Shown: positions 1 to 64,000 of the stretch, piece after piece
Numbering within the stretch: position 1 is the first letter of the stretch
Layout of the letters: each line of letters opens with the position of its first letter
Notes under the pieces: generated by a model
What the model saw: the letters and a program-made list of their open reading frames with translations, nothing else
What the model was told of the DNA's origin: nothing
Databases searched by the model: none
Translations under genes and position numbers: made by a program
Assembly: GCF_947387555.1 (NCBI RefSeq)
Contig: NZ_CANDNZ010000008.1
Span: 1 to 64,000 of the forward strand
Source: Thalassomonas sp. RHCl1
GTDB lineage: Bacteria > Pseudomonadota > Gammaproteobacteria > Enterobacterales > Alteromonadaceae
Length of the DNA stretch: 64,000 bases
Reading direction: 5' to 3'

Positions 1-121
1 GTCAGATGTTTTTGTAAGGACTCTAACTCAATATTTTTCATAGTGTTGAACTCTGTGTACAGCAATCCATACAGTATATATAAGTAAGACCAACACTAAA
101 TGCAAACACAGCCTGATTTTT

Positions 122-161
122 ACAGTACTTTGTACTATGACTAATAGGTGAATCATTCACC
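122..161. promoter_or_regulatory. Two small dyads upstream of the first small gene
   Basis: Two inverted repeats lie about 110-140 bp upstream of the first small gene. One has 5-bp arms around TTT (124-136). The other has GGTGAA and TTCACC arms around TCA (147-161). Their size would suit a regulator half-site pair or a small hairpin. No regulator is recognisable, so this is only a description of symmetry. Confidence 0.25.
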
Positions 162-266
162 AACGGAGGGCTTAACAAAGAGAAACAGCAGATAAACCAA
201 GCGCTCCCCCTAAGTGCTATAACACTCAGAGGAAGCTAACCACAACAGATATAGAAGGTATCCATC

Positions 267-431
267 ATGGCTAACTCTAATGATATGCCAGAGTTTCACT
301 CGGTTAAAGTTTCTTTAACAGAAAATATACCTGACCTTATGCCTAACCCCGGGCACCTGTCCATAACCTGTAGCAAGCTTGCCCATCACTGTGTACTACC
401 AAGTATCATAGGAGGGCAGTATCATGTCTGA
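267..431 (+). CDS. Tiny hypothetical protein (54 aa)
   Basis: I do not recognise this protein. It is an ATG-started frame of 54 codons preceded by a weak AAGG-like ribosome site (AGAAGGTA) about 10 bases upstream. Its stop codon lies inside the first codons of the next gene (ATGTCTGA arrangement, 8-base overlap), which suggests translational coupling. The protein has one Pro/Asn/Gly-rich stretch, two cysteines and no membrane segment. The overlap with a better-supported gene is the main argument that it is real. It could also be a leader frame or a chance ORF. Confidence 0.4.
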   Translation: MANSNDMPEFHSVKVSLTENIPDLMPNPGHLSITCSKLAHHCVLPSIIGGQYHV

Positions 432-711
432 ATCAACTAGCCCAAATGCTGACTATGAAACTAAACGAAAGCAGCTATCGAGTGAATGCCTTGATCTTTG
501 TGACGACTTTAGCAAGTTTAGCGATGAATGCTCCTTTCTCTGTGATGCCTTCGCCGCGGTTGCCCGCGAACCCGAATGCATCACCCCAGAAACGAGTGAA
601 GGTATCTGGTATGTAAGCTATCGCTTAAAAATTCAGATAAGAGGCTACCGGGATAAAATGGATAAGATCCTCCAGGGATTACGCGATCTTAAGCCTGAAC
701 AACCAGTTTAA
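424..711 (+). CDS. Small hypothetical helical protein (95 aa)
   Basis: No family is firmly recognised. The ATG is preceded by a good ribosome site (AGGAGGG, 409-416). The product is acidic, soluble and probably all-helical. A central Cys-containing region (LCDDFSKFSDECSFLCDAF) is followed by a second helix rich in Tyr, Lys and Arg ending near residue 88. The layout, an N-terminal variable part then two helices, loosely recalls small DUF3077-type proteins of pseudomonads, but I cannot show homology. It overlaps the 54-aa gene by 8 bases, so the two probably form one transcript. A hairpin with GGGTGAGC/GCTCACCC arms lies 31 bases after the stop. Confidence 0.6.
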   Translation: MSESTSPNADYETKRKQLSSECLDLCDDFSKFSDECSFLCDAFAAVAREPECITPETSEGIWYVSYRLKIQIRGYRDKMDKILQGLRDLKPEQPV

Positions 712-1092
712 CTAATCGACTTAACTAACAGGAAAATGCTTGGGTGAGCTAACACTGGCAACCTGGTATCTTGCAGGCTCACCCGGCTTAAAATTCTGCC
801 CTATTCTCTACCTGACATAAGCTACTAACACCGTATTTAATAAACGCGCCCTTACATTCGTATTTTCCAGGCCAAAATTTCTCTTCATCCATAAAGCCAC
901 TCAATACCAACCCCCATATATAAAAAAACCTTATCGTCAAAGGCAATAAGGTTTAAAAACTACAGAGTGTAATGATACTTACCACTAAGGTATCTATCGT
1001 TAGTTTTGGAAAATTGCTTCAATCGACAGATTTTGCTGGCTTAATACTAAGGCTTGGGTGTCCGTGCTTGTTCTTGTTTATCTCTGTCAGGG
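712..1092. other. Intergenic region between convergent genes
   Basis: About 380 bp separate the 95-aa gene from the convergent DAC-like gene. The stretch contains an 8-bp inverted repeat (742-749 with 777-784, loop 27, no T-run) and a terminator for the minus-strand gene (listed separately). I see no further gene. A short plus-strand frame starting at 972 runs into the DAC-like coding region and is treated as a shadow. Confidence 0.5.
921..954 (-). terminator. Intrinsic terminator of the DAC-like gene
   Basis: Arms AAACCTTAT (926-934) and ATAAGGTTT (946-954) are perfect complements. Read on the minus strand the hairpin is followed by a run of seven T, about 140 bp after the stop of the DAC-like gene. 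Confidence 0.6.
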
Positions 1093-2283
1093 CTATAAAA
1101 AGCTTAATTTGCCACCCCCTCGCTCAAACCTCAGAGAAATATCACCGTCAGAGCTAACCTTAAAAGGCCGCCCACCATAAAGAAATGCAGATTCAAATGC
1201 TGTAGTTCTTGCACCAGCATGGCTTCCTGCGGAAGGATGAGTTTCAACCATGGCCCCGAATGATAGAATATTTCTATCATCAAAAATCACAGCTCCATCC
1301 ATGCTTGCAAGTTCAAGCATAATCCGTTTTTTGCGAGCAGACATTGTTTGAATGCCCATGCCAATGCCAACTACAGATGGAGCAAGCATTGTCCTTGCAG
1401 AATCCATATTTTGATTATCTAGTAACAATGACTCCCTATTTACAATATGATCGATTACATCATGACCGGGATCATAAATTAACAATGCCCCGTGCCGTTT
1501 ATAAGAAAGGTCTAGTAACACTTCAAATATATTACATCCAATTCGGTAATCACCTGATATATCACCAATACTATTCTTAAGTGTTTGAACATCGTAAACG
1601 TGCCACCGACCTTTTCGACAAGACGCAAGCAGACCAAGCGAATTCATGATAAGGATGTCACCCTTGATAGTCACATGAAAAGAGAATTGGCCTTGTTCTA
1701 GTGCGCAAGCAAATGGCTGTAAAAATTCAGGGTTGAATTTATAGTCACTAGTATCATTAATTTGTGACCAGTCAATTTGCTCATAAGCAACCAAATTAGC
1801 TTCAGAATCAACCTTTAAATATGTTTGCATGCTCGTAGAAAGCGGATCTAGCAGCTTCTGTATAGATGAATTCGTTATGTCACTGTTCCCATTATCACCT
1901 GGAGATATCATTAAATTGGTACTTACGGGTATATTTTCATATGTTCTAAACAACATCTCTTCAGCATAAGCAATAAACTTATACCAATTTGTGGTCGAGC
2001 TATGCCTGCTTAGCCAAAACAGTGATATTTCTTGAGTAATATTTTTTCTTGCAGAACTAGAAAGTATTGGTGGTAAATTTTCTAACCAAAGCTGTGATTT
2101 CTCCTGGCAGAATTCATGCAACTCAGAGAGCAAAGGAGTCAATCCTCTGTGTGAATTAATATACCAAGTTAAATCACCAATAGTAAGACTTCTCCGAGAT
2201 GTACTTTCATCGGATTCAAACCATTGAGGAACAGAATCTATTACAGATTCAAATATAAACCTTTCTCTCAAACCAATCTCCAT
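1093..2283 (-). CDS. DisA_N/DAC-like (diadenylate cyclase fold) protein
   Basis: This 396-aa soluble protein has an unrecognised N-terminal region of about 250 residues and a C-terminal domain resembling the diadenylate cyclase (DAC, DisA_N) fold that makes c-di-AMP. Visible motifs are the first strand HGALLIYD (from residue 264), the DGA motif at 329-331 in DGAVIFDD, a GARTT stretch at 357-361 where active enzymes have G(A/T)RHR, and VSSDGDISL from 376 where enzymes have VSEE. DGA and the following Gly-Ala-Arg are kept, but the His-Arg of RHR and the Glu of the last motif are not, so cyclase activity is uncertain. It may be a sensor or a diverged nucleotidyl transferase of the kind seen in predicted defence and signalling proteins. 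No effector gene is adjacent. Start is the first ATG with a weak AGGG upstream. Confidence 0.7.
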   Translation of the reverse strand: MEIGLRERFIFESVIDSVPQWFESDESTSRRSLTIGDLTWYINSHRGLTPLLSELHEFCQEKSQLWLENLPPILSSSARKNITQEISLFWLSRHSSTTNWYKFIAYAEEMLFRTYENIPVSTNLMISPGDNGNSDITNSSIQKLLDPLSTSMQTYLKVDSEANLVAYEQIDWSQINDTSDYKFNPEFLQPFACALEQGQFSFHVTIKGDILIMNSLGLLASCRKGRWHVYDVQTLKNSIGDISGDYRIGCNIFEVLLDLSYKRHGALLIYDPGHDVIDHIVNRESLLLDNQNMDSARTMLAPSVVGIGMGIQTMSARKKRIMLELASMDGAVIFDDRNILSFGAMVETHPSAGSHAGARTTAFESAFLYGGRPFKVSSDGDISLRFERGGGKLSFL

Positions 2284-2720
2284 TAATTATTCTACACCCT
2301 AATACTTAAGGATTTCTCTCTTATCGAAGCATGAGATACGAATGCTTCGGTGTTGAGCTAAATTGCTCAATTAGCCCGAAAAAACAATAAGGGAACCCAC
2401 AAATTGATGTTTCTATATTTCAATATGGGGTTATAAATAAGCTTTTAAATTCATTAGAAAATATATGATTAAGTTTCTTATACTTAATGCCAGTAAATCG
2501 TACTTTAGAGCGCTTAATGGATTTACGTCGTAGGTTAATAACAAAAGCTGAAACACCCTGCGGGAAAGTGTTTCATAAAGTGTGGGTCTTTTAATGGTTT
2601 TGTCGCCACTGTTGTAATATCACCGGACAGAAGCTTGAGTTTATCAGTCGTAGGTAAACATTTTCAGACAAAAAAATACCAGTCAAATGACTGGTATTTT
2701 GTCGGGTTAAGCTGCCGTAA
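2284..2720. other. Intergenic region between the DAC-like gene and gltD
   Basis: About 440 AT-rich bases hold the promoter side of the DAC-like gene and the downstream side of gltD. Apart from the gltD terminator at 2671-2700 I see no gene, RNA or repeat. Confidence 0.5.
2671..2700 (-). terminator. Intrinsic terminator of gltBD
   Basis: A 13-bp perfect stem (2673-2685 with 2688-2700) with a 2-base loop. On the minus strand it ends in seven T, 20 bases after the gltD stop. Confidence 0.9.
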
Positions 2721-8641
<5,921 letters not shown>

Positions 8642-9213
8642 TTTCTTCTTCTCCTAATAAAAAAGCGTTTGAGCATAGGAAGATTAAAAAAGAATATTTT
8701 TATGCTTTAATTGCATAAATATCCTGTTTTAGCCCAAAAGGAACATTTTACACTAAACACTTATTGAGCAAAGGTCAACAAAAATAGAGCTTTTGCTCGT
8801 AGTTTATTTTCACTAAATAGGGTAATTTAATTACTCTATTTTCACTATAAACAGCAATTATTATATTTTTAAAGGGCTTGTGATGAGTGTCGAGTTTCCG
8901 AAAGCTTTCAAAAAGCCCATCAAAATGTAATAAAATTACAAAATTGGCAATGTGAATGTATATTCAGAAATTATTCATTTATTCGGCAAGCAGTATAGAC
9001 AAGTTTGCTTATTGCTTGATTCATCAGGGATTATGAAATAAACAGGTTGCATGAATATGACGCACTACTATAACGCACCAATATCAGTGCCGTGTTTTAT
9101 TGTTGGTTGTGTGATCAGCCAGGCAGGAGCCGGTGGAGTTATAAAAAGGGGGAAGCGGGGTGATGGCAACACAGATACTTTCAGGAAAATATCTGTGTTG
9201 GATACTTTTAAAC
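8642..9213. other. Promoter region of gltBD; no gene seen
   Basis: About 570 AT-rich bases between gltB (reading away to the left) and the 3' end of folE2. It must hold the gltB promoter. I cannot assign -35/-10 boxes or a regulator site with confidence and see no ORF with a credible start. Confidence 0.5.
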
Positions 9214-10140
9214 TTAAGGCTGGTAGCCGCCGGCTATGCCTTTGGTGACGACACTGACCGCGTCATGGGCATGCAGGGATTCCAGGTGATTTATTTTCAG
9301 CCAGAAATCATCATAGCCAGCTTCCAGGTTCATGGCATGTTGCAAGCGGCGGGCGGCATCTTCACAGAACATCAGGTTCTGGCCGTTTAAACGGGCAAAT
9401 TCTTGCTCGTCTTCCCGTTTTACCGCAGCCTGTACCGGGGTTTGCAAGGCGCCTTCTATGGTGTCCACCAGGTCGGTGATGGGGAAATCATTTACCTTTT
9501 GGTTAAGCTTAACCTTAATTTCTGCAACCGAGCGCTGGCTATGAGGAGTGGCCACTATGCCTTCTGTGGTGCCCAGCCATTCATGGATATCCGCCAGGTT
9601 GGCTTCACCGTTATCGGAGAACTTATCGACAAACGCTTTTTGGATCAGCTGGCGTGCCAGTGCGGCGGAGCACGGACAGGTGGAAGAGTATCTGACATCT
9701 ATGGCCAGCTCAATATCCAGGGCGCCCTGGTTCAAGCGGCCGGTTATTACCACGGGATAGGCTTTCCAGCCTGATTTACCGCTGATCAGTGATTTTCTGC
9801 GCAGGTGATAATCAAAACGGAACTGCACTTTGGCGTTGTCGCTTAAATCCTGGTGACTGCTGATAAAGCCGTCGAGTAAAGTCACCAGGTTCTGGTGATT
9901 CAACACCTGGTTACTGGATAACTCATCAAGCAGCAAGTAAAGGCGCGACATATGAATGCCTTTTGCCTTTGGCTCTTTGAGGTTAACAAAGGCGTCAACA
10001 TGAGCTGAAACCATACGCTCGGCTTCATCTTTTGAGGCAACCATCACTGGCATCTCAATATTACCCATACCTACCCAATCCAAGGTGCCCTCGGTTTGTG
10101 CTGTGGTGTGGTTGGCAATATCAGGCATTGATGTCGGCAT
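9214..10140 (-). CDS. folE2: GTP cyclohydrolase FolE2
   Basis: FolE2 (type IB GTP cyclohydrolase) turns GTP into 7,8-dihydroneopterin triphosphate, the first step of folate synthesis, as an alternative to zinc-dependent FolE. The 308-aa product begins [10 protein letters not shown], the usual MPDIA-like start. The ATG at 10140 is preceded by GCGGAG and preferred over an upstream start that would add nine residues. Family signatures seen are the tunnel-fold T-fold segments, the metal-ligand Cys in [15 protein letters not shown], and [15 protein letters not shown]. FolE2 is often induced by zinc starvation in other bacteria, but I see no clear Zur box upstream here. Confidence 0.95.
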
Positions 10141-10517
10141 TACTACTCCGCTTGGTAAAAACAGCAAAACAAGGGGTTTTGCTGGTAAAATTAATTTAAG
10201 GGCGCATATTCTATCTCAATTCCTGCACAGATCATTACTATTATTTCGCTTAAATAGGTCTAAATTTTATATTATTTGCTTATAGCCCATGTAAAAGCGG
10301 TTATTTTTTGAAAAAATCCCGTTCAAACCGTCGCCAATGTTAGCTATTTATTGCTTATTTCTATTAGCGGGCCAGATATCAGCGGCTAAGCATTTGCTGC
10401 CTATTGCTTGTACTAAAGTGTTACCTTTTATTACTTTCACCGGATCCTGTGATGCCCTTGGGGAATTTTATTGTTATGCTAGGGCAATAATTGTCGTATT
10501 AATTACAGGGAATTGCG
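10141..10517. other. Intergenic region between divergent folE2 and HPt gene
   Basis: About 380 bp carry the promoters of folE2 (leftward) and the HPt gene (rightward). No gene or RNA is recognisable. The leftward half is AT-rich, and I could not assign a convincing regulator site. Confidence 0.45.
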
Positions 10518-10865
10518 GTGTTAGATGTTAAGCAACTAGACGAAGAGTTATTAAATGGTTATTTAGAGCAGCTGGACAAAAGCATTATCGCAAAAATGCT
10601 TGATTTGTATCTGCAGCAATCCCGGCTTTACCTGGAGGAAATTTCTGCTGCCGTGGAAGCTGACTCGCAGGAACAATGGCAGGATCGTTGCCACAAAATG
10701 AAAGGCGCTGCCGGCAGCATAGGGTTAAAGCAATTGCATGCCAAGCTGGTGATGGCAGAGAAGTTTAGTGAAGCGCAAAGCCAGAAACGCCAGTTGCTGG
10801 CGGAAATTCTGGAGTTAAACGATACCGCGATTGCGGCTTTTAAAGGCTGGTTAGAGCAGCTTTAA
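10518..10865 (+). CDS. hptA: Stand-alone histidine phosphotransfer (HPt) protein, HptA-like
   Basis: A 115-aa HPt protein, essentially only the HPt domain of ArcB. The motif CHKMKGAAGSIGL around His59 matches the ArcB HPt motif (HKIKGAAGSVGL in E. coli). Such a separate HPt protein relays phosphate to ArcA in the atypical Arc system of Shewanella, where ArcB is split into a kinase and HptA. Here the gene is convergent with arcA, 19 bases apart, which supports that role. The start codon is GTG with ACAGGGA upstream. The partner kinase is not certain. The CHASE8 kinase two genes away has no receiver domain, so a separate ArcS-like hybrid kinase elsewhere is more likely. Confidence 0.85.
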   Translation: MLDVKQLDEELLNGYLEQLDKSIIAKMLDLYLQQSRLYLEEISAAVEADSQEQWQDRCHKMKGAAGSIGLKQLHAKLVMAEKFSEAQSQKRQLLAEILELNDTAIAAFKGWLEQL

Positions 10866-10884
10866 AAGCCGTAATGGTTTTTGA

Positions 10885-11586
10885 TTATTCTACGGTACCT
10901 ACAAAGCGGTAACCTTCACCATGTATGGTGTTGATCAGCTCTTGCGGGTTTTCGACAGATTCAAAATGTTTACGTAGGCGTCTGATGGTGACGTCTACGG
11001 TTCTGTCATTGGAACGTAGATCCCGGCCGGTCATTTCTTTGATCAGCTGCTGACGGGTGACAATTTGCCCGGAATTTTCGATCAGTAATCTTAAAGCGCG
11101 ATATTCGCCACGTGGGATAGAAAAAACATCTCCCTGTGGTGACGTCATTTTTCTCGAGTTACCGTCCAGGGTCCACTGATTAAATTTAATCACGGCATTT
11201 TCGGTTTCATTCCGGTTATGCCCTATCCGGCTTAAGATGTTGCGCGCCCGGATAGTTAATTCCCTGGGGTTAAAAGGTTTGGTGAGGTAATCATCCGCAC
11301 CTATCTCCAACCCGAGTATCTTGTCGATATCACTGTCCCGACCGGTTAAAAAGATCAGGCCTAAATCCGGTTGGTTGGACAATTCTCTTGCCAGCAGCAG
11401 GCCATTTTTGCCGGGCAAATTAATGTCCATAATGATCAAATTGATGGCATTTTGCTGTAATTTACTGTCCATGCTGTCGCCATCTATGGCCTCGGACACG
11501 AGATATCCTTCTGCTTCGAATAAGTTTCGAAGGTTAAAGCGAGTAACATCTTCATCTTCTACGATAAGAATATGAGGTTTTTGCAT
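10885..11586 (-). CDS. arcA: Aerobic/anaerobic response regulator ArcA
   Basis: An OmpR-family response regulator of 233 aa that controls respiratory genes in response to redox state. The receiver domain starts [16 protein letters not shown], with the phospho-acceptor Asp54 in [12 protein letters not shown] and the Lys in [10 protein letters not shown]. The C-terminal winged helix ends [17 protein letters not shown] and IHGEGYRF. Identity along the whole length to ArcA as I know it is high, so the name is well supported. It is convergent with the HPt gene and 175 bp downstream of a sensor kinase gene on the same strand. That gap and the lack of a hybrid receiver in the kinase make a simple ArcA partnership with that kinase unproven. 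Confidence 0.95.
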
Positions 11587-11761
11587 GTGATATCTTCCAC
11601 TAACAATGTCAAATTAGCATACGTAGTTGCTATTGGTTGGGGTTTTGTTAACAAAACAACCCGGTATCTTATATAACCTGATTATAAATAACAATAACCT
11701 TTGTCTTTCCCTGAGCCAATAGTTATTACATATATATATTAAAAAAAATCTGTTTTATCTA

Positions 11762-13384
11762 TTAACTTGCAGATTTTACAACTGGAAAGTGAATATCAAA
11801 GCTGACGCCCTTGTTGATTTCACTTTCAAATTGAATGCTGCCGCCAAGTGCCTGTGTTACTAAATTGTAGACCAAATGTAAGCCTAAGCCACTACCACCG
11901 GCCCCTCTTTTTGTGGTAATAAAGGGATCAAATATTTTGCCCTTGATAGACTGGCTGACACCTGTGCCGTTATCCCGGTAATTGATGTGCAGCTGGCCGC
12001 TTAAATTCATCACGGTAATGCTGATCACGCCGTCGTCTTTACCCTCAAAGCCATGGAGGATAGAGTTGACGATCAGGTTGATCAATATCTGGTTGATGGG
12101 CCCGGGTTTACTGATCACCACCAGATCGCCCGGGCAATTGAGCTCGAGCTCAAAAGGTTTTTGTTTGATTTGCGGCGCCAGGGTCAGGAAGACCTCGTTA
12201 ATCAATTCTTTGACATTAAAGGTGCGGTCCTGTTCACTGGACTGGTCTACCGCCACCCGTTTAAAGCTGGAAATTAAATCGGCGGCGCGGTTGAGATTAC
12301 GGTAAACAATGGCGACGTTTTCCTGGCCTTCATTAAGGAATTTTTTCAGCTGGCTTGATTTTAAGGTTTTGTTTTCAAAGGCATCTTTAATGGCATTAAG
12401 ACGATCTGACAATAAGGTTGATGCCGTAACCCCCAGGCCAATCGGGGTATTAACTTCATGGGCAACCCCCGCCACCATGTCCCCGAGGGAAGCCATTTTT
12501 TCACTTTCCACCAGTTGTCCCTGGAACTGGTGCAGTTTTTCCAGCGTCGACAACAGTTCCTGATTTGATTCTTTCAGCGCCTCGGTTCGCTGGCTGACCT
12601 TGTCTTCTAGTTCGTGGTTCAGCTTTAATATCTGCTGTTCGGCATTATCCTGCTTGGTAATATGTTTACTGGTCCTTGAGAGCATAATATTGAGGTTGCG
12701 GGATAGAATATCCAGCTCCTGATACGGCATGTCCTGGCATCTTAAGGTGTAGTTTTTATGCTGGGAAATATCCTGTACCGTGCCGATCAGGCTTTTTATC
12801 GGCACAGTGATCATCCGGTGTACCCTGATGATGATCAACAGGGTAAAGCACAGGGAAACCGTGAAAACGACAGCGGCAATAATAATGGTTTTCTGGATGA
12901 TCTCTTTAACTTGCTCTGTGCTCGACTGGATATAAAGATAGCCGTATATCTTTTGCTTCTTGATGGGGATGATCAGCTCAAGAAAGTTCTCGGTATAATT
13001 GGTGGTTGTTAACTTGTCTATTTCGCCTATTTTGTCCGGAATTGCCGGAAAATTTTCATCCCGGTTATAACTGGTAAAAAATTCAATCTCTTCGCTGTCA
13101 TCCTGTAGTCGGTAGATATGTACGTAATTGATGTATGGGATGTTTTTTATATCCAACAACAGGTCATGCAGACCATCATGGTCATTGGCTTCGAGGTAGC
13201 TGATACTGCGACTGGCGATGGTTTCGGCGCTGTACTGGCTTTCAAGTTCGATATTTTGCTGGGCATTGTCAACGAAAGTCATGGCAATAAATGAAATGCC
13301 GATAATCTGGATCAGGCATACTCCACCGGTAATTAAAAACAACAGGTGACGCTGGATAGACTTGATTTTTGCGGATGATGTCAT
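11762..13384 (-). CDS. Sensor histidine kinase with CHASE8-like periplasmic domain
   Basis: A 540-aa membrane-bound kinase. Transmembrane helices lie near residues 13-38 and 163-188, enclosing a periplasmic sensor of about 125 residues whose start (SAETIASRSISYLEANDHDG) resembles CHASE8. A HAMP segment and a coiled coil follow (residues about 190-295). The dimerisation helix has GDMVAGVAHEVNTPIG with the phospho-accepting His309. The ATPase domain shows the N box NLIVNSILHG, G1 YRDNGTGVS and G2 GGSGLGLHLVYNL. The HEVNTP type of H box occurs in many orphan kinases. No cognate regulator is adjacent except arcA, which is 175 bp downstream in the same direction. The ligand is unknown. Confidence 0.9.
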   Translation of the reverse strand: MTSSAKIKSIQRHLLFLITGGVCLIQIIGISFIAMTFVDNAQQNIELESQYSAETIASRSISYLEANDHDGLHDLLLDIKNIPYINYVHIYRLQDDSEEIEFFTSYNRDENFPAIPDKIGEIDKLTTTNYTENFLELIIPIKKQKIYGYLYIQSSTEQVKEIIQKTIIIAAVVFTVSLCFTLLIIIRVHRMITVPIKSLIGTVQDISQHKNYTLRCQDMPYQELDILSRNLNIMLSRTSKHITKQDNAEQQILKLNHELEDKVSQRTEALKESNQELLSTLEKLHQFQGQLVESEKMASLGDMVAGVAHEVNTPIGLGVTASTLLSDRLNAIKDAFENKTLKSSQLKKFLNEGQENVAIVYRNLNRAADLISSFKRVAVDQSSEQDRTFNVKELINEVFLTLAPQIKQKPFELELNCPGDLVVISKPGPINQILINLIVNSILHGFEGKDDGVISITVMNLSGQLHINYRDNGTGVSQSIKGKIFDPFITTKRGAGGSGLGLHLVYNLVTQALGGSIQFESEINKGVSFDIHFPVVKSAS

Positions 13385-13517
13385 AAGCCAGGGATCAAAT
13401 TAATTCTTCATTGTTACAGGCGACTACTTGGATGATTGTAGAAAAGTGGAGATAGATCAACCATATTTTAACAAATACATCAGATAAAACATACATCAGG
13501 TTATTATGTCTGCCGCC

Positions 13518-14558
13518 CTATCTTATCTGAGAATGATAAATAGCAAAGCCTTTTTCATTGATCAGCGTCGTGGTCGTACCAATAGCGCTCTCCATAATGG
13601 GTTTATAGCTTAAAAAGTTGTTGGCCACTATGGTGACGTTGCCCTTAGGTTTAAGGTGTCCCTTAATTTGTTTGAGAAAACTCTCCGTCGCCCCGTAGTG
13701 GGTTTTCACCCCCTGGTGAAACGGTGGGTTGGAGACGATATGCTGGTATTTTCCCCTGACCTCAGACAAGCTGTTAGAAGGAAATACTGTGCCGTTTAAA
13801 CCGTTTATTGCCAAGGTTTTTTCTGCCGAAGCCAGGGCCAGGGCGCTGACATCCAATAATGCCAGTTGTGCCTGTGGATATTTTTTACCGATAAAGCAAC
13901 TGATCACCCCGGCGCCGCAGCCAAAATCCAGCAGTTCGCCTTCAAGCTTGGCGGGCAGGTTATTGAGCAAGAGTTCGGTGCCTTTATCCAGGGCGTTTTG
14001 GCTGAAAACACCGGGCAGGGAAGCGATTTCCAGTTTGATATCACCCAGGATAAAGTGATAGTGCTTAAACCAGGCATTGATATCAAAGGCCGGTTGCTTT
14101 GTGTTGGCCAGGCCGCTGAACAGGGTGCAGTGGCGGGCGGAATCTACCTTGCCGATATGGTGAATATAATCTGCGGCTAATTTGCCAGTGGATTTTACTC
14201 CGCCCTTATTTTCTCCGACGATCAATATCGGCGTGTTTTCAGCCAGCTGCGGATTGATCATTGCCAGGGTAAAAGCCAGTTCGGCTTTGCTTTTCGGAAA
14301 AGCAATCACCACCAGATCGTGTTTTTTACTGCTTTGATACTGGCTGTCAAAAACAAATTCGGCCTTACCCGGGTAACTTTGTTTTAATGCCAGGTGGTGC
14401 TCAAAGTTATTATTAAAGCAAGTGATCTTGCTGTTTGGGTATTGCTCAAGGTAGGCGGCAAGTAAACCGTCGGCGGGTAAATTTATCAATAACGGGCAAT
14501 CAGCCGCCAATAAATCACTGTTGCGCATAAGGAGTTGACTGGGATTGCTTAAAGACAT
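13518..14558 (-). CDS. rsmC: 16S rRNA (guanine-1207-N2) methyltransferase RsmC
   Basis: RsmC methylates G1207 of 16S rRNA in the 30S subunit using S-adenosylmethionine. The 346-aa protein has the family's duplicated layout: a degenerate N-terminal Rossmann domain (residues 1-170) and a catalytic C-terminal domain with the SAM loop LLDFGCGAGVISC near residue 208 and the catalytic NPPFHQGVKTHYG motif near residue 275. Length agrees with E. coli RsmC. It is a single gene with a 130-bp gap to the kinase gene downstream and a long leader region on its other side. Confidence 0.95.
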   Translation of the reverse strand: MSLSNPSQLLMRNSDLLAADCPLLINLPADGLLAAYLEQYPNSKITCFNNNFEHHLALKQSYPGKAEFVFDSQYQSSKKHDLVVIAFPKSKAELAFTLAMINPQLAENTPILIVGENKGGVKSTGKLAADYIHHIGKVDSARHCTLFSGLANTKQPAFDINAWFKHYHFILGDIKLEIASLPGVFSQNALDKGTELLLNNLPAKLEGELLDFGCGAGVISCFIGKKYPQAQLALLDVSALALASAEKTLAINGLNGTVFPSNSLSEVRGKYQHIVSNPPFHQGVKTHYGATESFLKQIKGHLKPKGNVTIVANNFLSYKPIMESAIGTTTTLINEKGFAIYHSQIR

Positions 14559-14920
14559 GTTATTTACCTGTTTACTGGACGGTGACAGGCACCTTGCCTG
14601 TGATGATATCGGCTGCTATGAAAGCCGGCGCTCGCTTGATTAATCGCGCTAGTTTACCGGAAGTAAATGTTATCTTCAGTAACTGAAAGGGATTTTTCGG
14701 TAAATTATTGCCTGGTAACTAAAGGCAGGCTAGGAAAAGTCGTCAGCTCCGCTGAAAAATAAACGTATAGACGTCTATTGACAGGGAGCAAGCAAAGGTG
14801 ATTAAATAGCCGCCGTCCCTTATTGAAGCCGATTGTTCAAGCCGTGATTTTCACTCGGGTTAAACCCCGACTCCCGGCGAACAGAAATCAGCGACCGCTA
14901 TGCCTTCAGGCGTGGCGGAA
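14559..14920. other. Long leader region upstream of the lysine riboswitch
   Basis: This stretch separates rsmC (leftward) from the riboswitch. It holds the rsmC promoter and the promoter/MetJ-like site at 14761-14807. The roughly 110 transcribed bases before the aptamer contain no credible ORF. They have some complementarity (GATTT/AAATC arms near 14843 and 14884), so an extra leader fold is possible. Confidence 0.45.
14761..14807 (+). promoter_or_regulatory. Promoter of the lysine operon with possible MetJ operator
   Basis: A perfect -35 hexamer TTGACA (14778-14783) is followed after 18 bp by TTAAAT (14802-14807) as the -10. Directly upstream and abutting the -35 are two adjacent 8-mers, AAACGTAT (14761-14768, 6/8) and AGACGTCT (14769-14776, 8/8), matching the MetJ consensus AGACGTCT. 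MetJ needs at least two tandem boxes. The central palindrome extends to ATAGACGTCTAT. Methionine and lysine share the aspartate pathway, so joint control would make sense. The MetJ part is inference. Confidence 0.5.
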
Positions 14921-15092
14921 AGGGCCAGAAGAGGAGCGTTAACCAGGTAATTATTTTGAGGAGATCAAACTCCGGTGATAAATAATGAGGGGGATTAACG
15001 CCGAGATAGCGCTATTTTTGATGATAGCGATATCGGTTGACCGGGTTGAATCCCGCCGACTGTCACCTGTTAGGTGGAGAGCTTCTGGCCTT
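14921..15092 (+). promoter_or_regulatory. Lysine riboswitch (L box)
   Basis: The aptamer is unmistakable. P1 pairs GGCCAGAAG (14923-14931) with CTTCTGGCC (15082-15090). Conserved core strings follow in the known order: AGAAGAGGAGCGTT, CCAGGTAA, TTGAGGAG, GGTGATAA, TGAGGGGGATTAACGCCGA, GGGTTGAATCCC and GACTGTCACC. The aptamer lies directly upstream of the DapA-like gene. Between P1 and the start codon (75 bases) I see no T-run after a hairpin, so lysine binding may act on translation or through Rho rather than on an intrinsic terminator. The presence of this element ties the four downstream genes to lysine. Confidence 0.97.
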
Positions 15093-15165
15093 TGCAAAAA
15101 GCCTTTAGCCTGCACCCCTTGCCGGTTTGTGCTTGATGCAAATGCCTTAAAGTTCTCCGAACGTT

Positions 15166-16104
15166 ATGAGTTCGAGAGCAATGAATCAAACACAAGAATC
15201 CAATTTATCCCTTAACTGTCCCTTGTGGACCGCCCTGGTTACGCCTTTTTATGCCAACGGCGAAATTGACTTTACCAGCCTTGAAGCCATTGCCCGGGAT
15301 CAGGCAGATGCCGGTAACGGTATCCTGCTGCTGGGCAGTACCGGTGAAGGACTGGCCTTATCCTTTGAAGAACAACTGAGTATTGTTGAATACATTTGCC
15401 GCTTGTCGTTAGCGGTGCCGCTGATGGTGGCTGTCGGCGGCCATGATCTGCCTTCACAGCTAAAGTGGATCCAGACCTGTAACCGCTTGCCGGTACAGGC
15501 CTATCTGCTGGGCAGCCCCTTGTACGCCAAACCCGGACCACAAGGGCAATATCTGTGGTTCAGCGCCCTGCTGGATCAGGCAAAATATCCCTGCATGTTA
15601 TATAACGTGCCTTCCAGAAGTGGTATTGATCTGGATGTTAACACGCTGGCCAAGCTGCAACACCATGATAATTGCTGGGCGCTCAAAGAAGCCAGCGGCG
15701 AACTGGAGCAGTTCCTGCGCTACCGCCAGGCATGTCCCGAGCTGGCGTTATATAGCGGCGAAGACGCCATGATGCCCTATCTTGCCAGCGCCGGGGCCCA
15801 GGGCCTGGTATCGGTTTGCGCCAATGCCTGGCCCGAAGCGACCCGGGCCTATGTGGAATTATCCCTGGCGGCACAAAACCAGGGGTTATTTCCCTTATGG
15901 CAAAATGCCATCGCACCGCTTTTTGCCGTGGCAAATCCTATCCCGGTGAAGCAGCTGATGTTTGAACAGCAGGTGCTGAGTTCGCCGACCTTACGTCCCC
16001 CTTTGACCCATACCGAATTGCCCGACAGCCTGGCCCTGGTCCATCAGGATCAGTTGATCAGCCAATGGCAGGCACAGCGGCAGGGACAAGCCTGCCTGAA
16101 CTAA
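15166..16104 (+). CDS. dapA: Dihydrodipicolinate synthase-like protein (DapA family)
   Basis: A class I aldolase of the DapA/NAL family, 312 aa. DapA condenses aspartate semialdehyde with pyruvate, the first committed step to lysine and diaminopimelate. Catalytic features are the Schiff-base Lys174 in ALKEASG, Tyr146 in LYNVPSRSG and the GSTGEG loop (57-62), where E. coli DapA has a Thr-Thr pair and this has Ser-Thr. The sequence is diverged from housekeeping DapA and the C-terminus is longer, so it is probably a paralogue. The riboswitch upstream supports the lysine role. The start is uncertain: ATG 15166 or ATG 15181 (MNQTQES), neither with a strong ribosome site. Confidence 0.85.
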   Translation: MSSRAMNQTQESNLSLNCPLWTALVTPFYANGEIDFTSLEAIARDQADAGNGILLLGSTGEGLALSFEEQLSIVEYICRLSLAVPLMVAVGGHDLPSQLKWIQTCNRLPVQAYLLGSPLYAKPGPQGQYLWFSALLDQAKYPCMLYNVPSRSGIDLDVNTLAKLQHHDNCWALKEASGELEQFLRYRQACPELALYSGEDAMMPYLASAGAQGLVSVCANAWPEATRAYVELSLAAQNQGLFPLWQNAIAPLFAVANPIPVKQLMFEQQVLSSPTLRPPLTHTELPDSLALVHQDQLISQWQAQRQGQACLN

Positions 16105-16212
16105 CCGGGCTTAGCTTTCACAATACAGTAAACGATTTAAACCATTAACAGCGGTGACATCCGGGGGAGCCCGGGGTAAGCCTCTGGATAAAAAATAATT
16201 CAGGAGTAAAGA

Positions 16213-16962
16213 ATGAACTGGCAACAAACCATAGAACAGTTAGAAACCGGGTCGGTCAGATCCGCCTATCAGGATGAAAGCGGCAACTGGCAGGCAAATG
16301 TCGACGCCAAACAAGCGATATTGGCGGCGTTTAAAGCGGGAGAAAATGCTGAATTTAACGGCGCTTACCCGGGGTTTGTCGATAAGGCCAACCTGCCTCC
16401 CAGGCAATTCAAGGTGGAAGACAAGGTACGGTTAGTGCCGGGAGGCTCTTCCGTGCGGCGCGGCGCTTATGTTGCCCCCGGGGTGATCATTATGCCACCG
16501 GCCTATATCAATATCGGCGCTTTTGTCGACACCGGCACTATGGTGGACAGCCATGCCCTGATCGGCTCCTGCGCCCAGGTGGGGAAAAATGTCCATGTCT
16601 CGGCGGCGGTGCAAATCGGCGGGGTATTGGAACCGGTGGGGGCCAAGCCGGTGATCATCGAAGACGAGGTGTTTTTAAGTGCTGGTGTGGTGATCGTCGA
16701 AGGCATAGTGGTGAAAAAAGGTGCGGTGATCGCCCCCGGGGTGTCTTTATCGGCTTCGGTGCCGGTTTATGACTGCGTCAACCAGAAGATGCTGGAAAAA
16801 GGCGCGGCGATCCCTGAGCGTGCCGTCGTGGTGCCCGGCACCCGGCCGGTAAAAGGCGACTGGGGCAGCGATTTGGGCCTGACCATGGCCTGCGCCTTAA
16901 TTGTTAAATATCGGGATGAAAAAAGTGATGCCTCACTTACGCTGGAATCCTTGTTGCGCTAG
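16213..16962 (+). CDS. dapD: Tetrahydrodipicolinate N-succinyltransferase-like (DapD family)
   Basis: DapD succinylates tetrahydrodipicolinate with succinyl-CoA. The 249-aa product has the left-handed beta-helix of hexapeptide repeats: VRLVPGGSSVRRGAYVAPGV, YINIGAFVDTGTMVDSHALI, GSCAQVGKNVHVSAAVQIGG and VLEPVGAKPVIIED are clear DapD segments. It is shorter than E. coli DapD (274) and diverges in the last coils (VFLSAGVVIVEGIVV), so it is likely an operon-specific paralogue. A strong AGGAG ribosome site precedes the ATG. It is 108 bp after the DapA-like gene and 27 bp before the decarboxylase gene. Confidence 0.88.
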   Translation: MNWQQTIEQLETGSVRSAYQDESGNWQANVDAKQAILAAFKAGENAEFNGAYPGFVDKANLPPRQFKVEDKVRLVPGGSSVRRGAYVAPGVIIMPPAYINIGAFVDTGTMVDSHALIGSCAQVGKNVHVSAAVQIGGVLEPVGAKPVIIEDEVFLSAGVVIVEGIVVKKGAVIAPGVSLSASVPVYDCVNQKMLEKGAAIPERAVVVPGTRPVKGDWGSDLGLTMACALIVKYRDEKSDASLTLESLLR

Positions 16963-16989
16963 AGCTGGTTGTTATTGAGAAGAGATGTT

Positions 16990-18213
16990 ATGAATAAAAC
17001 TCCCCCTTGGTTCGATGAAGAGATCAGGCCGTTATTACAAAGACACCACAGCGGTGATCACCATGAAAACGGCTATTTTGTTTATCACCTTGATGCCCTG
17101 AAGGCGCACTTAAAAAGGCTGCAGCAGCAGGATGTGGTCAAGCTGTGGTTTGCGGTGAAAGCCAATCCGCTGTCTCGGGTGATCCGCAGTTTTAATGAGG
17201 CCGGTTTTAACTTTGATGTCGCCAGCAGCGGCGAGCTGGCGCAGGTATTGTCTCAGGAGGTGGATCCTACCCAGGTGCTTAATACCGGTCCGGCGAAATC
17301 GAAAAAACAGCTGACGGCTTTTCTGGCCCAGGGGGTGAATACCTTTGTCATTGAAAGTCTCAACCAGTTGAGCTGGCTTAATGAGGCGGCAAGCGAGCAA
17401 GGTGTTTGCCCGCAGGTGTTGCTTCGGGTGCAGCTGCAATGGCCCGAGGGGGAGAAAAACCCGTTGGGAGGTAATGAGCTGACGCCTTTTGGTTTGTCGC
17501 TAAGCCAGTGGTGCGCCATTAAAGTGGCGGATTATCCCGCCCTGGATATCTGTGGCCTGCATATTTTCCAATGGGGCAATATGCTCAGTAATGAGCGGAT
17601 GTTTGCCTTATGGTCGCAAATGGTAGCGCCGCTGTTGGCATTGGCGCAGGAAATCGGCATGGGTTTAAAGATACTGGATCTTGGCGGCGGCCTGGGTATA
17701 GATTACCTGCAGCAGGGACAGGCGCTGTGTTGGCAACAGGCGCTGGCAGATCTGGCCCGGATCAAACAGGCTGCCGGGGTTGAGGAGTTATGGCTGGAGC
17801 TGGGGCGTTATGCGGTGGCTGAATATGGCTATTACCTGGCTCCGGTCGTTGATCGCAAGACTAACTTTGACAGTGAGCAACTGGTGCTGGCGGGGGGCAT
17901 CAATCACCTGCTGCGCCCGGCAATCACAGATCAACCGTTTCCGGTAACCCTATTGCGCCCGTCGGAGCAAGCAGCAACATTTTTTGATATTCACGGCCCT
18001 TTATGCACCAGTTTGGATAAATTAGGCCGCCTGCCTTTGCCCGGCGATGTTGATGTCGCCGATCAGCTGGTATTTGGCTATTGCGGCGCATATGGCTTTA
18101 CCGAGAGTATGCCGTTTTTCCTCTGTCATCAAATTGCCGCTGAATATGTCTATGAGCAGGGGGTCTTGCAGCAGGTGCGCGCTGCCGAGCCGGCCACCTG
18201 GTATATGAGGTAA
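16990..18213 (+). CDS. PLP-dependent decarboxylase, LysA/ornithine decarboxylase fold III family
   Basis: A fold-type III PLP enzyme, 407 aa from the ATG chosen here. A TTG seven codons upstream is rejected because GAGAAGAGA sits just before the ATG. The PLP Lys57 lies in LWFAVKANPLS. Also seen are FDVASSGEL, the phosphate-binding DLGGGLGIDY, LELGRYAVAEYGYY (EPGR in LysA, with Pro replaced by Leu), HGPLCTSLD and GAYGFTESM. The usual HIGSQ is changed to HIFQWGN, so substrate preference may differ from meso-diaminopimelate. In this operon the simplest role is the last decarboxylation to lysine, either of diaminopimelate or of a succinylated form. I do not assign lysA because of these changes. 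Confidence 0.85.
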   Translation: MNKTPPWFDEEIRPLLQRHHSGDHHENGYFVYHLDALKAHLKRLQQQDVVKLWFAVKANPLSRVIRSFNEAGFNFDVASSGELAQVLSQEVDPTQVLNTGPAKSKKQLTAFLAQGVNTFVIESLNQLSWLNEAASEQGVCPQVLLRVQLQWPEGEKNPLGGNELTPFGLSLSQWCAIKVADYPALDICGLHIFQWGNMLSNERMFALWSQMVAPLLALAQEIGMGLKILDLGGGLGIDYLQQGQALCWQQALADLARIKQAAGVEELWLELGRYAVAEYGYYLAPVVDRKTNFDSEQLVLAGGINHLLRPAITDQPFPVTLLRPSEQAATFFDIHGPLCTSLDKLGRLPLPGDVDVADQLVFGYCGAYGFTESMPFFLCHQIAAEYVYEQGVLQQVRAAEPATWYMR

Positions 18214-18218
18214 TCGTC

Positions 18219-19346
18219 ATGAATAAAGAGCAAAAGAATCTGCTGATCAAAGAAGTGCTGCATATGGGGGAAATGGCCAGCGGCGCCGCTCTTACCGTGC
18301 CGGTCTACCGGCTAAAAGGGCAAGGCAGCGGTCCCGGTGTTTATATCCAGGCGAATATGCACGGCGCTGAAGTTCAGGGCAATGCGGTGATCTACCAGCT
18401 GCTGGAATTATTGCAGGGGTTAACTTTACAGGGGGATATTACCCTGGTGCCTTATGCCAACCCGGTGGGCTGTAATCATAAAAACGGTGAGTATACCCTG
18501 GGGCGTTTTGATCCTATTACCGGGGTTAACTGGAACCGTATGTATCATTTTAATGAGCAGCAGATCCCGGGATTTGCCGAGCAGCACCAAGAAAGCAGTA
18601 TTGAAGTGATCGAACAGGCCTTTCGCGAGTTGCTCTTGGGGGATATTGCCGACAAGCTGGATCATAATGTTTTTGGCTTAACCACAGGCCAGCGCATCGC
18701 CTATCAGCTGCAAAAGATGGCGCATAAGGCAGATCTGGTGCTGGACTTGCACACCGGGCCGATTTCCAGCAAACATTTGTATTGTCCTGAATATGCCATC
18801 GACAGCGCCCGCTATTTTGATATTCCCCATACTATCGTCATTCCCAACAGTTTTGACGGCGCCATGGATGAAGCGACTTTTTGTCCCTGGTGGACGCTGC
18901 AGCAGACTTTTGGCAGGCTTGGGCGGGAGCTGGACTTTAACAAGGAAAGTTTTACCGTAGAACTGGGTTCACAGGAGCAGATAGATCTGGATGTTGCTTA
19001 CCAGGATGCCCTGAGTATTTTAAGTTACCTGCAATATAAAGGGGTGATCGCTGATGGTAATTTTCAGCCACAGGCCATGACCCGCTATGCCTGTTACTTA
19101 AAAGACTATAAGGCGTTTTATTCTCCTATGGGCGGCATGGTGGATTACCTGGCAACCTTTGGCGAGCCTTTAGCGGCGGGAGAGCCGATTGCGAGAATTT
19201 TACGCATGGATAATTACGGTGACGGCGATGCCCTGCATTATTTGTCCCTGGACCGGCCGGTGATCCCGATCTTACATTTTGCCTCCGCCAGCGTAAACCA
19301 GGGCACCGAGCTGTATAAGGTGTTTTGTGAATATTTTGAGTTATAG
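18219..19346 (+). CDS. M14-family deacylase (succinylglutamate desuccinylase/aspartoacylase type)
   Basis: A zinc-dependent M14 carboxypeptidase-fold amidohydrolase of 375 aa. Zinc ligands are His48 and Glu51 in NMHGAEVQG and His178 in LDLHTGP. The likely catalytic Glu248 is in FTVELGSQ. The C-terminal beta domain (residues about 280-375) is typical of AstE/AspA relatives. It starts 5 bases after the decarboxylase stop with GAGG in the end of that gene, so the two are coupled. With DapD upstream adding a succinyl group and no dapE nearby, removal of that succinyl group is the likely job. This would be a non-homologous replacement of DapE, and it remains inference. Astacin-like arginine catabolism is less likely because no other ast genes are present. 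Confidence 0.85.
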   Translation: MNKEQKNLLIKEVLHMGEMASGAALTVPVYRLKGQGSGPGVYIQANMHGAEVQGNAVIYQLLELLQGLTLQGDITLVPYANPVGCNHKNGEYTLGRFDPITGVNWNRMYHFNEQQIPGFAEQHQESSIEVIEQAFRELLLGDIADKLDHNVFGLTTGQRIAYQLQKMAHKADLVLDLHTGPISSKHLYCPEYAIDSARYFDIPHTIVIPNSFDGAMDEATFCPWWTLQQTFGRLGRELDFNKESFTVELGSQEQIDLDVAYQDALSILSYLQYKGVIADGNFQPQAMTRYACYLKDYKAFYSPMGGMVDYLATFGEPLAAGEPIARILRMDNYGDGDALHYLSLDRPVIPILHFASASVNQGTELYKVFCEYFEL

Positions 19347-19452
19347 GGAGTGGATATATAAGTCTTCGGCATACTCAAGCATGGTGAAGGCTGGAGATTT
19401 TCTGATGAATCTTTGACCATAAGATCAAAGAGATAAGGCAGCAGTGAGCAAT

Positions 19453-19490
19453 GTGATATTGTAACTTCAATAAAAATGTTATAATATCAC
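19453..19490 (+). promoter_or_regulatory. Two Zur-like boxes upstream of the zinc-uptake unit
   Basis: GTGATATTGTAAC (19453-19465) and, on the opposite strand, GTGATATTATAAC (19478-19490) differ at one position, with centres 25 bp apart. Both resemble the gammaproteobacterial Zur core (GTTATAATATAAC type), and the second, extended to AAATGTTATAATATCACA, is a good match. They end 7 bases before the ATG of the small Cys/His gene and precede a ZnuD-like receptor, so zinc-dependent repression is strongly suggested. Confidence 0.75.
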
Positions 19491-19497
19491 AGCCGTT

Positions 19498-19797
19498 ATG
19501 AAGTCACTATTTTTGCAAATACATAAAAATCTCACTGCTATCAGCCGTATTCTGCTGATTTTTTGGGTTTTTTCGTTTTTCTCTCATGGTGCCCACTTTG
19601 ATATTATCGCTGAAAGCAGCGAGCTTCAAGAATGTCACCTGTGTCAACATCACATTGATACTCCTGAAGTTTCTCCGCTGTTCTCGGGGTTTTCCGCCAA
19701 CCTTTTCCTGAGGATCTCTGTCGCATTTGCTGCCGTTCCAGAGTCCGGAAATCTCTACCTTTCTCCGCCGTTAAGGGCGCCGCCGGTTTACCAGTAA
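19498..19797 (+). CDS. Small membrane-anchored or secreted Cys/His protein (99 aa)
   Basis: Not assignable to a named family with certainty. It resembles short DUF2946-like proteins found next to metal receptors. An N-terminal hydrophobic segment (residues about 17-32, ILLIFWVFSFFSHGAHF) acts as signal or anchor. It is followed by ECHLCQHHID, a CxxCxHH-like metal-binding motif. A second hydrophobic stretch lies near 65-75, and the tail is Pro-rich. It is the first gene behind the Zur boxes and lies 111 bp before the ZnuD-like receptor, so a role in zinc handling at the envelope is likely. The ATG has no strong ribosome site. Confidence 0.65.
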   Translation: MKSLFLQIHKNLTAISRILLIFWVFSFFSHGAHFDIIAESSELQECHLCQHHIDTPEVSPLFSGFSANLFLRISVAFAAVPESGNLYLSPPLRAPPVYQ

Positions 19798-19908
19798 TTC
19801 TATCTTTTTAAAGCGGTTTATTCCTGTTTGGTCTGTTGTCGGCCGGAATAACCGTGGGTTATTTATTTGCCGGATTTTTTGCCGGATATTTACTGGAAAC
19901 TAGAACAA

Positions 19909-22368
19909 ATGCAAAACAAACAATTTTTGGTGGCATGCTCATTGGCAGCATCGCTGTCTTTTCCTGCTTGGGCGGAAAAAATTAGCGGCCAGGTAGTTGA
20001 TCACAAGGGACAAGCGATAGCAGGAGCAAAGGTTACCCTTAAGGGGGATGCCAATGCGGAGCTTTATGTGACCACGGACAGCTCGGGCACCTTTATCCTG
20101 GAGCAGGTTAACCCCGGCGGCGTACTGCTGACGGTAGAGGCTAAAAACTATGCGGCAATGCAAAAATCTTTACAGCTTAGCACCCGCGATATGGCGGATT
20201 TGCAGCTAGTGCTCAGCCCGGCGGCGATAGAAGTGATCCGGGTACAGGCCAGCCCTTTTAATGCCACCAGCATCAACTCTGCCCAACCCGTGAACGTACT
20301 TTCCAGCGATGAGCTAAGGAACAAGCAGGCTTCTACCCTGGGAGAGACCCTGAAAAATGAAGTGGGTGTACATTCCACTTATTTCGGACCGGTAGCCAGC
20401 AGCCCGATTATCCGGGGCCTGGACGGCCCGCGTGTCTTAGTCACACAAAATGGCTTGGATGTCGGCGATGCGTCCCGGGTTGGCCCGGATCATGTGGTAG
20501 CGTCTGAAACCAGTACTGCTACCCAGGTTGAAGTTTTACGCGGTCCTGCCACCCTGTTTTATGGCAGCGGCGCCATTGGTGGTGTGGTGAATGTTGTCGA
20601 CAACCGGGTTCCGAAATCAACGGACACTGCGGCAGAGTGGCTACTGGAGCACAACACGGTTGCGGATGAAAATCTGGCCTCCCTGAGCCTGGATTCCGGC
20701 AAAGGCAATATCGCGGTGCACCTGGATGGTTTTTGGCGTGAATCCAATGATTATGAAATTGCCGGCAAGGCAGAAATGGCAGGCGAGGAACATGACGAGC
20801 ATGAAGAGCACGAGGAAGGTGAAGAGCATGAGGAACATGAAGAGCACGGTGAAAGCGGCAAGCTGGCCAACAGTGCTGCTAAATCTTCGGGTTTCACCTT
20901 AGGCAGCAGTTATTTGTTTGATAACGGCTACCTGGGATTCTCCTACGGTTTAATGAACCGTGAATACGGCGTGCCCGGCCATAGTCATGGCGGCCATGAG
21001 GAAGAAGACGAACATGAAGAGCATGAAGGTGAAGAGCACGAGGAGCATGAAGAGGCCGAAGCTGCCGATGTTTATGCCGATATGGAGCAAAAGCGTTATC
21101 AGCTGCTTACCGAGCTGACCTTTGACCAGAGCTTTATTCAGCGCTTACAGGGTAAGTTGGCGTATACCGATTACCGCCACCAGGAAATCGAAAACGGTGA
21201 GGTAGGTACCCAGTTTGACAACGAAAGCCTGGAAGGCCGGATAGATCTTTATCATCAGCATTTTGACGGCTGGCAGGGGGCCTGGACGTTCCACTATAAA
21301 GATTCTGATTTTTCCGCCATGGGAGAAGAAGCTTTCACCCCGGCCTCTACCACTAAGTCTCAGGCGGTTGCCTGGCTGGAAGAAAAGCGCTTTGGTGACT
21401 TTTTACTGCAGCTGGGGGCCAGGTATGAACATGTAACTATCTCGGCAGACGCCCTGGTGCTGGAAGGCCATGAGCATGAAGGCGAGTCGGAAGCCGCCGA
21501 AGAGATACATTTTGACAAGCAGAGCTTTGATCCGGTAAGCGCATCCGTAGGCGGTGTCTGGGATTTTGCCCCGGGTTATAACCTGGGTATGTCCCTGGCC
21601 TATTCGCAACGGGCGCCTTCGGCGGGGGAGTTGTTTTCTTACGGTCCCCATATCGGCACCAATACCTTTGAAGTCGGGGCGCTATTTTCCCTGCATGATG
21701 AAGGTGACGGTGAATTCCATCCCCACCTGACTGAGAGCGAAGGAGAGCTGGAAACCTCCTACAACCTGGATCTGACGCTGAGAAAGTATCAGGGTGACTT
21801 TAGTTATGTCTTAAGCGCCTTTTATAACCATGTAGAGGATTACTATTACCAACACGACACAGGCCTGTTCTTTAGTGAAGCACACGACCATGAAGGCGAA
21901 GAGCATGAAGACGAGGCTTTGCCTGTGCTGACATATCGCCAGGCTGATGTTGATATGTATGGTGCGGAAATCGATGTCAGCTATCAGTTGACCCCGCAAG
22001 TGAAAACCGGTGTTTTCGCCGACTTTGTCCGCGGCAAGCTTAGCGACGGCGGCAACCTGCCCCGTATTCCGCCGACACGTATCGGCAGCCAGTTTAATTA
22101 CCAGGGGCAGAACTTTGATGCCGAGCTCAGCGCCAGTTATTACTTTAAACAGGACAAGTTGGCAGTCAATGAAACCGAGACTTCCGGTTACCTGATGCTG
22201 GATGCTAACTTCAACTATTATCTGGAAGGTTTTGGCAACGATGCCGTGCTGTACCTGAAAGGACAGAACCTGACCGATAAAAATGCCCGGGTACATTCTT
22301 CTTTCCTGAAAGATGTGGCGCCGCTGCCGGGACGTGGTATCAGTGTAGGCATACGCGGCAGCTTTTAG
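19909..22368 (+). CDS. znuD: TonB-dependent zinc receptor (ZnuD-like)
   Basis: An 819-aa outer-membrane receptor. The ATG at 19909 is chosen because it starts a clean signal peptide (MQNKQFLVACSLAASLSF, cleaved after AWA). Next comes a carboxypeptidase-regulatory-like domain (residues about 25-100), then the plug with VEVLRGPATLFYGSGAIGG, then a 22-strand barrel ending in the phenylalanine of GIRGSF. Extracellular segments are packed with His and Glu (HDEHEEHEEGEEHEEHEEH and similar near residues 300 and 375, and shorter ones near 530 and 670). Such loops bind zinc in ZnuD. It follows the Zur boxes and the Cys/His protein. The terminator at 22387-22418 ends the transcript. Nickel or another metal is a weaker alternative. 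Confidence 0.88.
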   Translation: MQNKQFLVACSLAASLSFPAWAEKISGQVVDHKGQAIAGAKVTLKGDANAELYVTTDSSGTFILEQVNPGGVLLTVEAKNYAAMQKSLQLSTRDMADLQLVLSPAAIEVIRVQASPFNATSINSAQPVNVLSSDELRNKQASTLGETLKNEVGVHSTYFGPVASSPIIRGLDGPRVLVTQNGLDVGDASRVGPDHVVASETSTATQVEVLRGPATLFYGSGAIGGVVNVVDNRVPKSTDTAAEWLLEHNTVADENLASLSLDSGKGNIAVHLDGFWRESNDYEIAGKAEMAGEEHDEHEEHEEGEEHEEHEEHGESGKLANSAAKSSGFTLGSSYLFDNGYLGFSYGLMNREYGVPGHSHGGHEEEDEHEEHEGEEHEEHEEAEAADVYADMEQKRYQLLTELTFDQSFIQRLQGKLAYTDYRHQEIENGEVGTQFDNESLEGRIDLYHQHFDGWQGAWTFHYKDSDFSAMGEEAFTPASTTKSQAVAWLEEKRFGDFLLQLGARYEHVTISADALVLEGHEHEGESEAAEEIHFDKQSFDPVSASVGGVWDFAPGYNLGMSLAYSQRAPSAGELFSYGPHIGTNTFEVGALFSLHDEGDGEFHPHLTESEGELETSYNLDLTLRKYQGDFSYVLSAFYNHVEDYYYQHDTGLFFSEAHDHEGEEHEDEALPVLTYRQADVDMYGAEIDVSYQLTPQVKTGVFADFVRGKLSDGGNLPRIPPTRIGSQFNYQGQNFDAELSASYYFKQDKLAVNETETSGYLMLDANFNYYLEGFGNDAVLYLKGQNLTDKNARVHSSFLKDVAPLPGRGISVGIRGSF

Positions 22369-22386
22369 CCGCTAATATCACCGTTA

Positions 22387-22418
22387 ATAAAAAAGGGAGC
22401 CAAAGGCTCCCTTTTTTA
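22387..22418. terminator. Bidirectional intrinsic terminator
   Basis: GGGAGCC and GGCTCCC around AAA, flanked by A-run on the left and T-run on the right, between convergent znuD and cvfB. Confidence 0.92.
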
Positions 22419-22436
22419 TTCGTGATGCCGGTTGGC

Positions 22437-23267
22437 TTATTTCAGGCGTATCCCCTGGGCTTCTATGGTGATTTTGCCTTTTTTCATCAGGTTGCCCACG
22501 GTAGCCTTGAAGGTTTTTTTGCTGACCCCTAAGGCTCTTTTAATTTGTTCGGGCGAGCTTTTATCGTGCAGGGGGGCATAACCGTCATTGTCCGCCAGAT
22601 AGGCCAATAATTTATCGCTGAAATCGATCACTTTACCTTTGCCGCCGCGGGTCAAAATCAGATCGATACGGCCATCTTCCCTTTGCTGTTTGATGTAGCC
22701 GGTGAGCTTTTTGCCGGTGCGCAGCGGCTGGAAAATTTCATTGTTATATAACAGGCCCCAGTGGCTGTTGTTGATAATGGCCTTAAAGCCTAAATCGGTT
22801 TTGCCGCCTATGGTCAACTCGACTTTTTCCCCTTGCCGGTATTCTGCCGGCCAGATATCGAGAAACCTGTCCAGTTTGCTTGAGGCCACCAGGCGTTCGG
22901 TTCTCTGGTCGAGGAAAACCCTGACCAGGTAATATTTGCCCACTTCCATCTTGGTATGTTGCTGGTTAAAGGGCACCAGCAAGTCTTTTGGCAAACCCCA
23001 GTCTAAAAAGGCGCCCATTTTGTTGACTTGTACCACTTTCAGGGAAGCAAATTCATCTACCTGGGCCAAAGGTTTTTCCGTGGTTGCCACCAGGCGATCG
23101 GCGGAGTCGAGATAAACAAACACCTCCAACCGGTCATCTGGCTGACAATTTTCGGGAAGATAACGGTTTGGCAGCAGGATTTCTCCGAGCTCACCGGCAT
23201 CGAGATAAGCGCCATTATCCGTCAGGGCGATAACGGGGAGGGTGTTGAATTTACCAATAGTTGCCAT
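22437..23267 (-). CDS. cvfB: S1-domain RNA-binding protein, CvfB family
   Basis: A 276-aa protein of the CvfB/YitL family. It has three S1-like OB domains (residues about 5-60, 70-135, 145-215; e.g. VVQVNKMGAFLDWGLPKDLL) and a C-terminal winged helix (HDKSSPEQIKRALGVSKKTF and following). Staphylococcal CvfB binds RNA and affects virulence-gene expression. In Gram-negative bacteria the role is mostly unknown. It is a single gene, sharing a bidirectional terminator with znuD. Confidence 0.9.
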   Translation of the reverse strand: MATIGKFNTLPVIALTDNGAYLDAGELGEILLPNRYLPENCQPDDRLEVFVYLDSADRLVATTEKPLAQVDEFASLKVVQVNKMGAFLDWGLPKDLLVPFNQQHTKMEVGKYYLVRVFLDQRTERLVASSKLDRFLDIWPAEYRQGEKVELTIGGKTDLGFKAIINNSHWGLLYNNEIFQPLRTGKKLTGYIKQQREDGRIDLILTRGGKGKVIDFSDKLLAYLADNDGYAPLHDKSSPEQIKRALGVSKKTFKATVGNLMKKGKITIEAQGIRLK

Positions 23268-23346
23268 AAAACTCTACAAATGAAAAAAGGGAACAAGTTA
23301 TAGCGGCTATGATAACGCATAGTGGCCGTTTGACACTATGGCTTAT

Positions 23347-23802
23347 TTACATTAGTTGCTGTTGGGCGGCAAGCTTGGCCTGGATATATTCCTGGTGGTT
23401 TAAATACAGCAGGTCGGAAATTTTACGGATAATATGCTCTTCAATGGCGGCCAGCTCGCCATCGGCATAGGCAAGCTGCCACAGCAGGCAAACCATATTG
23501 ATGCGCTGCTCAAGGGAGTAATGGCGGTTAATTTTCGAAGTAAACTGGTAAAAGTCGGTGGCGTGTTCGCTCAACTTGATTGCCTGGTCGATGATTTCAT
23601 CGACTTCTGCCGGGGTTAGCTGAAACTGTGCCATCAAAATTTTATTGATATGCGCTTGCTCCTGCGGGTCAAAGTGTTCGTCGGCGCGCATCACTTCGCA
23701 TAACAGCACCGCACAGGCAATTTCCAGAGAGATCTCTTGCTCATTTTCAGACGCAGCCCCGTCATTTAAAAACTGAAAAAACATGGTTATCTTGGTCAGC
23801 AT
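23347..23802 (-). CDS. TerB-like helical protein
   Basis: A 151-aa all-helical protein resembling TerB (tellurite resistance TerB, PF05099). Signs are the EIACAVLLCEVMRADEHFDP segment with its acidic metal-binding type residues, and the repeat-like second half LLWQLAYADGELAAIEEHII. Solo TerB proteins occur in many gammaproteobacteria without other ter genes and have no proven tellurite role. No ter operon is present here. The ATG has GGGAG 10 bases upstream. Confidence 0.85.
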   Translation of the reverse strand: MLTKITMFFQFLNDGAASENEQEISLEIACAVLLCEVMRADEHFDPQEQAHINKILMAQFQLTPAEVDEIIDQAIKLSEHATDFYQFTSKINRHYSLEQRINMVCLLWQLAYADGELAAIEEHIIRKISDLLYLNHQEYIQAKLAAQQQLM

Positions 23803-24309
23803 AGTGAATTTTCTCCCGGGATGTTTCTACTCAGTGTTAGGCTTGGCGCCTTTGATTGCAAGGACTTGCTTTTGATATTTGATAACAAAATGTTACGTCC
23901 GGGCATTGTGATGGCAATAAAAGTGCAACAAAGCCGGTAATAAAAGCCGTGTTTTATTCCCTGATCCGGATTTATTTCTCCTGTCTTTAGGCTGTTATTA
24001 ATGAAATCAGCCAAAATGTAGGGGGAATTAATAATAAATAGTATTAATGACTATTCCTATTTTATTTTTACCTGCGGCAGTATATTTCTTCTTATTTTTC
24101 CCTGGCTAATACTATGAATCACCTGTCTATATCTCATTGTTAAATATGTAAAATATTATTTGGTCACACTTTTTTGGCTCGGTTTTATCATTTAGGCGCG
24201 TTTTTTGTAATAGACGGTTACATATTTGTTAAATTTGTTGCGGTAGAATTAGCTATTCTTACGGCAAAAATAATAATGCTACCCTGATTTATTGAGTGAG
24301 GACGAAGCG
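23803..24309. other. AT-rich intergenic region before the efflux operon
   Basis: About 500 bp between the TerB-like gene and the adaptor gene, which diverge. It holds both promoters. A short piece near 23812 (CTCCCGGGATG) also occurs at 30824. A TTAATA/TATTAA dyad lies near 24026-24046. I see no gene and cannot name a regulator site. Confidence 0.4.
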
Positions 24310-25515
24310 GTGACACGAAAAAAACAGATTATTATCCCCATAGGCATTTTACTTGCCGGTGTTGGCCTGATGGCAGGCTTGTCCAACATGAAAAAACCTC
24401 CTGAAGAAAAACCCGAAGTGGATACCACTCCGATTGTCGCCGTTGAAGATATCAGTGTTACTCCTCTCACCCTGGAAGTGGCGTCATACGGTATCGTACA
24501 GCCTAAATATGAAACCGAGCTGGTGGCCCAGGTCAGCGGCCAGATAGTAGAACTTTCCGAGGCTTTTTTACGGGGCGGCCAGGTGAAAAAAGGCCAGTTG
24601 CTGGCGCGCATCGATCCCAGCGATTATGAAGCGGCGCTTATTGATGCCCAGGCCACTATGGCATCGGCCCGCTCTGCCCTGGAAACCGAACGGGCGCAGG
24701 GAAAAGTCGCCGAGCAGGAATGGAAACGTATTACAGACAGCTCACCGACAGAGCTGAGCTTGCGCAAACCTCAGCTGGCACAGGAGCTGGCCCGGGTCAA
24801 AGCCGCGCAGGCTGCTGTGCTTAGGGCTAAACGCAACCTGGAGCGCACCGAAATCCGTGCCCCTTACGATGCCATGATCGATAGCCGTAATATCGGTCTG
24901 GGCTCTTTTGTCGGTGTCGGTACCCAGGTAGGTAAAGTGCTGGGCACGGATACAGCCGAAGTACGTTTGCCGGTTGCCGATAACCAATTGCAGTTTTTAA
25001 CCGATCAGGGGGTGCATGCCCAGGTGATCTTAAACGGCGTTTTTGCCGGCAAGGAAAGGCAGTGGCCGGCGACAATCGCCCGCAGTGAAGGGGTGGTGGA
25101 TAACAAAAGCCGCATGAGTTATTTAGTGGCAGAAATTAACGATCCCTATGCTTTGACCGGCAACAGCGAACCGTTACGTTTTGGCGCTTATGTTAATGCC
25201 AGCATCCAGGGAATCGAAATTGCTCATGCTGCGGTTGTGCCCCGCTATTTAGTCAATGATGGCCGGGTCGCTATCCTGGATAACGAATCTCTGTTGCGTT
25301 ATGTGGACCTGGAAATCGCTCGCCAGGACGGCGCCAATGTGGTTGTTTCAAACGGCCTTAAACAGGGAGATCGCCTGATCGTGTCGGCACTGGATTTTCC
25401 GGTTGACGGCATGAAGCTGGCTTTGGGGGATGAAGAAGACGCAGCAGAAAATGATAACGATCAGCAAGCGGTAGAAAGTGACGCCGATACGCAGATTGCC
25501 AGCGTAGAGGACTAA
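24310..25515 (+). CDS. RND efflux periplasmic adaptor (HlyD/MFP family)
   Basis: The adaptor links an RND pump to an outer-membrane channel. The product is 401 aa, taking GTG 24310 as start because GAGGA lies six bases before it. The upstream TTG at 24292 lacks this. One N-terminal membrane anchor (residues 7-24) is followed by the lipoyl half QVSGQIVELSEAFLRGGQVKKGQLLARID, an alpha-hairpin (residues about 105-180), the second lipoyl half, and the beta-barrel and membrane-proximal domains. The C-terminal tail is very acidic. It is 3 bases before the pump gene and so the same operon. No outer-membrane factor gene is adjacent. Confidence 0.93.
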   Translation: MTRKKQIIIPIGILLAGVGLMAGLSNMKKPPEEKPEVDTTPIVAVEDISVTPLTLEVASYGIVQPKYETELVAQVSGQIVELSEAFLRGGQVKKGQLLARIDPSDYEAALIDAQATMASARSALETERAQGKVAEQEWKRITDSSPTELSLRKPQLAQELARVKAAQAAVLRAKRNLERTEIRAPYDAMIDSRNIGLGSFVGVGTQVGKVLGTDTAEVRLPVADNQLQFLTDQGVHAQVILNGVFAGKERQWPATIARSEGVVDNKSRMSYLVAEINDPYALTGNSEPLRFGAYVNASIQGIEIAHAAVVPRYLVNDGRVAILDNESLLRYVDLEIARQDGANVVVSNGLKQGDRLIVSALDFPVDGMKLALGDEEDAAENDNDQQAVESDADTQIASVED

Positions 25516-25518
25516 GCC

Positions 25519-28500
25519 ATGCATGATACCAATAAAGGCCTGATCGCCTGGTTTGCCCGCAACAGCGTGGCTGCCAACCTGTTGATGTTTTTTATCATCA
25601 TCGGCGGTTTGCTGACCGCCACCACCATCAGTAAGCAAATGTTCCCCCAGGTTGAAATCAACTGGTTAGAGTTTTCTGCGCCTTATCCCGGGGCAGCTCC
25701 CCAGGAAGTGGAAGAGGGGATCACCATGAAGATTGAAGAGGCCCTGGAAACCGTGCAGGGACTGGATCGGGTGATCACTTATTCCAACCGTAACTTTTCT
25801 TCCGGTTATTTTCGTGTTGATGAGAAATATGATCCCCAGGTCGTGCTGGATGAGGTGAAATCACAGATTGATTCCATTTCCAGTTTTCCCGACGGTATGG
25901 AAAGGCCTACGGTTGAGCGCATTAAGTTCAAACAGCAAGTCATGTATATCAGTTTGTACGGTGATTTAAGCAACCTGGAATTAAAAGCCCTGGGTAAGAA
26001 GGTACACGATGAAATTCAACAGCAGCCGCTGGTGAATATCTCCGAGTTCTACAGTGGCCTGGGTTATGAAATCTCTGTTGAAGTCAGTAAAGACAAACTC
26101 AGGGAATATGGTCTGAGTTTTAATGATGTGGCCGCAGCCGTGCGCAATTACTCCCGTAATATGTCGGCGGGTCAGATCCGTGCTGAAAACGGCTATATCA
26201 ACCTGCGGGTGGAAAGCCAGGCCTATCGCGGCCATGAATTTGAAACGATTCCGGTGATCACATTGCAAGACGGCACTAAGATATTGCTGGGAGAGCTGGC
26301 CACCATTAAAGACGGTTTCGAGGAAGGACTACAGTACTCTAAATATAACGGTAAAAACTCCGTTACTTTTTTTGTGGGTGCCTCCGGCGATCAAAGTATT
26401 ACCGATGTTGCCAAGGTGATGAAGCGTTATGTGGCGCAAAAGCAACTGGAATTGCCTGAAGGGGTAAAACTCGATATCTGGGTTGATTTTACCTACTACC
26501 TGGAAGGCCGGCTAAACATGATGTTGGACAATATGAAAAGCGGCGCCGTGCTGGTTTTTCTTATGCTGGCCCTGTTTTTGCGTATTCGCCTGGCATTCTG
26601 GGTGATGATGGGCTTACCGGTATGTTTCCTCGGCACCTTGTTATTTATGCCGATGGAGTTTATTGATGTCACCATTAATATTCTCAGTTTATTCTCCTTT
26701 ATCATGGTACTGGGGATAGTGGTGGATGATGCCATCGTGATGGGGGAAAGCGCCCATAGCGAAATTGAGGATAAAGGTCATACCATAGACAATGTAATTC
26801 GCGGCGTACAAAGAGTGGCGATGCCCGCGACCTTCGGGGTACTGACCACGATTGCGGTTTTTGTTCCTTTCCTGTTTGGCGAAGGCGAAGGGGCGGCTAC
26901 CGGCCGCGCGATAGGCATGGTGGTGATCTTATGTCTGTTGTTCTCCCTGGTTGAGTCCAAGTTGATTTTACCGGCGCATTTAGCCCATATGAAAGTGAAA
27001 GCCTTTAACCCGAAAAATCCGCTGGATCGTCTGCGTGGCTGGATAGACCGCAAACTTAAAGGCTTTATTGAAAATCAATATGCCCCGTTTTTGAAGATGA
27101 CGATTAAATACCGTTACTCTGTGGTGATGTTGTTTATCAGTTTCCTGTTGATCACCGCGGGTTTGTTCAGCGGCGGTATGGTGCGTTTTGTCGGCCAACC
27201 GAAAATTCCTGAAGATTTCCCGCGCATCACAGTGGAAATGAATGTCGATAGCCCGGAGCAGGCGACCCTGGATACCTTATTAAAAATACAGGGGATCTTG
27301 TATCAGGTAGATGAACAAATCGTGGCTGAATATGGCAAGCCGATGATCGATGATATGCAGGTGGATCTGCGCAGCCGTACCAGTGCCAATATTCAGGTGA
27401 AACTGGTATTACCCGAGGACAGGGCCATGGATACCTTTGCCTTGTCGGACTTATGGCGACAGGCAATCCCTGCGTTGCCCGGCGTTAAATCCTTTACCAT
27501 TGATGATAACTTATTTGGCGGTGGCCGTGATGACGGCGATATCAGTTTCCGTCTGGAAAGTAAGGATGACGATCAACTGATACAGGCGGCGGCTGAGTTA
27601 AAAGTGAAATTAAACAGTCTTAAAGGGATCGGCGATGTCAACGACAGCCGTCAGACCAGCGCCAAGGAAGTTCAGTTTACCCTGAAACCGCTTGCCTATA
27701 GTTTAGGCTTGACCTTGGCGGATATCGCCTCTCAGGTATCTTCAAGCTTTTACGGTTTAGAAGCGCAGCGTATCCTTCGTGACGGTGAAGAGATCAAGGT
27801 CATGGTACGTTATCCGCAGGAGCAGCGCAGCTCGGTAGGCCATGTTGACGATGTACTGATCCAGGCCCCCAATGGTGCGGAATTGCCCTTGTCTGAACTG
27901 GCCAACATTAGCTTGACCGACGGCGTTACCCGTATTCGCCGGGAAAACGGCAATCGTACCATTAATGTCTGGGGCAGTGTTGACGCCGACCAGGTAGAGC
28001 CTTTTAAGGTGGTTAATGATATCCGTGAAAACTTTATTCCTAAGCTGTTGAGAAAATATCCTTTGGTGAAAAGTGAAGTCACAGGCCGGATCCAGGAGGA
28101 AATTGAGAATAATAACAAGCAAATGCGCGATATGGCCATTGCCCTTATGGTGATCTTTACCTTGCTGGCGGTGCCGCTGAAATCTTATTCTCAGCCCTTT
28201 ATGATCATGAGTGTTATCCCGTTCGGCGTGATTGGCTCTGTACTGGGACATATGATTTTGGGTATGGATTTAAGTGCCTTATCCGTATTGGGGATTATGG
28301 CCGCTTCCGGGGTGGTGGTGAATGACTCCCTGGTCATGGTGGATTATGTCAATAATGCCCGAAAAGCCGGCATACCCCTGAAAGAGGCGGTAATGGCTGC
28401 CGGCAACAGACGTTTTCGTGCCATCATGTTAACTTCGATCACTACCTTTATCGGTCTGGTGCCTATCGTCTTCTTTGAGACCAGTATGCAGGCACAGATA

Positions 28501-28677
28501 GTGATCCCTATGGCGGTTTCTTTGGCATTCGGCGTATTGTTTGCCACTGTTGTGACCTTAGTGCTGATTCCTAACCTGTATATTGTGATTGAAGATATAC
28601 GTGGGGTGCTTGGCCGCGGTAAAGCCAAAGTACGCGGATACCTAGGTTTTGATAGCGATGAAGTGCTGGATATATAA
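25519..28677 (+). CDS. RND efflux transporter permease (AcrB/HAE1-like)
   Basis: A 1052-aa proton-driven inner-membrane pump. The standard 12-helix plan is visible: one helix at residues 12-32, a large periplasmic loop, five or six helices from about 335 to 550 including VLGIVVDDAIVMGES (the motif-A aspartates in helix 4), a second periplasmic loop, and helices from about 870 to 1030 with GVVVNDSLVMVDYVN. The closest relatives by eye are the environmental AcrB-like pumps paired with acidic-tailed adaptors. Substrate cannot be read from sequence. It is followed by a strong terminator and a repeat element. Confidence 0.95.
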   Translation: MHDTNKGLIAWFARNSVAANLLMFFIIIGGLLTATTISKQMFPQVEINWLEFSAPYPGAAPQEVEEGITMKIEEALETVQGLDRVITYSNRNFSSGYFRVDEKYDPQVVLDEVKSQIDSISSFPDGMERPTVERIKFKQQVMYISLYGDLSNLELKALGKKVHDEIQQQPLVNISEFYSGLGYEISVEVSKDKLREYGLSFNDVAAAVRNYSRNMSAGQIRAENGYINLRVESQAYRGHEFETIPVITLQDGTKILLGELATIKDGFEEGLQYSKYNGKNSVTFFVGASGDQSITDVAKVMKRYVAQKQLELPEGVKLDIWVDFTYYLEGRLNMMLDNMKSGAVLVFLMLALFLRIRLAFWVMMGLPVCFLGTLLFMPMEFIDVTINILSLFSFIMVLGIVVDDAIVMGESAHSEIEDKGHTIDNVIRGVQRVAMPATFGVLTTIAVFVPFLFGEGEGAATGRAIGMVVILCLLFSLVESKLILPAHLAHMKVKAFNPKNPLDRLRGWIDRKLKGFIENQYAPFLKMTIKYRYSVVMLFISFLLITAGLFSGGMVRFVGQPKIPEDFPRITVEMNVDSPEQATLDTLLKIQGILYQVDEQIVAEYGKPMIDDMQVDLRSRTSANIQVKLVLPEDRAMDTFALSDLWRQAIPALPGVKSFTIDDNLFGGGRDDGDISFRLESKDDDQLIQAAAELKVKLNSLKGIGDVNDSRQTSAKEVQFTLKPLAYSLGLTLADIASQVSSSFYGLEAQRILRDGEEIKVMVRYPQEQRSSVGHVDDVLIQAPNGAELPLSELANISLTDGVTRIRRENGNRTINVWGSVDADQVEPFKVVNDIRENFIPKLLRKYPLVKSEVTGRIQEEIENNNKQMRDMAIALMVIFTLLAVPLKSYSQPFMIMSVIPFGVIGSVLGHMILGMDLSALSVLGIMAASGVVVNDSLVMVDYVNNARKAGIPLKEAVMAAGNRRFRAIMLTSITTFIGLVPIVFFETSMQAQIVIPMAVSLAFGVLFATVVTLVLIPNLYIVIEDIRGVLGRGKAKVRGYLGFDSDEVLDI

Positions 28678-28690
28678 TTAACGGCACATA

Positions 28691-28725
28691 AAAAAGCGAA
28701 GCCAGTAACTGGCTTCGCTTTTTTT
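28691..28725. terminator. Intrinsic terminator of the RND operon
   Basis: A 10-bp perfect stem (GCGAAGCCAG 28696-28705, CTGGCTTCGC 28709-28718) with loop TAA and T-run 28719-28725. It also has an A-run on its left and could serve both directions. A repeat element begins within the T-run. Confidence 0.93.
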
Positions 28726-28905
28726 ATACCTGGAAGTATTTCGGTTTATATGTTCCGGACATAAACCAAGTACTGACATCCTGTCAGCAATCCTGCGGCT
28801 TCATGGATGAAGAGGAGCAGGGTTTATACCTGGAAGTATTTCGGTTTATATGTTCCTGACACAAACCAGGTACTGACATCCTGTCAGCAATCCTGCGGCT
28901 TTATT
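28721..28905 (+). repeat. Post-terminator structured repeat, two tandem copies (100-bp period)
   Basis: Two head-to-tail copies begin at 28723 and 28823 (both TTTATACCTGGAAGTATTT), the second truncated. The first copy folds into hairpins: an ATAC/GTAT stem around a TGGA-type loop; 28743-28767 (GGTTTA/TAAACC arms); 28773-28787 (CTGACA-TCC-TGTCAG); and 28792-28821 (CCTGC, GG, CTTCA, loop TGGA, TGAAG, AGGA, GCAGG). The same structure with different stem bases recurs at 55156 and 62086. It starts in the T-run of the upstream terminator and is oriented like the upstream gene. Confidence 0.85.
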
Positions 28906-28925
28906 CGTCTTTTATTAACGGATAC

Positions 28926-29765
28926 TTACTTAACGCCAAGTTCTCTTAAGCGCTCAAGCAAATAGCTTTCACTGGTATATTTGTCTGACAACACCACTTC
29001 ACTGCGCGGGTGTAAAAATAGCGGCAAAGAGATACGAGATTTATCGCTGCCTTTACCGCTCGGGTTAATAACCCTGTGGGTAGTCGACGGGAAATAACCG
29101 CCGGAGGCTTCCTGCAACATATCACCGATATTGATGATCAGGTTACCGAAATCCGAAGGTACGTCTAACCAGTTACCGTCTTGTTGCTGCACCTGTAAGC
29201 CCGGTTCATTGGCGGCAGGTAATACCGTCAGCAGGTTGATGTCTTCATGAGCGGCGGCGCGGATTGCACCCGGCTCTTCGTCACCGGTTAACGGCGGATA
29301 GTGTAATACTCTAAGCAGGGTATTAGGCGTATCCTTGATCATATTCGACAGGTTTTCGGAATATTTGGCGGCGACATCCGCCGGGCTGTGTTCCTGTACC
29401 CAGTCCAGCAGTTCGGCGGCCAGATCAGAGGCCATTTTATAATAGTTAAGGATTTCATCCTTAAGCTCCGCCGGGATACGTCCCCAGGGATAAACGTGGT
29501 AATACTCTTTAATGTCTTTTTTGGTATGGCCTTTCGCGGTTTCAGAAACCTCAGGACCAAAATAACCGTCCTGTTTTTCAGGATCGAAGGCTAAATCATG
29601 CTTTTGTTCTGAATTAAAAAAGGTTTGCCAGTTTTTATAAATGGACTCAACCATTTCTTGTTTAATGGGGTGGTTGATTAATACGCCAAAGCCAGTGTTC
29701 CGTAAACTTTCTACGAAACGCTCGGGGGCGTCTTTTGCTGTATAATCTACAACTTGAACTTGCAT
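28926..29765 (-). CDS. Isopenicillin N synthase-like 2-oxoglutarate/Fe(II) oxygenase
   Basis: A 279-aa non-heme iron oxygenase of the IPNS/2OG-Fe(II) family. The start MQVQVVDYTA at 29765 has GGAG ten bases upstream. An alternative start four codons earlier is less likely. An N-terminal DIOX_N-like segment (residues 1-110) precedes the jelly roll with the iron ligands in AAHEDINLL (His-X-Asp) and the distal His in STTHRVINP, and the 2-oxoglutarate Arg in SRISLPLFLHP. The substrate is not predictable. It is a single gene, so no biosynthetic cluster is suggested. Confidence 0.9.
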   Translation of the reverse strand: MQVQVVDYTAKDAPERFVESLRNTGFGVLINHPIKQEMVESIYKNWQTFFNSEQKHDLAFDPEKQDGYFGPEVSETAKGHTKKDIKEYYHVYPWGRIPAELKDEILNYYKMASDLAAELLDWVQEHSPADVAAKYSENLSNMIKDTPNTLLRVLHYPPLTGDEEPGAIRAAAHEDINLLTVLPAANEPGLQVQQQDGNWLDVPSDFGNLIINIGDMLQEASGGYFPSTTHRVINPSGKGSDKSRISLPLFLHPRSEVVLSDKYTSESYLLERLRELGVK

Positions 29766-29964
29766 AATTTTCTCCAAAGGGCATTCAAGCCTACAATTTT
29801 ACGCTATTTCACGGTTTGAGCAAAGTATGAACTGTCACTACTGTCAGGAAACATGAAAAACTAAGCCAAAAGTTGATTACGATCAATAACAAGGAAATGC
29901 TATCTAGTTTAGCCTCTGCTGGCTATAATGCGGCATTACCGGTCGCAGTTAAGAGAGAAATAAA

Positions 29965-30291
29965 ATGAAAAAATCTGTTTTTGTCGTCCCCAGTCTGTTA
30001 TTGATTTTGTCTGGCTGTGCCACACAGGAAAAAGCTTGTGAAGATATCACCTTGGTTTCGGAGCAAATTCAGCAATGTCAGGCACTGCAGCGCCAGATCG
30101 CCAAAGCAAAAGGCAAGCCTATTTTACGCACGGAATTAGAGCGTCGCTATCAGCAAGACTGTGTTGATATTCGTTATTATCGCGATGAGCATCAAATCGC
30201 TATTTGCGGCAATAAAGAGAAAATCAAAAAAGCCCGGACAGAGCCTGAGGTGCAGGAAGAGCTGAAATCAGCCGGCAGTGCTGACCGCTAA
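29965..30291 (+). CDS. Small lipoprotein of unknown function (108 aa)
   Basis: The signal peptide ends in a lipobox (ILSGC, Cys18), so the product is probably an outer-membrane lipoprotein. The mature part is charged and helical with three more cysteines (near residues 23, 36 and 64-80), which could form disulfides in the periplasm. No family is recognised. A good AGAGAG-type ribosome site precedes the ATG. The last 25 codons, the stop and the terminator are the source of the 107-bp tandem array that follows. Confidence 0.85.
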   Translation: MKKSVFVVPSLLLILSGCATQEKACEDITLVSEQIQQCQALQRQIAKAKGKPILRTELERRYQQDCVDIRYYRDEHQIAICGNKEKIKKARTEPEVQEELKSAGSADR

Positions 30292-30801
30292 GCGATTGCC
30301 GCCAGCTTTTTTTCAAGTAATAAGAGAAAAGCAAAAAAGCCCGGACAGAGCCTGAGGTGCAGGAAGAGCTGAAATCAGCCGGCAGTGCTGACCGCTAAGC
30401 GATTGCCGCCAGCTTTTTTTCAAGTAATAAGAGAAAAGCAAAAAAGCCCGGACAGAGCCTGAGGTGCAGGAAGAGCTGAAATCAGCCGGCAGTGCTGACC
30501 GCTAAGCGATTGCCGCCAGCTTTTTTTCAAGTAATAAGAGAAAAGCAAAAAAGCCCGGACAGAGCCTGAGGTGCAGGAAGAGCTGAAATCAGCCGGCAGT
30601 GCTGACCGCTAAGCGATTGCCGCCAGCTTTTTTTCAAGTAATAAGAGAAAAGCAAAAAAGCCCGGACAGAGCCTGAGGTGCAGGAAGAGCTGAAATCAGC
30701 CGGCAGTGCTGACCGCTAAGCGATTGCCGCCGGCTTTTTTCAGGTAATAAGAGAAAAGCAAAAAAGCCCGGACAGAGCCCGAGGTGCAGGAAGAGCTGAA
30801 A
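30212..30801 (+). repeat. 107-bp tandem array copying a gene 3' end plus terminator
   Basis: The string AGCCCGGACAGAGCC begins at 30231, 30338, 30445, 30552, 30659 and 30765, giving periods of 107, 107, 107, 107 and 106. The first copy is inside the lipoprotein gene. The last is partial and ends near 30801. Each unit carries the final codons of the gene, its stop and the terminator hairpin with T-run. Because 107 is not a multiple of three the copies cannot extend the protein. Near-identical copies imply recent expansion, probably between short AATAA-GAGAAAA direct repeats at unit borders. Confidence 0.95.
30273..30313 (+). terminator. Terminator of the lipoprotein gene (first of an array)
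   Basis: CGGCAGT (30273-30279) pairs with ATTGCCG (30295-30301) with one G-T wobble, followed a few bases later by seven T (30307-30313). The hairpin overlaps the stop codon. It is repeated in each 107-bp unit. Confidence 0.6.
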
Positions 30802-31095
30802 TAAGCTGTTTCCTTGAATTTTTCTCCCGGGATGCTTCCCGGGAGCTCGAACTCAGTCACCTGACTGATGTTATTTGTTGCAACGGCGTCGGGCAAATAA
30901 CTAAAGTGATGGCAGTAGTCTTTTGTTTACACTTTGACCATCAAATCTCTCCTTTAAATCTTCCCTTATATCAAGAGTTAAAAAATTGTTGCCGTTTCTG
31001 TCTATGAATTCACTAGAAATTTACTTCAGAACAGGTCATTATCGGGTGTTAATTGATAATTTTAGCTAGATAATTGCAGTAGATTCGTTTAAATA
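30802..31095. other. Intergenic region with three dyads
   Basis: It contains a 9-bp perfect stem (CTCCCGGGA 30824-30832 with 30837-30845), a 7-bp dyad (TCAGTCA/TGACTGA, 30853-30868) and a TTATTTG/CAAATAA pair near 30871-30900. None ends in a T-run. No gene is seen. The promoter of the GGDEF-EAL gene should be near its right end. Confidence 0.5.
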
Positions 31096-33693
31096 ATGGG
31101 AAATTCAGCCAAAATCACAGGAACTTCCGCCGATCCTGAAAGTTTGCTTGCTCAGGAGCTGGCAGAGACGCGCCAGCAATTCCTGGATTTACAGGCACAT
31201 CATATGGCGCTGTTTAAACTGACGCAATTATCCCACGATTGTGCCGACTTAAGCGTGTTTTTCCAGGAAGTGCATCAAACCATTGCCTCGTTAATGACGG
31301 CAAAGAACTTTTATATTGTCATGTACGACGAAACCCTGGCGACACTGGAATTTGTTTATCATATCGATGAGAAAGACGAAATCCCCGAGGGGACTATCGC
31401 CTATGAAGAGTTAGCCGGCTCATTGACCAATTATGTGATTGAAACCGCCGAACCTTTGCTGGCGACCCCGGAATTGATCACTGAGCTGACCAACAACCGG
31501 AAAATTGCCCGTATCGGCACTTTGGGCCTGGACTGGCTCGGGGTACCGCTGATTAATGACGGTATCGTGATCGGCGTTATGGTGGTACAGAGCTACAGTG
31601 AAAGCACCCGTTACCAGGAGCGCGATTTAGACCTGCTGACCTTTGCCGCCCAGCACATAGTAGTGGCCATGACCCGGCTGCAGGACAGGGAGCGGCTGCA
31701 AAATGCCGTCAGCGCCCGTACCCGGGAATTAATGCAGCAGATCCGCGAGCGGGAAAAATCGGAATTATTGCAGGAATCCCTGTTCCGCATTTCTGAGCTC
31801 ACCAATGACGTTTCCCTGGATATCGAGCAGTTTTATGCCCAGGTGCATAATATTGTCGGCCAGCTGATCAATGCGGTGAATTTCTTTATTGCCAAATACG
31901 ACAAGGAAAATGAAACCTTAGAGTTTGTTTATTATCTCGATCAAAATTCCCGCGATCTGGAAAAAGATTTCCGGCCGAGAAAATTGGCCAATCATTACAC
32001 CGAGCTGGTGATCCGCCGCGGTGAAACCGTGTTGCTGACCCGTGATGATATGATGGCGCTTCATCAAAGCGGCGAAACCAGGAAACCTCAGGATGAAACC
32101 AATTCCTGGCTTGGCGTGCCCCTGTTCAGCTTTGGTGAAATCCTCGGGGTGATGGTGATCCAAAGTTACCAGCAAAATACCGAGTATACCGAGCAGGATG
32201 CCGAATTGCTCAATTTCGTTTCCCAGCACGTATCAACCGCGATCAAGCGCCGTGAGGCGGCGGATTACGAACGCCGGGCCCATGAATTATTGGAGCAGCA
32301 GGTCAAGCTTAGAACCGTGGCGCTTGAAGATGAAATCAAGCAAAGGAAGCAGGCGGAAGAAAGACTCAAGCATACCGCCTCCCACGACAGTTTAACCGGC
32401 CTGCCCAACCGCAGCGTATTTATCGATTTGCTCAACCATGCCATCGCCTGCCGCAAACGGGATCGGCAGGTGAAATTTGCCGTGTTATTTCTGGACTTGG
32501 ACAGGTTTAAAGTAGTCAACGACAGCCTGGGGCATCATGCCGGGGATATATTGCTGAAAATGATCGCCAAAGAGCTCAGGGACATTGTCCGGGAAGTGGA
32601 TACCGTTGCCCGTCTCGGCGGAGATGAGTTTGTGATCTTGATTGAAAACCTGATCAACGAACAGGAAGCCCATGAAATTTCCAGCAGGATCACACGCTTA
32701 TTGGATCGGCCTTTTACCATAGAAGGGCAGCCGGTATTTATCGGCACCAGTATCGGCCTATTGTTCAGTGACGACAGATATGACAGCGCCGATACCATGC
32801 TGCGCGATGCCGATACCGCCATGTATCACGCCAAAGACAACGGTAAGGGCCGCTATGAAGTGTTCGACGCCAGCATGCATTCCAAGGTGCAAAATGCCCT
32901 GTCGCTGGAAGTGGATATCCGCGAGGCCATAGGCGCACAGGAGTTTGTCCCCTATTTCCAGCCGATTATGAATCTCTCTTCCGGAAAAATCGCCGGTTTC
33001 GAAGCCCTGGCCCGCTGGAACAGTGGTAAACGCGGCTTTGTCTATCCGGATGAATTTATCCCGCTGGCGGAAGATACCAACCTGGTGATGGCAATCGATT
33101 TACAGATCATGGAAAAAGCCTGCTTGCAGCTGAAACAGTGGCAAAGCAAATTAAAAGACAAGAATCTGTACGTTAGTTGTAACCTGTTCTGCAATCATTT
33201 TTTCAACAAGAACTTGGCGCAGGATATCAGGGCAATATTAGACCGGGTCGGTCTATCACCCCAGCAGCTCAGGGTGGAAATCACCGAGCGCGCTTTGCTG
33301 GAAAACAGCGATTTGGTGCTGGCGAATATGCAGTCGCTGAAACAGCTGGGGGTGAAAATCCTGCTGGATGATTTCGGCACCGGCTATTCCAGTCTCAGCT
33401 ACCTGCACAGGTTCCCTATCGACGTATTAAAAATTGATAAATCCTTTATCAACAATGTCGATGAAGACGCCAACCACAGGGCCATTATCAAAACCATTAT
33501 TGACCTGGCCACCAGCTTAAAAATGGCGACCGTGGGGGAAGGCATAGAGAATGTAGTGGATGCCCTGCTGTTGCAGCAAATGGATTGCATGTACGGACAA
33601 GGTTATTATTTTGCCCGGCCGATGGCGGCGGATGCGGTGGAAGCCTTTATGTATTCGGCGGCCAACCCGGCGCAGACCATGGCATTAAACTGA
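31096..33693 (+). CDS. GAF-GAF-GGDEF-EAL cyclic-di-GMP enzyme
   Basis: An 865-aa cytoplasmic protein with two tandem GAF domains (residues about 45-190 and 230-385), each preceded or followed by a coiled coil, then GGDEF and EAL. The cyclase site is intact (ARLGGDEFVIL, 508-512) with an inhibitory RxxD site (REVD, 499-502). The phosphodiesterase site is also intact (GFEALARW, Glu636; DDFGTGYSS about 755). So both synthesis and breakdown of c-di-GMP are possible, with the GAF pair sensing a small ligand. No membrane segment is visible. It is a single gene. Its ATG has no strong ribosome site. Confidence 0.94.
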   Translation: MGNSAKITGTSADPESLLAQELAETRQQFLDLQAHHMALFKLTQLSHDCADLSVFFQEVHQTIASLMTAKNFYIVMYDETLATLEFVYHIDEKDEIPEGTIAYEELAGSLTNYVIETAEPLLATPELITELTNNRKIARIGTLGLDWLGVPLINDGIVIGVMVVQSYSESTRYQERDLDLLTFAAQHIVVAMTRLQDRERLQNAVSARTRELMQQIREREKSELLQESLFRISELTNDVSLDIEQFYAQVHNIVGQLINAVNFFIAKYDKENETLEFVYYLDQNSRDLEKDFRPRKLANHYTELVIRRGETVLLTRDDMMALHQSGETRKPQDETNSWLGVPLFSFGEILGVMVIQSYQQNTEYTEQDAELLNFVSQHVSTAIKRREAADYERRAHELLEQQVKLRTVALEDEIKQRKQAEERLKHTASHDSLTGLPNRSVFIDLLNHAIACRKRDRQVKFAVLFLDLDRFKVVNDSLGHHAGDILLKMIAKELRDIVREVDTVARLGGDEFVILIENLINEQEAHEISSRITRLLDRPFTIEGQPVFIGTSIGLLFSDDRYDSADTMLRDADTAMYHAKDNGKGRYEVFDASMHSKVQNALSLEVDIREAIGAQEFVPYFQPIMNLSSGKIAGFEALARWNSGKRGFVYPDEFIPLAEDTNLVMAIDLQIMEKACLQLKQWQSKLKDKNLYVSCNLFCNHFFNKNLAQDIRAILDRVGLSPQQLRVEITERALLENSDLVLANMQSLKQLGVKILLDDFGTGYSSLSYLHRFPIDVLKIDKSFINNVDEDANHRAIIKTIIDLATSLKMATVGEGIENVVDALLLQQMDCMYGQGYYFARPMAADAVEAFMYSAANPAQTMALN

Positions 33694-33727
33694 GCTTAAC
33701 GGACGCAGCCCGGGCCGGGGTTGCTAT

Positions 33728-33799
33728 AACGGCCTTTGGCCGTTGTGAAAAATAACCTTGCTGTACATCAGCTCTCTCCCCGTAGGTACGGGGAGAGAG
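33728..33799. other. Two perfect hairpins between convergent genes
   Basis: AACGGCC-TTT-GGCCGTT (33728-33744) and a 13-bp perfect stem CTCTCTCCCCGTA/TACGGGGAGAGAG with loop GG (33772-33799). Neither is followed by a T-run. They lie between the convergent GGDEF-EAL and barrel genes and may act as Rho-dependent 3' ends or be remnants of repeats. Confidence 0.6.
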
Positions 33800-33809
33800 G
33801 ATAAAAAAC

Positions 33810-35021
33810 TTAATAATACCACTCCAGCGTGAATCCCAAATGATCATCATTGCTCAGATAATACCAAGCATCTTGTTTGTCGCTGCTTTGAAACACCCTG
33901 ACATCCAGGCTGGCCTTGAAACTCTCGCCTATCCGGCGGCTGGCTTCGACAATAAAGCTGGTGGCGCTATGCTGCAAATCTGTGCCTAAGCCCAGCAAAA
34001 CTTCAGTGCTCTGCACATCATTAAGAGCAAGCCGGCTGCCGAAAAACAGATCACTTTGCATGGCTGCGCCAGGAGAGTCAGTGTCGCCTTCGCCGCGGGA
34101 ATCCCAGGCATATTCCAGCAGAAAGCCGAGATCGACTGCGCTGTCAAAAACTCCCACCCGGGTATATTCAAAACCGGCCTGGGTTGCCCAGAAATCTTCG
34201 GCACTTGTACTGCGGTAAATCGCTTCGAACTTCCAGAGAAAATCGCCTTTGGTTGCCTGTATATCCAGTCCCAGCTGTTCCATCTGACGGTAATATTGCC
34301 TTAACACCTGCTTTTCGCCATCCTGGCTAGCCGTTAACTCAGGTTCGCGGTTCGTACCGTGAAACCAGTATGCCCCGACATCGAAATCGCCTATGGTGTG
34401 GGACCAGCGTGTTGCCAGATCTAGGTGGTTTTCTCCGGCGCCGGACTCATAGTCGACATTATTTTTGTCTACCGGCAGCGGGCCGCGCAGACGCCCCTTT
34501 TCGCCGGAGAATGTTCTTTCCCTGAAACCGGGCAGGAGGTACATGTCAACTATGCCCCAATCCCTGACCAGAGACAGGTTCACCATCTGCTGGCCGAGTT
34601 TTTGTTCGCCGTCAAAGCTGTCGACGCCATCCGTCTGGTTGAGCACATCCACCAGGTGCTGAAATTCGGTTACTCCCCAGTACTCCTTGCGTATGCCCGC
34701 TTTTAACTCCCAGTCTTTGCCAACGTGGATATAAGACAATTCACGGATATCCAGGTGGGAGCGCTGGTTATCCTCACTGTCGTAGCGGTAAAACGGCTGG
34801 AATGTCAGGCTGTCATCACCCGAGTTCCATTGCCAGTACAGCTCCGGGCTGATAAAAAATGACTGCTGGGTGTGAGCGAACTGTTTTGGGTACTGCCCCT
34901 GATCAACAAAATAGCGTTGTTCGGTGCCGACTTTACCGGAATATTCGAATTGGGCAGCTATTGCACCAGGTGACAGCAGCATGGCAACGGCTGCTGTTTT
35001 CGTTAATTTACTAACAGACAT
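33810..35021 (-). CDS. Outer-membrane beta-barrel protein of an exporter cluster
   Basis: A 403-aa protein with signal peptide (cleavage after AIAA, residue 23) and alternating beta strands to a C-terminal Tyr (LEWYY), which marks an outer-membrane barrel. No channel family is recognised beyond similarity to the barrel partners of MMPL/LolA-like clusters. It is the last gene of a set with the LolA-like protein (4 bases upstream) and the MMPL pump, so all three probably act together to move a hydrophobic or lipid-like compound to the surface. Confidence 0.8.
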   Translation of the reverse strand: MSVSKLTKTAAVAMLLSPGAIAAQFEYSGKVGTEQRYFVDQGQYPKQFAHTQQSFFISPELYWQWNSGDDSLTFQPFYRYDSEDNQRSHLDIRELSYIHVGKDWELKAGIRKEYWGVTEFQHLVDVLNQTDGVDSFDGEQKLGQQMVNLSLVRDWGIVDMYLLPGFRERTFSGEKGRLRGPLPVDKNNVDYESGAGENHLDLATRWSHTIGDFDVGAYWFHGTNREPELTASQDGEKQVLRQYYRQMEQLGLDIQATKGDFLWKFEAIYRSTSAEDFWATQAGFEYTRVGVFDSAVDLGFLLEYAWDSRGEGDTDSPGAAMQSDLFFGSRLALNDVQSTEVLLGLGTDLQHSATSFIVEASRRIGESFKASLDVRVFQSSDKQDAWYYLSNDDHLGFTLEWYY

Positions 35022-35025
35022 AGGC

Positions 35026-35823
35026 TTAGTTGGTACGTTTTAAGGCGTTGCGGTTAAAATCTTTCTCGGTCAAGCCTGTGTTGAAGCTGTAATTGAGCCA
35101 TTTTAATTCTGTGCTTTTGCCGTTTTGATGGTTCACCATGTTCATGCTCAGTGCCCGCCAGTAGTTGCCCGGATATTTTTGGTAGTCGCTATAAGTCAGG
35201 GTTTTTAATAAGGAGTTTTTACGGTCATAAAAATCGATTTTTTGCTCCAGGTATTCCTGCTTGTCTACCCATACCACACGGCGGGTGTAACCGGAATTTT
35301 TGTCTACCGGAAACTGCTCCACTTTAAAACAGTCCTTGCCGCCGAGTTGTTCTTCACCAAGAAAGTTGTAGCGGTATTTGGCCAGTTCAAACGAGCTGAA
35401 GTCTTCAAACGCAAATTCAGATCCCATAAAGGGGCCGGACTTGTTTCGGGATGAAATGCGTTTCACCCGTTTTATCGCCGGCATATACAGCCACTGGTCA
35501 TCGGCGCCCGTGGTGTGGGAGAAGCTGAGAAAAGCCGTGCCTTTGACATCCCTGGGTTTATCAAACACCGTCAGGCTTTTATCGCCGTCGTTTTCTTGCT
35601 CCAGCGATTTGATTTTGATCTCACGCACGCTTTTTTGGCCGTGTTCGTTACTTAATATCATCTGCATATCGGCCTTGCTGTCTCCCCAGCCGATGTCGCG
35701 CTTTTTCACTTCGGTGAATATCTCCATGCCCTGCTGCGCCGGGCTAAGCGCCAGGGCACTGAAACTTGCCATCGCGAAGGTTATAGTGGCTAAAGCTTTT
35801 TTGATACTGGTGTTTATGGTCAT
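35026..35823 (-). CDS. Outer-membrane lipoprotein-sorting (LolA-like) periplasmic protein
   Basis: A 265-aa secreted protein of the LolA-like family PF17131. ATG 35823 is chosen because GGAG lies eight bases upstream and it starts a clean signal peptide (ending SALA). Key segments are TAFLSFSHTTGADDQWLYMP, KRVKRISSRNKSGPFMGSEF and FAFEDFS, typical of the half-barrel lipid-binding proteins found with MMPL exporters. It probably shuttles a hydrophobic cargo through the periplasm between the pump (35889-38228) and the barrel protein. Confidence 0.88.
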   Translation of the reverse strand: MTINTSIKKALATITFAMASFSALALSPAQQGMEIFTEVKKRDIGWGDSKADMQMILSNEHGQKSVREIKIKSLEQENDGDKSLTVFDKPRDVKGTAFLSFSHTTGADDQWLYMPAIKRVKRISSRNKSGPFMGSEFAFEDFSSFELAKYRYNFLGEEQLGGKDCFKVEQFPVDKNSGYTRRVVWVDKQEYLEQKIDFYDRKNSLLKTLTYSDYQKYPGNYWRALSMNMVNHQNGKSTELKWLNYSFNTGLTEKDFNRNALKRTN

Positions 35824-35849
35824 GATTTTCTCCAAATGCTGTGTACTTG

Positions 35850-35880
35850 ATTGCCGGTGAAAATAATGCTCACCGGCAAT
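35850..35880 (-). other. Intercistronic hairpin in the exporter operon
   Basis: An 11-bp perfect stem (ATTGCCGGTGA/TCACCGGCAAT) with a 9-base loop sits between the pump stop and the LolA-like gene. No T-run follows in the direction of transcription. It may protect or separate the upstream mRNA part and so set the ratio of pump to carrier. Confidence 0.65.
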
Positions 35881-35888
35881 GTGTTCTG

Positions 35889-38228
35889 TTATGCGGCAGG
35901 CTCAGGGGTGAATTCATTCGCTGCTGCTTTGCTGTTGTGCTGTTTTGACTTTTTGTTGTCTATGGCCATCAGTAGCGGCGGCAACAACAGGAAGTCGATG
36001 ATCAGGGCAATTAGAATAGTGATGGCGGTTAACAGGCCCATTTCACCATTGAGCTTAAAGCTCGACTGCGCCAGTACCGAGAAACCGGCCACCAATACCA
36101 GGGTGGTGATCCACAAGGCACTGCCGACGTTGCCGAAGGCGTAATGTACGGCGGCTTTGGCATCGCTGTTATTTTCCCTGCGGGCATGGAGATACTTGCT
36201 GAGGAAATGGACCGTGTCGTCGACGACAATACCCAGGGTCATGCCGATCACCATGGACAGGCTCATGCCTATCTGACCGTCAATCAGGCCCCAGACACCA
36301 AAAGCAACCGCCGCAGGCATAATGTTTGGCAGCAGGCTGATCAAGCCATAACGCCAGCTCTTCAGGGCAAAGGCCAAAATAAAGGAGATCAGGATCAGCG
36401 CCGCCAGGGTGCCGATTAACATGCTGACGATACTCTTTTGGCCGATATTGGCAAACATAAAGCTTGGACTTGCCAGGTCCAGTTGATACTGGGGGGAATG
36501 TTGGGCGAACCAGGCTTCAATGCGCTTCGCCAAGTCGATTTGCTCCTGACTGGTGAGGTTTTTAAAGGTGGCAATCAACTTAGTGGATGATTTGTCAACA
36601 TTAAGCTGCGAATTCAAATCCAGGCCGTACGGTAAAGACATCTCGTACAGCAACAGATATTGTGCCGCCATTTCCGGGCTGTCCGGTAATTTATACCAGG
36701 CAGGGTCATCGCCGTGCATGTTTTTGTTGAGGCGTTTTAAGGTGTCTGTAATGGTGTTGACATGATCGGTTTCCGGCTGCTGGCGTAACCAGTCACTGAG
36801 ATCCGATACCGCTTTAATAAATTCAGGTTTGTTAATGCCTTCCGGGCTGCCGGACTTTACAGACAACTCCAGCAAGGTCATGCCCGAAAGGTTTTCCTGC
36901 ATAAAATCGGTGGCGGTTCTAAAGGGGACGGTTTCATCGAAGTATTTGACAAAGTCGTCGTTGATCTCGTTTTTCGGGATGAATAACGCCAGGGCAATAA
37001 CTACAACACTGACCGACGGCAGCAGCAGCCTACGTTTTTTGATAACAAAATCAGCCAGTTTTGACATCATGTTGCTGGAACCTTGCGGCTCAACTTTTAC
37101 TTTGACCGGCAACACTGCCAATAATGCCGGGAACAGGGTCACAGAGAAGATAAACGCCAGTATGGCCCCCATGGCAACGATATTACCCAGGTCGTGATAT
37201 GGTTTGACCTCGGAAAAGTTCATGCTTAAAAAGCCGATAGCCGTGGTAATACTGGTTAACAATACCGGCTTGAAATTAACCTGCAGGCTTTTGATGATGG
37301 CCGGTTTTTTCTCGACGCCGCGGCGCATTTCATAAAACATCGAGGCAAGAATATGGATACAGTCGGCGACAGCCAGTGTCAGAATGATGGTGGGCGCCGA
37401 GGCGGAAGCGCCGGTAAGATAAAGGCCCATCCAGCCCGCCAGTCCCATGGCGCTGCCTATGCTCAGGAAGATGATCAACACGGTAGAGACAGTGCCGGAG
37501 ATGGTGCGCAGTAAAAAGCCGATGATCAGGATCACGGTGGCAAACATCAGCGGCACCAGGGTGGCGCCGTCTTTCATTGACGCTTCGGTAAAGGCGTTGT
37601 TAAGCATCACCATGCCCGACAAGTGCACCTGGGCGCCGGGGTTTTGCGTTAGAAACTCATCACGCATGTTATTGACAAAAGCGGCCACTTCCGGTACTTC
37701 GGCTGCTGGATCAATACCCGGTAACTTTACCGCCACTTCGATTGTTGAAACATGCCCCTGTCCGGAGACCGTTTTATCAACGAGCTGAGGATCGTTTAAG
37801 GCGATTTGCCGGATACTTGCCAGTTGGCCCGGGGTCAGGCTTAGCGGATCCATTACCAGGTCTTCAACAATCAAATCGTCTTGTTCGGCATAGGTATATT
37901 GAAAGTTGGTCAGTGAGTCTACCCGTGTAGAGTAGGGGACCTGCCAGCTTTTTTCGGTCAGGGTTTTCAGCGCGCTAAGATGCTCCCGGGTGAAGACATT
38001 GCCGTCTTTGGGCACGATCACAAAAGTGACATTATCACTTCTGTTATAGATTTTTTGCATGGCATCATAGGCGATCAATTCCGGGTTATTCTCATCGAAA
38101 AAGACCCGGTAATCGCTTTTAAAAACCAGCTTTTGCGCACCGGCCGCCGCCAGCATGGCAAAAGTTACCAATGCCAGTATCACCCAGAGCGGATGCCTGA
38201 TGGTGAAGTTAAAAATTTTATCTCTCAC
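35889..38228 (-). CDS. MMPL-type RND exporter
   Basis: A 779-aa inner-membrane protein of the RND/MMPL superfamily (hydrophobe exporters). Two halves are visible, each with one helix, a periplasmic loop and about five helices: helix 1 near residues 13-33, the first cluster at 220-370 (SIGSAMGLAGWMGLYLTGAS, LTLAVADCIHILASMFYEMR), helix 7 near 395, and the second cluster at 610-765 with GMTLGIVVDDTVHFLSKYL. Partner genes for a periplasmic carrier and a barrel follow on the same strand. A TetR gene lies upstream, with three operators in between. The substrate is probably lipid-like; this is inference from the partner types. Confidence 0.9.
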   Translation of the reverse strand: MRDKIFNFTIRHPLWVILALVTFAMLAAAGAQKLVFKSDYRVFFDENNPELIAYDAMQKIYNRSDNVTFVIVPKDGNVFTREHLSALKTLTEKSWQVPYSTRVDSLTNFQYTYAEQDDLIVEDLVMDPLSLTPGQLASIRQIALNDPQLVDKTVSGQGHVSTIEVAVKLPGIDPAAEVPEVAAFVNNMRDEFLTQNPGAQVHLSGMVMLNNAFTEASMKDGATLVPLMFATVILIIGFLLRTISGTVSTVLIIFLSIGSAMGLAGWMGLYLTGASASAPTIILTLAVADCIHILASMFYEMRRGVEKKPAIIKSLQVNFKPVLLTSITTAIGFLSMNFSEVKPYHDLGNIVAMGAILAFIFSVTLFPALLAVLPVKVKVEPQGSSNMMSKLADFVIKKRRLLLPSVSVVVIALALFIPKNEINDDFVKYFDETVPFRTATDFMQENLSGMTLLELSVKSGSPEGINKPEFIKAVSDLSDWLRQQPETDHVNTITDTLKRLNKNMHGDDPAWYKLPDSPEMAAQYLLLYEMSLPYGLDLNSQLNVDKSSTKLIATFKNLTSQEQIDLAKRIEAWFAQHSPQYQLDLASPSFMFANIGQKSIVSMLIGTLAALILISFILAFALKSWRYGLISLLPNIMPAAVAFGVWGLIDGQIGMSLSMVIGMTLGIVVDDTVHFLSKYLHARRENNSDAKAAVHYAFGNVGSALWITTLVLVAGFSVLAQSSFKLNGEMGLLTAITILIALIIDFLLLPPLLMAIDNKKSKQHNSKAAANEFTPEPAA

Positions 38229-38260
38229 GTTTCCTCCAAAGACTCTGGGTCTTATAATTT

Positions 38261-38280
38261 AACTTACATGTAAGTAAGTT
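38261..38280 (-). promoter_or_regulatory. TetR operator copy 1
   Basis: Contains the 14-bp perfect palindrome ACTTACATGTAAGT (38262-38275), extended by AAGTT. It is the copy nearest to the pump gene (33 bp upstream of its ATG). The extended string ACTTACATGTAAGTAAGTT is identical in copies 2 and 3. Confidence 0.85.
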
Positions 38281-38349
38281 TTGTTTTTTAAAAAAAACCG
38301 CTTTGGGTTTGTTATTGCACTCTTTACTTTATTCAAAGTTATCAAGCAT

Positions 38350-38368
38350 ACTTACATGTAAGTAAGTT
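38350..38368 (-). promoter_or_regulatory. TetR operator copy 2
   Basis: Same 19-bp sequence as copy 1 (palindrome 38350-38363), 88 bp away. Confidence 0.85.
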
Positions 38369-38430
38369 GGTTCGTTAAAAAAATATCCAGGCTGTTGGTC
38401 TGTTTATAACTGTTTGTTATTTTTAAACTC

Positions 38431-38449
38431 ACTTACATGTAAGTAAGTT
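38431..38449 (-). promoter_or_regulatory. TetR operator copy 3
   Basis: Same 19-bp sequence as copy 1 (palindrome 38431-38444), 81 bp from copy 2 and 22 bp past the tetR stop. Confidence 0.85.
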
Positions 38450-38470
38450 TTTAGGGCGGAAAAAAGCTAA

Positions 38471-39043
38471 TTATTTAAGGCTTTCAGCCCATTCGGCCAA
38501 TAAACCGCTCAGTAACTTTTTCGCCTCGCGAACCAGCAATTGGTGCTGTCCGCAGCCGTTTACGCCTATCATTAACACATGGCAACGTGTCGCTTCCCGG
38601 TCAACGTCTATGTCGTTGCGGATTTCACCACAATCAACGGCATCCTGGATAATGCCTGTTACTATATTGTGTATTTTGTTGAAGCTGTCCCGTGACAAGA
38701 TGGCAATGGACTCGGGAATCTCGGGATCCGAGACCAGGTTGATGCAGGAATCTACTTTTGCATCATCACTGTTATCCGGCTGCATCCAGATCATTTCTTC
38801 AACCACAGGCCATAAGGCAAAAAAGTTACCTTTATAGACGGAGCGCAGCCGCTCGAATTCCCTGAGATAAAAGCCGACATAGCGACGAGTCACCTCAATA
38901 GCAAGGGTCTCCTTGTTTTTGAAATGATAATGCAGGTTAGCCCGGGTAGTATTGAGCTCTTTCGCTATGGTGGCGAAATTAAGCTTGCTGTAACCACCAC
39001 GCATTAACTGCTGCTCGGCTATTTCTAATATGGCATCTCTCAT
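38471..39043 (-). CDS. TetR-family transcriptional regulator
   Basis: A 190-aa TetR protein from ATG 39043; a TTG three codons upstream is less likely. The N-terminal helix-turn-helix is clear: FATIAKELNTTRANLHYHFKNKETLA (residues about 25-50, quoted only in part here: NTTRANLHYHFKNKE). The all-helical C-terminal domain has cysteines near 70 and 145 and would bind a ligand. The gene sits upstream of the MMPL exporter operon on the same strand. One 19-bp motif recurs three times before the exporter and once before this gene, so it very probably represses both. The inducer is unknown. Confidence 0.92.
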   Translation of the reverse strand: MRDAILEIAEQQLMRGGYSKLNFATIAKELNTTRANLHYHFKNKETLAIEVTRRYVGFYLREFERLRSVYKGNFFALWPVVEEMIWMQPDNSDDAKVDSCINLVSDPEIPESIAILSRDSFNKIHNIVTGIIQDAVDCGEIRNDIDVDREATRCHVLMIGVNGCGQHQLLVREAKKLLSGLLAEWAESLK

Positions 39044-39050
39044 GGCGGAC

Positions 39051-39070
39051 AAGTTTACTTACATGTATGT
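39051..39070 (-). promoter_or_regulatory. TetR operator copy 4, autoregulatory
   Basis: ACTTACATGTATGT (39057-39070) has one change from the palindrome. On the opposite strand it reads ACATACATGTAAGTAAACTT, keeping the extra AAGTAA half of the other copies. It lies 13 bp upstream of the chosen tetR ATG, so it should cover the tetR promoter or start region. Confidence 0.75.
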
Positions 39071-39170
39071 CAGTATTCAAGGGGTTTTTATTTAACCGCT
39101 GCTGTTGTTTAACATCAGGTGATTCGTTTGTGGCCGTGAACTGTGGTTGACTCTTCTACCGGGAGGGAGC

Positions 39171-39200
39171 AAAAGAAAAGGAGCCTAAGCTCCTTTTCTC
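39171..39200 (-). terminator. Intrinsic terminator of putA
   Basis: GAAAAGGAGC (39175-39184) and GCTCCTTTTC (39189-39198) around CTAA, with T-rich flank on the minus strand, 25 bp after the putA stop. Confidence 0.85.
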
Positions 39201-39225
39201 ATTTTATGTGATTTATATTTGTGGC

Positions 39226-42200
39226 TTAGCCGACATTGCTTTCCATGGTCATCAAAGAAGCATTACCACCGGCTGCCGTGGTATCGATAGTAACGGTTTT
39301 TTCCGTCACTAACCGCTCCAGCAGGTTGCTGTAGTTGGTTGCCGTGATCAGCGGCACTATTGCTCCGCTGCGGCCGCCCAATATCTCACCGCTAAGTTGT
39401 TTTAAACCGCTGCCGTGATCGACCACCGCCCCGGCTAAGCGGCTGTCTGCCAATAAGTCCGGCAAGTGGCCAAGGGCGACTATTTGGAATACGCCTTCAG
39501 GCATACCGGCCTGGATCAACAGGCTCTTGATGGCTTCGGCTTCCGCCAGGTAAGTATCGTCTACCAGGGCAAAGACACAGTTGCCGCTGGCCATGGCGGT
39601 TAATACCGAAATCAACCAGAAGCTAAACGGCGTTTGCTGGCAACGTAAACAGGCGACCGTACCCCTGGCTTCGAGGTAAAGGATGTTAGACTCACCCGTT
39701 GGTCCCGGTAGCTCCTGTGGTTTTTCCAGTCTTTTTTCCATGGCTAACAGCTGGCTTCTTGCCTCGGTTAAGGCCTGCGGCAGCTGTTCTTCCTGGCTCA
39801 ATACTACCTTGTTGGAAGAGAGCTGGGCCAGTAGCTGGCGTAACACGGAAATCCGGTTGTTTAACGGTGTCTGGCTCCAGTTGATTTCACTGCTTTTTGC
39901 CTGGTTTAACAGCTGGCCGACTCTGGCGGAGTTGGTTTTGGCCTTTTCAATGGCCTGCTGAAGTTGTTGCTCCTGCTCAGCTGTTAAGTTGACCTGGACC
40001 GGGGTAACGTTTTCTTTTACTAACCGGGTCAGGTACAAAGGACCGCCTGCCTTAGGGCCGGTGCCGGATAAGCCGCGGCCGCCAAAGGGTTGAACGCCGA
40101 CTACAGCGCCGATCATGTTGCGGTTGATGTAGACATTACCGGCGCGTGAGCGGCTGGCCAGGTAGCGGCTTTTCTCTTCTATCCGGGTGTGTATGCCCAT
40201 GGTTAAACCAAAGCCGGTGCCGTTCACCTGGTCGATAACCTGCTCCAGTTGATCGGCCTTGTAGCGGATCACATGTACGATCGGGCCGAACACTTCTTTG
40301 GTAAGCACGGATAAATCCGAGATTTCATACAGGCGCGGGGTAAAGAAGTTGTGCTGATCTTCAGCTATGCCGGCTTCCAGCTCCGGCCCCTTGCAGCAGT
40401 AATGTAAAGTGCCGCGCGATTGCAGGTAGTTGACATGATCATTGAGGGCGCCCAGCGCTTTGCCATCGATTACCGGACCAACGTCTGTGCCTAAGAAGGC
40501 GGGATCCCCTAAGTGCAATTCTTTCATGGCGCCGGTGATCATGGAGATGATCTTATCGGCGACATCTTCCTGTACGAATAATACCCTTAAGGCCGAGCAA
40601 CGTTGGCCGGCACTCTGGAAGCCGGAAGAGATGACATCATCAACTACTTGCTCTGGCAGGGCGGTGGAGTCGACTATCATACAGTTTTGACCGCCGGTTT
40701 CTGCAATCAGCGGTACCGGGTCGCCTGAGCGCTCGGCCAGTTTCTTCGAAATCCAGTTACCGGTTTCGGTAGAGCCGGTAAACATGACTGCCTGGATGCG
40801 CAGATCCGGCACTATATGCTGGCCGACCTTGCTGCCGCGGGCGATCACCGGGGTTACTACGTCCTGCGGCAGTCCGGCTTCCACCATCAACTCTATGGTT
40901 CTTAAGGCAACTAAGCTGGTTTGTTCGGCGGGTTTTGCCACTACGGTATTACCGGTGACTATGGCAGCGGAAACCTGACCTAAGAAAATGGCCAGCGGGA
41001 AGTTCCACGGGCTGATACATAAGACTACGCCGCGGGAAACCAGGCTGTTATTTTCAAGCAGCTCTTCGGCACGTGCTGCATAATAACGGCAAAAATCAAC
41101 GGCTTCACGCACTTCAGCTACGCCGTCAGGAATGGTTTTACCCGCTTCCTTGGTACATAAGGCGATAAGTTCGTCCCTGTGCTGTTCAAGTTTGTCGGCA
41201 ACCTTAAGCAGGATTTGCGCCCGCTCTTGTACCGGGGTGGCAGACCAGCTGGCAAAGGCCTGCTCGGCGCCGTCGACTAAAGCGGTCATTTCGGTTTCAT
41301 CGACGTGGCGGATATAACCCAGCACTTCGTTAAAGTTGGCGGGGTTGGTTACCGCTACTTCACCTTCTTTTGCACTCAGGTCTTTACGCGAGGCAAACCA
41401 GTTATCCAGGTTAGTGCGCATCGCGGTGATTTCATCGATATCGGTTAAGTCGATACCCTTGGAGTTGATGCGCTTTTTGCCGTATTCGTCGCCATAAAGA
41501 TCCAGAGATTGTGGAATTTGCGGGTTGTATTTGTCTTGCCAGCCCTGCACGGTTTCCACCGGGTCTACCAGTAAGGATTCTACCGGGATAGCTTCGTCAA
41601 CGATATTGTTGACAAAAGAGCTGTTGGCGCCGTTTTCCAGCAGACGGCGTACCAGATAGGCCAGCAGGTCGGCATGTTCGCCCACCGGGGCATATACCCG
41701 GCACGGTACGCCTTTTTCGCCGACAACCTGATCATAAAGGGATTCCCCCATGCCGTGCAGGCGCTGGAATTCAAAACCTTTAAGCTCTTGTGCCATTTCT
41801 AAAATGGTGGCAACGGTATAGGCGTTATGGGTGGCAAATTGCGGGTAGATGCTGTCGCGATATTCCAGCAGCTTCTTGGCACAGGCCTGGTAGGAGACAT
41901 CTGTGCTTGGCTTGCGGCTAAAGACCGGGAAGTCGGGGTAACCTTCTGCCTGGGTTTCTTTTACTTCGCTGTCCCAATAAGCGCCTTTAACCAGGCGCAC
42001 CATCATCTGGCGGCCAACTTTTTGGGTCAGCTCACGCACCCATTCGATCACAAAGATACCGCGTTTTTGATAGGCCTGTACCGCGATGCCAAAGCCCTGC
42101 CAGCCGTCGAGGTCTTTATCGGCGAATACCGCTTCGATAACGTCTAAGGAAATATCTAAACGGTCGGCTTCTTCGGCGTCGACGGTAAAGCCGATATCAT

Positions 42201-43050
42201 AGGCCTTGGCCGCCAGTGCCAGTTTTTTCAGTCTTGGGATCAATTCTTCCATCACCCGCTCGCGGTGTGAGAATTCGTATCTTGGGTGTATCGCCGACAA
42301 CTTGATGGAGATGCCCGGGCTGTTAATTGGTCCGCGGTTTTTCGCGGCCGTGCCTATGGCGTCTATGGCGTTAACGTAACTGTCAAAGTAGCGATCGGCA
42401 TCCGCCATGGTGCGGGCGCCTTCCCCTAACATGTCGTAGGAGTAACGGTAGCCCTTGGCTTCGGTTTCCTGTGCGCGGTTAATGGCGGAGCCGATAGTGT
42501 GACCCATAACAAACTGGGTGCCCATGATTTTCATGGCGTAGCGCACTGCTTTGCGGATCACCGGCTCTCCCAGGCGGCCAACGGTTTTTTTCAATAAGCC
42601 GAACTGGGATTGTTTCTTTTCATCGGAATAGTTGACCAGTTTGCCGGTCAGCAATAAACCCCAGGAGGAGGCGTTAACAAACAATGAGTCGCTGTTGCCT
42701 AAATGTGAGCTCCAGTCGCCGTTGGCGAGTTTGTCGCGGATAAGATTATCGGCGGTGTCGGCATCCGGCACCCTGAGCAGGGCTTCTGCCAGACACATTA
42801 AGACGACGCCTTCTTCCGACGACAGGGAAAATTCATTGAGCAGGGCATCGACGCCGCCTTTGCCTACCTGGTCTTTACGGATATTCACCACCAGCTGGCG
42901 GGCATAATCCCAGGCTCTGGACTTGGCTTCAACATCAATTTCTGCAATCGGCAGCAAATGTTCAAGTACCGCATTTTCGTCGGCGCGGTAATGGTTGCGG
43001 ATTGTTTGTCTTATTGTATTTTCGGTGGTTAGGGAGCCGTTAAAAATCAT
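39226..43050 (-). CDS. putA: Bifunctional proline dehydrogenase / P5C dehydrogenase (PutA, type B)
   Basis: PutA oxidises proline to glutamate in two steps using FAD and NAD at the membrane. The 1274-aa protein lacks the ribbon-helix-helix DNA-binding domain at its N-terminus, so it cannot be its own repressor. Domains are the arm/PRODH barrel (residues about 80-480, RYSYDMLGEGARTMADADRY and GQQMMVRLVKGAYWDSE-like segments), the aldehyde dehydrogenase domain (about 550-1010; VCISPWNFPLAIFLGQ, catalytic Cys in QSAGQRCSALRVLF), and a C-terminal aldehyde-dehydrogenase-like domain to 1274. This is the type B plan. Regulation is probably by the divergent Lrp-family gene 146 bp away. Confidence 0.96.
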   Translation of the reverse strand: MIFNGSLTTENTIRQTIRNHYRADENAVLEHLLPIAEIDVEAKSRAWDYARQLVVNIRKDQVGKGGVDALLNEFSLSSEEGVVLMCLAEALLRVPDADTADNLIRDKLANGDWSSHLGNSDSLFVNASSWGLLLTGKLVNYSDEKKQSQFGLLKKTVGRLGEPVIRKAVRYAMKIMGTQFVMGHTIGSAINRAQETEAKGYRYSYDMLGEGARTMADADRYFDSYVNAIDAIGTAAKNRGPINSPGISIKLSAIHPRYEFSHRERVMEELIPRLKKLALAAKAYDIGFTVDAEEADRLDISLDVIEAVFADKDLDGWQGFGIAVQAYQKRGIFVIEWVRELTQKVGRQMMVRLVKGAYWDSEVKETQAEGYPDFPVFSRKPSTDVSYQACAKKLLEYRDSIYPQFATHNAYTVATILEMAQELKGFEFQRLHGMGESLYDQVVGEKGVPCRVYAPVGEHADLLAYLVRRLLENGANSSFVNNIVDEAIPVESLLVDPVETVQGWQDKYNPQIPQSLDLYGDEYGKKRINSKGIDLTDIDEITAMRTNLDNWFASRKDLSAKEGEVAVTNPANFNEVLGYIRHVDETEMTALVDGAEQAFASWSATPVQERAQILLKVADKLEQHRDELIALCTKEAGKTIPDGVAEVREAVDFCRYYAARAEELLENNSLVSRGVVLCISPWNFPLAIFLGQVSAAIVTGNTVVAKPAEQTSLVALRTIELMVEAGLPQDVVTPVIARGSKVGQHIVPDLRIQAVMFTGSTETGNWISKKLAERSGDPVPLIAETGGQNCMIVDSTALPEQVVDDVISSGFQSAGQRCSALRVLFVQEDVADKIISMITGAMKELHLGDPAFLGTDVGPVIDGKALGALNDHVNYLQSRGTLHYCCKGPELEAGIAEDQHNFFTPRLYEISDLSVLTKEVFGPIVHVIRYKADQLEQVIDQVNGTGFGLTMGIHTRIEEKSRYLASRSRAGNVYINRNMIGAVVGVQPFGGRGLSGTGPKAGGPLYLTRLVKENVTPVQVNLTAEQEQQLQQAIEKAKTNSARVGQLLNQAKSSEINWSQTPLNNRISVLRQLLAQLSSNKVVLSQEEQLPQALTEARSQLLAMEKRLEKPQELPGPTGESNILYLEARGTVACLRCQQTPFSFWLISVLTAMASGNCVFALVDDTYLAEAEAIKSLLIQAGMPEGVFQIVALGHLPDLLADSRLAGAVVDHGSGLKQLSGEILGGRSGAIVPLITATNYSNLLERLVTEKTVTIDTTAAGGNASLMTMESNVG

Positions 43051-43196
43051 GTGTTCACCCGGAAATAGTCATAATAGGGATAAAAAAATCGATAGCAAAT
43101 TCTAATCAATCACTGGCAGAATGTGTTGGCGAAATTTCGGATTTTCCAGTATTTTATATGGCATGAATTAACAAATGGCATAGAAAATTCTGAAAG

Positions 43197-43673
43197 ATGA
43201 ACCAAGTTAAAGCCAGGGTATTAGATCGTATTGATCTGATGATTTTAGATGTTTTACAAAAAGACGGCCGGATTTCCAATGTTGAACTGGCCAAGCAGGT
43301 CAACCTCAGTGCCAGCCCATGTCTGGAAAGGGTCCGGCGGCTGGAAAGCGAAGGTTATATTGAACGCTACGCTGCCGTACTCAGTGCCCCTAAGCTTAAA
43401 TATGGCATGTCGGCCTTTATTCAGGTGACCTTAGATCGCACCACCGCCGATGTGTTTAACCAGTTCAGGGAGCAGGTGGTGAAAATCAAGGAGGTAGCGG
43501 AATGCCATATGGTGGCCGGCGGTTTTGATTATCTGTTAAAGCTGCGCTTTGAAGATATGGAGGCCTACCGGGAAATACTCGGGGTGATCGTTGAGTTGCC
43601 TGCGGTTTCCCAAACCCATACTTATGTGGTGATGGAGAATGTTAAACAGGACCTGGGCCTGCCGATACTTTAA
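43197..43673 (+). CDS. putR: Lrp/AsnC-family regulator, probable PutR
   Basis: A 158-aa Lrp-family protein: helix-turn-helix with LDRIDLMILDVLQKDGRISN and SASPCLERVRRLESEGYI, then the RAM ligand-binding domain (about 70-150; VAECHMVAGGFDYLLKLRFE). It is close in sequence to Lrp itself, but its place directly divergent from a PutA without a DNA-binding domain points to proline-responsive control of putA, as PutR does in alphaproteobacteria. The name is inferred from context. A second full Lrp elsewhere would be expected. Confidence 0.8.
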   Translation: MNQVKARVLDRIDLMILDVLQKDGRISNVELAKQVNLSASPCLERVRRLESEGYIERYAAVLSAPKLKYGMSAFIQVTLDRTTADVFNQFREQVVKIKEVAECHMVAGGFDYLLKLRFEDMEAYREILGVIVELPAVSQTHTYVVMENVKQDLGLPIL

Positions 43674-43781
43674 CGGCGAAAGGCGCTTGTTTATGTTTCT
43701 TGTTTTACTAATATTTGCAACAAGTTACACTACAATGTATACAGCGGATTTGAACAGCAGAACCAAGAAAGAGAATAGCTG

Positions 43782-44618
43782 ATGAATGCTTATGAATATG
43801 CAAGCCAGGCGGACGGATCTTTTGCCTTGCCCGATGCTTGTTTTAAAGTCAAAGCCCTGATGGATGACGAGACTTCCAATGTTGAAGATTTTGCCAATGT
43901 TATCAGCGTCGACCCTTCGATGACTTCGAGACTATTAAAAATAGCCAACAGTGCCATTTATAGTTTCCCCGGGGAAATCAGTACCATCTCCCGTGCCATT
44001 ACCATTATCGGTACCCAGGCCATTTATAATATGATGCTGGTAGATATCGCCAGTTCGGCTTTTAAGCATTTTGCCAACCAGGCGATTGATTTAAAACGCT
44101 TTTGGCGCATGAGTGTTTTTTGCGGCCTGGCAACGAAAAACCTGGCGATCAAGGCGGGGATCCGCGATATAGAACGTATGTTTGTTGCCGGTTTGCTGCA
44201 AAACTTCGGCGAATTGCTGGTGGCTAACTTTACCCCGGACGTGGCCAAACGCTGTGAAAAATACTCGGCCGAAGCCCTGCCCTGGCACTTGCAGCAAGAA
44301 CACCTGGGGTATAATTACACGGAAATTTCTGCCGAAATCTTAAAGATCTGGCAAATTCCGGAGAAAATTATCCTGCCGATCCGCCATTTTCACCAGGCCC
44401 ATAATATTCAAATCAATAAAGATGTTAAAGTCTTGTATCTGGCTTCACGGCTGGCGCTGGTGGACAGCGATCCCGAGGAATTCAGTTATGATGAAACCGT
44501 GGATGAGAGTTTGTGCCACAGTTTAGGCATCTATGCCGATGATTTGGCAGAAGCGGCTGAATTTGCCACCGATGAAGCGGATAATATTTTAACGATTATG
44601 AATGCCAAGCTTTATTGA
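43782..44618 (+). CDS. HDOD-domain signalling protein
   Basis: A 278-aa protein consisting of one HDOD domain (residues about 15-210), a catalytically dead relative of HD phosphohydrolases. Recognisable parts are VISVDPSMTSRLLKIANSA, STISRAITIIGTQAIYNMML and FVAGLLQNFGELLVANF. HDOD proteins commonly act in signalling with c-di-GMP or chemotaxis-like networks, but no partner is adjacent. A second protein of exactly the same length and plan lies at 52348-53184. The last bases of this gene overlap the left end of a MITE-like element, so the stop codon may have been set by insertion. Confidence 0.88.
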   Translation: MNAYEYASQADGSFALPDACFKVKALMDDETSNVEDFANVISVDPSMTSRLLKIANSAIYSFPGEISTISRAITIIGTQAIYNMMLVDIASSAFKHFANQAIDLKRFWRMSVFCGLATKNLAIKAGIRDIERMFVAGLLQNFGELLVANFTPDVAKRCEKYSAEALPWHLQQEHLGYNYTEISAEILKIWQIPEKIILPIRHFHQAHNIQINKDVKVLYLASRLALVDSDPEEFSYDETVDESLCHSLGIYADDLAEAAEFATDEADNILTIMNAKLY

Positions 44619-44874
44619 TATCAAACGAAATAATTAATTAACCATCTTCAATGGTCTAAACATTCAACTTCTTCGTTGCGTTCAATCCCAATAGCCAGCT
44701 ATTGCCCGGCAAACTGCTCCTGCGTTGCCCTAATAGCCAACATCCATGTCGGGATCAATCTCGCGCCTCGCCTGCAAGGATGCAGGTGCTTAGCTTTAGT
44801 CTGGAGCTATAAAGCTGTGAACTTGAATATTTATCCTCATTGAATCTTGGTCACTTATTTATTAGGTTTGATAT
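44618..44874. mobile_element. MITE-like element with imperfect terminal inverted repeats (257 bp)
   Basis: The left end ATATCAAACGAAATAATTAA and the right end read in reverse, ATATCAAACCTAATAAATAA, are related through about 37 bases (both ending TTCAATG) and more weakly for another 15. The core has no ORF but includes the hairpin CCTGCA-AGGA-TGCAGG (44776-44791), whose reverse occurs at 56473-56488. No transposase is present. The left end overlaps the stop of the HDOD gene. No clear target-site duplication is seen. Confidence 0.75.
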
Positions 44875-45132
44875 AAGGCTGTTATCGGCTAAAATCCTGC
44901 CCGGTATTTCAAACGTTTACGCAATTACTTACCTTAACTACGAAACGCTTAGTTGTTTTTTTAAACGGCGTTTCCTGCGTTAACCACCTGCATTGCAAGG
45001 AAATTTATACAGTTTCACTTTATCGGAACCGCTTTCGTTCCAGACAAGGGAAGACAAGCATGTTAAAGCCTGATAGCATCAGGCAATCAAAAATGATGAC
45101 ATGCCCTAAAAAAATTATAATTAAGGACATTT
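44875..45132. other. Leader region of the NSS transporter gene
   Basis: About 260 bp between the MITE-like element and the transporter gene. An inverted repeat GAAACGC/GCGTTTC (about 44942-44971) encloses a T-run and could be a hairpin or attenuator-like structure. No gene is seen. The ATG of the transporter is preceded by AAGGAC. Confidence 0.45.
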
Positions 45133-46557
45133 ATGAGTACAGAAAGAGAACATTTTAGTTCCCGCATCGGTTTTATTCTCGCGGCGGCCGGTTCAGCCGT
45201 CGGCATCGGTAACCTGGTTGGTTTTCCTGTTAATGCCGCCAAAAACGGCGGCGGTGCATTTTTGCTGGTTTATGCATTATTTGTATTTTTGATCTGTTTG
45301 CCGGTGATGATCGCGGAAATGGCGGTGGGCCGTAAAACCGCGAAAGAGCCGGTCGGCGCCTATAACACCTTAAGCGGCGGCAGTAAGTGGTGGAGTCTTC
45401 CCGGTTTGCTCGGGGTGTTGACCCCTTTTATGATCGCGGTCTTTTATATGGTACTCACGGTGTGGATTTTCGGTTACCTGGCGATGATAGTTACGGGTAA
45501 CCTGGATTATCTTGCCAGCGGCGAAAGCTTCAACGATTTTATTACCAGTCCTTACCTGTTTGCCGCCATGGCGGTAGTTGCTGCAATTGTTAATTTTATC
45601 CTGGTGGCGGGGGTCAAAGACGGTATCGAAAAAGCGGCAAAAATCTTAATGCCGACCTTGTTTATTATGCTGATCTTGTTGGTGGTTTTTGTCCTGACTT
45701 TAGACAACGCCATGTCGGGGGTGAAATTCTTTATTATCCCGGAAATTTCCAAACTGACGCCGTCGGTGATTAACGGCGCCTTATCCCAGGCGTTTTTTTC
45801 CCTGTCGCTGGGGATGGGGATTTTAATTACCTACGGATCTTATATTAACAATAAAACCAATATTCCCAACTCGGCGAAAATGGTTGCGCTGACTGATACC
45901 GGTGTTGCCTTTACCGCCGGTTTGATGGTGTTGCCTGCGGTGTTCTCCTTTAACCCCAACATCAACCCGGCGGAGCTGAGCGACAGCGGCATATCCCTGA
46001 TTTTTGTGTTCCTGCCGAAGATCTTTTTAGCCCTGCAGGCGACCATAGGTTATATCGGCGCCAGTATCGTTGCGGCGATCTTCTTCCTGCTGGTATTTTT
46101 TGCCGCCATTACTTCCCTGGTGTCGATTATTGAGGTACCTGTGTCTTATCTGGTCGGTGAGAAAAAGCACAGCCGGAAAAAGGCGCTGTCGATTTTATTA
46201 ATGACCGCGGGGATCCTGACCTTATTTGCCACGGTTTCTTTTGGTATGGTGCAGTTCTTTACCGAGTTTACTTCTTATGCCGGCGGTACTAAATCTTTCT
46301 TTGACGTGATTTATGATATTTTCTACGATACGATTTTACCGTTGAACGGTTTCCTGTTGTGTTTGTTTGTCAGTTACCGCTGGAAAAAAGCCAAGCTTTC
46401 TGAAGAGCTGGCCAAAGGCAACGAAAATTACCAGGGCTCCTTTATTGAGAAGTATATTAACTTCTCCCTGGGGACTTTTATTCCTGTTATAATTTTCTTC
46501 ATCTTTATTAATACTCTGGCGCATAAGTTTTTTGCCGTCAGTTTATTTGGCTTTTAG
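45133..46557 (+). CDS. Sodium-dependent transporter, neurotransmitter:sodium symporter family
   Basis: A 474-aa inner-membrane protein of the NSS (SLC6-like) family with about 12 helices. The conserved unwound helix 1 region is GSAVGIGNLVGFPVNAAKNG and the helix 6 region TDTGVAFTAGLMVLP. The substrate is usually an amino acid with sodium. The motif WRFP of helix 1 is replaced by VGFP here, as in several bacterial relatives with unknown substrate. It stands alone behind a long leader. Confidence 0.92.
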   Translation: MSTEREHFSSRIGFILAAAGSAVGIGNLVGFPVNAAKNGGGAFLLVYALFVFLICLPVMIAEMAVGRKTAKEPVGAYNTLSGGSKWWSLPGLLGVLTPFMIAVFYMVLTVWIFGYLAMIVTGNLDYLASGESFNDFITSPYLFAAMAVVAAIVNFILVAGVKDGIEKAAKILMPTLFIMLILLVVFVLTLDNAMSGVKFFIIPEISKLTPSVINGALSQAFFSLSLGMGILITYGSYINNKTNIPNSAKMVALTDTGVAFTAGLMVLPAVFSFNPNINPAELSDSGISLIFVFLPKIFLALQATIGYIGASIVAAIFFLLVFFAAITSLVSIIEVPVSYLVGEKKHSRKKALSILLMTAGILTLFATVSFGMVQFFTEFTSYAGGTKSFFDVIYDIFYDTILPLNGFLLCLFVSYRWKKAKLSEELAKGNENYQGSFIEKYINFSLGTFIPVIIFFIFINTLAHKFFAVSLFGF

Positions 46558-46638
46558 TTCAAACGAATCCATTTGATAAAAGCCGCCGGTCAGGTTACTG
46601 ATCGGCGGCTTTGCTGTTTTATCCTTAAGTGAAATGAC

Positions 46639-47532
46639 ATGATTGAATTTATTACCAGCACAAATTTTAGCGAATGCCAGCGCCTGTTTCACGGCCGCGG
46701 CCATGCCTATGAAAACCTGAGCCATGTCAATGTCGACTGGTTGCCGCCGGTGGTCTTGATCACCCTATATCAGGAAGTGGAAGCGAGCTGGTTGGCAGAG
46801 CAGGCGGTGGCGTTGCAGGCTTTAGTGCCGGATTGCCGTTCGGTGCAGGTGCAATACCGTTGCCGCGCCATGGCCCCCACCGAAGTTTTGCTGGGAGAGG
46901 GCATAGAGCATACCCAGGTACAGGAGCTGGGGCTGAGTTATCATATTGAACTGGGCAAAGCGCAAAATACCGGTTTATTCCTGGATATGCGTAACGGCCG
47001 GCAGTGGGTAAAGGAGAACAGCAAAGACTTAAATGTGCTTAACCTGTTTGCCTATACCTGTGCCTTTTCCGTGGCAGCCCTTGCCGGGGGCGCGGCTAAG
47101 GTGGTTAATGTTGATGTCAGTAAAGCTTCCTTAGGCAAAGGCCGGGATAATCACAGGTTAAACCGCCAGGATACGGCTAAGGTGAAATTTGAAGGGGTGG
47201 ATATCTTTAAATCCTATGGCCGGTTAAAAAAACACGGGCCTTATGATTTGCTGATTTCCGATCCGCCGTCTTTTCAAAAGGGCAGTGTTAATATCGAGCG
47301 GGATTATGCCAAGATCATCCGCCGTATTCCGCAATTAATGAAAGATGGCGGCCGCCTGATGTTATGCCTGAACTCCCCGGACTTGGATGAAAACTTTTTA
47401 CTGGAAACGGTACAGGCAGAATGTCCCGAGTGCCGTTTTGATTCCTTTGTCAGCCCGCCTGAGGTTTATCAGGAAGCGCACCAGGGCAAGGGGTTGAAAG
47501 TGTTGCTCTTTACTTATTTGCCTTGTGCTTGA
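46639..47532 (+). CDS. Class I SAM-dependent methyltransferase, RlmI/RlmK-like
   Basis: A 297-aa methyltransferase of the PF10672 type, related to the 23S rRNA methyltransferases RlmI and RlmKL. SAM-binding is in LNLFAYTCAFSVAALAGGAA (from about residue 134). The catalytic motif LLISDPPSFQKG is in place of NPPY. It lacks the N-terminal PUA domain of RlmI, so the target may differ. Start ATG 46639. No partner gene is adjacent. Confidence 0.85.
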   Translation: MIEFITSTNFSECQRLFHGRGHAYENLSHVNVDWLPPVVLITLYQEVEASWLAEQAVALQALVPDCRSVQVQYRCRAMAPTEVLLGEGIEHTQVQELGLSYHIELGKAQNTGLFLDMRNGRQWVKENSKDLNVLNLFAYTCAFSVAALAGGAAKVVNVDVSKASLGKGRDNHRLNRQDTAKVKFEGVDIFKSYGRLKKHGPYDLLISDPPSFQKGSVNIERDYAKIIRRIPQLMKDGGRLMLCLNSPDLDENFLLETVQAECPECRFDSFVSPPEVYQEAHQGKGLKVLLFTYLPCA

Positions 47533-47579
47533 CCTCGCTCCTGACCTTGTTTCTTACCTGGGTAAGGGAGCGTTTAGCG

Positions 47580-48458
47580 TCAGTGACGTTGGCGCATAAA
47601 GCTGGCAAATCTGGGCACGCCATTTTTGGTTTTTCCGGTATAGCGGTAGGTAATGGTACTGCCTATCGGCGGCGGAAACTCCCGCTCCTGATCACTAAAC
47701 CCAGTGCCGATTTTAAAAATGATCCCTTCGCTGGTTTTTACCAGCAGGGAGCCGAGTTTATCCAGATATTTTCCCGTGCCCGGATTATGTGCCAGCACGA
47801 CAGCCTCGGCGTCCTGGTATTGTTTTAGCTTCATCACCAGGGCATTCCTGCCGCTTTGGTAATAGGCATCCCGGTGATGCAGCATTAATCCTTCACCGCC
47901 ATTATCGACCACCTGTTTGAGTCTGGCCTGCAAACTGCTTACGGAAGGCAGCTTTTCCTGGGAGATCATTTTCAGGTATGGGTTATTCGTTGCCGTGACT
48001 ATGGCCTGCATGGCCTTGATGCGTTTGCTGAAGGTGCCTTTATGGTCGGGTAAGTCAAAGATCATAAACCGTATCTGCTGCCAGTCTTCGGCTTTGGCCT
48101 TAAAGGTCCGCACCGTCGCTGAGACCTGCTCGAACCGGTTTCTGCCCAGCCATAACTCGCCGTCTAATGGTATATTGGGCCAACCTATAGTGAAAAATAC
48201 CGGAGTTTTGATGATATTCCCCCGGCGGGTTAGCAGTTGCTTGCCGGTCCAGTAGCCTCGGACGCCGTCGAGCTTTTCGCTGATAAAAAATTCGCTGATA
48301 TTCTCCTGCCCCTGATAGCGGCTTGCCAGCTGGATCTCGGGTTTGGCAGGGGCTTGGTTATCCCCGGCGTGGACGTTAGCCCCGGCGAATAACAGCAATG
48401 ATAACAACGCACCAAGAGAGCCACCGGCGCTAAGCGGGATTTTCTTCATGAGCAACAT
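47580..48458 (-). CDS. Periplasmic ATP-dependent DNA ligase (LigE type)
   Basis: A 292-aa minimal ATP-dependent DNA ligase with an N-terminal signal peptide (hydrophobic segment, cleavage near NVHA). The nucleotidyl-transfer Lys is in ISEKLDGVRGYW (motif I, KxDGxR). Other motifs are LDGELWLGR (III), GGEGLMLHH (IV) and VMKLKQYQDAE (V). An OB fold closes it. Secreted LigE enzymes occur in naturally competent gammaproteobacteria and Neisseria and are thought to repair incoming or extracellular DNA. The start may be the ATG three codons later (48449); neither has a clear ribosome site. Confidence 0.9.
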   Translation of the reverse strand: MLLMKKIPLSAGGSLGALLSLLLFAGANVHAGDNQAPAKPEIQLASRYQGQENISEFFISEKLDGVRGYWTGKQLLTRRGNIIKTPVFFTIGWPNIPLDGELWLGRNRFEQVSATVRTFKAKAEDWQQIRFMIFDLPDHKGTFSKRIKAMQAIVTATNNPYLKMISQEKLPSVSSLQARLKQVVDNGGEGLMLHHRDAYYQSGRNALVMKLKQYQDAEAVVLAHNPGTGKYLDKLGSLLVKTSEGIIFKIGTGFSDQEREFPPPIGSTITYRYTGKTKNGVPRFASFMRQRH

Positions 48459-48562
48459 CCGTGTTGGTGTCTGATGTAAAGTTAAGTATAGAAACTTTTT
48501 TATCGACTAGACTTTCTCTGAGATAAAAATGAATCGGCAGGCGGACAAGGGAGTGTGCACGG

Positions 48563-49090
48563 ATGAAAAATATAGGCGCTTATTGTTTGCTGCTGTCATT
48601 TTTATTATTCCTGAGTTTTAGTCAGGGCCTGCAGGCAAAAAAGGCGTGTAAAAAATACCTGGAAAAACTACATCAGGTACAGGCGAAACAAAGAAACGGC
48701 AATTCGTTGAAGCAAAGTAATAAATTAAAAGAAAAAGAGACCAGGGCCCGGGATACCTGGTGGGCATGTGAAAATGGCAAGCTAGCGAAAAAGAAGAAGA
48801 AAAGTAAAAAACATCAGCGGAAAAAGACGGAAAAAATTGCCAAACTTACCCAGGAGAAAAATAAAGGGACAACGAAAGCCAAAAAATCCCCGGCGACTCC
48901 CGTACCTTTTGCCACCCAAAGGGCGATTGTATTAAAAGCGGAATATCAGGGGCAGCAACAGCTGGACTGGCTTGCCTTCTATAAACAACCGGATAAATGC
49001 CAGCAGCCTAAGAATATTAAAGTTTTTGCCGCATGCGTTGAAGACAAGCGCCTGCAACAGCAGCTTTTCGAGAAGAATTATCAAAAATGA
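48563..49090 (+). CDS. Secreted lysine-rich hypothetical protein (175 aa)
   Basis: No family is recognised. The signal peptide (cleavage near LQA) is followed by a mature protein with a very basic middle (KKKKKSKKHQRKKTEK) and five cysteines. The C-terminal third, after a Pro/Ala linker, is more ordinary and helical. It has a GGGAG-type ribosome site. It lies head to head with the ligase gene. Strong positive charge with a secretion signal would suit nucleic-acid or envelope binding; this is only suggestion. Confidence 0.7.
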   Translation: MKNIGAYCLLLSFLLFLSFSQGLQAKKACKKYLEKLHQVQAKQRNGNSLKQSNKLKEKETRARDTWWACENGKLAKKKKKSKKHQRKKTEKIAKLTQEKNKGTTKAKKSPATPVPFATQRAIVLKAEYQGQQQLDWLAFYKQPDKCQQPKNIKVFAACVEDKRLQQQLFEKNYQK

Positions 49091-49265
49091 AGCGCCGTTA
49101 AAGCATCAATGGCTGCGGGCAATTTAGCCAACTATTAGCATAAATGACGAGTCGCGCTTGTTGAAGTATTTTTGATTTTTAATTGAGTGATTGATATTTA
49201 AGGCTTTTATTTTTTGGTGTAAAGCTTGCTGTTGTTTGTTACCTATCCTTGAAGAGTAACTTTTT

Positions 49266-49511
49266 ATGCAGACAAGAATAAAAAAATACCTGATCACCTT
49301 TGCCGGTTTTTTCTGTTTATTTATCGGACTTGTTTTTATTTTGCTTCCGGGGCCCGCGGTTATCTTTGTACCCGCAGGTTTAGCCCTGTTGAGCCTGGAA
49401 TATCCATTGGCAAAAGCCTGGTTAAGGAAAAGTCAGCGTTGGCTGGCGGCAAGTGCCAGGAAAACAGATAAGCTAATACTTGCCCTGAAAAGGCGTTGGG
49501 CGAAAGATTAA
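49266..49511 (+). CDS. Small membrane protein of the PGPGW family
   Basis: An 81-aa protein with two hydrophobic segments (residues about 8-28 and 29-46) and the motif LLPGPAVIFVPAGLALLSLE, matching the PGPGW-type transmembrane family (TIGR02611/PF09656). The C-terminal 30 residues are basic and cytoplasmic. Function is unknown. It is followed by a 12-bp stem hairpin. Confidence 0.8.
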   Translation: MQTRIKKYLITFAGFFCLFIGLVFILLPGPAVIFVPAGLALLSLEYPLAKAWLRKSQRWLAASARKTDKLILALKRRWAKD

Positions 49512-49516
49512 CCGGG

Positions 49517-49554
49517 GCTTACCCTAAGCTTGATAGAGTTGACTTAGGGTAAGC
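49517..49554. terminator. Strong hairpin between convergent genes
   Basis: A 12-bp perfect stem GCTTACCCTAAG (49517-49528) with CTTAGGGTAAGC (49543-49554), loop 14. There is no long T-run on either side, so termination may be weak or need Rho. Confidence 0.5.
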
Positions 49555-49566
49555 TTAAAACAGGGA

Positions 49567-50277
49567 TTATGCCGCCTGGTAGGCTGCTTTCATGGCATTG
49601 TAGTCGTTGGCGATATTGTCCATGGTGGCCTGGTCGAATTCTCTTAAGCCGCTGAGGATCATGTGTTTTTCGCCATGGCCGACCACTTCCCCTTCGGATA
49701 ACAGGTCAAAGGCCAGGCAGGCATTACCGCGTTTGCCTTCGATGGTGAGCTCGGTTTTGGCCAATACCAGGCTGATCTCTTTAATATCTAAACGCTGTAA
49801 GTCGATAGCCATGCTTTCATACATGATCATAGGTCTGGCCGGATTGATCATGACATTTTCTTTGGCCATCAGTTCAACCAGCAGATGCGGGAAAGTATGT
49901 CCGGAAAAGCCGACATAAGCCTTGATCAAAGATTCGATCAACGCTGGGTTATCGGTTTTATCACCTGAAGCGCCGATTTCCAGGTATTCTTTCCCGTTGT
50001 CGTCGGTGACTTTGACATCTTGCCCGAGACTTTGTGGAAAATTCAGTTCATTTTCATCGGTGACCATGCCGGAAAACTTAAAGCGCATTTGCTGATGCAA
50101 ACCGGCGCGGGCCAGGGTCACGGCAAAGAGTAAATCGCCGGGCACACAAAAGCGCTTGGCTTCGATGTTATGCAGTGGATTAAAGTCATCGGCGATTTGC
50201 TTAGCAAAATCACTTGCCTGCTGACGAGAAAAGCGGACTTTATCGCTTGAGCTGCTGTAAAATTTATCAATAAACAT
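49567..50277 (-). CDS. DUF3581 family protein
   Basis: A 236-aa protein matching the DUF3581 family of Alteromonadales and Vibrionales. Its opening FSRQQASDFAKQIADDFNPL and the later FSGHTFPHLLVELM resemble MaoC/hotdog hydratase segments, so it may be a hotdog-fold enzyme or a non-catalytic relative. The function is unknown. It is a single gene facing the PGPGW gene. Confidence 0.85.
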   Translation of the reverse strand: MFIDKFYSSSSDKVRFSRQQASDFAKQIADDFNPLHNIEAKRFCVPGDLLFAVTLARAGLHQQMRFKFSGMVTDENELNFPQSLGQDVKVTDDNGKEYLEIGASGDKTDNPALIESLIKAYVGFSGHTFPHLLVELMAKENVMINPARPMIMYESMAIDLQRLDIKEISLVLAKTELTIEGKRGNACLAFDLLSEGEVVGHGEKHMILSGLREFDQATMDNIANDYNAMKAAYQAA

Positions 50278-50419
50278 AACTATTCTTATTCACTTTCAAT
50301 GCCGAAAACCGGCAGCATTCTACCAGCAGTTGCCGGGCAAATCGAAGTAATTTATTAGTAAGACTACAAAGCAGACCAGTATTGCTCTCTGCTTTAGATT
50401 GGCTTTAAGCGTACAGGTG

Positions 50420-50701
50420 TTAAGGCTGTTGCAGCTGCTCGAGAGTAAAATTTTTCACCAGTTGCTCTTTTGCCCGCTTGCTCAGCCGCTTAAGTTGGTA
50501 TTCTCTGCTGCTTGCATCGGATCTGGTATGTAATTGCTCGGCATAAACCAGGTCTACCGGACGGCGCACACGTGTATATTTTGCTGCGAGCTTATTTGAG
50601 GTATTATGTTCATTGACCCGGCGCTTAAGATCTGTGGTGATGCCGGCATAAAGGCTGTTATCGGCGCAGCGTAAAAAATAGACGTACCAGGAAGATGACA
50701 T
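50420..50701 (-). CDS. GIY-YIG nuclease family protein (YhbQ/UPF0213-like)
   Basis: A 93-aa single-domain GIY-YIG protein. The motif residues are in WYVYFLRCADNSLYAGITTD (YVY, YAGIT) followed by the RVNEHN and KRRV-type Arg and a Glu near residue 60. Members cleave branched or flapped DNA in vitro in E. coli YhbQ. It is divergent from arfB. Confidence 0.9.
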   Translation of the reverse strand: MSSSWYVYFLRCADNSLYAGITTDLKRRVNEHNTSNKLAAKYTRVRRPVDLVYAEQLHTRSDASSREYQLKRLSKRAKEQLVKNFTLEQLQQP

Positions 50702-50889
50702 TCATTTTGCTTATTGATGTTTTAGGCGATGATAGCAAAGTTACACTTATCCGGGCAAAATTATCTTGCTTGTTCATTCCAGGGTCAGGCTCTGGAATGC
50801 AGAAATGGCTTTTTGGTGAGCCTTGCGCTGATAAGTGCCCGGCAGATGATGTTATGCAGGTAAACCGGCGAATATAGATTGGGTGTTTA

Positions 50890-51303
50890 ATGCTAGAAAT
50901 CTCTAATACAGTGACTTTATCCGAGTGGGAAATTGAACTGAGCGCGATACGTTCTCAGGGAAATGGCGGACAAAGAGTGAATAAGGTCGCCACTGCGATC
51001 CATTTGCGCTTTGATATCAAACGCTCGGCATTACCCTCGGTATATAAGGAGAGGTTGCTTAAGCTTGCTGACAGCCGTATCACTGCCGATGGTGTGGTGA
51101 TTATCAAAGCGCAGTCTTACCGTACCCAAGATCAGAATAAGCAGGATGCACTGGAAAGGCTGAAGGCGTTAATACTTTCCGCCATGGTGGTGCAGAAAAA
51201 GCGCAGGGCAACCAAACCCACCAGAAGTTCGCATCGCAAACGCATGGACAATAAGGCTAAGAAAGGGGCGACCAAAGCGCTGCGTGGTAAAGTTAATTAC
51301 TAG
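50890..51303 (+). CDS. arfB: Alternative ribosome-rescue factor ArfB
   Basis: ArfB hydrolyses peptidyl-tRNA on ribosomes stalled at the end of broken mRNAs. The 137-aa protein carries the release-factor GGQ loop (GNGGQRVNKVATAIH) and the basic C-terminal tail (KKRRATKPTRSSHRKRMDNK) that enters the mRNA channel. The length matches E. coli YaeJ (140). Confidence 0.95.
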   Translation: MLEISNTVTLSEWEIELSAIRSQGNGGQRVNKVATAIHLRFDIKRSALPSVYKERLLKLADSRITADGVVIIKAQSYRTQDQNKQDALERLKALILSAMVVQKKRRATKPTRSSHRKRMDNKAKKGATKALRGKVNY

Positions 51304-51366
51304 TGCTGGTATTGAGGAATATTTTTTTTTAGTATAGCGCGCTTAATTTGAGGGCAGGACAGTTTA

Positions 51367-52206
51367 ATGACAAAAACAGAAGTAGGGGCAATACGCAAAT
51401 TAACGGCGCAACTCGACGCCGACGGCAATATTGATTACCAGCTGCCGGTGGGGGAATTGAGTTTACCCCTGAATCCTTTGATCGGCCGTAAAATATCCCT
51501 TCATTTTGCTAATAAAATTACTTGCTGCCACTGCGGGCGCAATACCAAAAAGAGCTATTCCCAGGGCTATTGTTTTCCCTGCATGCAAAAACTGGCTCAA
51601 TGCGATATGTGTATTATGAAGCCGGAAACCTGCCACCATCATCTGGGCACCTGCCGTGAGCCCGAATGGGGAGAGCAGCACTGCATGATCCCCCATTATG
51701 TTTATCTGGCCAATACTTCGGGATTAAAAGTGGGCATCACCCGTCAGGGACAAGTACCGACCCGCTGGATCGATCAGGGGGCAACCCAGGCCTTGCCTAT
51801 TTTTAAAGTCAATACCCGGTTGCAGTCAGGATTGGTGGAAATTGCCCTGGCGGAATTTATCGCTGATAAAACCAACTGGCGCGCTATGCTTAAAGGCAAT
51901 GCCGAGCCGATTGATTTAGCGGCGAAAGCAAAAGAGCTTAAACCTTTGATCAGTGATAAGTTAGCCGATATTCGCTTGAACTATGGTGAAGATGCGGTGC
52001 AGTCGCTGGATTTACCTGTGGTGGACTTACATTTTCCGGTGTCGGAATATTTGACGAAAATCACTTCCTTTAACCTGGATAAAACCCCTGAAGTGTCAGG
52101 GACTTTAATGGGTATTAAAGGGCAGTATCTGATTTTTGATAACGGGGTGATTAATATCCGAAAATATACCTCATATCATATTCATGTAGAATACGAAGAA
52201 GAATAA
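51367..52206 (+). CDS. DUF2797 zinc-finger protein with GIY-YIG-like segment
   Basis: A 279-aa protein of DUF2797. A four-cysteine knuckle (CCHCGRN...YCFPC) and a second Cys/His cluster (CDMCIMKPETCHHHLGTC) occupy residues about 52-95. They are followed by HYVYLANTSGLKVGITR and RWIDQGA, which look like a GIY-YIG core (Y-V-Y, GIT, Arg). The two halves suggest nucleic-acid binding with a nuclease-like core, but activity is not known. It is 63 bp after arfB and may share its transcript. Confidence 0.85.
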   Translation: MTKTEVGAIRKLTAQLDADGNIDYQLPVGELSLPLNPLIGRKISLHFANKITCCHCGRNTKKSYSQGYCFPCMQKLAQCDMCIMKPETCHHHLGTCREPEWGEQHCMIPHYVYLANTSGLKVGITRQGQVPTRWIDQGATQALPIFKVNTRLQSGLVEIALAEFIADKTNWRAMLKGNAEPIDLAAKAKELKPLISDKLADIRLNYGEDAVQSLDLPVVDLHFPVSEYLTKITSFNLDKTPEVSGTLMGIKGQYLIFDNGVINIRKYTSYHIHVEYEEE

Positions 52207-52347
52207 AACTTTACCCTTATTCTGACTATAATGAGTAGAGCAAAAGAGTAGCAAGGCGTTGGCAAGTCTGCTGCTCGGATATATAGCCTCGCAGGAATGC
52301 GATCATAACAATCTCTGCGTATATTGTTACTATTAGGAATGCTTTAT

Positions 52348-53184
52348 ATGAAAGCTGTAGAATATGCCGAAAAGGCAGGTGAGATTTTTGTTTTGTCTGA
52401 TTCTTTCATCCGTATTAAAGAATTGATAGATGATGAAGCCTCCACCATAGATGATATTGCCGAAGTGATCCTCTTGGATCCCGCCTTGTCCGGTACCTTA
52501 CTCAAGTTAGCGAACAGCTCATTTTTCAATTACCCGGGCAAGATAGATACGGTTTCTAAAGCCGTGTTGGTGTTGGGGATCACTGAGGTCTATAACCTGG
52601 TGATCGCCTATTTTACCACCGAGGCTTTTAAGCCTATCAATGCCGAAGAAGATTTCCTGGAAAGCTTTTGGCAAAGAAGTGTTGATTGTGCCTTATTGAT
52701 CAAGTTTTTGGGCACCACCATGAATATTGCCAATGCCGAAAGACTATTTATTCTCGGGTTATTGCATGACTTAGGGGAGCTGGTGGTACAGCAGTTTGAT
52801 CCGGATAAGGTTATTGCCTGCCATAGCGATGATCCGGCGGTTTTACCCTGGCAAAAACAGCAAGAGGTGTTAGGTTTTACTTACGGTGACTGTACTGCGG
52901 AATTGCTGAAGTTATGGCAATTGCCCTATAGCCTGATCAAGCCGATCCGCGAGCAGGATGATAATGACTTTGACCAGTCAAGCAGTGAAACTCAGTTACT
53001 CTATCTGGCCAAGCGGGTGATGATACGCAACAGTTTTTATCCTGAGCACCCATACTCGATTGTCTTTAGCGATGATATGATTGAACTTGATGATCAAATC
53101 CTCGATGCTGCGGTGGAGTATTGCGATCTAGAGCGCCTGGGTATTTTATCTGTGCTTAAACCCAGCTCTGTGATGATTTACTAA
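52348..53184 (+). CDS. HDOD-domain signalling protein, paralogue of the one at 43782
   Basis: From ATG 52348 (AGGAA ten bases upstream; an earlier in-frame start lacks this) the product is 278 aa, the same as the HDOD protein at 43782-44618. Segments AEVILLDPALSGTLLKLANS, GLLHDLGELVVQQFDPDKV and LLYLAKRV align with VISVDPSMTSRLLKIANS, GLLQNFGELLVANF and VLYLASRL of the other. A residual HD-like pair (LHDLGE) is present here but not in the other copy. Signalling role unknown; a terminator follows. Confidence 0.88.
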   Translation: MKAVEYAEKAGEIFVLSDSFIRIKELIDDEASTIDDIAEVILLDPALSGTLLKLANSSFFNYPGKIDTVSKAVLVLGITEVYNLVIAYFTTEAFKPINAEEDFLESFWQRSVDCALLIKFLGTTMNIANAERLFILGLLHDLGELVVQQFDPDKVIACHSDDPAVLPWQKQQEVLGFTYGDCTAELLKLWQLPYSLIKPIREQDDNDFDQSSSETQLLYLAKRVMIRNSFYPEHPYSIVFSDDMIELDDQILDAAVEYCDLERLGILSVLKPSSVMIY

Positions 53185-53372
53185 TCCAGATAAAAGAAAC
53201 CTGAAGTCTTCGGGTTTCTTTCCTTTGCCTGCTTTCTCAGGCAATCCCCAGGTTTGTCCTGCCTTTCCCGTCGCCCTATAACGGTGCATTTATTGTTTGC
53301 CCCTGACTGGTAATACTTTTTTTACGCCGTAATTTACTTTTGCACCATCAAAGAGCGTTGCCGGTTTTTTGC
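53185..53372. other. Upstream region of glnK
   Basis: Begins with the terminator of the HDOD gene. A TGCACCAT half-site at 53341 may be a second, weaker NtrC contact. No gene is seen. Confidence 0.4.
53193..53222 (+). terminator. Intrinsic terminator of the HDOD gene
   Basis: AAAGAAACC pairs with GGTTTCTTT with inner GAA/TTC, ending in a T-run, 10 bp after the stop. Confidence 0.8.
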
Positions 53373-53389
53373 TGCACCAAGGAGGGGCA
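53373..53389 (+). promoter_or_regulatory. NtrC-binding site
   Basis: TGCACCAAGGAGGGGCA matches the NtrC dyad (TGCACYAAAATGGTGCA) at 13 of 17 positions, counting Y. It lies about 80 bp upstream of a -24/-12 promoter, the usual enhancer distance. Confidence 0.7.
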
Positions 53390-53443
53390 AGGTTTTTGGT
53401 TAATGCTATCTTTTCAAGATAACTGTTTGAAAAATAACTGTAA

Positions 53444-53845
<402 letters not shown>

Positions 53846-53858
53846 CCAAGGGGATAGA

Positions 53859-55103
53859 ATGGAAGAGTTAGTGAAAGTTTCATCAAGTGTCAGTGAATTA
53901 CGTTTTGCACTGGATACATTTTATTTTTTAATTTCCGGCGCTTTGGTGATGTGGATGGCCGCCGGTTTCGCAATGCTGGAAGCCGGGTTGGTTCGTTCTA
54001 AGAATACAACAGAAATTTTAACCAAAAACATATGTTTATATGCCATTGCTTGTGTGATGTTTCTTCTGGTCGGTTATAACATCATGTATGTCGATAATCC
54101 CGAAGGTGGCATATTGCCTTCTTTTGCCGGTCTGATCGGCACCCAGGCCGCTGACGCCGATCACTCATTAGAATCAGATTTCTTTTTCCAGGTAGTATTT
54201 GTTGCTACCGCCATGTCCATTGTTTCGGGCGCGGTGGCTGAGCGCATGAAATTATGGGCGTTTCTGACATTCTCTGTGGTTTTAACCGGTTTTATTTATC
54301 CCCTTGAAGGTTATTGGACCTGGGGCGGCGGTTTCTTGTCCGAAGCCGGTTTCAGTGACTTTGCCGGCTCGGGTATAGTGCATATGGCAGGTGCGGCGGC
54401 GGCATTAGCCGGGGTGTTACTGCTGGGTTCCCGTAAAGGAAAATACGGTAAAAATGGTGCTATTTATCCGATCCCGGGATCGAATATGCCTCTGGCGACA
54501 CTTGGTACCTTTATTTTATGGATGGGTTGGTTTGGCTTCAACGGCGGTTCGCAACTTATGGTTTCAGACGCCGAAAATGCCACCGCGGTCGGGAAAATCT
54601 TTTTAAACACCAATGCTGCGGCGGCTGCCGGTGCTGTTGCCGCATTATTGCTGAATAAAGTTATTTGGGGTAAGGCAGACCTGACCATGATCTTAAACGG
54701 CGCCCTGGCCGGTTTGGTGGCGATCACCGCGGATCCTTTATCGCCTACGCCGATCTTCGCCAGTTTAATTGGTGCCCTGGCCGGTGTGCTAGTGGTATTT
54801 TCTATCATAGGTTTTGACAAGATCAAAATTGATGATCCGGTAGGTGCGATCTCAGTGCACGGTGTTGTTGGTTTCTTCGGTGTCATGGCGGTGCCTTTCA
54901 GCAATGGCGATGCAAGCTTTTTAACCCAGCTTTACGGCTGTGCGGTGATCTTCGGCTGGGTTTTTGTTGCCAGTTTAATTGTCTGGAGTATTCTTAAGAA
55001 AGTCATGGGTATACGTGTCAGTGACGAGGAAGAATATAACGGTGTCGATAAATCTGATTGCGGTATTGAAGCTTACCCTGAATTTGTTTCCGTAAACAGC
55101 TAA
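53859..55103 (+). CDS. amtB: Ammonium transporter AmtB
   Basis: A 414-aa ammonium channel with 11 predicted helices. The pore twin histidines are in GSGIVHMAGAAAAL and AISVHGVVGFFG. The gate region AGFAMLEAGLVRSKN is also typical. No long signal sequence is seen. It is cotranscribed with glnK, which plugs it when nitrogen is ample. It ends in a strong terminator that is followed by a repeat element. Confidence 0.97.
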   Translation: MEELVKVSSSVSELRFALDTFYFLISGALVMWMAAGFAMLEAGLVRSKNTTEILTKNICLYAIACVMFLLVGYNIMYVDNPEGGILPSFAGLIGTQAADADHSLESDFFFQVVFVATAMSIVSGAVAERMKLWAFLTFSVVLTGFIYPLEGYWTWGGGFLSEAGFSDFAGSGIVHMAGAAAALAGVLLLGSRKGKYGKNGAIYPIPGSNMPLATLGTFILWMGWFGFNGGSQLMVSDAENATAVGKIFLNTNAAAAAGAVAALLLNKVIWGKADLTMILNGALAGLVAITADPLSPTPIFASLIGALAGVLVVFSIIGFDKIKIDDPVGAISVHGVVGFFGVMAVPFSNGDASFLTQLYGCAVIFGWVFVASLIVWSILKKVMGIRVSDEEEYNGVDKSDCGIEAYPEFVSVNS

Positions 55104-55132
55104 CCTGTTTTGCAGTAAAAGTTAGCAAGGAC

Positions 55133-55162
55133 AAAAGCCAGCACGTGTTGCTGGCTTTTTTA
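55133..55162 (+). terminator. Intrinsic terminator of glnK-amtB
   Basis: GCCAGCA (55137-55143) and TGCTGGC (55149-55155) around CGTGT, then a T-run. Confidence 0.93.
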
Positions 55163-55258
55163 TACATGGATGTATTTCAGCTTGTATGCTCCCGGCACAA
55201 GCTAAGTCCTTACCTCCTGTAAGTAATCCTGCAATCATACGGATATGAAGGAGCAGGG
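55156..55258 (+). repeat. Post-terminator structured repeat
   Basis: A full copy of the family: ATACA-TGGA-TGTAT right after the terminator T-run, AGCTTGT/ACAAGCT arms (55179-55203), CTTAC-CTCCT-GTAAG (55209-55223), and CCTGC-AA-TCATA-CGGA-TATGA-AGGA-GCAGG (55228-55257). Compared with 28721 the stems carry paired changes (TCATA/TATGA against CTTCA/TGAAG; AGCTTGT/ACAAGCT against GGTTTA/TAAACC) and loops are kept. Orientation follows amtB. Confidence 0.85.
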
Positions 55259-55406
55259 AGCTCACTTTTGTTGATTTATGACCATAATCGAAAATAATCA
55301 CCTGTTTTAGCTACTGATTTACTGCCAAACAATAGCTTTTATGTAGAATTAGCGGTATAAAATGTTGCAGCTTATTACATAAATAAATATCACCATAGGA
55401 AATACA

Positions 55407-56333
55407 ATGGCGAGAGAACAATTCGGAGTTTGTGCCGAGCCAAGTTTACATGGCTCATATTTATTTTTTAATGCCGTTGATGAGCAAAATACTTATCTCA
55501 GACAGGCGTTGTCGCGCTTGCCGGTATTATTTGAAAAATATGCGGATCGTTTTTCTGAGTCTAATCTCACCGGGGTGATTGCCATCGGGGCCAATTACTG
55601 GGATGAGTTTAATCCCGACAGCAGGCCAAAATCTTTAGCGCCTTTTCCTGCCATGGAATGCGAGGATCGTATTGCCCCGGCGCAGAGCATAGATCTTTAT
55701 ATTGAGGTTCGCAGCGATCGCGCCGACGTTAATCATATTGTCAGCTCTAAAGTTTGCGATTTACTGGCAGAAAGTGTAGAGCTGGTTGAGGAAGTGCATG
55801 CTTTCAGATTTCTCGACGGCCGGGATCTCACCGGTTTTGTTGACGGCACCGAAAATCCGCAAGGTTTCCATCGCCGTAAAGTTGCCCTGGTAACCGATGA
55901 AAGCGACGGTGATTTTGCCGGTGGCAGTTATTTACACGTACAGCGCTATCGTCATAATCTGCATTTATGGCAATCTCTGAAAGTGAAAGAGCAGGAAGAT
56001 GTTTTTGGTCGCACTAAGGTGGATAACATAGAGTATCCCGGCGAACAGAAAAGTCCAGGGGCGCATACTAAACGCACCAACCTCAAAGATGAACAGGGCA
56101 ATAGTATCGAAATATTAAGACAAAGCATGCCCTACGGCGATATGAAAATGCAGGGCTTAATGTTTGTTTCTTACTGCCATTCTCCCGAGCCTTTCGAACT
56201 GATGTTAAAAAGTATGATTTATGGCGATGGCTCAGGGCATTCAGATCATATGTTAAAATATACCCAGGCAGAAACCGGCGCCGCCTTTTTTGCGCCGAGC
56301 TTAAATTTCCTGGAGAGTCTGGCGCAGGAATAA
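55407..56333 (+). CDS. DyP-type peroxidase (YfeX-like)
   Basis: A 308-aa dye-decolorising heme peroxidase. The family motif GXXDG is in RDLTGFVDGTENPQGF. The proximal His is probably in SPGAHTKRTN. The length and lack of a signal peptide fit cytoplasmic YfeX-type enzymes, which reduce peroxides. It is a single gene with a terminator and repeats after it. Confidence 0.93.
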   Translation: MAREQFGVCAEPSLHGSYLFFNAVDEQNTYLRQALSRLPVLFEKYADRFSESNLTGVIAIGANYWDEFNPDSRPKSLAPFPAMECEDRIAPAQSIDLYIEVRSDRADVNHIVSSKVCDLLAESVELVEEVHAFRFLDGRDLTGFVDGTENPQGFHRRKVALVTDESDGDFAGGSYLHVQRYRHNLHLWQSLKVKEQEDVFGRTKVDNIEYPGEQKSPGAHTKRTNLKDEQGNSIEILRQSMPYGDMKMQGLMFVSYCHSPEPFELMLKSMIYGDGSGHSDHMLKYTQAETGAAFFAPSLNFLESLAQE

Positions 56334-56344
56334 CGTCTGAATCG

Positions 56345-56373
56345 AAAAGGGCCGAAATTATTCGGCCTTTTTT
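56345..56373 (+). terminator. Intrinsic terminator of the DyP gene
   Basis: GGCCGAA (56350-56356) and TTCGGCC (56361-56367) around ATTA, then six T. Confidence 0.93.
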
Positions 56374-56530
56374 ATGCTCAGGATGAGCTGTATGCCATGA
56401 TCACAGGGATGTGAAAGAATGGCGATGCTCAGGATGAGCTGTCAATATCCTGTTCCCGATAAATATTCAGTACCTGCATCCTTGCAGGCAATACCATGAT
56501 CACACGGATGCCAAGGAATGGTGATACTGG
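56374..56530 (+). repeat. Post-terminator structured repeat, diverged
   Basis: It contains the shared string GCTCAGGATGAGC (GCTCA-GGA-TGAGC hairpin) twice (56376 and 56427), a full bulged hairpin GCCAT-GA-TCACA-GGGA-TGTGA-AAGA-ATGGC (56394-56423), the CCTGCA-TCC-TTGCAGG hairpin (56473-56488), and a weaker ACCAT...ATGGT copy (56493-56522). It starts directly after the terminator T-run of the DyP gene. Confidence 0.75.
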
Positions 56531-56548
56531 TTTTCGCTGAGATAATAC

Positions 56549-57022
56549 TTAAGCGAGATTTTTAGAGAATAAGACTTCCAGTTTGCCGATTGTCTGTTTT
56601 ATCTGGCTGACATCTGTTGGTGCAATAAAGATAGTATCGTCACCGGCAATGGTGCCAAGTACTCCGTCGCTTTTGCTTAAGCTGTCCAGCAAGCGGGCGA
56701 TAAGTTGGGCTGCCCCTGGGCTGGTGCGGATAATGATCATCACATCGTTATGCTCAATATCGAGTACCAGTTGTTTTAGCGGGCTTTTTGCCGTTGGTAC
56801 GCCTAGCTCTGCCGGCAGGCAATAAACCATGTCCTGACGGGCGTTGCGGGTGCGGACTGCTCCGAATTTACTGAGCATGCGCGAGACCTTGGATTGACTG
56901 ATATTGTCAAAACCCTGGGCTTTGAGTGCATCGACTATGTCGCCCTGAGAGCCAAATTGTTCTTGCTTTAATAACTCTTTAAAGGCCTGTACCAGTGCTT
57001 CTTGCTTTTGTTGAACTGTCAT
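56549..57022 (-). CDS. argR: Arginine repressor ArgR
   Basis: A 157-aa ArgR: winged helix at the N-terminus ([20 protein letters not shown] and [14 protein letters not shown]) and the arginine-binding trimer domain with [18 protein letters not shown] and [15 protein letters not shown]. It represses arginine synthesis genes when arginine is bound. It is divergent from mdh, an arrangement common in gammaproteobacteria. Confidence 0.97.
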
Positions 57023-57220
57023 AATGTGCTGCTATTTTGTTATCTTCACTACTAATGATATGGAATCTTGGGCTATCTAACGCGATAATTTGTTACCCAA
57101 GTATTATACGGTATCCTGCACAAGGTTAATAATATTTGTTTTTTTGCCCCTTATGCTATATCTTTTGGCGGCAGAAAATTTTAAGTAATTACTCAAATAC
57201 TCAAATTCCGGAGACATTTC

Positions 57221-58156
57221 ATGAAAGTTGCTGTTTTAGGCGCAGCTGGCGGTATCGGCCAGGCGTTATCTTTGTTACTCAAGACTCAGTTACCTGCAGG
57301 CTCTGAGTTATCTCTTTATGACGTTGCACCTGTTGTACCCGGTGTTGCTGTTGATTTATCACACATCCCAACGGCAGTAAAAGTTGAAGGCTTTGGTGCC
57401 GATGATTTAGCACCTGCCTTAGCCGGTGCCGATATCGTATTGATCCCTGCCGGTATGCCGCGTAAGCCTGGTATGGACCGTGCCGATCTTTTTGCTGTAA
57501 ATGCCGGTATCATCAAAACTTTGGCTGAAGGTATTGTTGCTAACTGTCCTAAAGCCCTGGTTGGTATTATTACTAACCCGGTAAACGGCACTGTACCAAT
57601 TGTTGCTGAAGTGTTCAAAAAAGCAGGAACTTATGACGCCGGCCGTGTATTCGGTGTGACTACCTTAGACGTAATTCGCTCAGAAGCTTTTATTGCCGAA
57701 TTAAAAGGTCTGGACGTTGCTGATGTTAAAATTCCAGTGATCGGTGGTCACTCAGGTACAACTATTTTACCTCTGCTTTCTCAGGTTGAAGGCGTAACTT
57801 TCTCTGATGAAGAAGTTGCTGCATTAACACCGCGTATCCAAAATGCCGGTACCGAAGTGGTTAACGCTAAAGCGGGTGGCGGTTCTGCTACTTTATCTAT
57901 GGGCGCTGCAGCAGCACGCTTTTGTATGTCTTTGGTTAAAGGCCTGCAAGGTGAAGAAGTTGTTGATTATGCCTATGTTGAAGGCGAAGGTGAAGAAGCC
58001 GCTTATTTTGCCCGTCCGGTACGTTTAGGCGTAAACGGTGTTGCTGAGATTTTATCTTACGGCGAGCTAAGTGCTTTTGAAGAAAAAGCCAAACAAGATA
58101 TGCTGGCCACTTTGAACAGCGATATTCAAGAAGGTATCGACTTCATTAATGGTTAA
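57221..58156 (+). CDS. mdh: Malate dehydrogenase
   Basis: A 311-aa NAD-dependent malate dehydrogenase of the TCA cycle. The Rossmann start is [16 protein letters not shown]. The Arg loop is [14 protein letters not shown]. The catalytic His is in [16 protein letters not shown]. It has CCGGAG ahead of the ATG, and a terminator follows. Codon use is strongly biased, as expected for a highly expressed gene. Confidence 0.98.
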
Positions 58157-58191
58157 TCGCTATTAATAAGTGAATGAACACCTGATATAAA

Positions 58192-58216
58192 AAAACCGCT
58201 TTTCAGCGGTTTTTTT
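58192..58216 (+). terminator. Intrinsic terminator of mdh
   Basis: AAAACCGCT (58192-58200) and AGCGGTTTT (58205-58213) around TTTC, with a T-run to 58216. Confidence 0.93.
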
Positions 58217-58290
58217 TATGCATGTAAGTATTTATATTGCGCTTCCTTACAAAGGAAAAGAGCAGGCCTTATACCTGGAAGCTTTCGTGG
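58210..58290 (+). repeat. Post-terminator repeat, degenerate copy
   Basis: It starts in the mdh terminator T-run with TTTATGCATGTAAGTATTT, a clear relative of the other copies' TTTATACATGGATGTATTT. It then has GAGCAGG and a second CTTATACCTGGAAGC start near 58269. The stems are mostly lost. Orientation follows mdh. It ends at the ispB stop. Confidence 0.55.
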
Positions 58291-58293
58291 TGC

Positions 58294-59265
58294 TTAGACG
58301 CTGCGGTTTGCTGCGATATGCGCCAGGGCGATTAACGCGTCTTTGTATTCAGACGGTTCCAATACAGCCAAGGCGTTTATGGCCTTGTCTGCTTCCTGCT
58401 CGGCTTTGTGCTGGGCATAGGTTAAGGCGCCGGTTTCCTGCATGGCGTTAAGAATTTCATCCAGGTTATCCATGCCGTTATTGAGCTCTATCGCTTCGCG
58501 GATCAATTGTTTTTGCGTCTCTGTGCCATTTTCCATGGCATAAATGAGCGGCAGGGTGGGTTTGCCTTCGGCGAGGTCATCACCGACGTTTTTGCCCATT
58601 TCCTTGGCATCGGCGGTATAGTCCATAATATCGTCCACCAGCTGGAAGGCGGTGCCTAAATGTTTACCGTAGTCGGTCATCGCCTTTTCGGTTTTTTCAT
58701 CTTTTCCTGCGATCACGGCGGCCAGTCTGGTGGCCGCTTCAAACAGCTTGGCGGTTTTGCAGTAAATGACTTCCATATAGCTGGTTTCTGTGGTGTCGGG
58801 GTCGTTGCAATTCATCAATTGCAGTACTTCACCTTCGGCAACGATATTGGTGGCGTCCGATAAAATTTCCATGATGCGCATGTTATTGAGTTTTACCATC
58901 ATCTGGAATGAACGGGTGTAGAGAAAATCCCCCACCAGTACGCTGGCGCTGTTGCCGAACATGGCATTGGCGGTTTCCCGTCCCCTGCGCATACTGGACT
59001 CATCCACCACGTCATCATGCAGCAAGGTGGCGGTATGGATAAACTCAATAATGGCAGCGACACTGGCATGATCCTGTCCCTGGTAATTGAGCGCCCGGGC
59101 GGCCAGTACCGTCAGCAGTGGCCGCATGCGTTTACCGCCCGCGTTAACAATATAGATACCCAGCTGGTTTATCAGTGCCACATCGGATTGTAACTGACCG
59201 TAAATCAGGTCGTTTACAACTGTCATATCGGTGCGCGCTAGCGCTTGTATATTATCAAGATCCAT
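58294..59265 (-). CDS. ispB: Octaprenyl diphosphate synthase
   Basis: IspB makes the C40 side chain of ubiquinone and menaquinone. With start ATG 59265 (MDLDNIQALARTDM, as in E. coli IspB) it is 323 aa, the E. coli length. An upstream TTG adds three residues and is rejected. The two aspartate motifs are LLHDDVVDESSMRRG and QLVDDIMDYTAD. It is divergent from rplU, the usual neighbour. Confidence 0.97.
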   Translation of the reverse strand: MDLDNIQALARTDMTVVNDLIYGQLQSDVALINQLGIYIVNAGGKRMRPLLTVLAARALNYQGQDHASVAAIIEFIHTATLLHDDVVDESSMRRGRETANAMFGNSASVLVGDFLYTRSFQMMVKLNNMRIMEILSDATNIVAEGEVLQLMNCNDPDTTETSYMEVIYCKTAKLFEAATRLAAVIAGKDEKTEKAMTDYGKHLGTAFQLVDDIMDYTADAKEMGKNVGDDLAEGKPTLPLIYAMENGTETQKQLIREAIELNNGMDNLDEILNAMQETGALTYAQHKAEQEADKAINALAVLEPSEYKDALIALAHIAANRSV

Positions 59266-59509
59266 AAAGCTCAATTAGGTACCCTAAGTCTCGTCCGCAT
59301 TATCAGTTTAATGGCCCCAGAGTTTACACTAAAATCAGCCGCAGAGAAGGTTTGTCTGGCCTTTGTCTGGTGTTTGTTTCATTACGCCAAGAAATATTAA
59401 TAAATGATCGTTTTATACTTGCCCTCATTAGGATCTTCGAGTAGAATTCGCGCCCTATATTTTTAAATTTATGCGTCACATTTGAAGGTTGGCGCAGTAC
59501 GGAGTAGCT

Positions 59510-59821
59510 ATGTACGCAGTATTCCAAAGTGGTGGTAAACAGCACCGCGTGACCGAAGGTCAAACTGTTCGTCTTGAAAAGCTAGAGCTTGAAGTCGGAT
59601 CGACTGTAGAATTCGATAACGTTTTAATGATCGCCAATGGCGAAGAAATCAATGTAGGCGCGCCTTACATTGCCGGTGGTAAAGTAGTAGCTGAAGTTGT
59701 TACTCAAGGCCGCGCTGATAAAGTTAAAATTGTTAAATTTAAACGTCGTAAGCATTCACGCAAGCAAGCGGGCCATCGTCAATGGTTCACTGAAGTGAAG
59801 ATTACTGGTATTAACGGCTAA
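59510..59821 (+). CDS. rplU: 50S ribosomal protein L21
   Basis: A 103-aa L21 starting [18 protein letters not shown] at ATG 59510, with CGGAG upstream. A longer frame starting seven codons earlier is rejected. The C-terminal [20 protein letters not shown] is typical of the family. It is 16 bases before rpmA. Confidence 0.98.
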
Positions 59822-59837
59822 TTAGGAGCGATTTGAT

Positions 59838-60095
59838 ATGGCACATAAGAAGGCTGCAGGTAGTACACGTAACGGTCGTGACTCAGAAAGTAAACGTCTT
59901 GGCGTTAAGCGTTTTGGCGGTGAAACAGTTTTAGCTGGTAACATCATTGTTCGTCAACGTGGTACTAAGTTCCACGCTGGTAACAACATGGGTATCGGTA
60001 AAGACCACACTTTATTCGCTTTAACTGACGGTAAAGTTCAGTTTGAAGTTAAAGGTCCTAAGAACCGCAAATTTGTAAGCATTGTTGCTGAATAA
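59838..60095 (+). CDS. rpmA: 50S ribosomal protein L27
   Basis: An 85-aa L27 with the usual start [20 protein letters not shown] and no N-terminal extension. The N-terminal tail reaches the peptidyl-transferase centre. It is cotranscribed with rplU and ends in a strong terminator before obgE. Confidence 0.98.
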
Positions 60096-60117
60096 TCTTA
60101 CATTTGAGTTCTAAAAG

Positions 60118-60144
60118 CCTCGCACTTCAGCGAGGTTTTTTTTT
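60118..60144 (+). terminator. Intrinsic terminator of rplU-rpmA
   Basis: CCTCGC (60118-60123) and GCGAGG (60130-60135) around ACTTCA, then nine T. Confidence 0.95.
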
Positions 60145-60164
60145 GCCTCAAGATAAAAGGCTGA

Positions 60165-61400
<1,236 letters not shown>

Positions 61401-61456
61401 GTTTTCTGTCTAAGCTCGGCTTGATATCCGCCTTAGCTTCAACTCGCTAAAGTATT

Positions 61457-61495
61457 AAAGCACTGGTTGTTACAGCCGGTGCTTTTTTGTTTTTA
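61457..61495 (+). terminator. Intrinsic terminator of obgE
   Basis: AAAGCACTGG (61457-61466) and CCGGTGCTTT (61476-61485) with one wobble, followed by a T-rich run. Confidence 0.85.
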
Positions 61496-61547
61496 ATTGT
61501 GGCAAAACCCTTTAAACTTGCTGCAAACTTGGTAAAACAGAAATTTT

Positions 61548-62039
61548 ATGACCCAACTCTCCCTGATCGTTGCTTGTGCGGATAACAATATTATCGGCAA
61601 AGATAACCAAATGCCCTGGCATTTGCCTGCCGACCTGGCGTATTTTAAAAAAACCACCTTAGGTAAACCCATTATCATGGGGCGAAAAACCTATGAGTCT
61701 ATCGGCCGGCCGCTACCCGGGCGGCAAAATATCGTGATTTCCCGTAATCCGGATTTCAGCGCCGAAGGGGTTGATGTGGTTACTTGCGTTGAACAGGCAT
61801 TGGCCTTAGCCGGAGATGTGGAGGAGATCATGGTGATCGGTGGCGGTGCTATTTATAGCCATTGTTTACCGGCAGCAACCCGCTTGTATGTGACCCATAT
61901 CAAGGCGACTATCGAAGGAGACACCCGCTTTCCGGATTTTGACGGTGAAAAAAACTGGGTGAAAACGGCGAGTGAATTACGCCCGGCGGATGAAAAAAAT
62001 GCCTATGATCTCGATTTTTGTGTTTACGAGCGCAAGTGA
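61548..62039 (+). CDS. folA: Dihydrofolate reductase
   Basis: A 163-aa FolA reducing dihydrofolate with NADPH. The start MTQLSLIVACADNNIIGKDN, the substrate-binding MPWHLPADLAYFKKTT (Asp27 equivalent) and the NADPH-binding GRKTYESIGRPLPGR and VIGGGAIY motifs are all present. With folE2 at 9.2 kb, two folate-pathway genes lie in this window but are not linked. Confidence 0.97.
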   Translation: MTQLSLIVACADNNIIGKDNQMPWHLPADLAYFKKTTLGKPIIMGRKTYESIGRPLPGRQNIVISRNPDFSAEGVDVVTCVEQALALAGDVEEIMVIGGGAIYSHCLPAATRLYVTHIKATIEGDTRFPDFDGEKNWVKTASELRPADEKNAYDLDFCVYERK

Positions 62040-62085
62040 TAGCTGACTTAAATCTTGTTGTAAACTGTTAAGATTTAGCTATAAC

Positions 62086-62391
62086 CCCTGCTGCTTCATG
62101 TCCCCATGAATGCAGGGGGATTTACAAGGAGGTAAGGACTTAGCTTGTGCCGGGAAGCAGACAAGCTGAAATACATCCATGCATAAACCCAGCTCCTGCT
62201 CATCCTGAGCTCGCTGGATAAATACATCCATGCATAAACCCAGCTCCTGCTCATCCTGAGCCCGCTGGATAAATACTTCCATGTATAAACCCAGCTCCTG
62301 CTCATCCTGAGCCCGCTGGATAAATACTTCCATGTATAACCCCAGCTCCTGCTCATCCTGAGCCCGCTGGATAAATACTTCCATGTATAAA
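62086..62391 (-). repeat. Post-terminator tandem array: 51-bp units plus one full repeat
   Basis: On the minus strand, directly after the chemoreceptor terminator, TATACATGGAAGTATTT-type starts recur every 51 bp (TCCAT on the plus strand at 62176, 62227, 62278, 62329 and 62380). Four units carry CCAGC-GG-GCTCA-GGA-TGAGC-AGGA-GCTGG. The array ends in a full copy of the long repeat, with CCCTGC-AT-TCATG-GGGA-CATGA-AGCA-GCAGGG at 62086-62117. The minus strand has at least 13 GGA motifs, many in predicted loops, and four CAGGATG strings. Because 51 is a multiple of three, a spurious minus-strand ORF runs through it. Confidence 0.88.
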
Positions 62392-62418
62392 AAAACCAGC
62401 CCGGGAGCTGGTTTTTTG
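62392..62418. terminator. Intrinsic terminator of the chemoreceptor gene
   Basis: AAAACCAGC (62392-62400) and GCTGGTTTT (62407-62415) around CCGGGA, with A-run and T-run on the two sides. On the minus strand the T-run leads into the repeat array. Confidence 0.92.
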
Positions 62419-62437
62419 TGCTTAGTTGGGCTTAAGA

Positions 62438-64000
62438 CTAAAGCTTAAACTCCTGTACCGACTGTTGCAGTTCTTCTGCCAGGCGGGCCACTTCGCCACT
62501 GGAAGAAGCGGTTTGCTGTGAGCCGGCAGTGGTTTGCTCGGCGATAGCCACAATGGATTCCAGGTTTTCGCTGATCTCATGGGCAACCACACTTTGCTCT
62601 TCTGCTGCGGTGGCAATCTGAGAGCTGCGGTCATAGGCTTCATGTACCGCGTGGGTGATGGTTTCCAGCGCCTTGTCTGCCAGTTCGCTTTGCTCGACAC
62701 AGTTGGCTGCCTGGGATTTACCCGTATCCATAACCGCTACCGCTTTCTCGGCGCCGCTTTGCAGCACTTCGATCATGTTATGGATTTCCTGGGTAGATTC
62801 CTGGGTCCGGCTGGCCAGGGTTCTTACTTCGTCGGCAACAACCGCGAATCCACGGCCCTGTTCACCGGCACGGGCTGCCTCGATAGCGGCGTTAAGGGCC
62901 AGCAGGTTGGTCTGCTCGGCGATGCCGCGGATGACATCAAGAATACCGCCGATGGAGGCGCTGTCCTGCTGTAGCTTATTGATCACCTGGGAAGCAGACT
63001 CTACTTCGTTGGCCAGCAATTCAATGGTTTTACGGTTATTGTCAGAAATACCTTTAACGCGCTCGGCTTCATCATCCGCCTGTTTGATTTCTCCCAGGGC
63101 GTCATTGGCGCTGGACAATACGCTTTGTGAGGTACTGCTCATTTCCGTGGTGGCGGTTGCCGCCTGCTCTACCTGGTTACGCTGCTCTTCGATGGCGGTG
63201 GTGCTTTGTGCGGTTACCGCTGAAGTTTCCTCTGCAGCTGCCGCTAACTGGGTGGAGCGGCTGACGATGCTTTCGATCAGGTTACGCAGGCTTTCGATCA
63301 GGGTGTTACAGTTTTTAGACAGTTGGGCAAATTCATCCGTACCCGAGTCGTCCAGCTTGCGGGACAGGTCACCGGAGGCGACGATATTAAGCATTTCATT
63401 GACCCTAAAGAGCGGGCGGGTAATGCTGATCAGGATATAAAAAGCGGTACCTATGGCAATAAAAGCAGCAACAACAGTGAAAAAGATGGTCAAACCTTTA
63501 CCGTCGGAGACTGCGCCGTTCACCATCTCTGCCGTGGTGGTTTTGGTTTCGTTTGCCAGGGAAACTTGCTTAGCTAAGATGCTGCTGGCAGAGGCAATAT
63601 TGCTTTCTGCCGATGCCAGCATTGCTGTCGCTTGTGCAATGGCGTTAAGCTGAGCTTCCTTATTGGCAAAAATACTGTTTTCACCGTTGATCAGGTTGCT
63701 GACTTCGCCAACAGCATCTGTGACTTCGTCGGCAACATCGGACGCATCGTTGCTGTTTAATTCGTTGAGTACATCATCAATAGAGCGGCTAAGCTCGGTA
63801 TAACTGTTGGTTAATTCTCTTTCGATTAGCTGGGAAGTTTGGACATCCAGGATATCCCGGTATTCAAAGGCGGAGCTGACGATGGAGTTCAATAAGGTTT
63901 CGGTTTGTTCGGCTAAACTCACCGCCCGTTGTAGCTTAGTGTCCGCCAGATCGTGATCGGCAAGGTCGAGCAATACCGTGGCGGCATCATCGGCTTTTTC
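62438..64000 (-). CDS. Methyl-accepting chemotaxis protein (5' end outside window)
   Basis: The 3' part (at least 520 codons) of a transmembrane chemoreceptor. The reading frame stays open to the window edge, so the true start lies beyond 64000 and any internal start is not used. From the visible N-terminus there is a helical periplasmic ligand domain (possibly HBM-type), a transmembrane helix ([20 protein letters not shown]), a HAMP domain ([20 protein letters not shown]) and the cytoplasmic coiled coil. The hairpin tip is [20 protein letters not shown] followed by [15 protein letters not shown]. There is no C-terminal pentapeptide of the NWETF kind. The ligand is unknown. Confidence 0.95.

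Follow-up and report, generated by a model that had tools for sequence, protein, structure and literature searches.

Hairpin repeats behind transcription terminators of Thalassomonas sp. RHCl1 and relatives carry candidate CsrA/RsmA-type sites

Why does one kind of hairpin repeat stand directly behind the terminators of unrelated genes, and what might its RNA do? The question is raised by a 64,000-nucleotide stretch of the Thalassomonas sp. RHCl1 genome (NZ_CANDNZ010000008.1, positions 1 to 64,000; the window), in which a sequence-only reading had described related hairpins at five intrinsic terminators, likened them to CsrA/RsmA binding arrays and named a REP-like element mobilised by a RAYT transposase as the main alternative. 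We show here that this repeat family is real and larger than first described, with copies at all five sites and at least 76 units in the source genome (G000). All five sites had been located correctly; each repeat starts inside the T tract that follows a hairpin and shares the orientation of the gene before it. For the RND permease gene (25519-28677, named by NCBIfam), the terminator lies at 28690..28722 on the plus strand (inverted repeat GAAGCCAG/CTGGCTTC, then T7). Two plus-strand long units follow, the first (28723..28822) with the hairpin H1, an H2-H3 module and the hairpin H4 (CTTCA/TGAAG; 18.6 bits for H1 and 32 bits for H4 with the covariance model R1), the second (28823..28904, placed by sequence and R1) ending before H4. 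The ammonium transporter (amt) gene terminator (55132..55158, plus strand, AAAAGCCAGC...GCTGGCTTTT) is followed by a long unit at 55159..55258 on the same strand (R1 33.3 bits, E 3.2e-6). At the DyP peroxidase gene, the terminator (56346..56373, plus strand, GGCCGAAATTATTCGGCC then T6) precedes unit 1 (56374..56424, plus strand, ATGCTCAGGATGAGC ... TCACAGGGATGTGA; R1 30.9 bits, E 1.2e-5 on 56371-56424) and unit 2 (56425..56523, plus strand, placed by sequence and as repeat D19), which contains an inserted H2-H3 module. Site and stem pairing are as described earlier for DyP, but both units belong to a subfamily (S3) separate from the other window copies; the subfamily of unit 1 is also present at two terminators of the related genome G001. 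The malate dehydrogenase (mdh) gene terminator (58190..58214, plus strand, AAACCGCTTTTCAGCGGTTT then a T run) bears a decayed short unit (58215..58266, plus strand, R1 33 bits) and, by sequence, the remnant of a second one (58267..58284, plus strand); arrays stand at the mdh terminator in G001, G002 and G003 as well, a site group of four genomes. A further array lies on the minus strand behind a chemoreceptor gene (62438-63973, minus strand) and its terminator (62392..62417, AACCAGCTCCCGGGCTGGTTTT on the minus strand), with short units 1 to 4 at 62341..62391 (R1 69.8 bits, E 4.5e-15), 62290..62340 (62.8 bits), 62239..62289 (69.8 bits) and 62188..62238 (64.6 bits) and a distal, diverged unit 5 of the long type at 62086..62187 (21.1 bits on 62143-62187). 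In the whole window, a 19-nt core of the repeat occurs nine times at up to three mismatches, with 0.06 copies expected and none of 100 shuffles reaching nine. R1 gives 11 matches at E <= 0.012, every one at the five sites; two weaker matches elsewhere (E 0.06 and 0.49) were left out of this count.

The short unit measures 51-52 nt and consists of two hairpins. H1, ATAC-ANGGAN-GTAT, lies directly 3' of the T tract and is the most conserved part of the unit; the earlier description had omitted it, while the bulged hairpin with stem B that it did describe is real. Stem B takes the forms that had been claimed, CTTCA/TGAAG at RND, TCATA/TATGA at amt, TCACA/TGTGA at DyP and GCTCA/TGAGC at the chemoreceptor gene, and the H1 stems likewise change jointly among copies (ATAC/GTAT, GTGC/GCAC, GTTCA/TGAAC, GCTCA/TGAGC). 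The AGGA linker that the copies were said to share is not conserved, with AGGA in 12 of 49 short units and any GGA in 19 of 49. Long units hold the additional two-hairpin module H2-H3, in whose loops the sense strand has TCC and only the opposite strand shows GGA. By eye, the position of this module varies, after H1 in this genus and within the H4 loop in the Shewanella locus L088, and the T's between units are almost constant in number, two or three. At its end on the opposite strand, the unit has an A-rich tail. Where adjacent units are identical, the predicted minimum-energy fold is one long duplex and not separate hairpins.

Pairing of the stems is maintained by compensating changes. Across 49 short units from many genomes (set A1), 92.8% of the cells of the whole unit are paired, with a covariation score of 0.453 vs 0.126 after shuffling. 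Three rows with a poor second-hairpin fit (L029, L073 at 4250 and L098) were dropped by hand. Because pairing in stem A had partly guided the choice of the 49, the fair test is stem B alone, which played no part in it. Here 85.6% of cells are paired vs 50.0% in shuffles, changes on both sides number 82 vs 29.6, and the score is 0.835 vs 0.193 shuffled and at most 0.236 slid, with none of 500 shuffles as high. This strong covariation bears out the earlier view that stem B keeps its pairing while its sequence changes.

The distribution of the family is patchy. G000 holds 50 near-matches to the core vs none for the reversed pattern. A search with R1, the covariance-model search of the genome and its relatives that had been proposed, recovers in addition to the units in G000 at least 75 in G001, 78 in G002, 97 in G003 and 10 in G004, all of these lower bounds with 150 candidates scored per genome. 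Among 118 relatives, 10 have a core match, five of them a single one, and in a sample of the class 5 of 369 genomes do so, namely G000, G004 and three with one one-mismatch match each. Rfam has no family for the repeat; the only gathering-level match in the window is a lysine riboswitch, and the best sub-threshold match at the chemoreceptor array, STnc370, lies over the terminator of the array. Carriage by phages or plasmids was rejected, as a 276-nt array query had no match in a phage or plasmid collection; one exact match in a viral contig falls in apparent coding sequence without a terminator. In the literature on repeats, terminators and CsrA, covered mostly where open access, no title or abstract opening that came up describes the family, nor did term searches of PMC12306157, PMC12889724, PMC11882849 and PMC4679880 show a passage on it.

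Placement is anything but random. A hairpin with a T tract marks the start of 101 of 107 sites from five related genomes, vs 103 of 846 TTTAT control positions (12%) and 82 of 4280 random positions. Four window sites are among the 107, all accepted by this hairpin-plus-T test, the DyP site being outside the set. L130, L163 and L176, three of the six misses, are apparently interior units of arrays whose first units have diverged. In named contigs, 43 of 50 stretches start in the same way (control 4 of 19), and six of the seven misses are chance matches in non-gammaproteobacterial taxa. A consensus terminator scan called none of the five window terminators in the sense direction, probably because the stem was extended through A/T pairs, leaving too few T's. 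There is no orientation bias of the neighbouring gene, the next open frame at the 107 sites being convergent in 48 cases and tandem in 59. The RNA is expected to end before the arrays begin, and consensus scans found no promoter-like site within the window arrays and one upstream of the RND terminator.

Do the hairpins resemble CsrA sites? The CsrA/RsmE consensus, as given in PMC7652899, places GGA in a short hairpin's loop, which reads ANGGAN and is closed by a C-G pair; RUACARGGAUGU is the SELEX sequence. The repeat loops, C-ANGGAN-G or C-AGGAN-G, fit this description. H1 matches this consensus throughout A1 apart from one of the 49 rows, which differs at A6, the search pattern having selected for the match. 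The count for the second hairpin is unbiased, GGA not being part of its search pattern: H4 carries GGA in 99 of 117 short units, vs 1613 of 8264 (20%) in the control, a figure obtained without the choice by hand that had given 48 of 49. The full CA(N)GGANG is found in 78 of the 117, and 18 lack GGA, several through a module inserted there. Most copies have hence retained GGA, whose general loss would have spoken against the CsrA idea. Decayed first hairpins have 11 of 154 mismatches in GGA vs 27 expected by position count, and nine of the 11 lie at the second G, where shorter loops may cause them by misalignment. Core positions T2 and T5, with one mismatch each in the decayed first hairpins, are protected as well as GGA, which is not explained by a CsrA site alone. 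Selection on RNA, judged by G-U vs A-C mismatches at positions 1-4 of sense hairpins (26 vs 15), gave no clear outcome. CsrA genes are present throughout, one each in G000 to G003 and two in G004. G000 has three CsrB-like RNAs, and the other three G000 matches of the Rfam CsrB model (RF00018) are by eye repeat arrays (29.2, 27.8 and 22.7 bits; E 8.2e-6, 2.1e-5 and 7.6e-4), below the gathering threshold of 71; the window array scores 8.9 bits. CsrB homologues of the same genus have the same loops as the repeat, and CsrB2 of G000 and G002 includes ATAC-ACGGAA-GTAT, a 14-nt hairpin identical to H1 letter for letter. G004, which carries the repeat, has no CsrB match. Loop motif and hairpin structure thus support the repeat hairpins as candidate CsrA/RsmA-type sites. 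That read-through transcripts act as a CsrA sponge is unproven, because the arrays lie beyond the terminator and those in the window have no promoter-like site inside.

Orthologous terminators of sister species either have no unit or hold one of another subfamily, so that units turn over and look mobile. In G000, units stand at the rpsO and rpsQ terminators, at which no element was seen in G001 to G003, and one shared terminator has subfamily S1 in G000, S2 in G003 and S3 in G001. At 22 sites compared between G000 and G002, median identity falls from 0.94 in the upstream flank to 0.76 over the leading 52 nt of the element, for which the baseline between non-orthologous sites is 0.64. Within arrays, the unit nearest the terminator tends to look youngest: in 57 arrays the first unit is nearer the consensus than the last in 31, equal in 25 and farther in one, a recount under stricter mismatch limits than the earlier 48 vs 1 with 19 equal, in which weak matches were possibly noise.

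Several histories could be proposed for such a pattern. Old cis elements, inherited vertically and altered by point mutation, gene conversion and tandem slippage, with empty sites as losses, would account for the 30 of 59 site groups common to at least two genomes and for the further shared sites found on top. However, sister species hold different subfamilies at one terminator, and rpsO would need a loss in all three other genomes, of which G001 and G002 end in identical sequence there; we regard this history as unlikely. The earlier suggestion of a REP/BIME family moved by a RAYT (Y1 tyrosine transposase) holds in so far as the sites turn over like those of a mobile element, and short interspersed hairpins in tandem and mosaic layout are in line with it. 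Matches to the Y1 transposase model PF01797 number two in G001, five in G004 and one, broken by an in-frame stop, in G000, but G002 and G003 have none despite 36 and 49 core matches, and on inspection the A1 consensus is without the GTAG or CGTC tetranucleotide that defines REPs at one palindrome end (PMC3733652). General mobilisation by a RAYT/IS200-type enzyme was rejected on account of the two genomes without a Y1 match, and we consider this origin very improbable.

The stem-loop targets of group IIC introns include terminators, that is, a hairpin and then T's. Retro-insertion by the reverse transcriptase of a group II intron, or a related one, would let the A-rich tail of the opposite strand anneal to the T tract and prime cDNA. 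Such introns are described in PMC10190682 as targeting a DNA stem-loop, and the typA terminator, which bears the repeat in G000 and G002, is followed in G003 by a group II intron-like 5' end directly after TTTTTTTATG, with a maturase domain ~1.4 kb beyond. The near-constant number of T's between units is unlike variable A tails, though, and the maturase was rejected as general mobiliser since PF08388 has no match in G000 or G004, which makes this route improbable in our view. No mobility enzyme tracks the family, with no Y1 match in G002 or G003 and no maturase match in G000 or G004, and this runs counter to mobility. Finally, the repeats may be selfish, non-autonomous hairpin DNA used by a single-strand DNA or RT-based recombinase, with GGA as enzyme recognition, a coincidental likeness to CsrA sites and no role as RNA. 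Turnover at orthologous terminators, the mosaic H2-H3 module at differing positions, GGA on both strands of long units, window arrays without a promoter and conserved T2 and T5 beside the T tract would all suit this account, against which stand the fit of loop size, of the A that precedes NGGA and of the closing C-G pair to the CsrA consensus, and the same 14-nt hairpin in a CsrB homologue. We hold it to be a serious, if doubtful, possibility.

The reading to which we incline, with modest confidence, is that the repeats enter terminator T tracts and multiply in tandem, and that their read-through RNA serves as CsrA decoys. A transposition-like process able to recognise a hairpin with T's behind it would bring the units in, the target being the T tract of intrinsic terminators, often of housekeeping genes, and landing behind a terminator would spare coding DNA. 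Arrays would then expand by local duplication, since the units within one array share a site-specific stem B. Read-through RNA would display two hairpins of the C-ANGGAN-G type per short unit and might bind CsrA, so that each array may act as a small CsrB-like decoy tied to the read-through of its terminator. G000 already has dedicated CsrB RNAs, which counts against decoys, as do the lack of a CsrB match in the carrier G004, the position of the arrays past the expected RNA 3' end, the single long duplex predicted for identical neighbours, the opposite-strand GGA of H2 and H3, the 18 short units lacking GGA in H4 and the protection of T2 and T5. More speculatively, and here we remain doubtful, a mobile element bearing the hairpin of its host's CsrA system might home to terminators and act as an amplifiable CsrB scattered over the genome, with an output that depends on how far the terminators of host genes leak. 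A repeat behind gene stop signals in some gammaproteobacteria, with RNA predicted to fold into CsrA-type hairpins, joins two usually separate topics, how small mobile hairpin repeats choose their targets and how RNA decoys control CsrA. Should CsrA bind, the Csr network would take input from dozens of 3' ends in each genome, with array length as one of its fast-evolving settings. If it does not, strict homing to terminators without an enzyme found would point to a mobility mechanism yet to be identified.

Known systems share some of these properties. REP/BIME sequences with their RAYT are likewise short extragenic hairpin repeats, interspersed, tandem and mosaic, whereas the start of the repeat described here is fixed at terminator T tracts in a single orientation, without GTAG/CGTC and without a RAYT in G002 and G003. 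Group IIC introns also sit directly behind a hairpin and T tract, as the one example at the shared typA site illustrates, but the repeat units are 50-100 nt long, have no intron-like sequence or long reading frame, and occur in two carriers, G000 and G004, in which no maturase was found. Like MITEs, the repeat is small, non-coding, multi-copy and apparently non-autonomous; its hairpins, however, are internal with common loops, and no terminal inverted repeats (by eye) or target duplication were seen, the latter being of a kind that the T tract would mask. CsrB, CsrC and RsmZ (RF00018 and relatives) resemble it in their serial hairpins with GGA loops of the ANGGAN/AGGAN type. Yet these sRNAs are each a single gene with its own promoter and a terminator at the 3' end, while the repeat forms many dispersed tandem arrays after the terminators of other genes, with an added opposite-strand module and with the terminator upstream of the array.

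We show here that the tandem hairpin repeats adjoining terminators form a real family, present in several gammaproteobacterial lineages and strictly placed at terminators. Literature searched on repeats, terminators and CsrA gave no prior description of it. Read directly, the window contains the five terminator sites as the sequence-only reading described them, behind genes for an RND permease, an ammonium transporter, a DyP peroxidase, malate dehydrogenase and a chemoreceptor. The core TTTATAC(A/C)TGGA(A/T)GTATTT, which is the first hairpin (H1) plus flanking T's, occurs nine times in the window at up to three mismatches, versus 0.06 from shuffles, and 50 times at up to two in the whole 7.56-Mb source genome (G000), versus none with the reversed pattern; contig C8 of this genome begins with the window. 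Arrays seen in G000 have one to seven units; in the related genome G003, one array has 13 core copies and another 10, the tenth with four mismatches. The short unit of 51-52 nt consists of TTTATAC-ANGGAN-GTATTTAT, stem A, a linker, stem B, a loop and a second linker. Its H1 displays the hexaloop ANGGAN on a 4-bp stem, and stems A and B form the second hairpin, H4. Stem A varies by lineage; examples are CCTGC/GCAGG in G000 and Marinobacterium, CCCC/GGGG in several Shewanella, CCTCTC/GAGAGG or CCTCAC/GTGAGG in Thalassotalea and GCCGC/GCGGC in Woeseiaceae. Two further hairpins, H2 and H3, bring the long units to about 100 nt; the sense loops of these two are TTCC- and TCC-like, hence their GGA lies on the opposite strand. 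Further subfamilies follow the same plan (S2, TATATACAGGATGTATGGTATGCCGCG...; S3, ATGCTCAGGATGAGC..., which includes the DyP site; S4, TTAATACATGGATGTATGTATCCGG...). The window also has an array of another repeat, 107 nt long, in roughly five and a half tandem copies (30201-30806) that include several GGA triplets and a T tract behind GCCGCCAGC. At 38256-39077, four near-palindromes like ACTTACATGTAAGTAAGT flank both sides of a minus-strand 193-aa reading frame and look like a regulator operator, and a lysine riboswitch lies at 14921-15092 (103.3 bits).

Placement relative to terminators, scored by our own hairpin-plus-T-tract test, is not random, in agreement with the sequence-only reading: 101 of 107 listed sites in five genomes pass, versus 103/846 TTTAT positions and 82/4280 random positions in the same loci. 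These sites are a subset (27 core clusters of G000 plus 60 and 20 among the matches listed, without the DyP site), and three of the six failures appear to be interior units of arrays. A named-contig collection yielded 50 exact stretches. Shewanella, Thalassotalea, Marinobacterium and Woeseiaceae account for 37, and one is labelled only Proteobacteria; two (L094, L118) probably come from the same genome as the related G004. Here 43/50 pass versus 4/19 controls, and since the search pattern required T5, the hairpin alone is informative. Apart from L113, the misses are six apparent chance matches, in Butyrivibrio, Clostridium, Clostridia, Campylobacter, Bartonella and Anaerostipes. A consensus terminator scan of the window listed none of the five terminators in sense direction, we think because the stem is extended through flanking A/T pairs.

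Upstream flanks sort the 107 sites into 59 groups. Of these, 30 are common to at least two genomes, and in 47 the best upstream frame ends in a stop codon 40-70 nt ahead of the unit. Upstream genes were scanned at 20 groups, some picked by a recognised C-terminus, so that the list is no measure of enrichment. Fifteen were clearly named (ribosomal S9, L9, S15, S17 and L19, lysS, metK, typA, rpoH, yidC, fabB, fadA, flgE, dihydrolipoyl dehydrogenase and malate synthase), four gave weak or partial matches and one gave none. On the main contigs of G002 and G003, few of the listed sites fall in the interval from about 2.4 to 4.5 Mb, which may be the region of the replication terminus; the position of yidC suggests an origin near the contig end. 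In the window, a dihydrofolate reductase gene (61548-62039), probably the chromosomal folA, is convergent with the chemoreceptor array.

Pairing is kept while sequence changes, as the sequence-only reading had proposed. In an alignment of 49 short units (A1), 92.8% of stem cells are paired, both-side changes number 126 (shuffle mean 41.4) and the covariation score is 0.453 versus 0.126 shuffled and at most 0.135 for slid structures; 0/500 shuffles were as high on either measure. Shuffle counts, here and below, are not probabilities, since the rows are related to each other. The number of pairs showing a both-side change is unexceptional (matched by 52/500 shuffles). Two helices carry ascertainment: H1 served as the search pattern, and a script had picked the rows by looking for pairing in stem A. 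Stem B played no part in choosing the rows, and taken alone it has 85.6% of cells paired versus 50.0% shuffled, 82 both-side changes versus 29.6 and a score of 0.835 versus 0.193 (0/500 for each; slid structures at most 0.236); the pair-type count stands out less, with 14/500 shuffles reaching the value. H1 stems, too, differ jointly on both sides among copies found by covariance model.

The GGA of H4 was absent from every search pattern. It is present in 48/49 A1 rows, after three poorly fitting rows were dropped, and in 99 of all 117 distinct short units (H1 with up to three mismatches, then AT; one of 118 was excluded as a chance locus), versus 1613/8264 random 19-mers from the flanks; 78/117 read CA(N)GGANG. 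Several of the 18 units lacking it carry an inserted module. The linker AGGA, earlier taken as a shared feature, occurs in 12/49 A1 rows. In decayed H1 copies (1-4 mismatches), GGA holds 11 of 154 mismatches versus 27 expected by position count, and T2 and T5 of the core are likewise spared.

Mobility of the family is well supported as an outcome, its mechanism is not. Among 40 orthologous loci for 18 G000 sites, classed by eye, about 10 lack the element: rpsO and rpsQ in each of G001, G002 and G003, three more sites in G001 (yidC, the chemoreceptor and rplI) and, in G002, a weak match at 76% identity. At rpsO, the T tract of G000 contains a double unit of 150 nt, where G001 and G002 read CTCCTTTTTTATTGCCTG. 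Seven of the 40 carry a different subfamily and one a group II intron-like sequence instead; the rest hold the same family, decayed remnants or are not judgeable. Between G000 and G002 (medians of 22 sites), identity is 0.94 over the upstream 250 nt and 0.76 over the element's first 52 nt, a measure that mixes short and long units and stands at 0.64 for non-orthologous sites. The last unit of an array is farther from the consensus than the first in 31 of 57 (equal 25, nearer 1) at up to four mismatches, and in 19 of 45 (equal 24, nearer 2) at up to two, a pattern that would fit arrays growing at the end next to the terminator, or selection being stronger there. The sequence-only reading had offered mobilisation by a RAYT transposase as its alternative, but in a Y1 domain search the Y1 transposase does not track the carrier genomes, and neither does a group II maturase. 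At G003 typA (L209), a group II intron-like sequence lies directly behind the T tract, with a maturase domain about 1.4 kb further on; G000 and G002 have the repeat there.

Some results count against a role of the arrays as CsrA-type RNA. A consensus promoter scan found no promoter-like site inside the window arrays and one immediately before the RND terminator (28649-28678), with about one expected by chance over that stretch. The four short chemoreceptor units fold into a single extended duplex (-91 kcal/mol, z -9.4) without separate hairpins; co-transcriptional folding could differ. In a strand comparison at positions 1-4, sense hairpins have 26 G-U and 15 A-C combinations, opposite-strand hairpins 16 and 13.

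CsrA binding would be the best reading of the hairpins, judged by loop and stem sequence. PMC7652899 quotes the consensus RUACARGGAUGU, mostly six-nucleotide loops with at most four contiguous pairs, and ANGGAN loops in RsmE structures. H1 has all of these features, and copies with AUACAGGGAUGU agree with that consensus at every position; on motif and structure, the likeness to CsrA/RsmA sites in the sequence-only reading is supported. CsrA is encoded in the genomes. A search with the CsrB model found no CsrB-like RNA in G004 and three in G000, at C4:155532 (69 bits), C3:401421 (64) and C4:438858 (30), none of which reaches the gathering score of 71; by eye, its other three matches in that genome are repeat arrays. 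The third RNA (L252, C4:438858-439127) is diverged, and its own terminator is followed by an apparent decayed long unit of the family. Like the family hairpins, the CsrB-like RNAs of G000 carry many C-AGGAN-G or ANGGAN loops, and CsrB2 of G000 and G002 includes ATAC-ACGGAA-GTAT, shared with the family H1.
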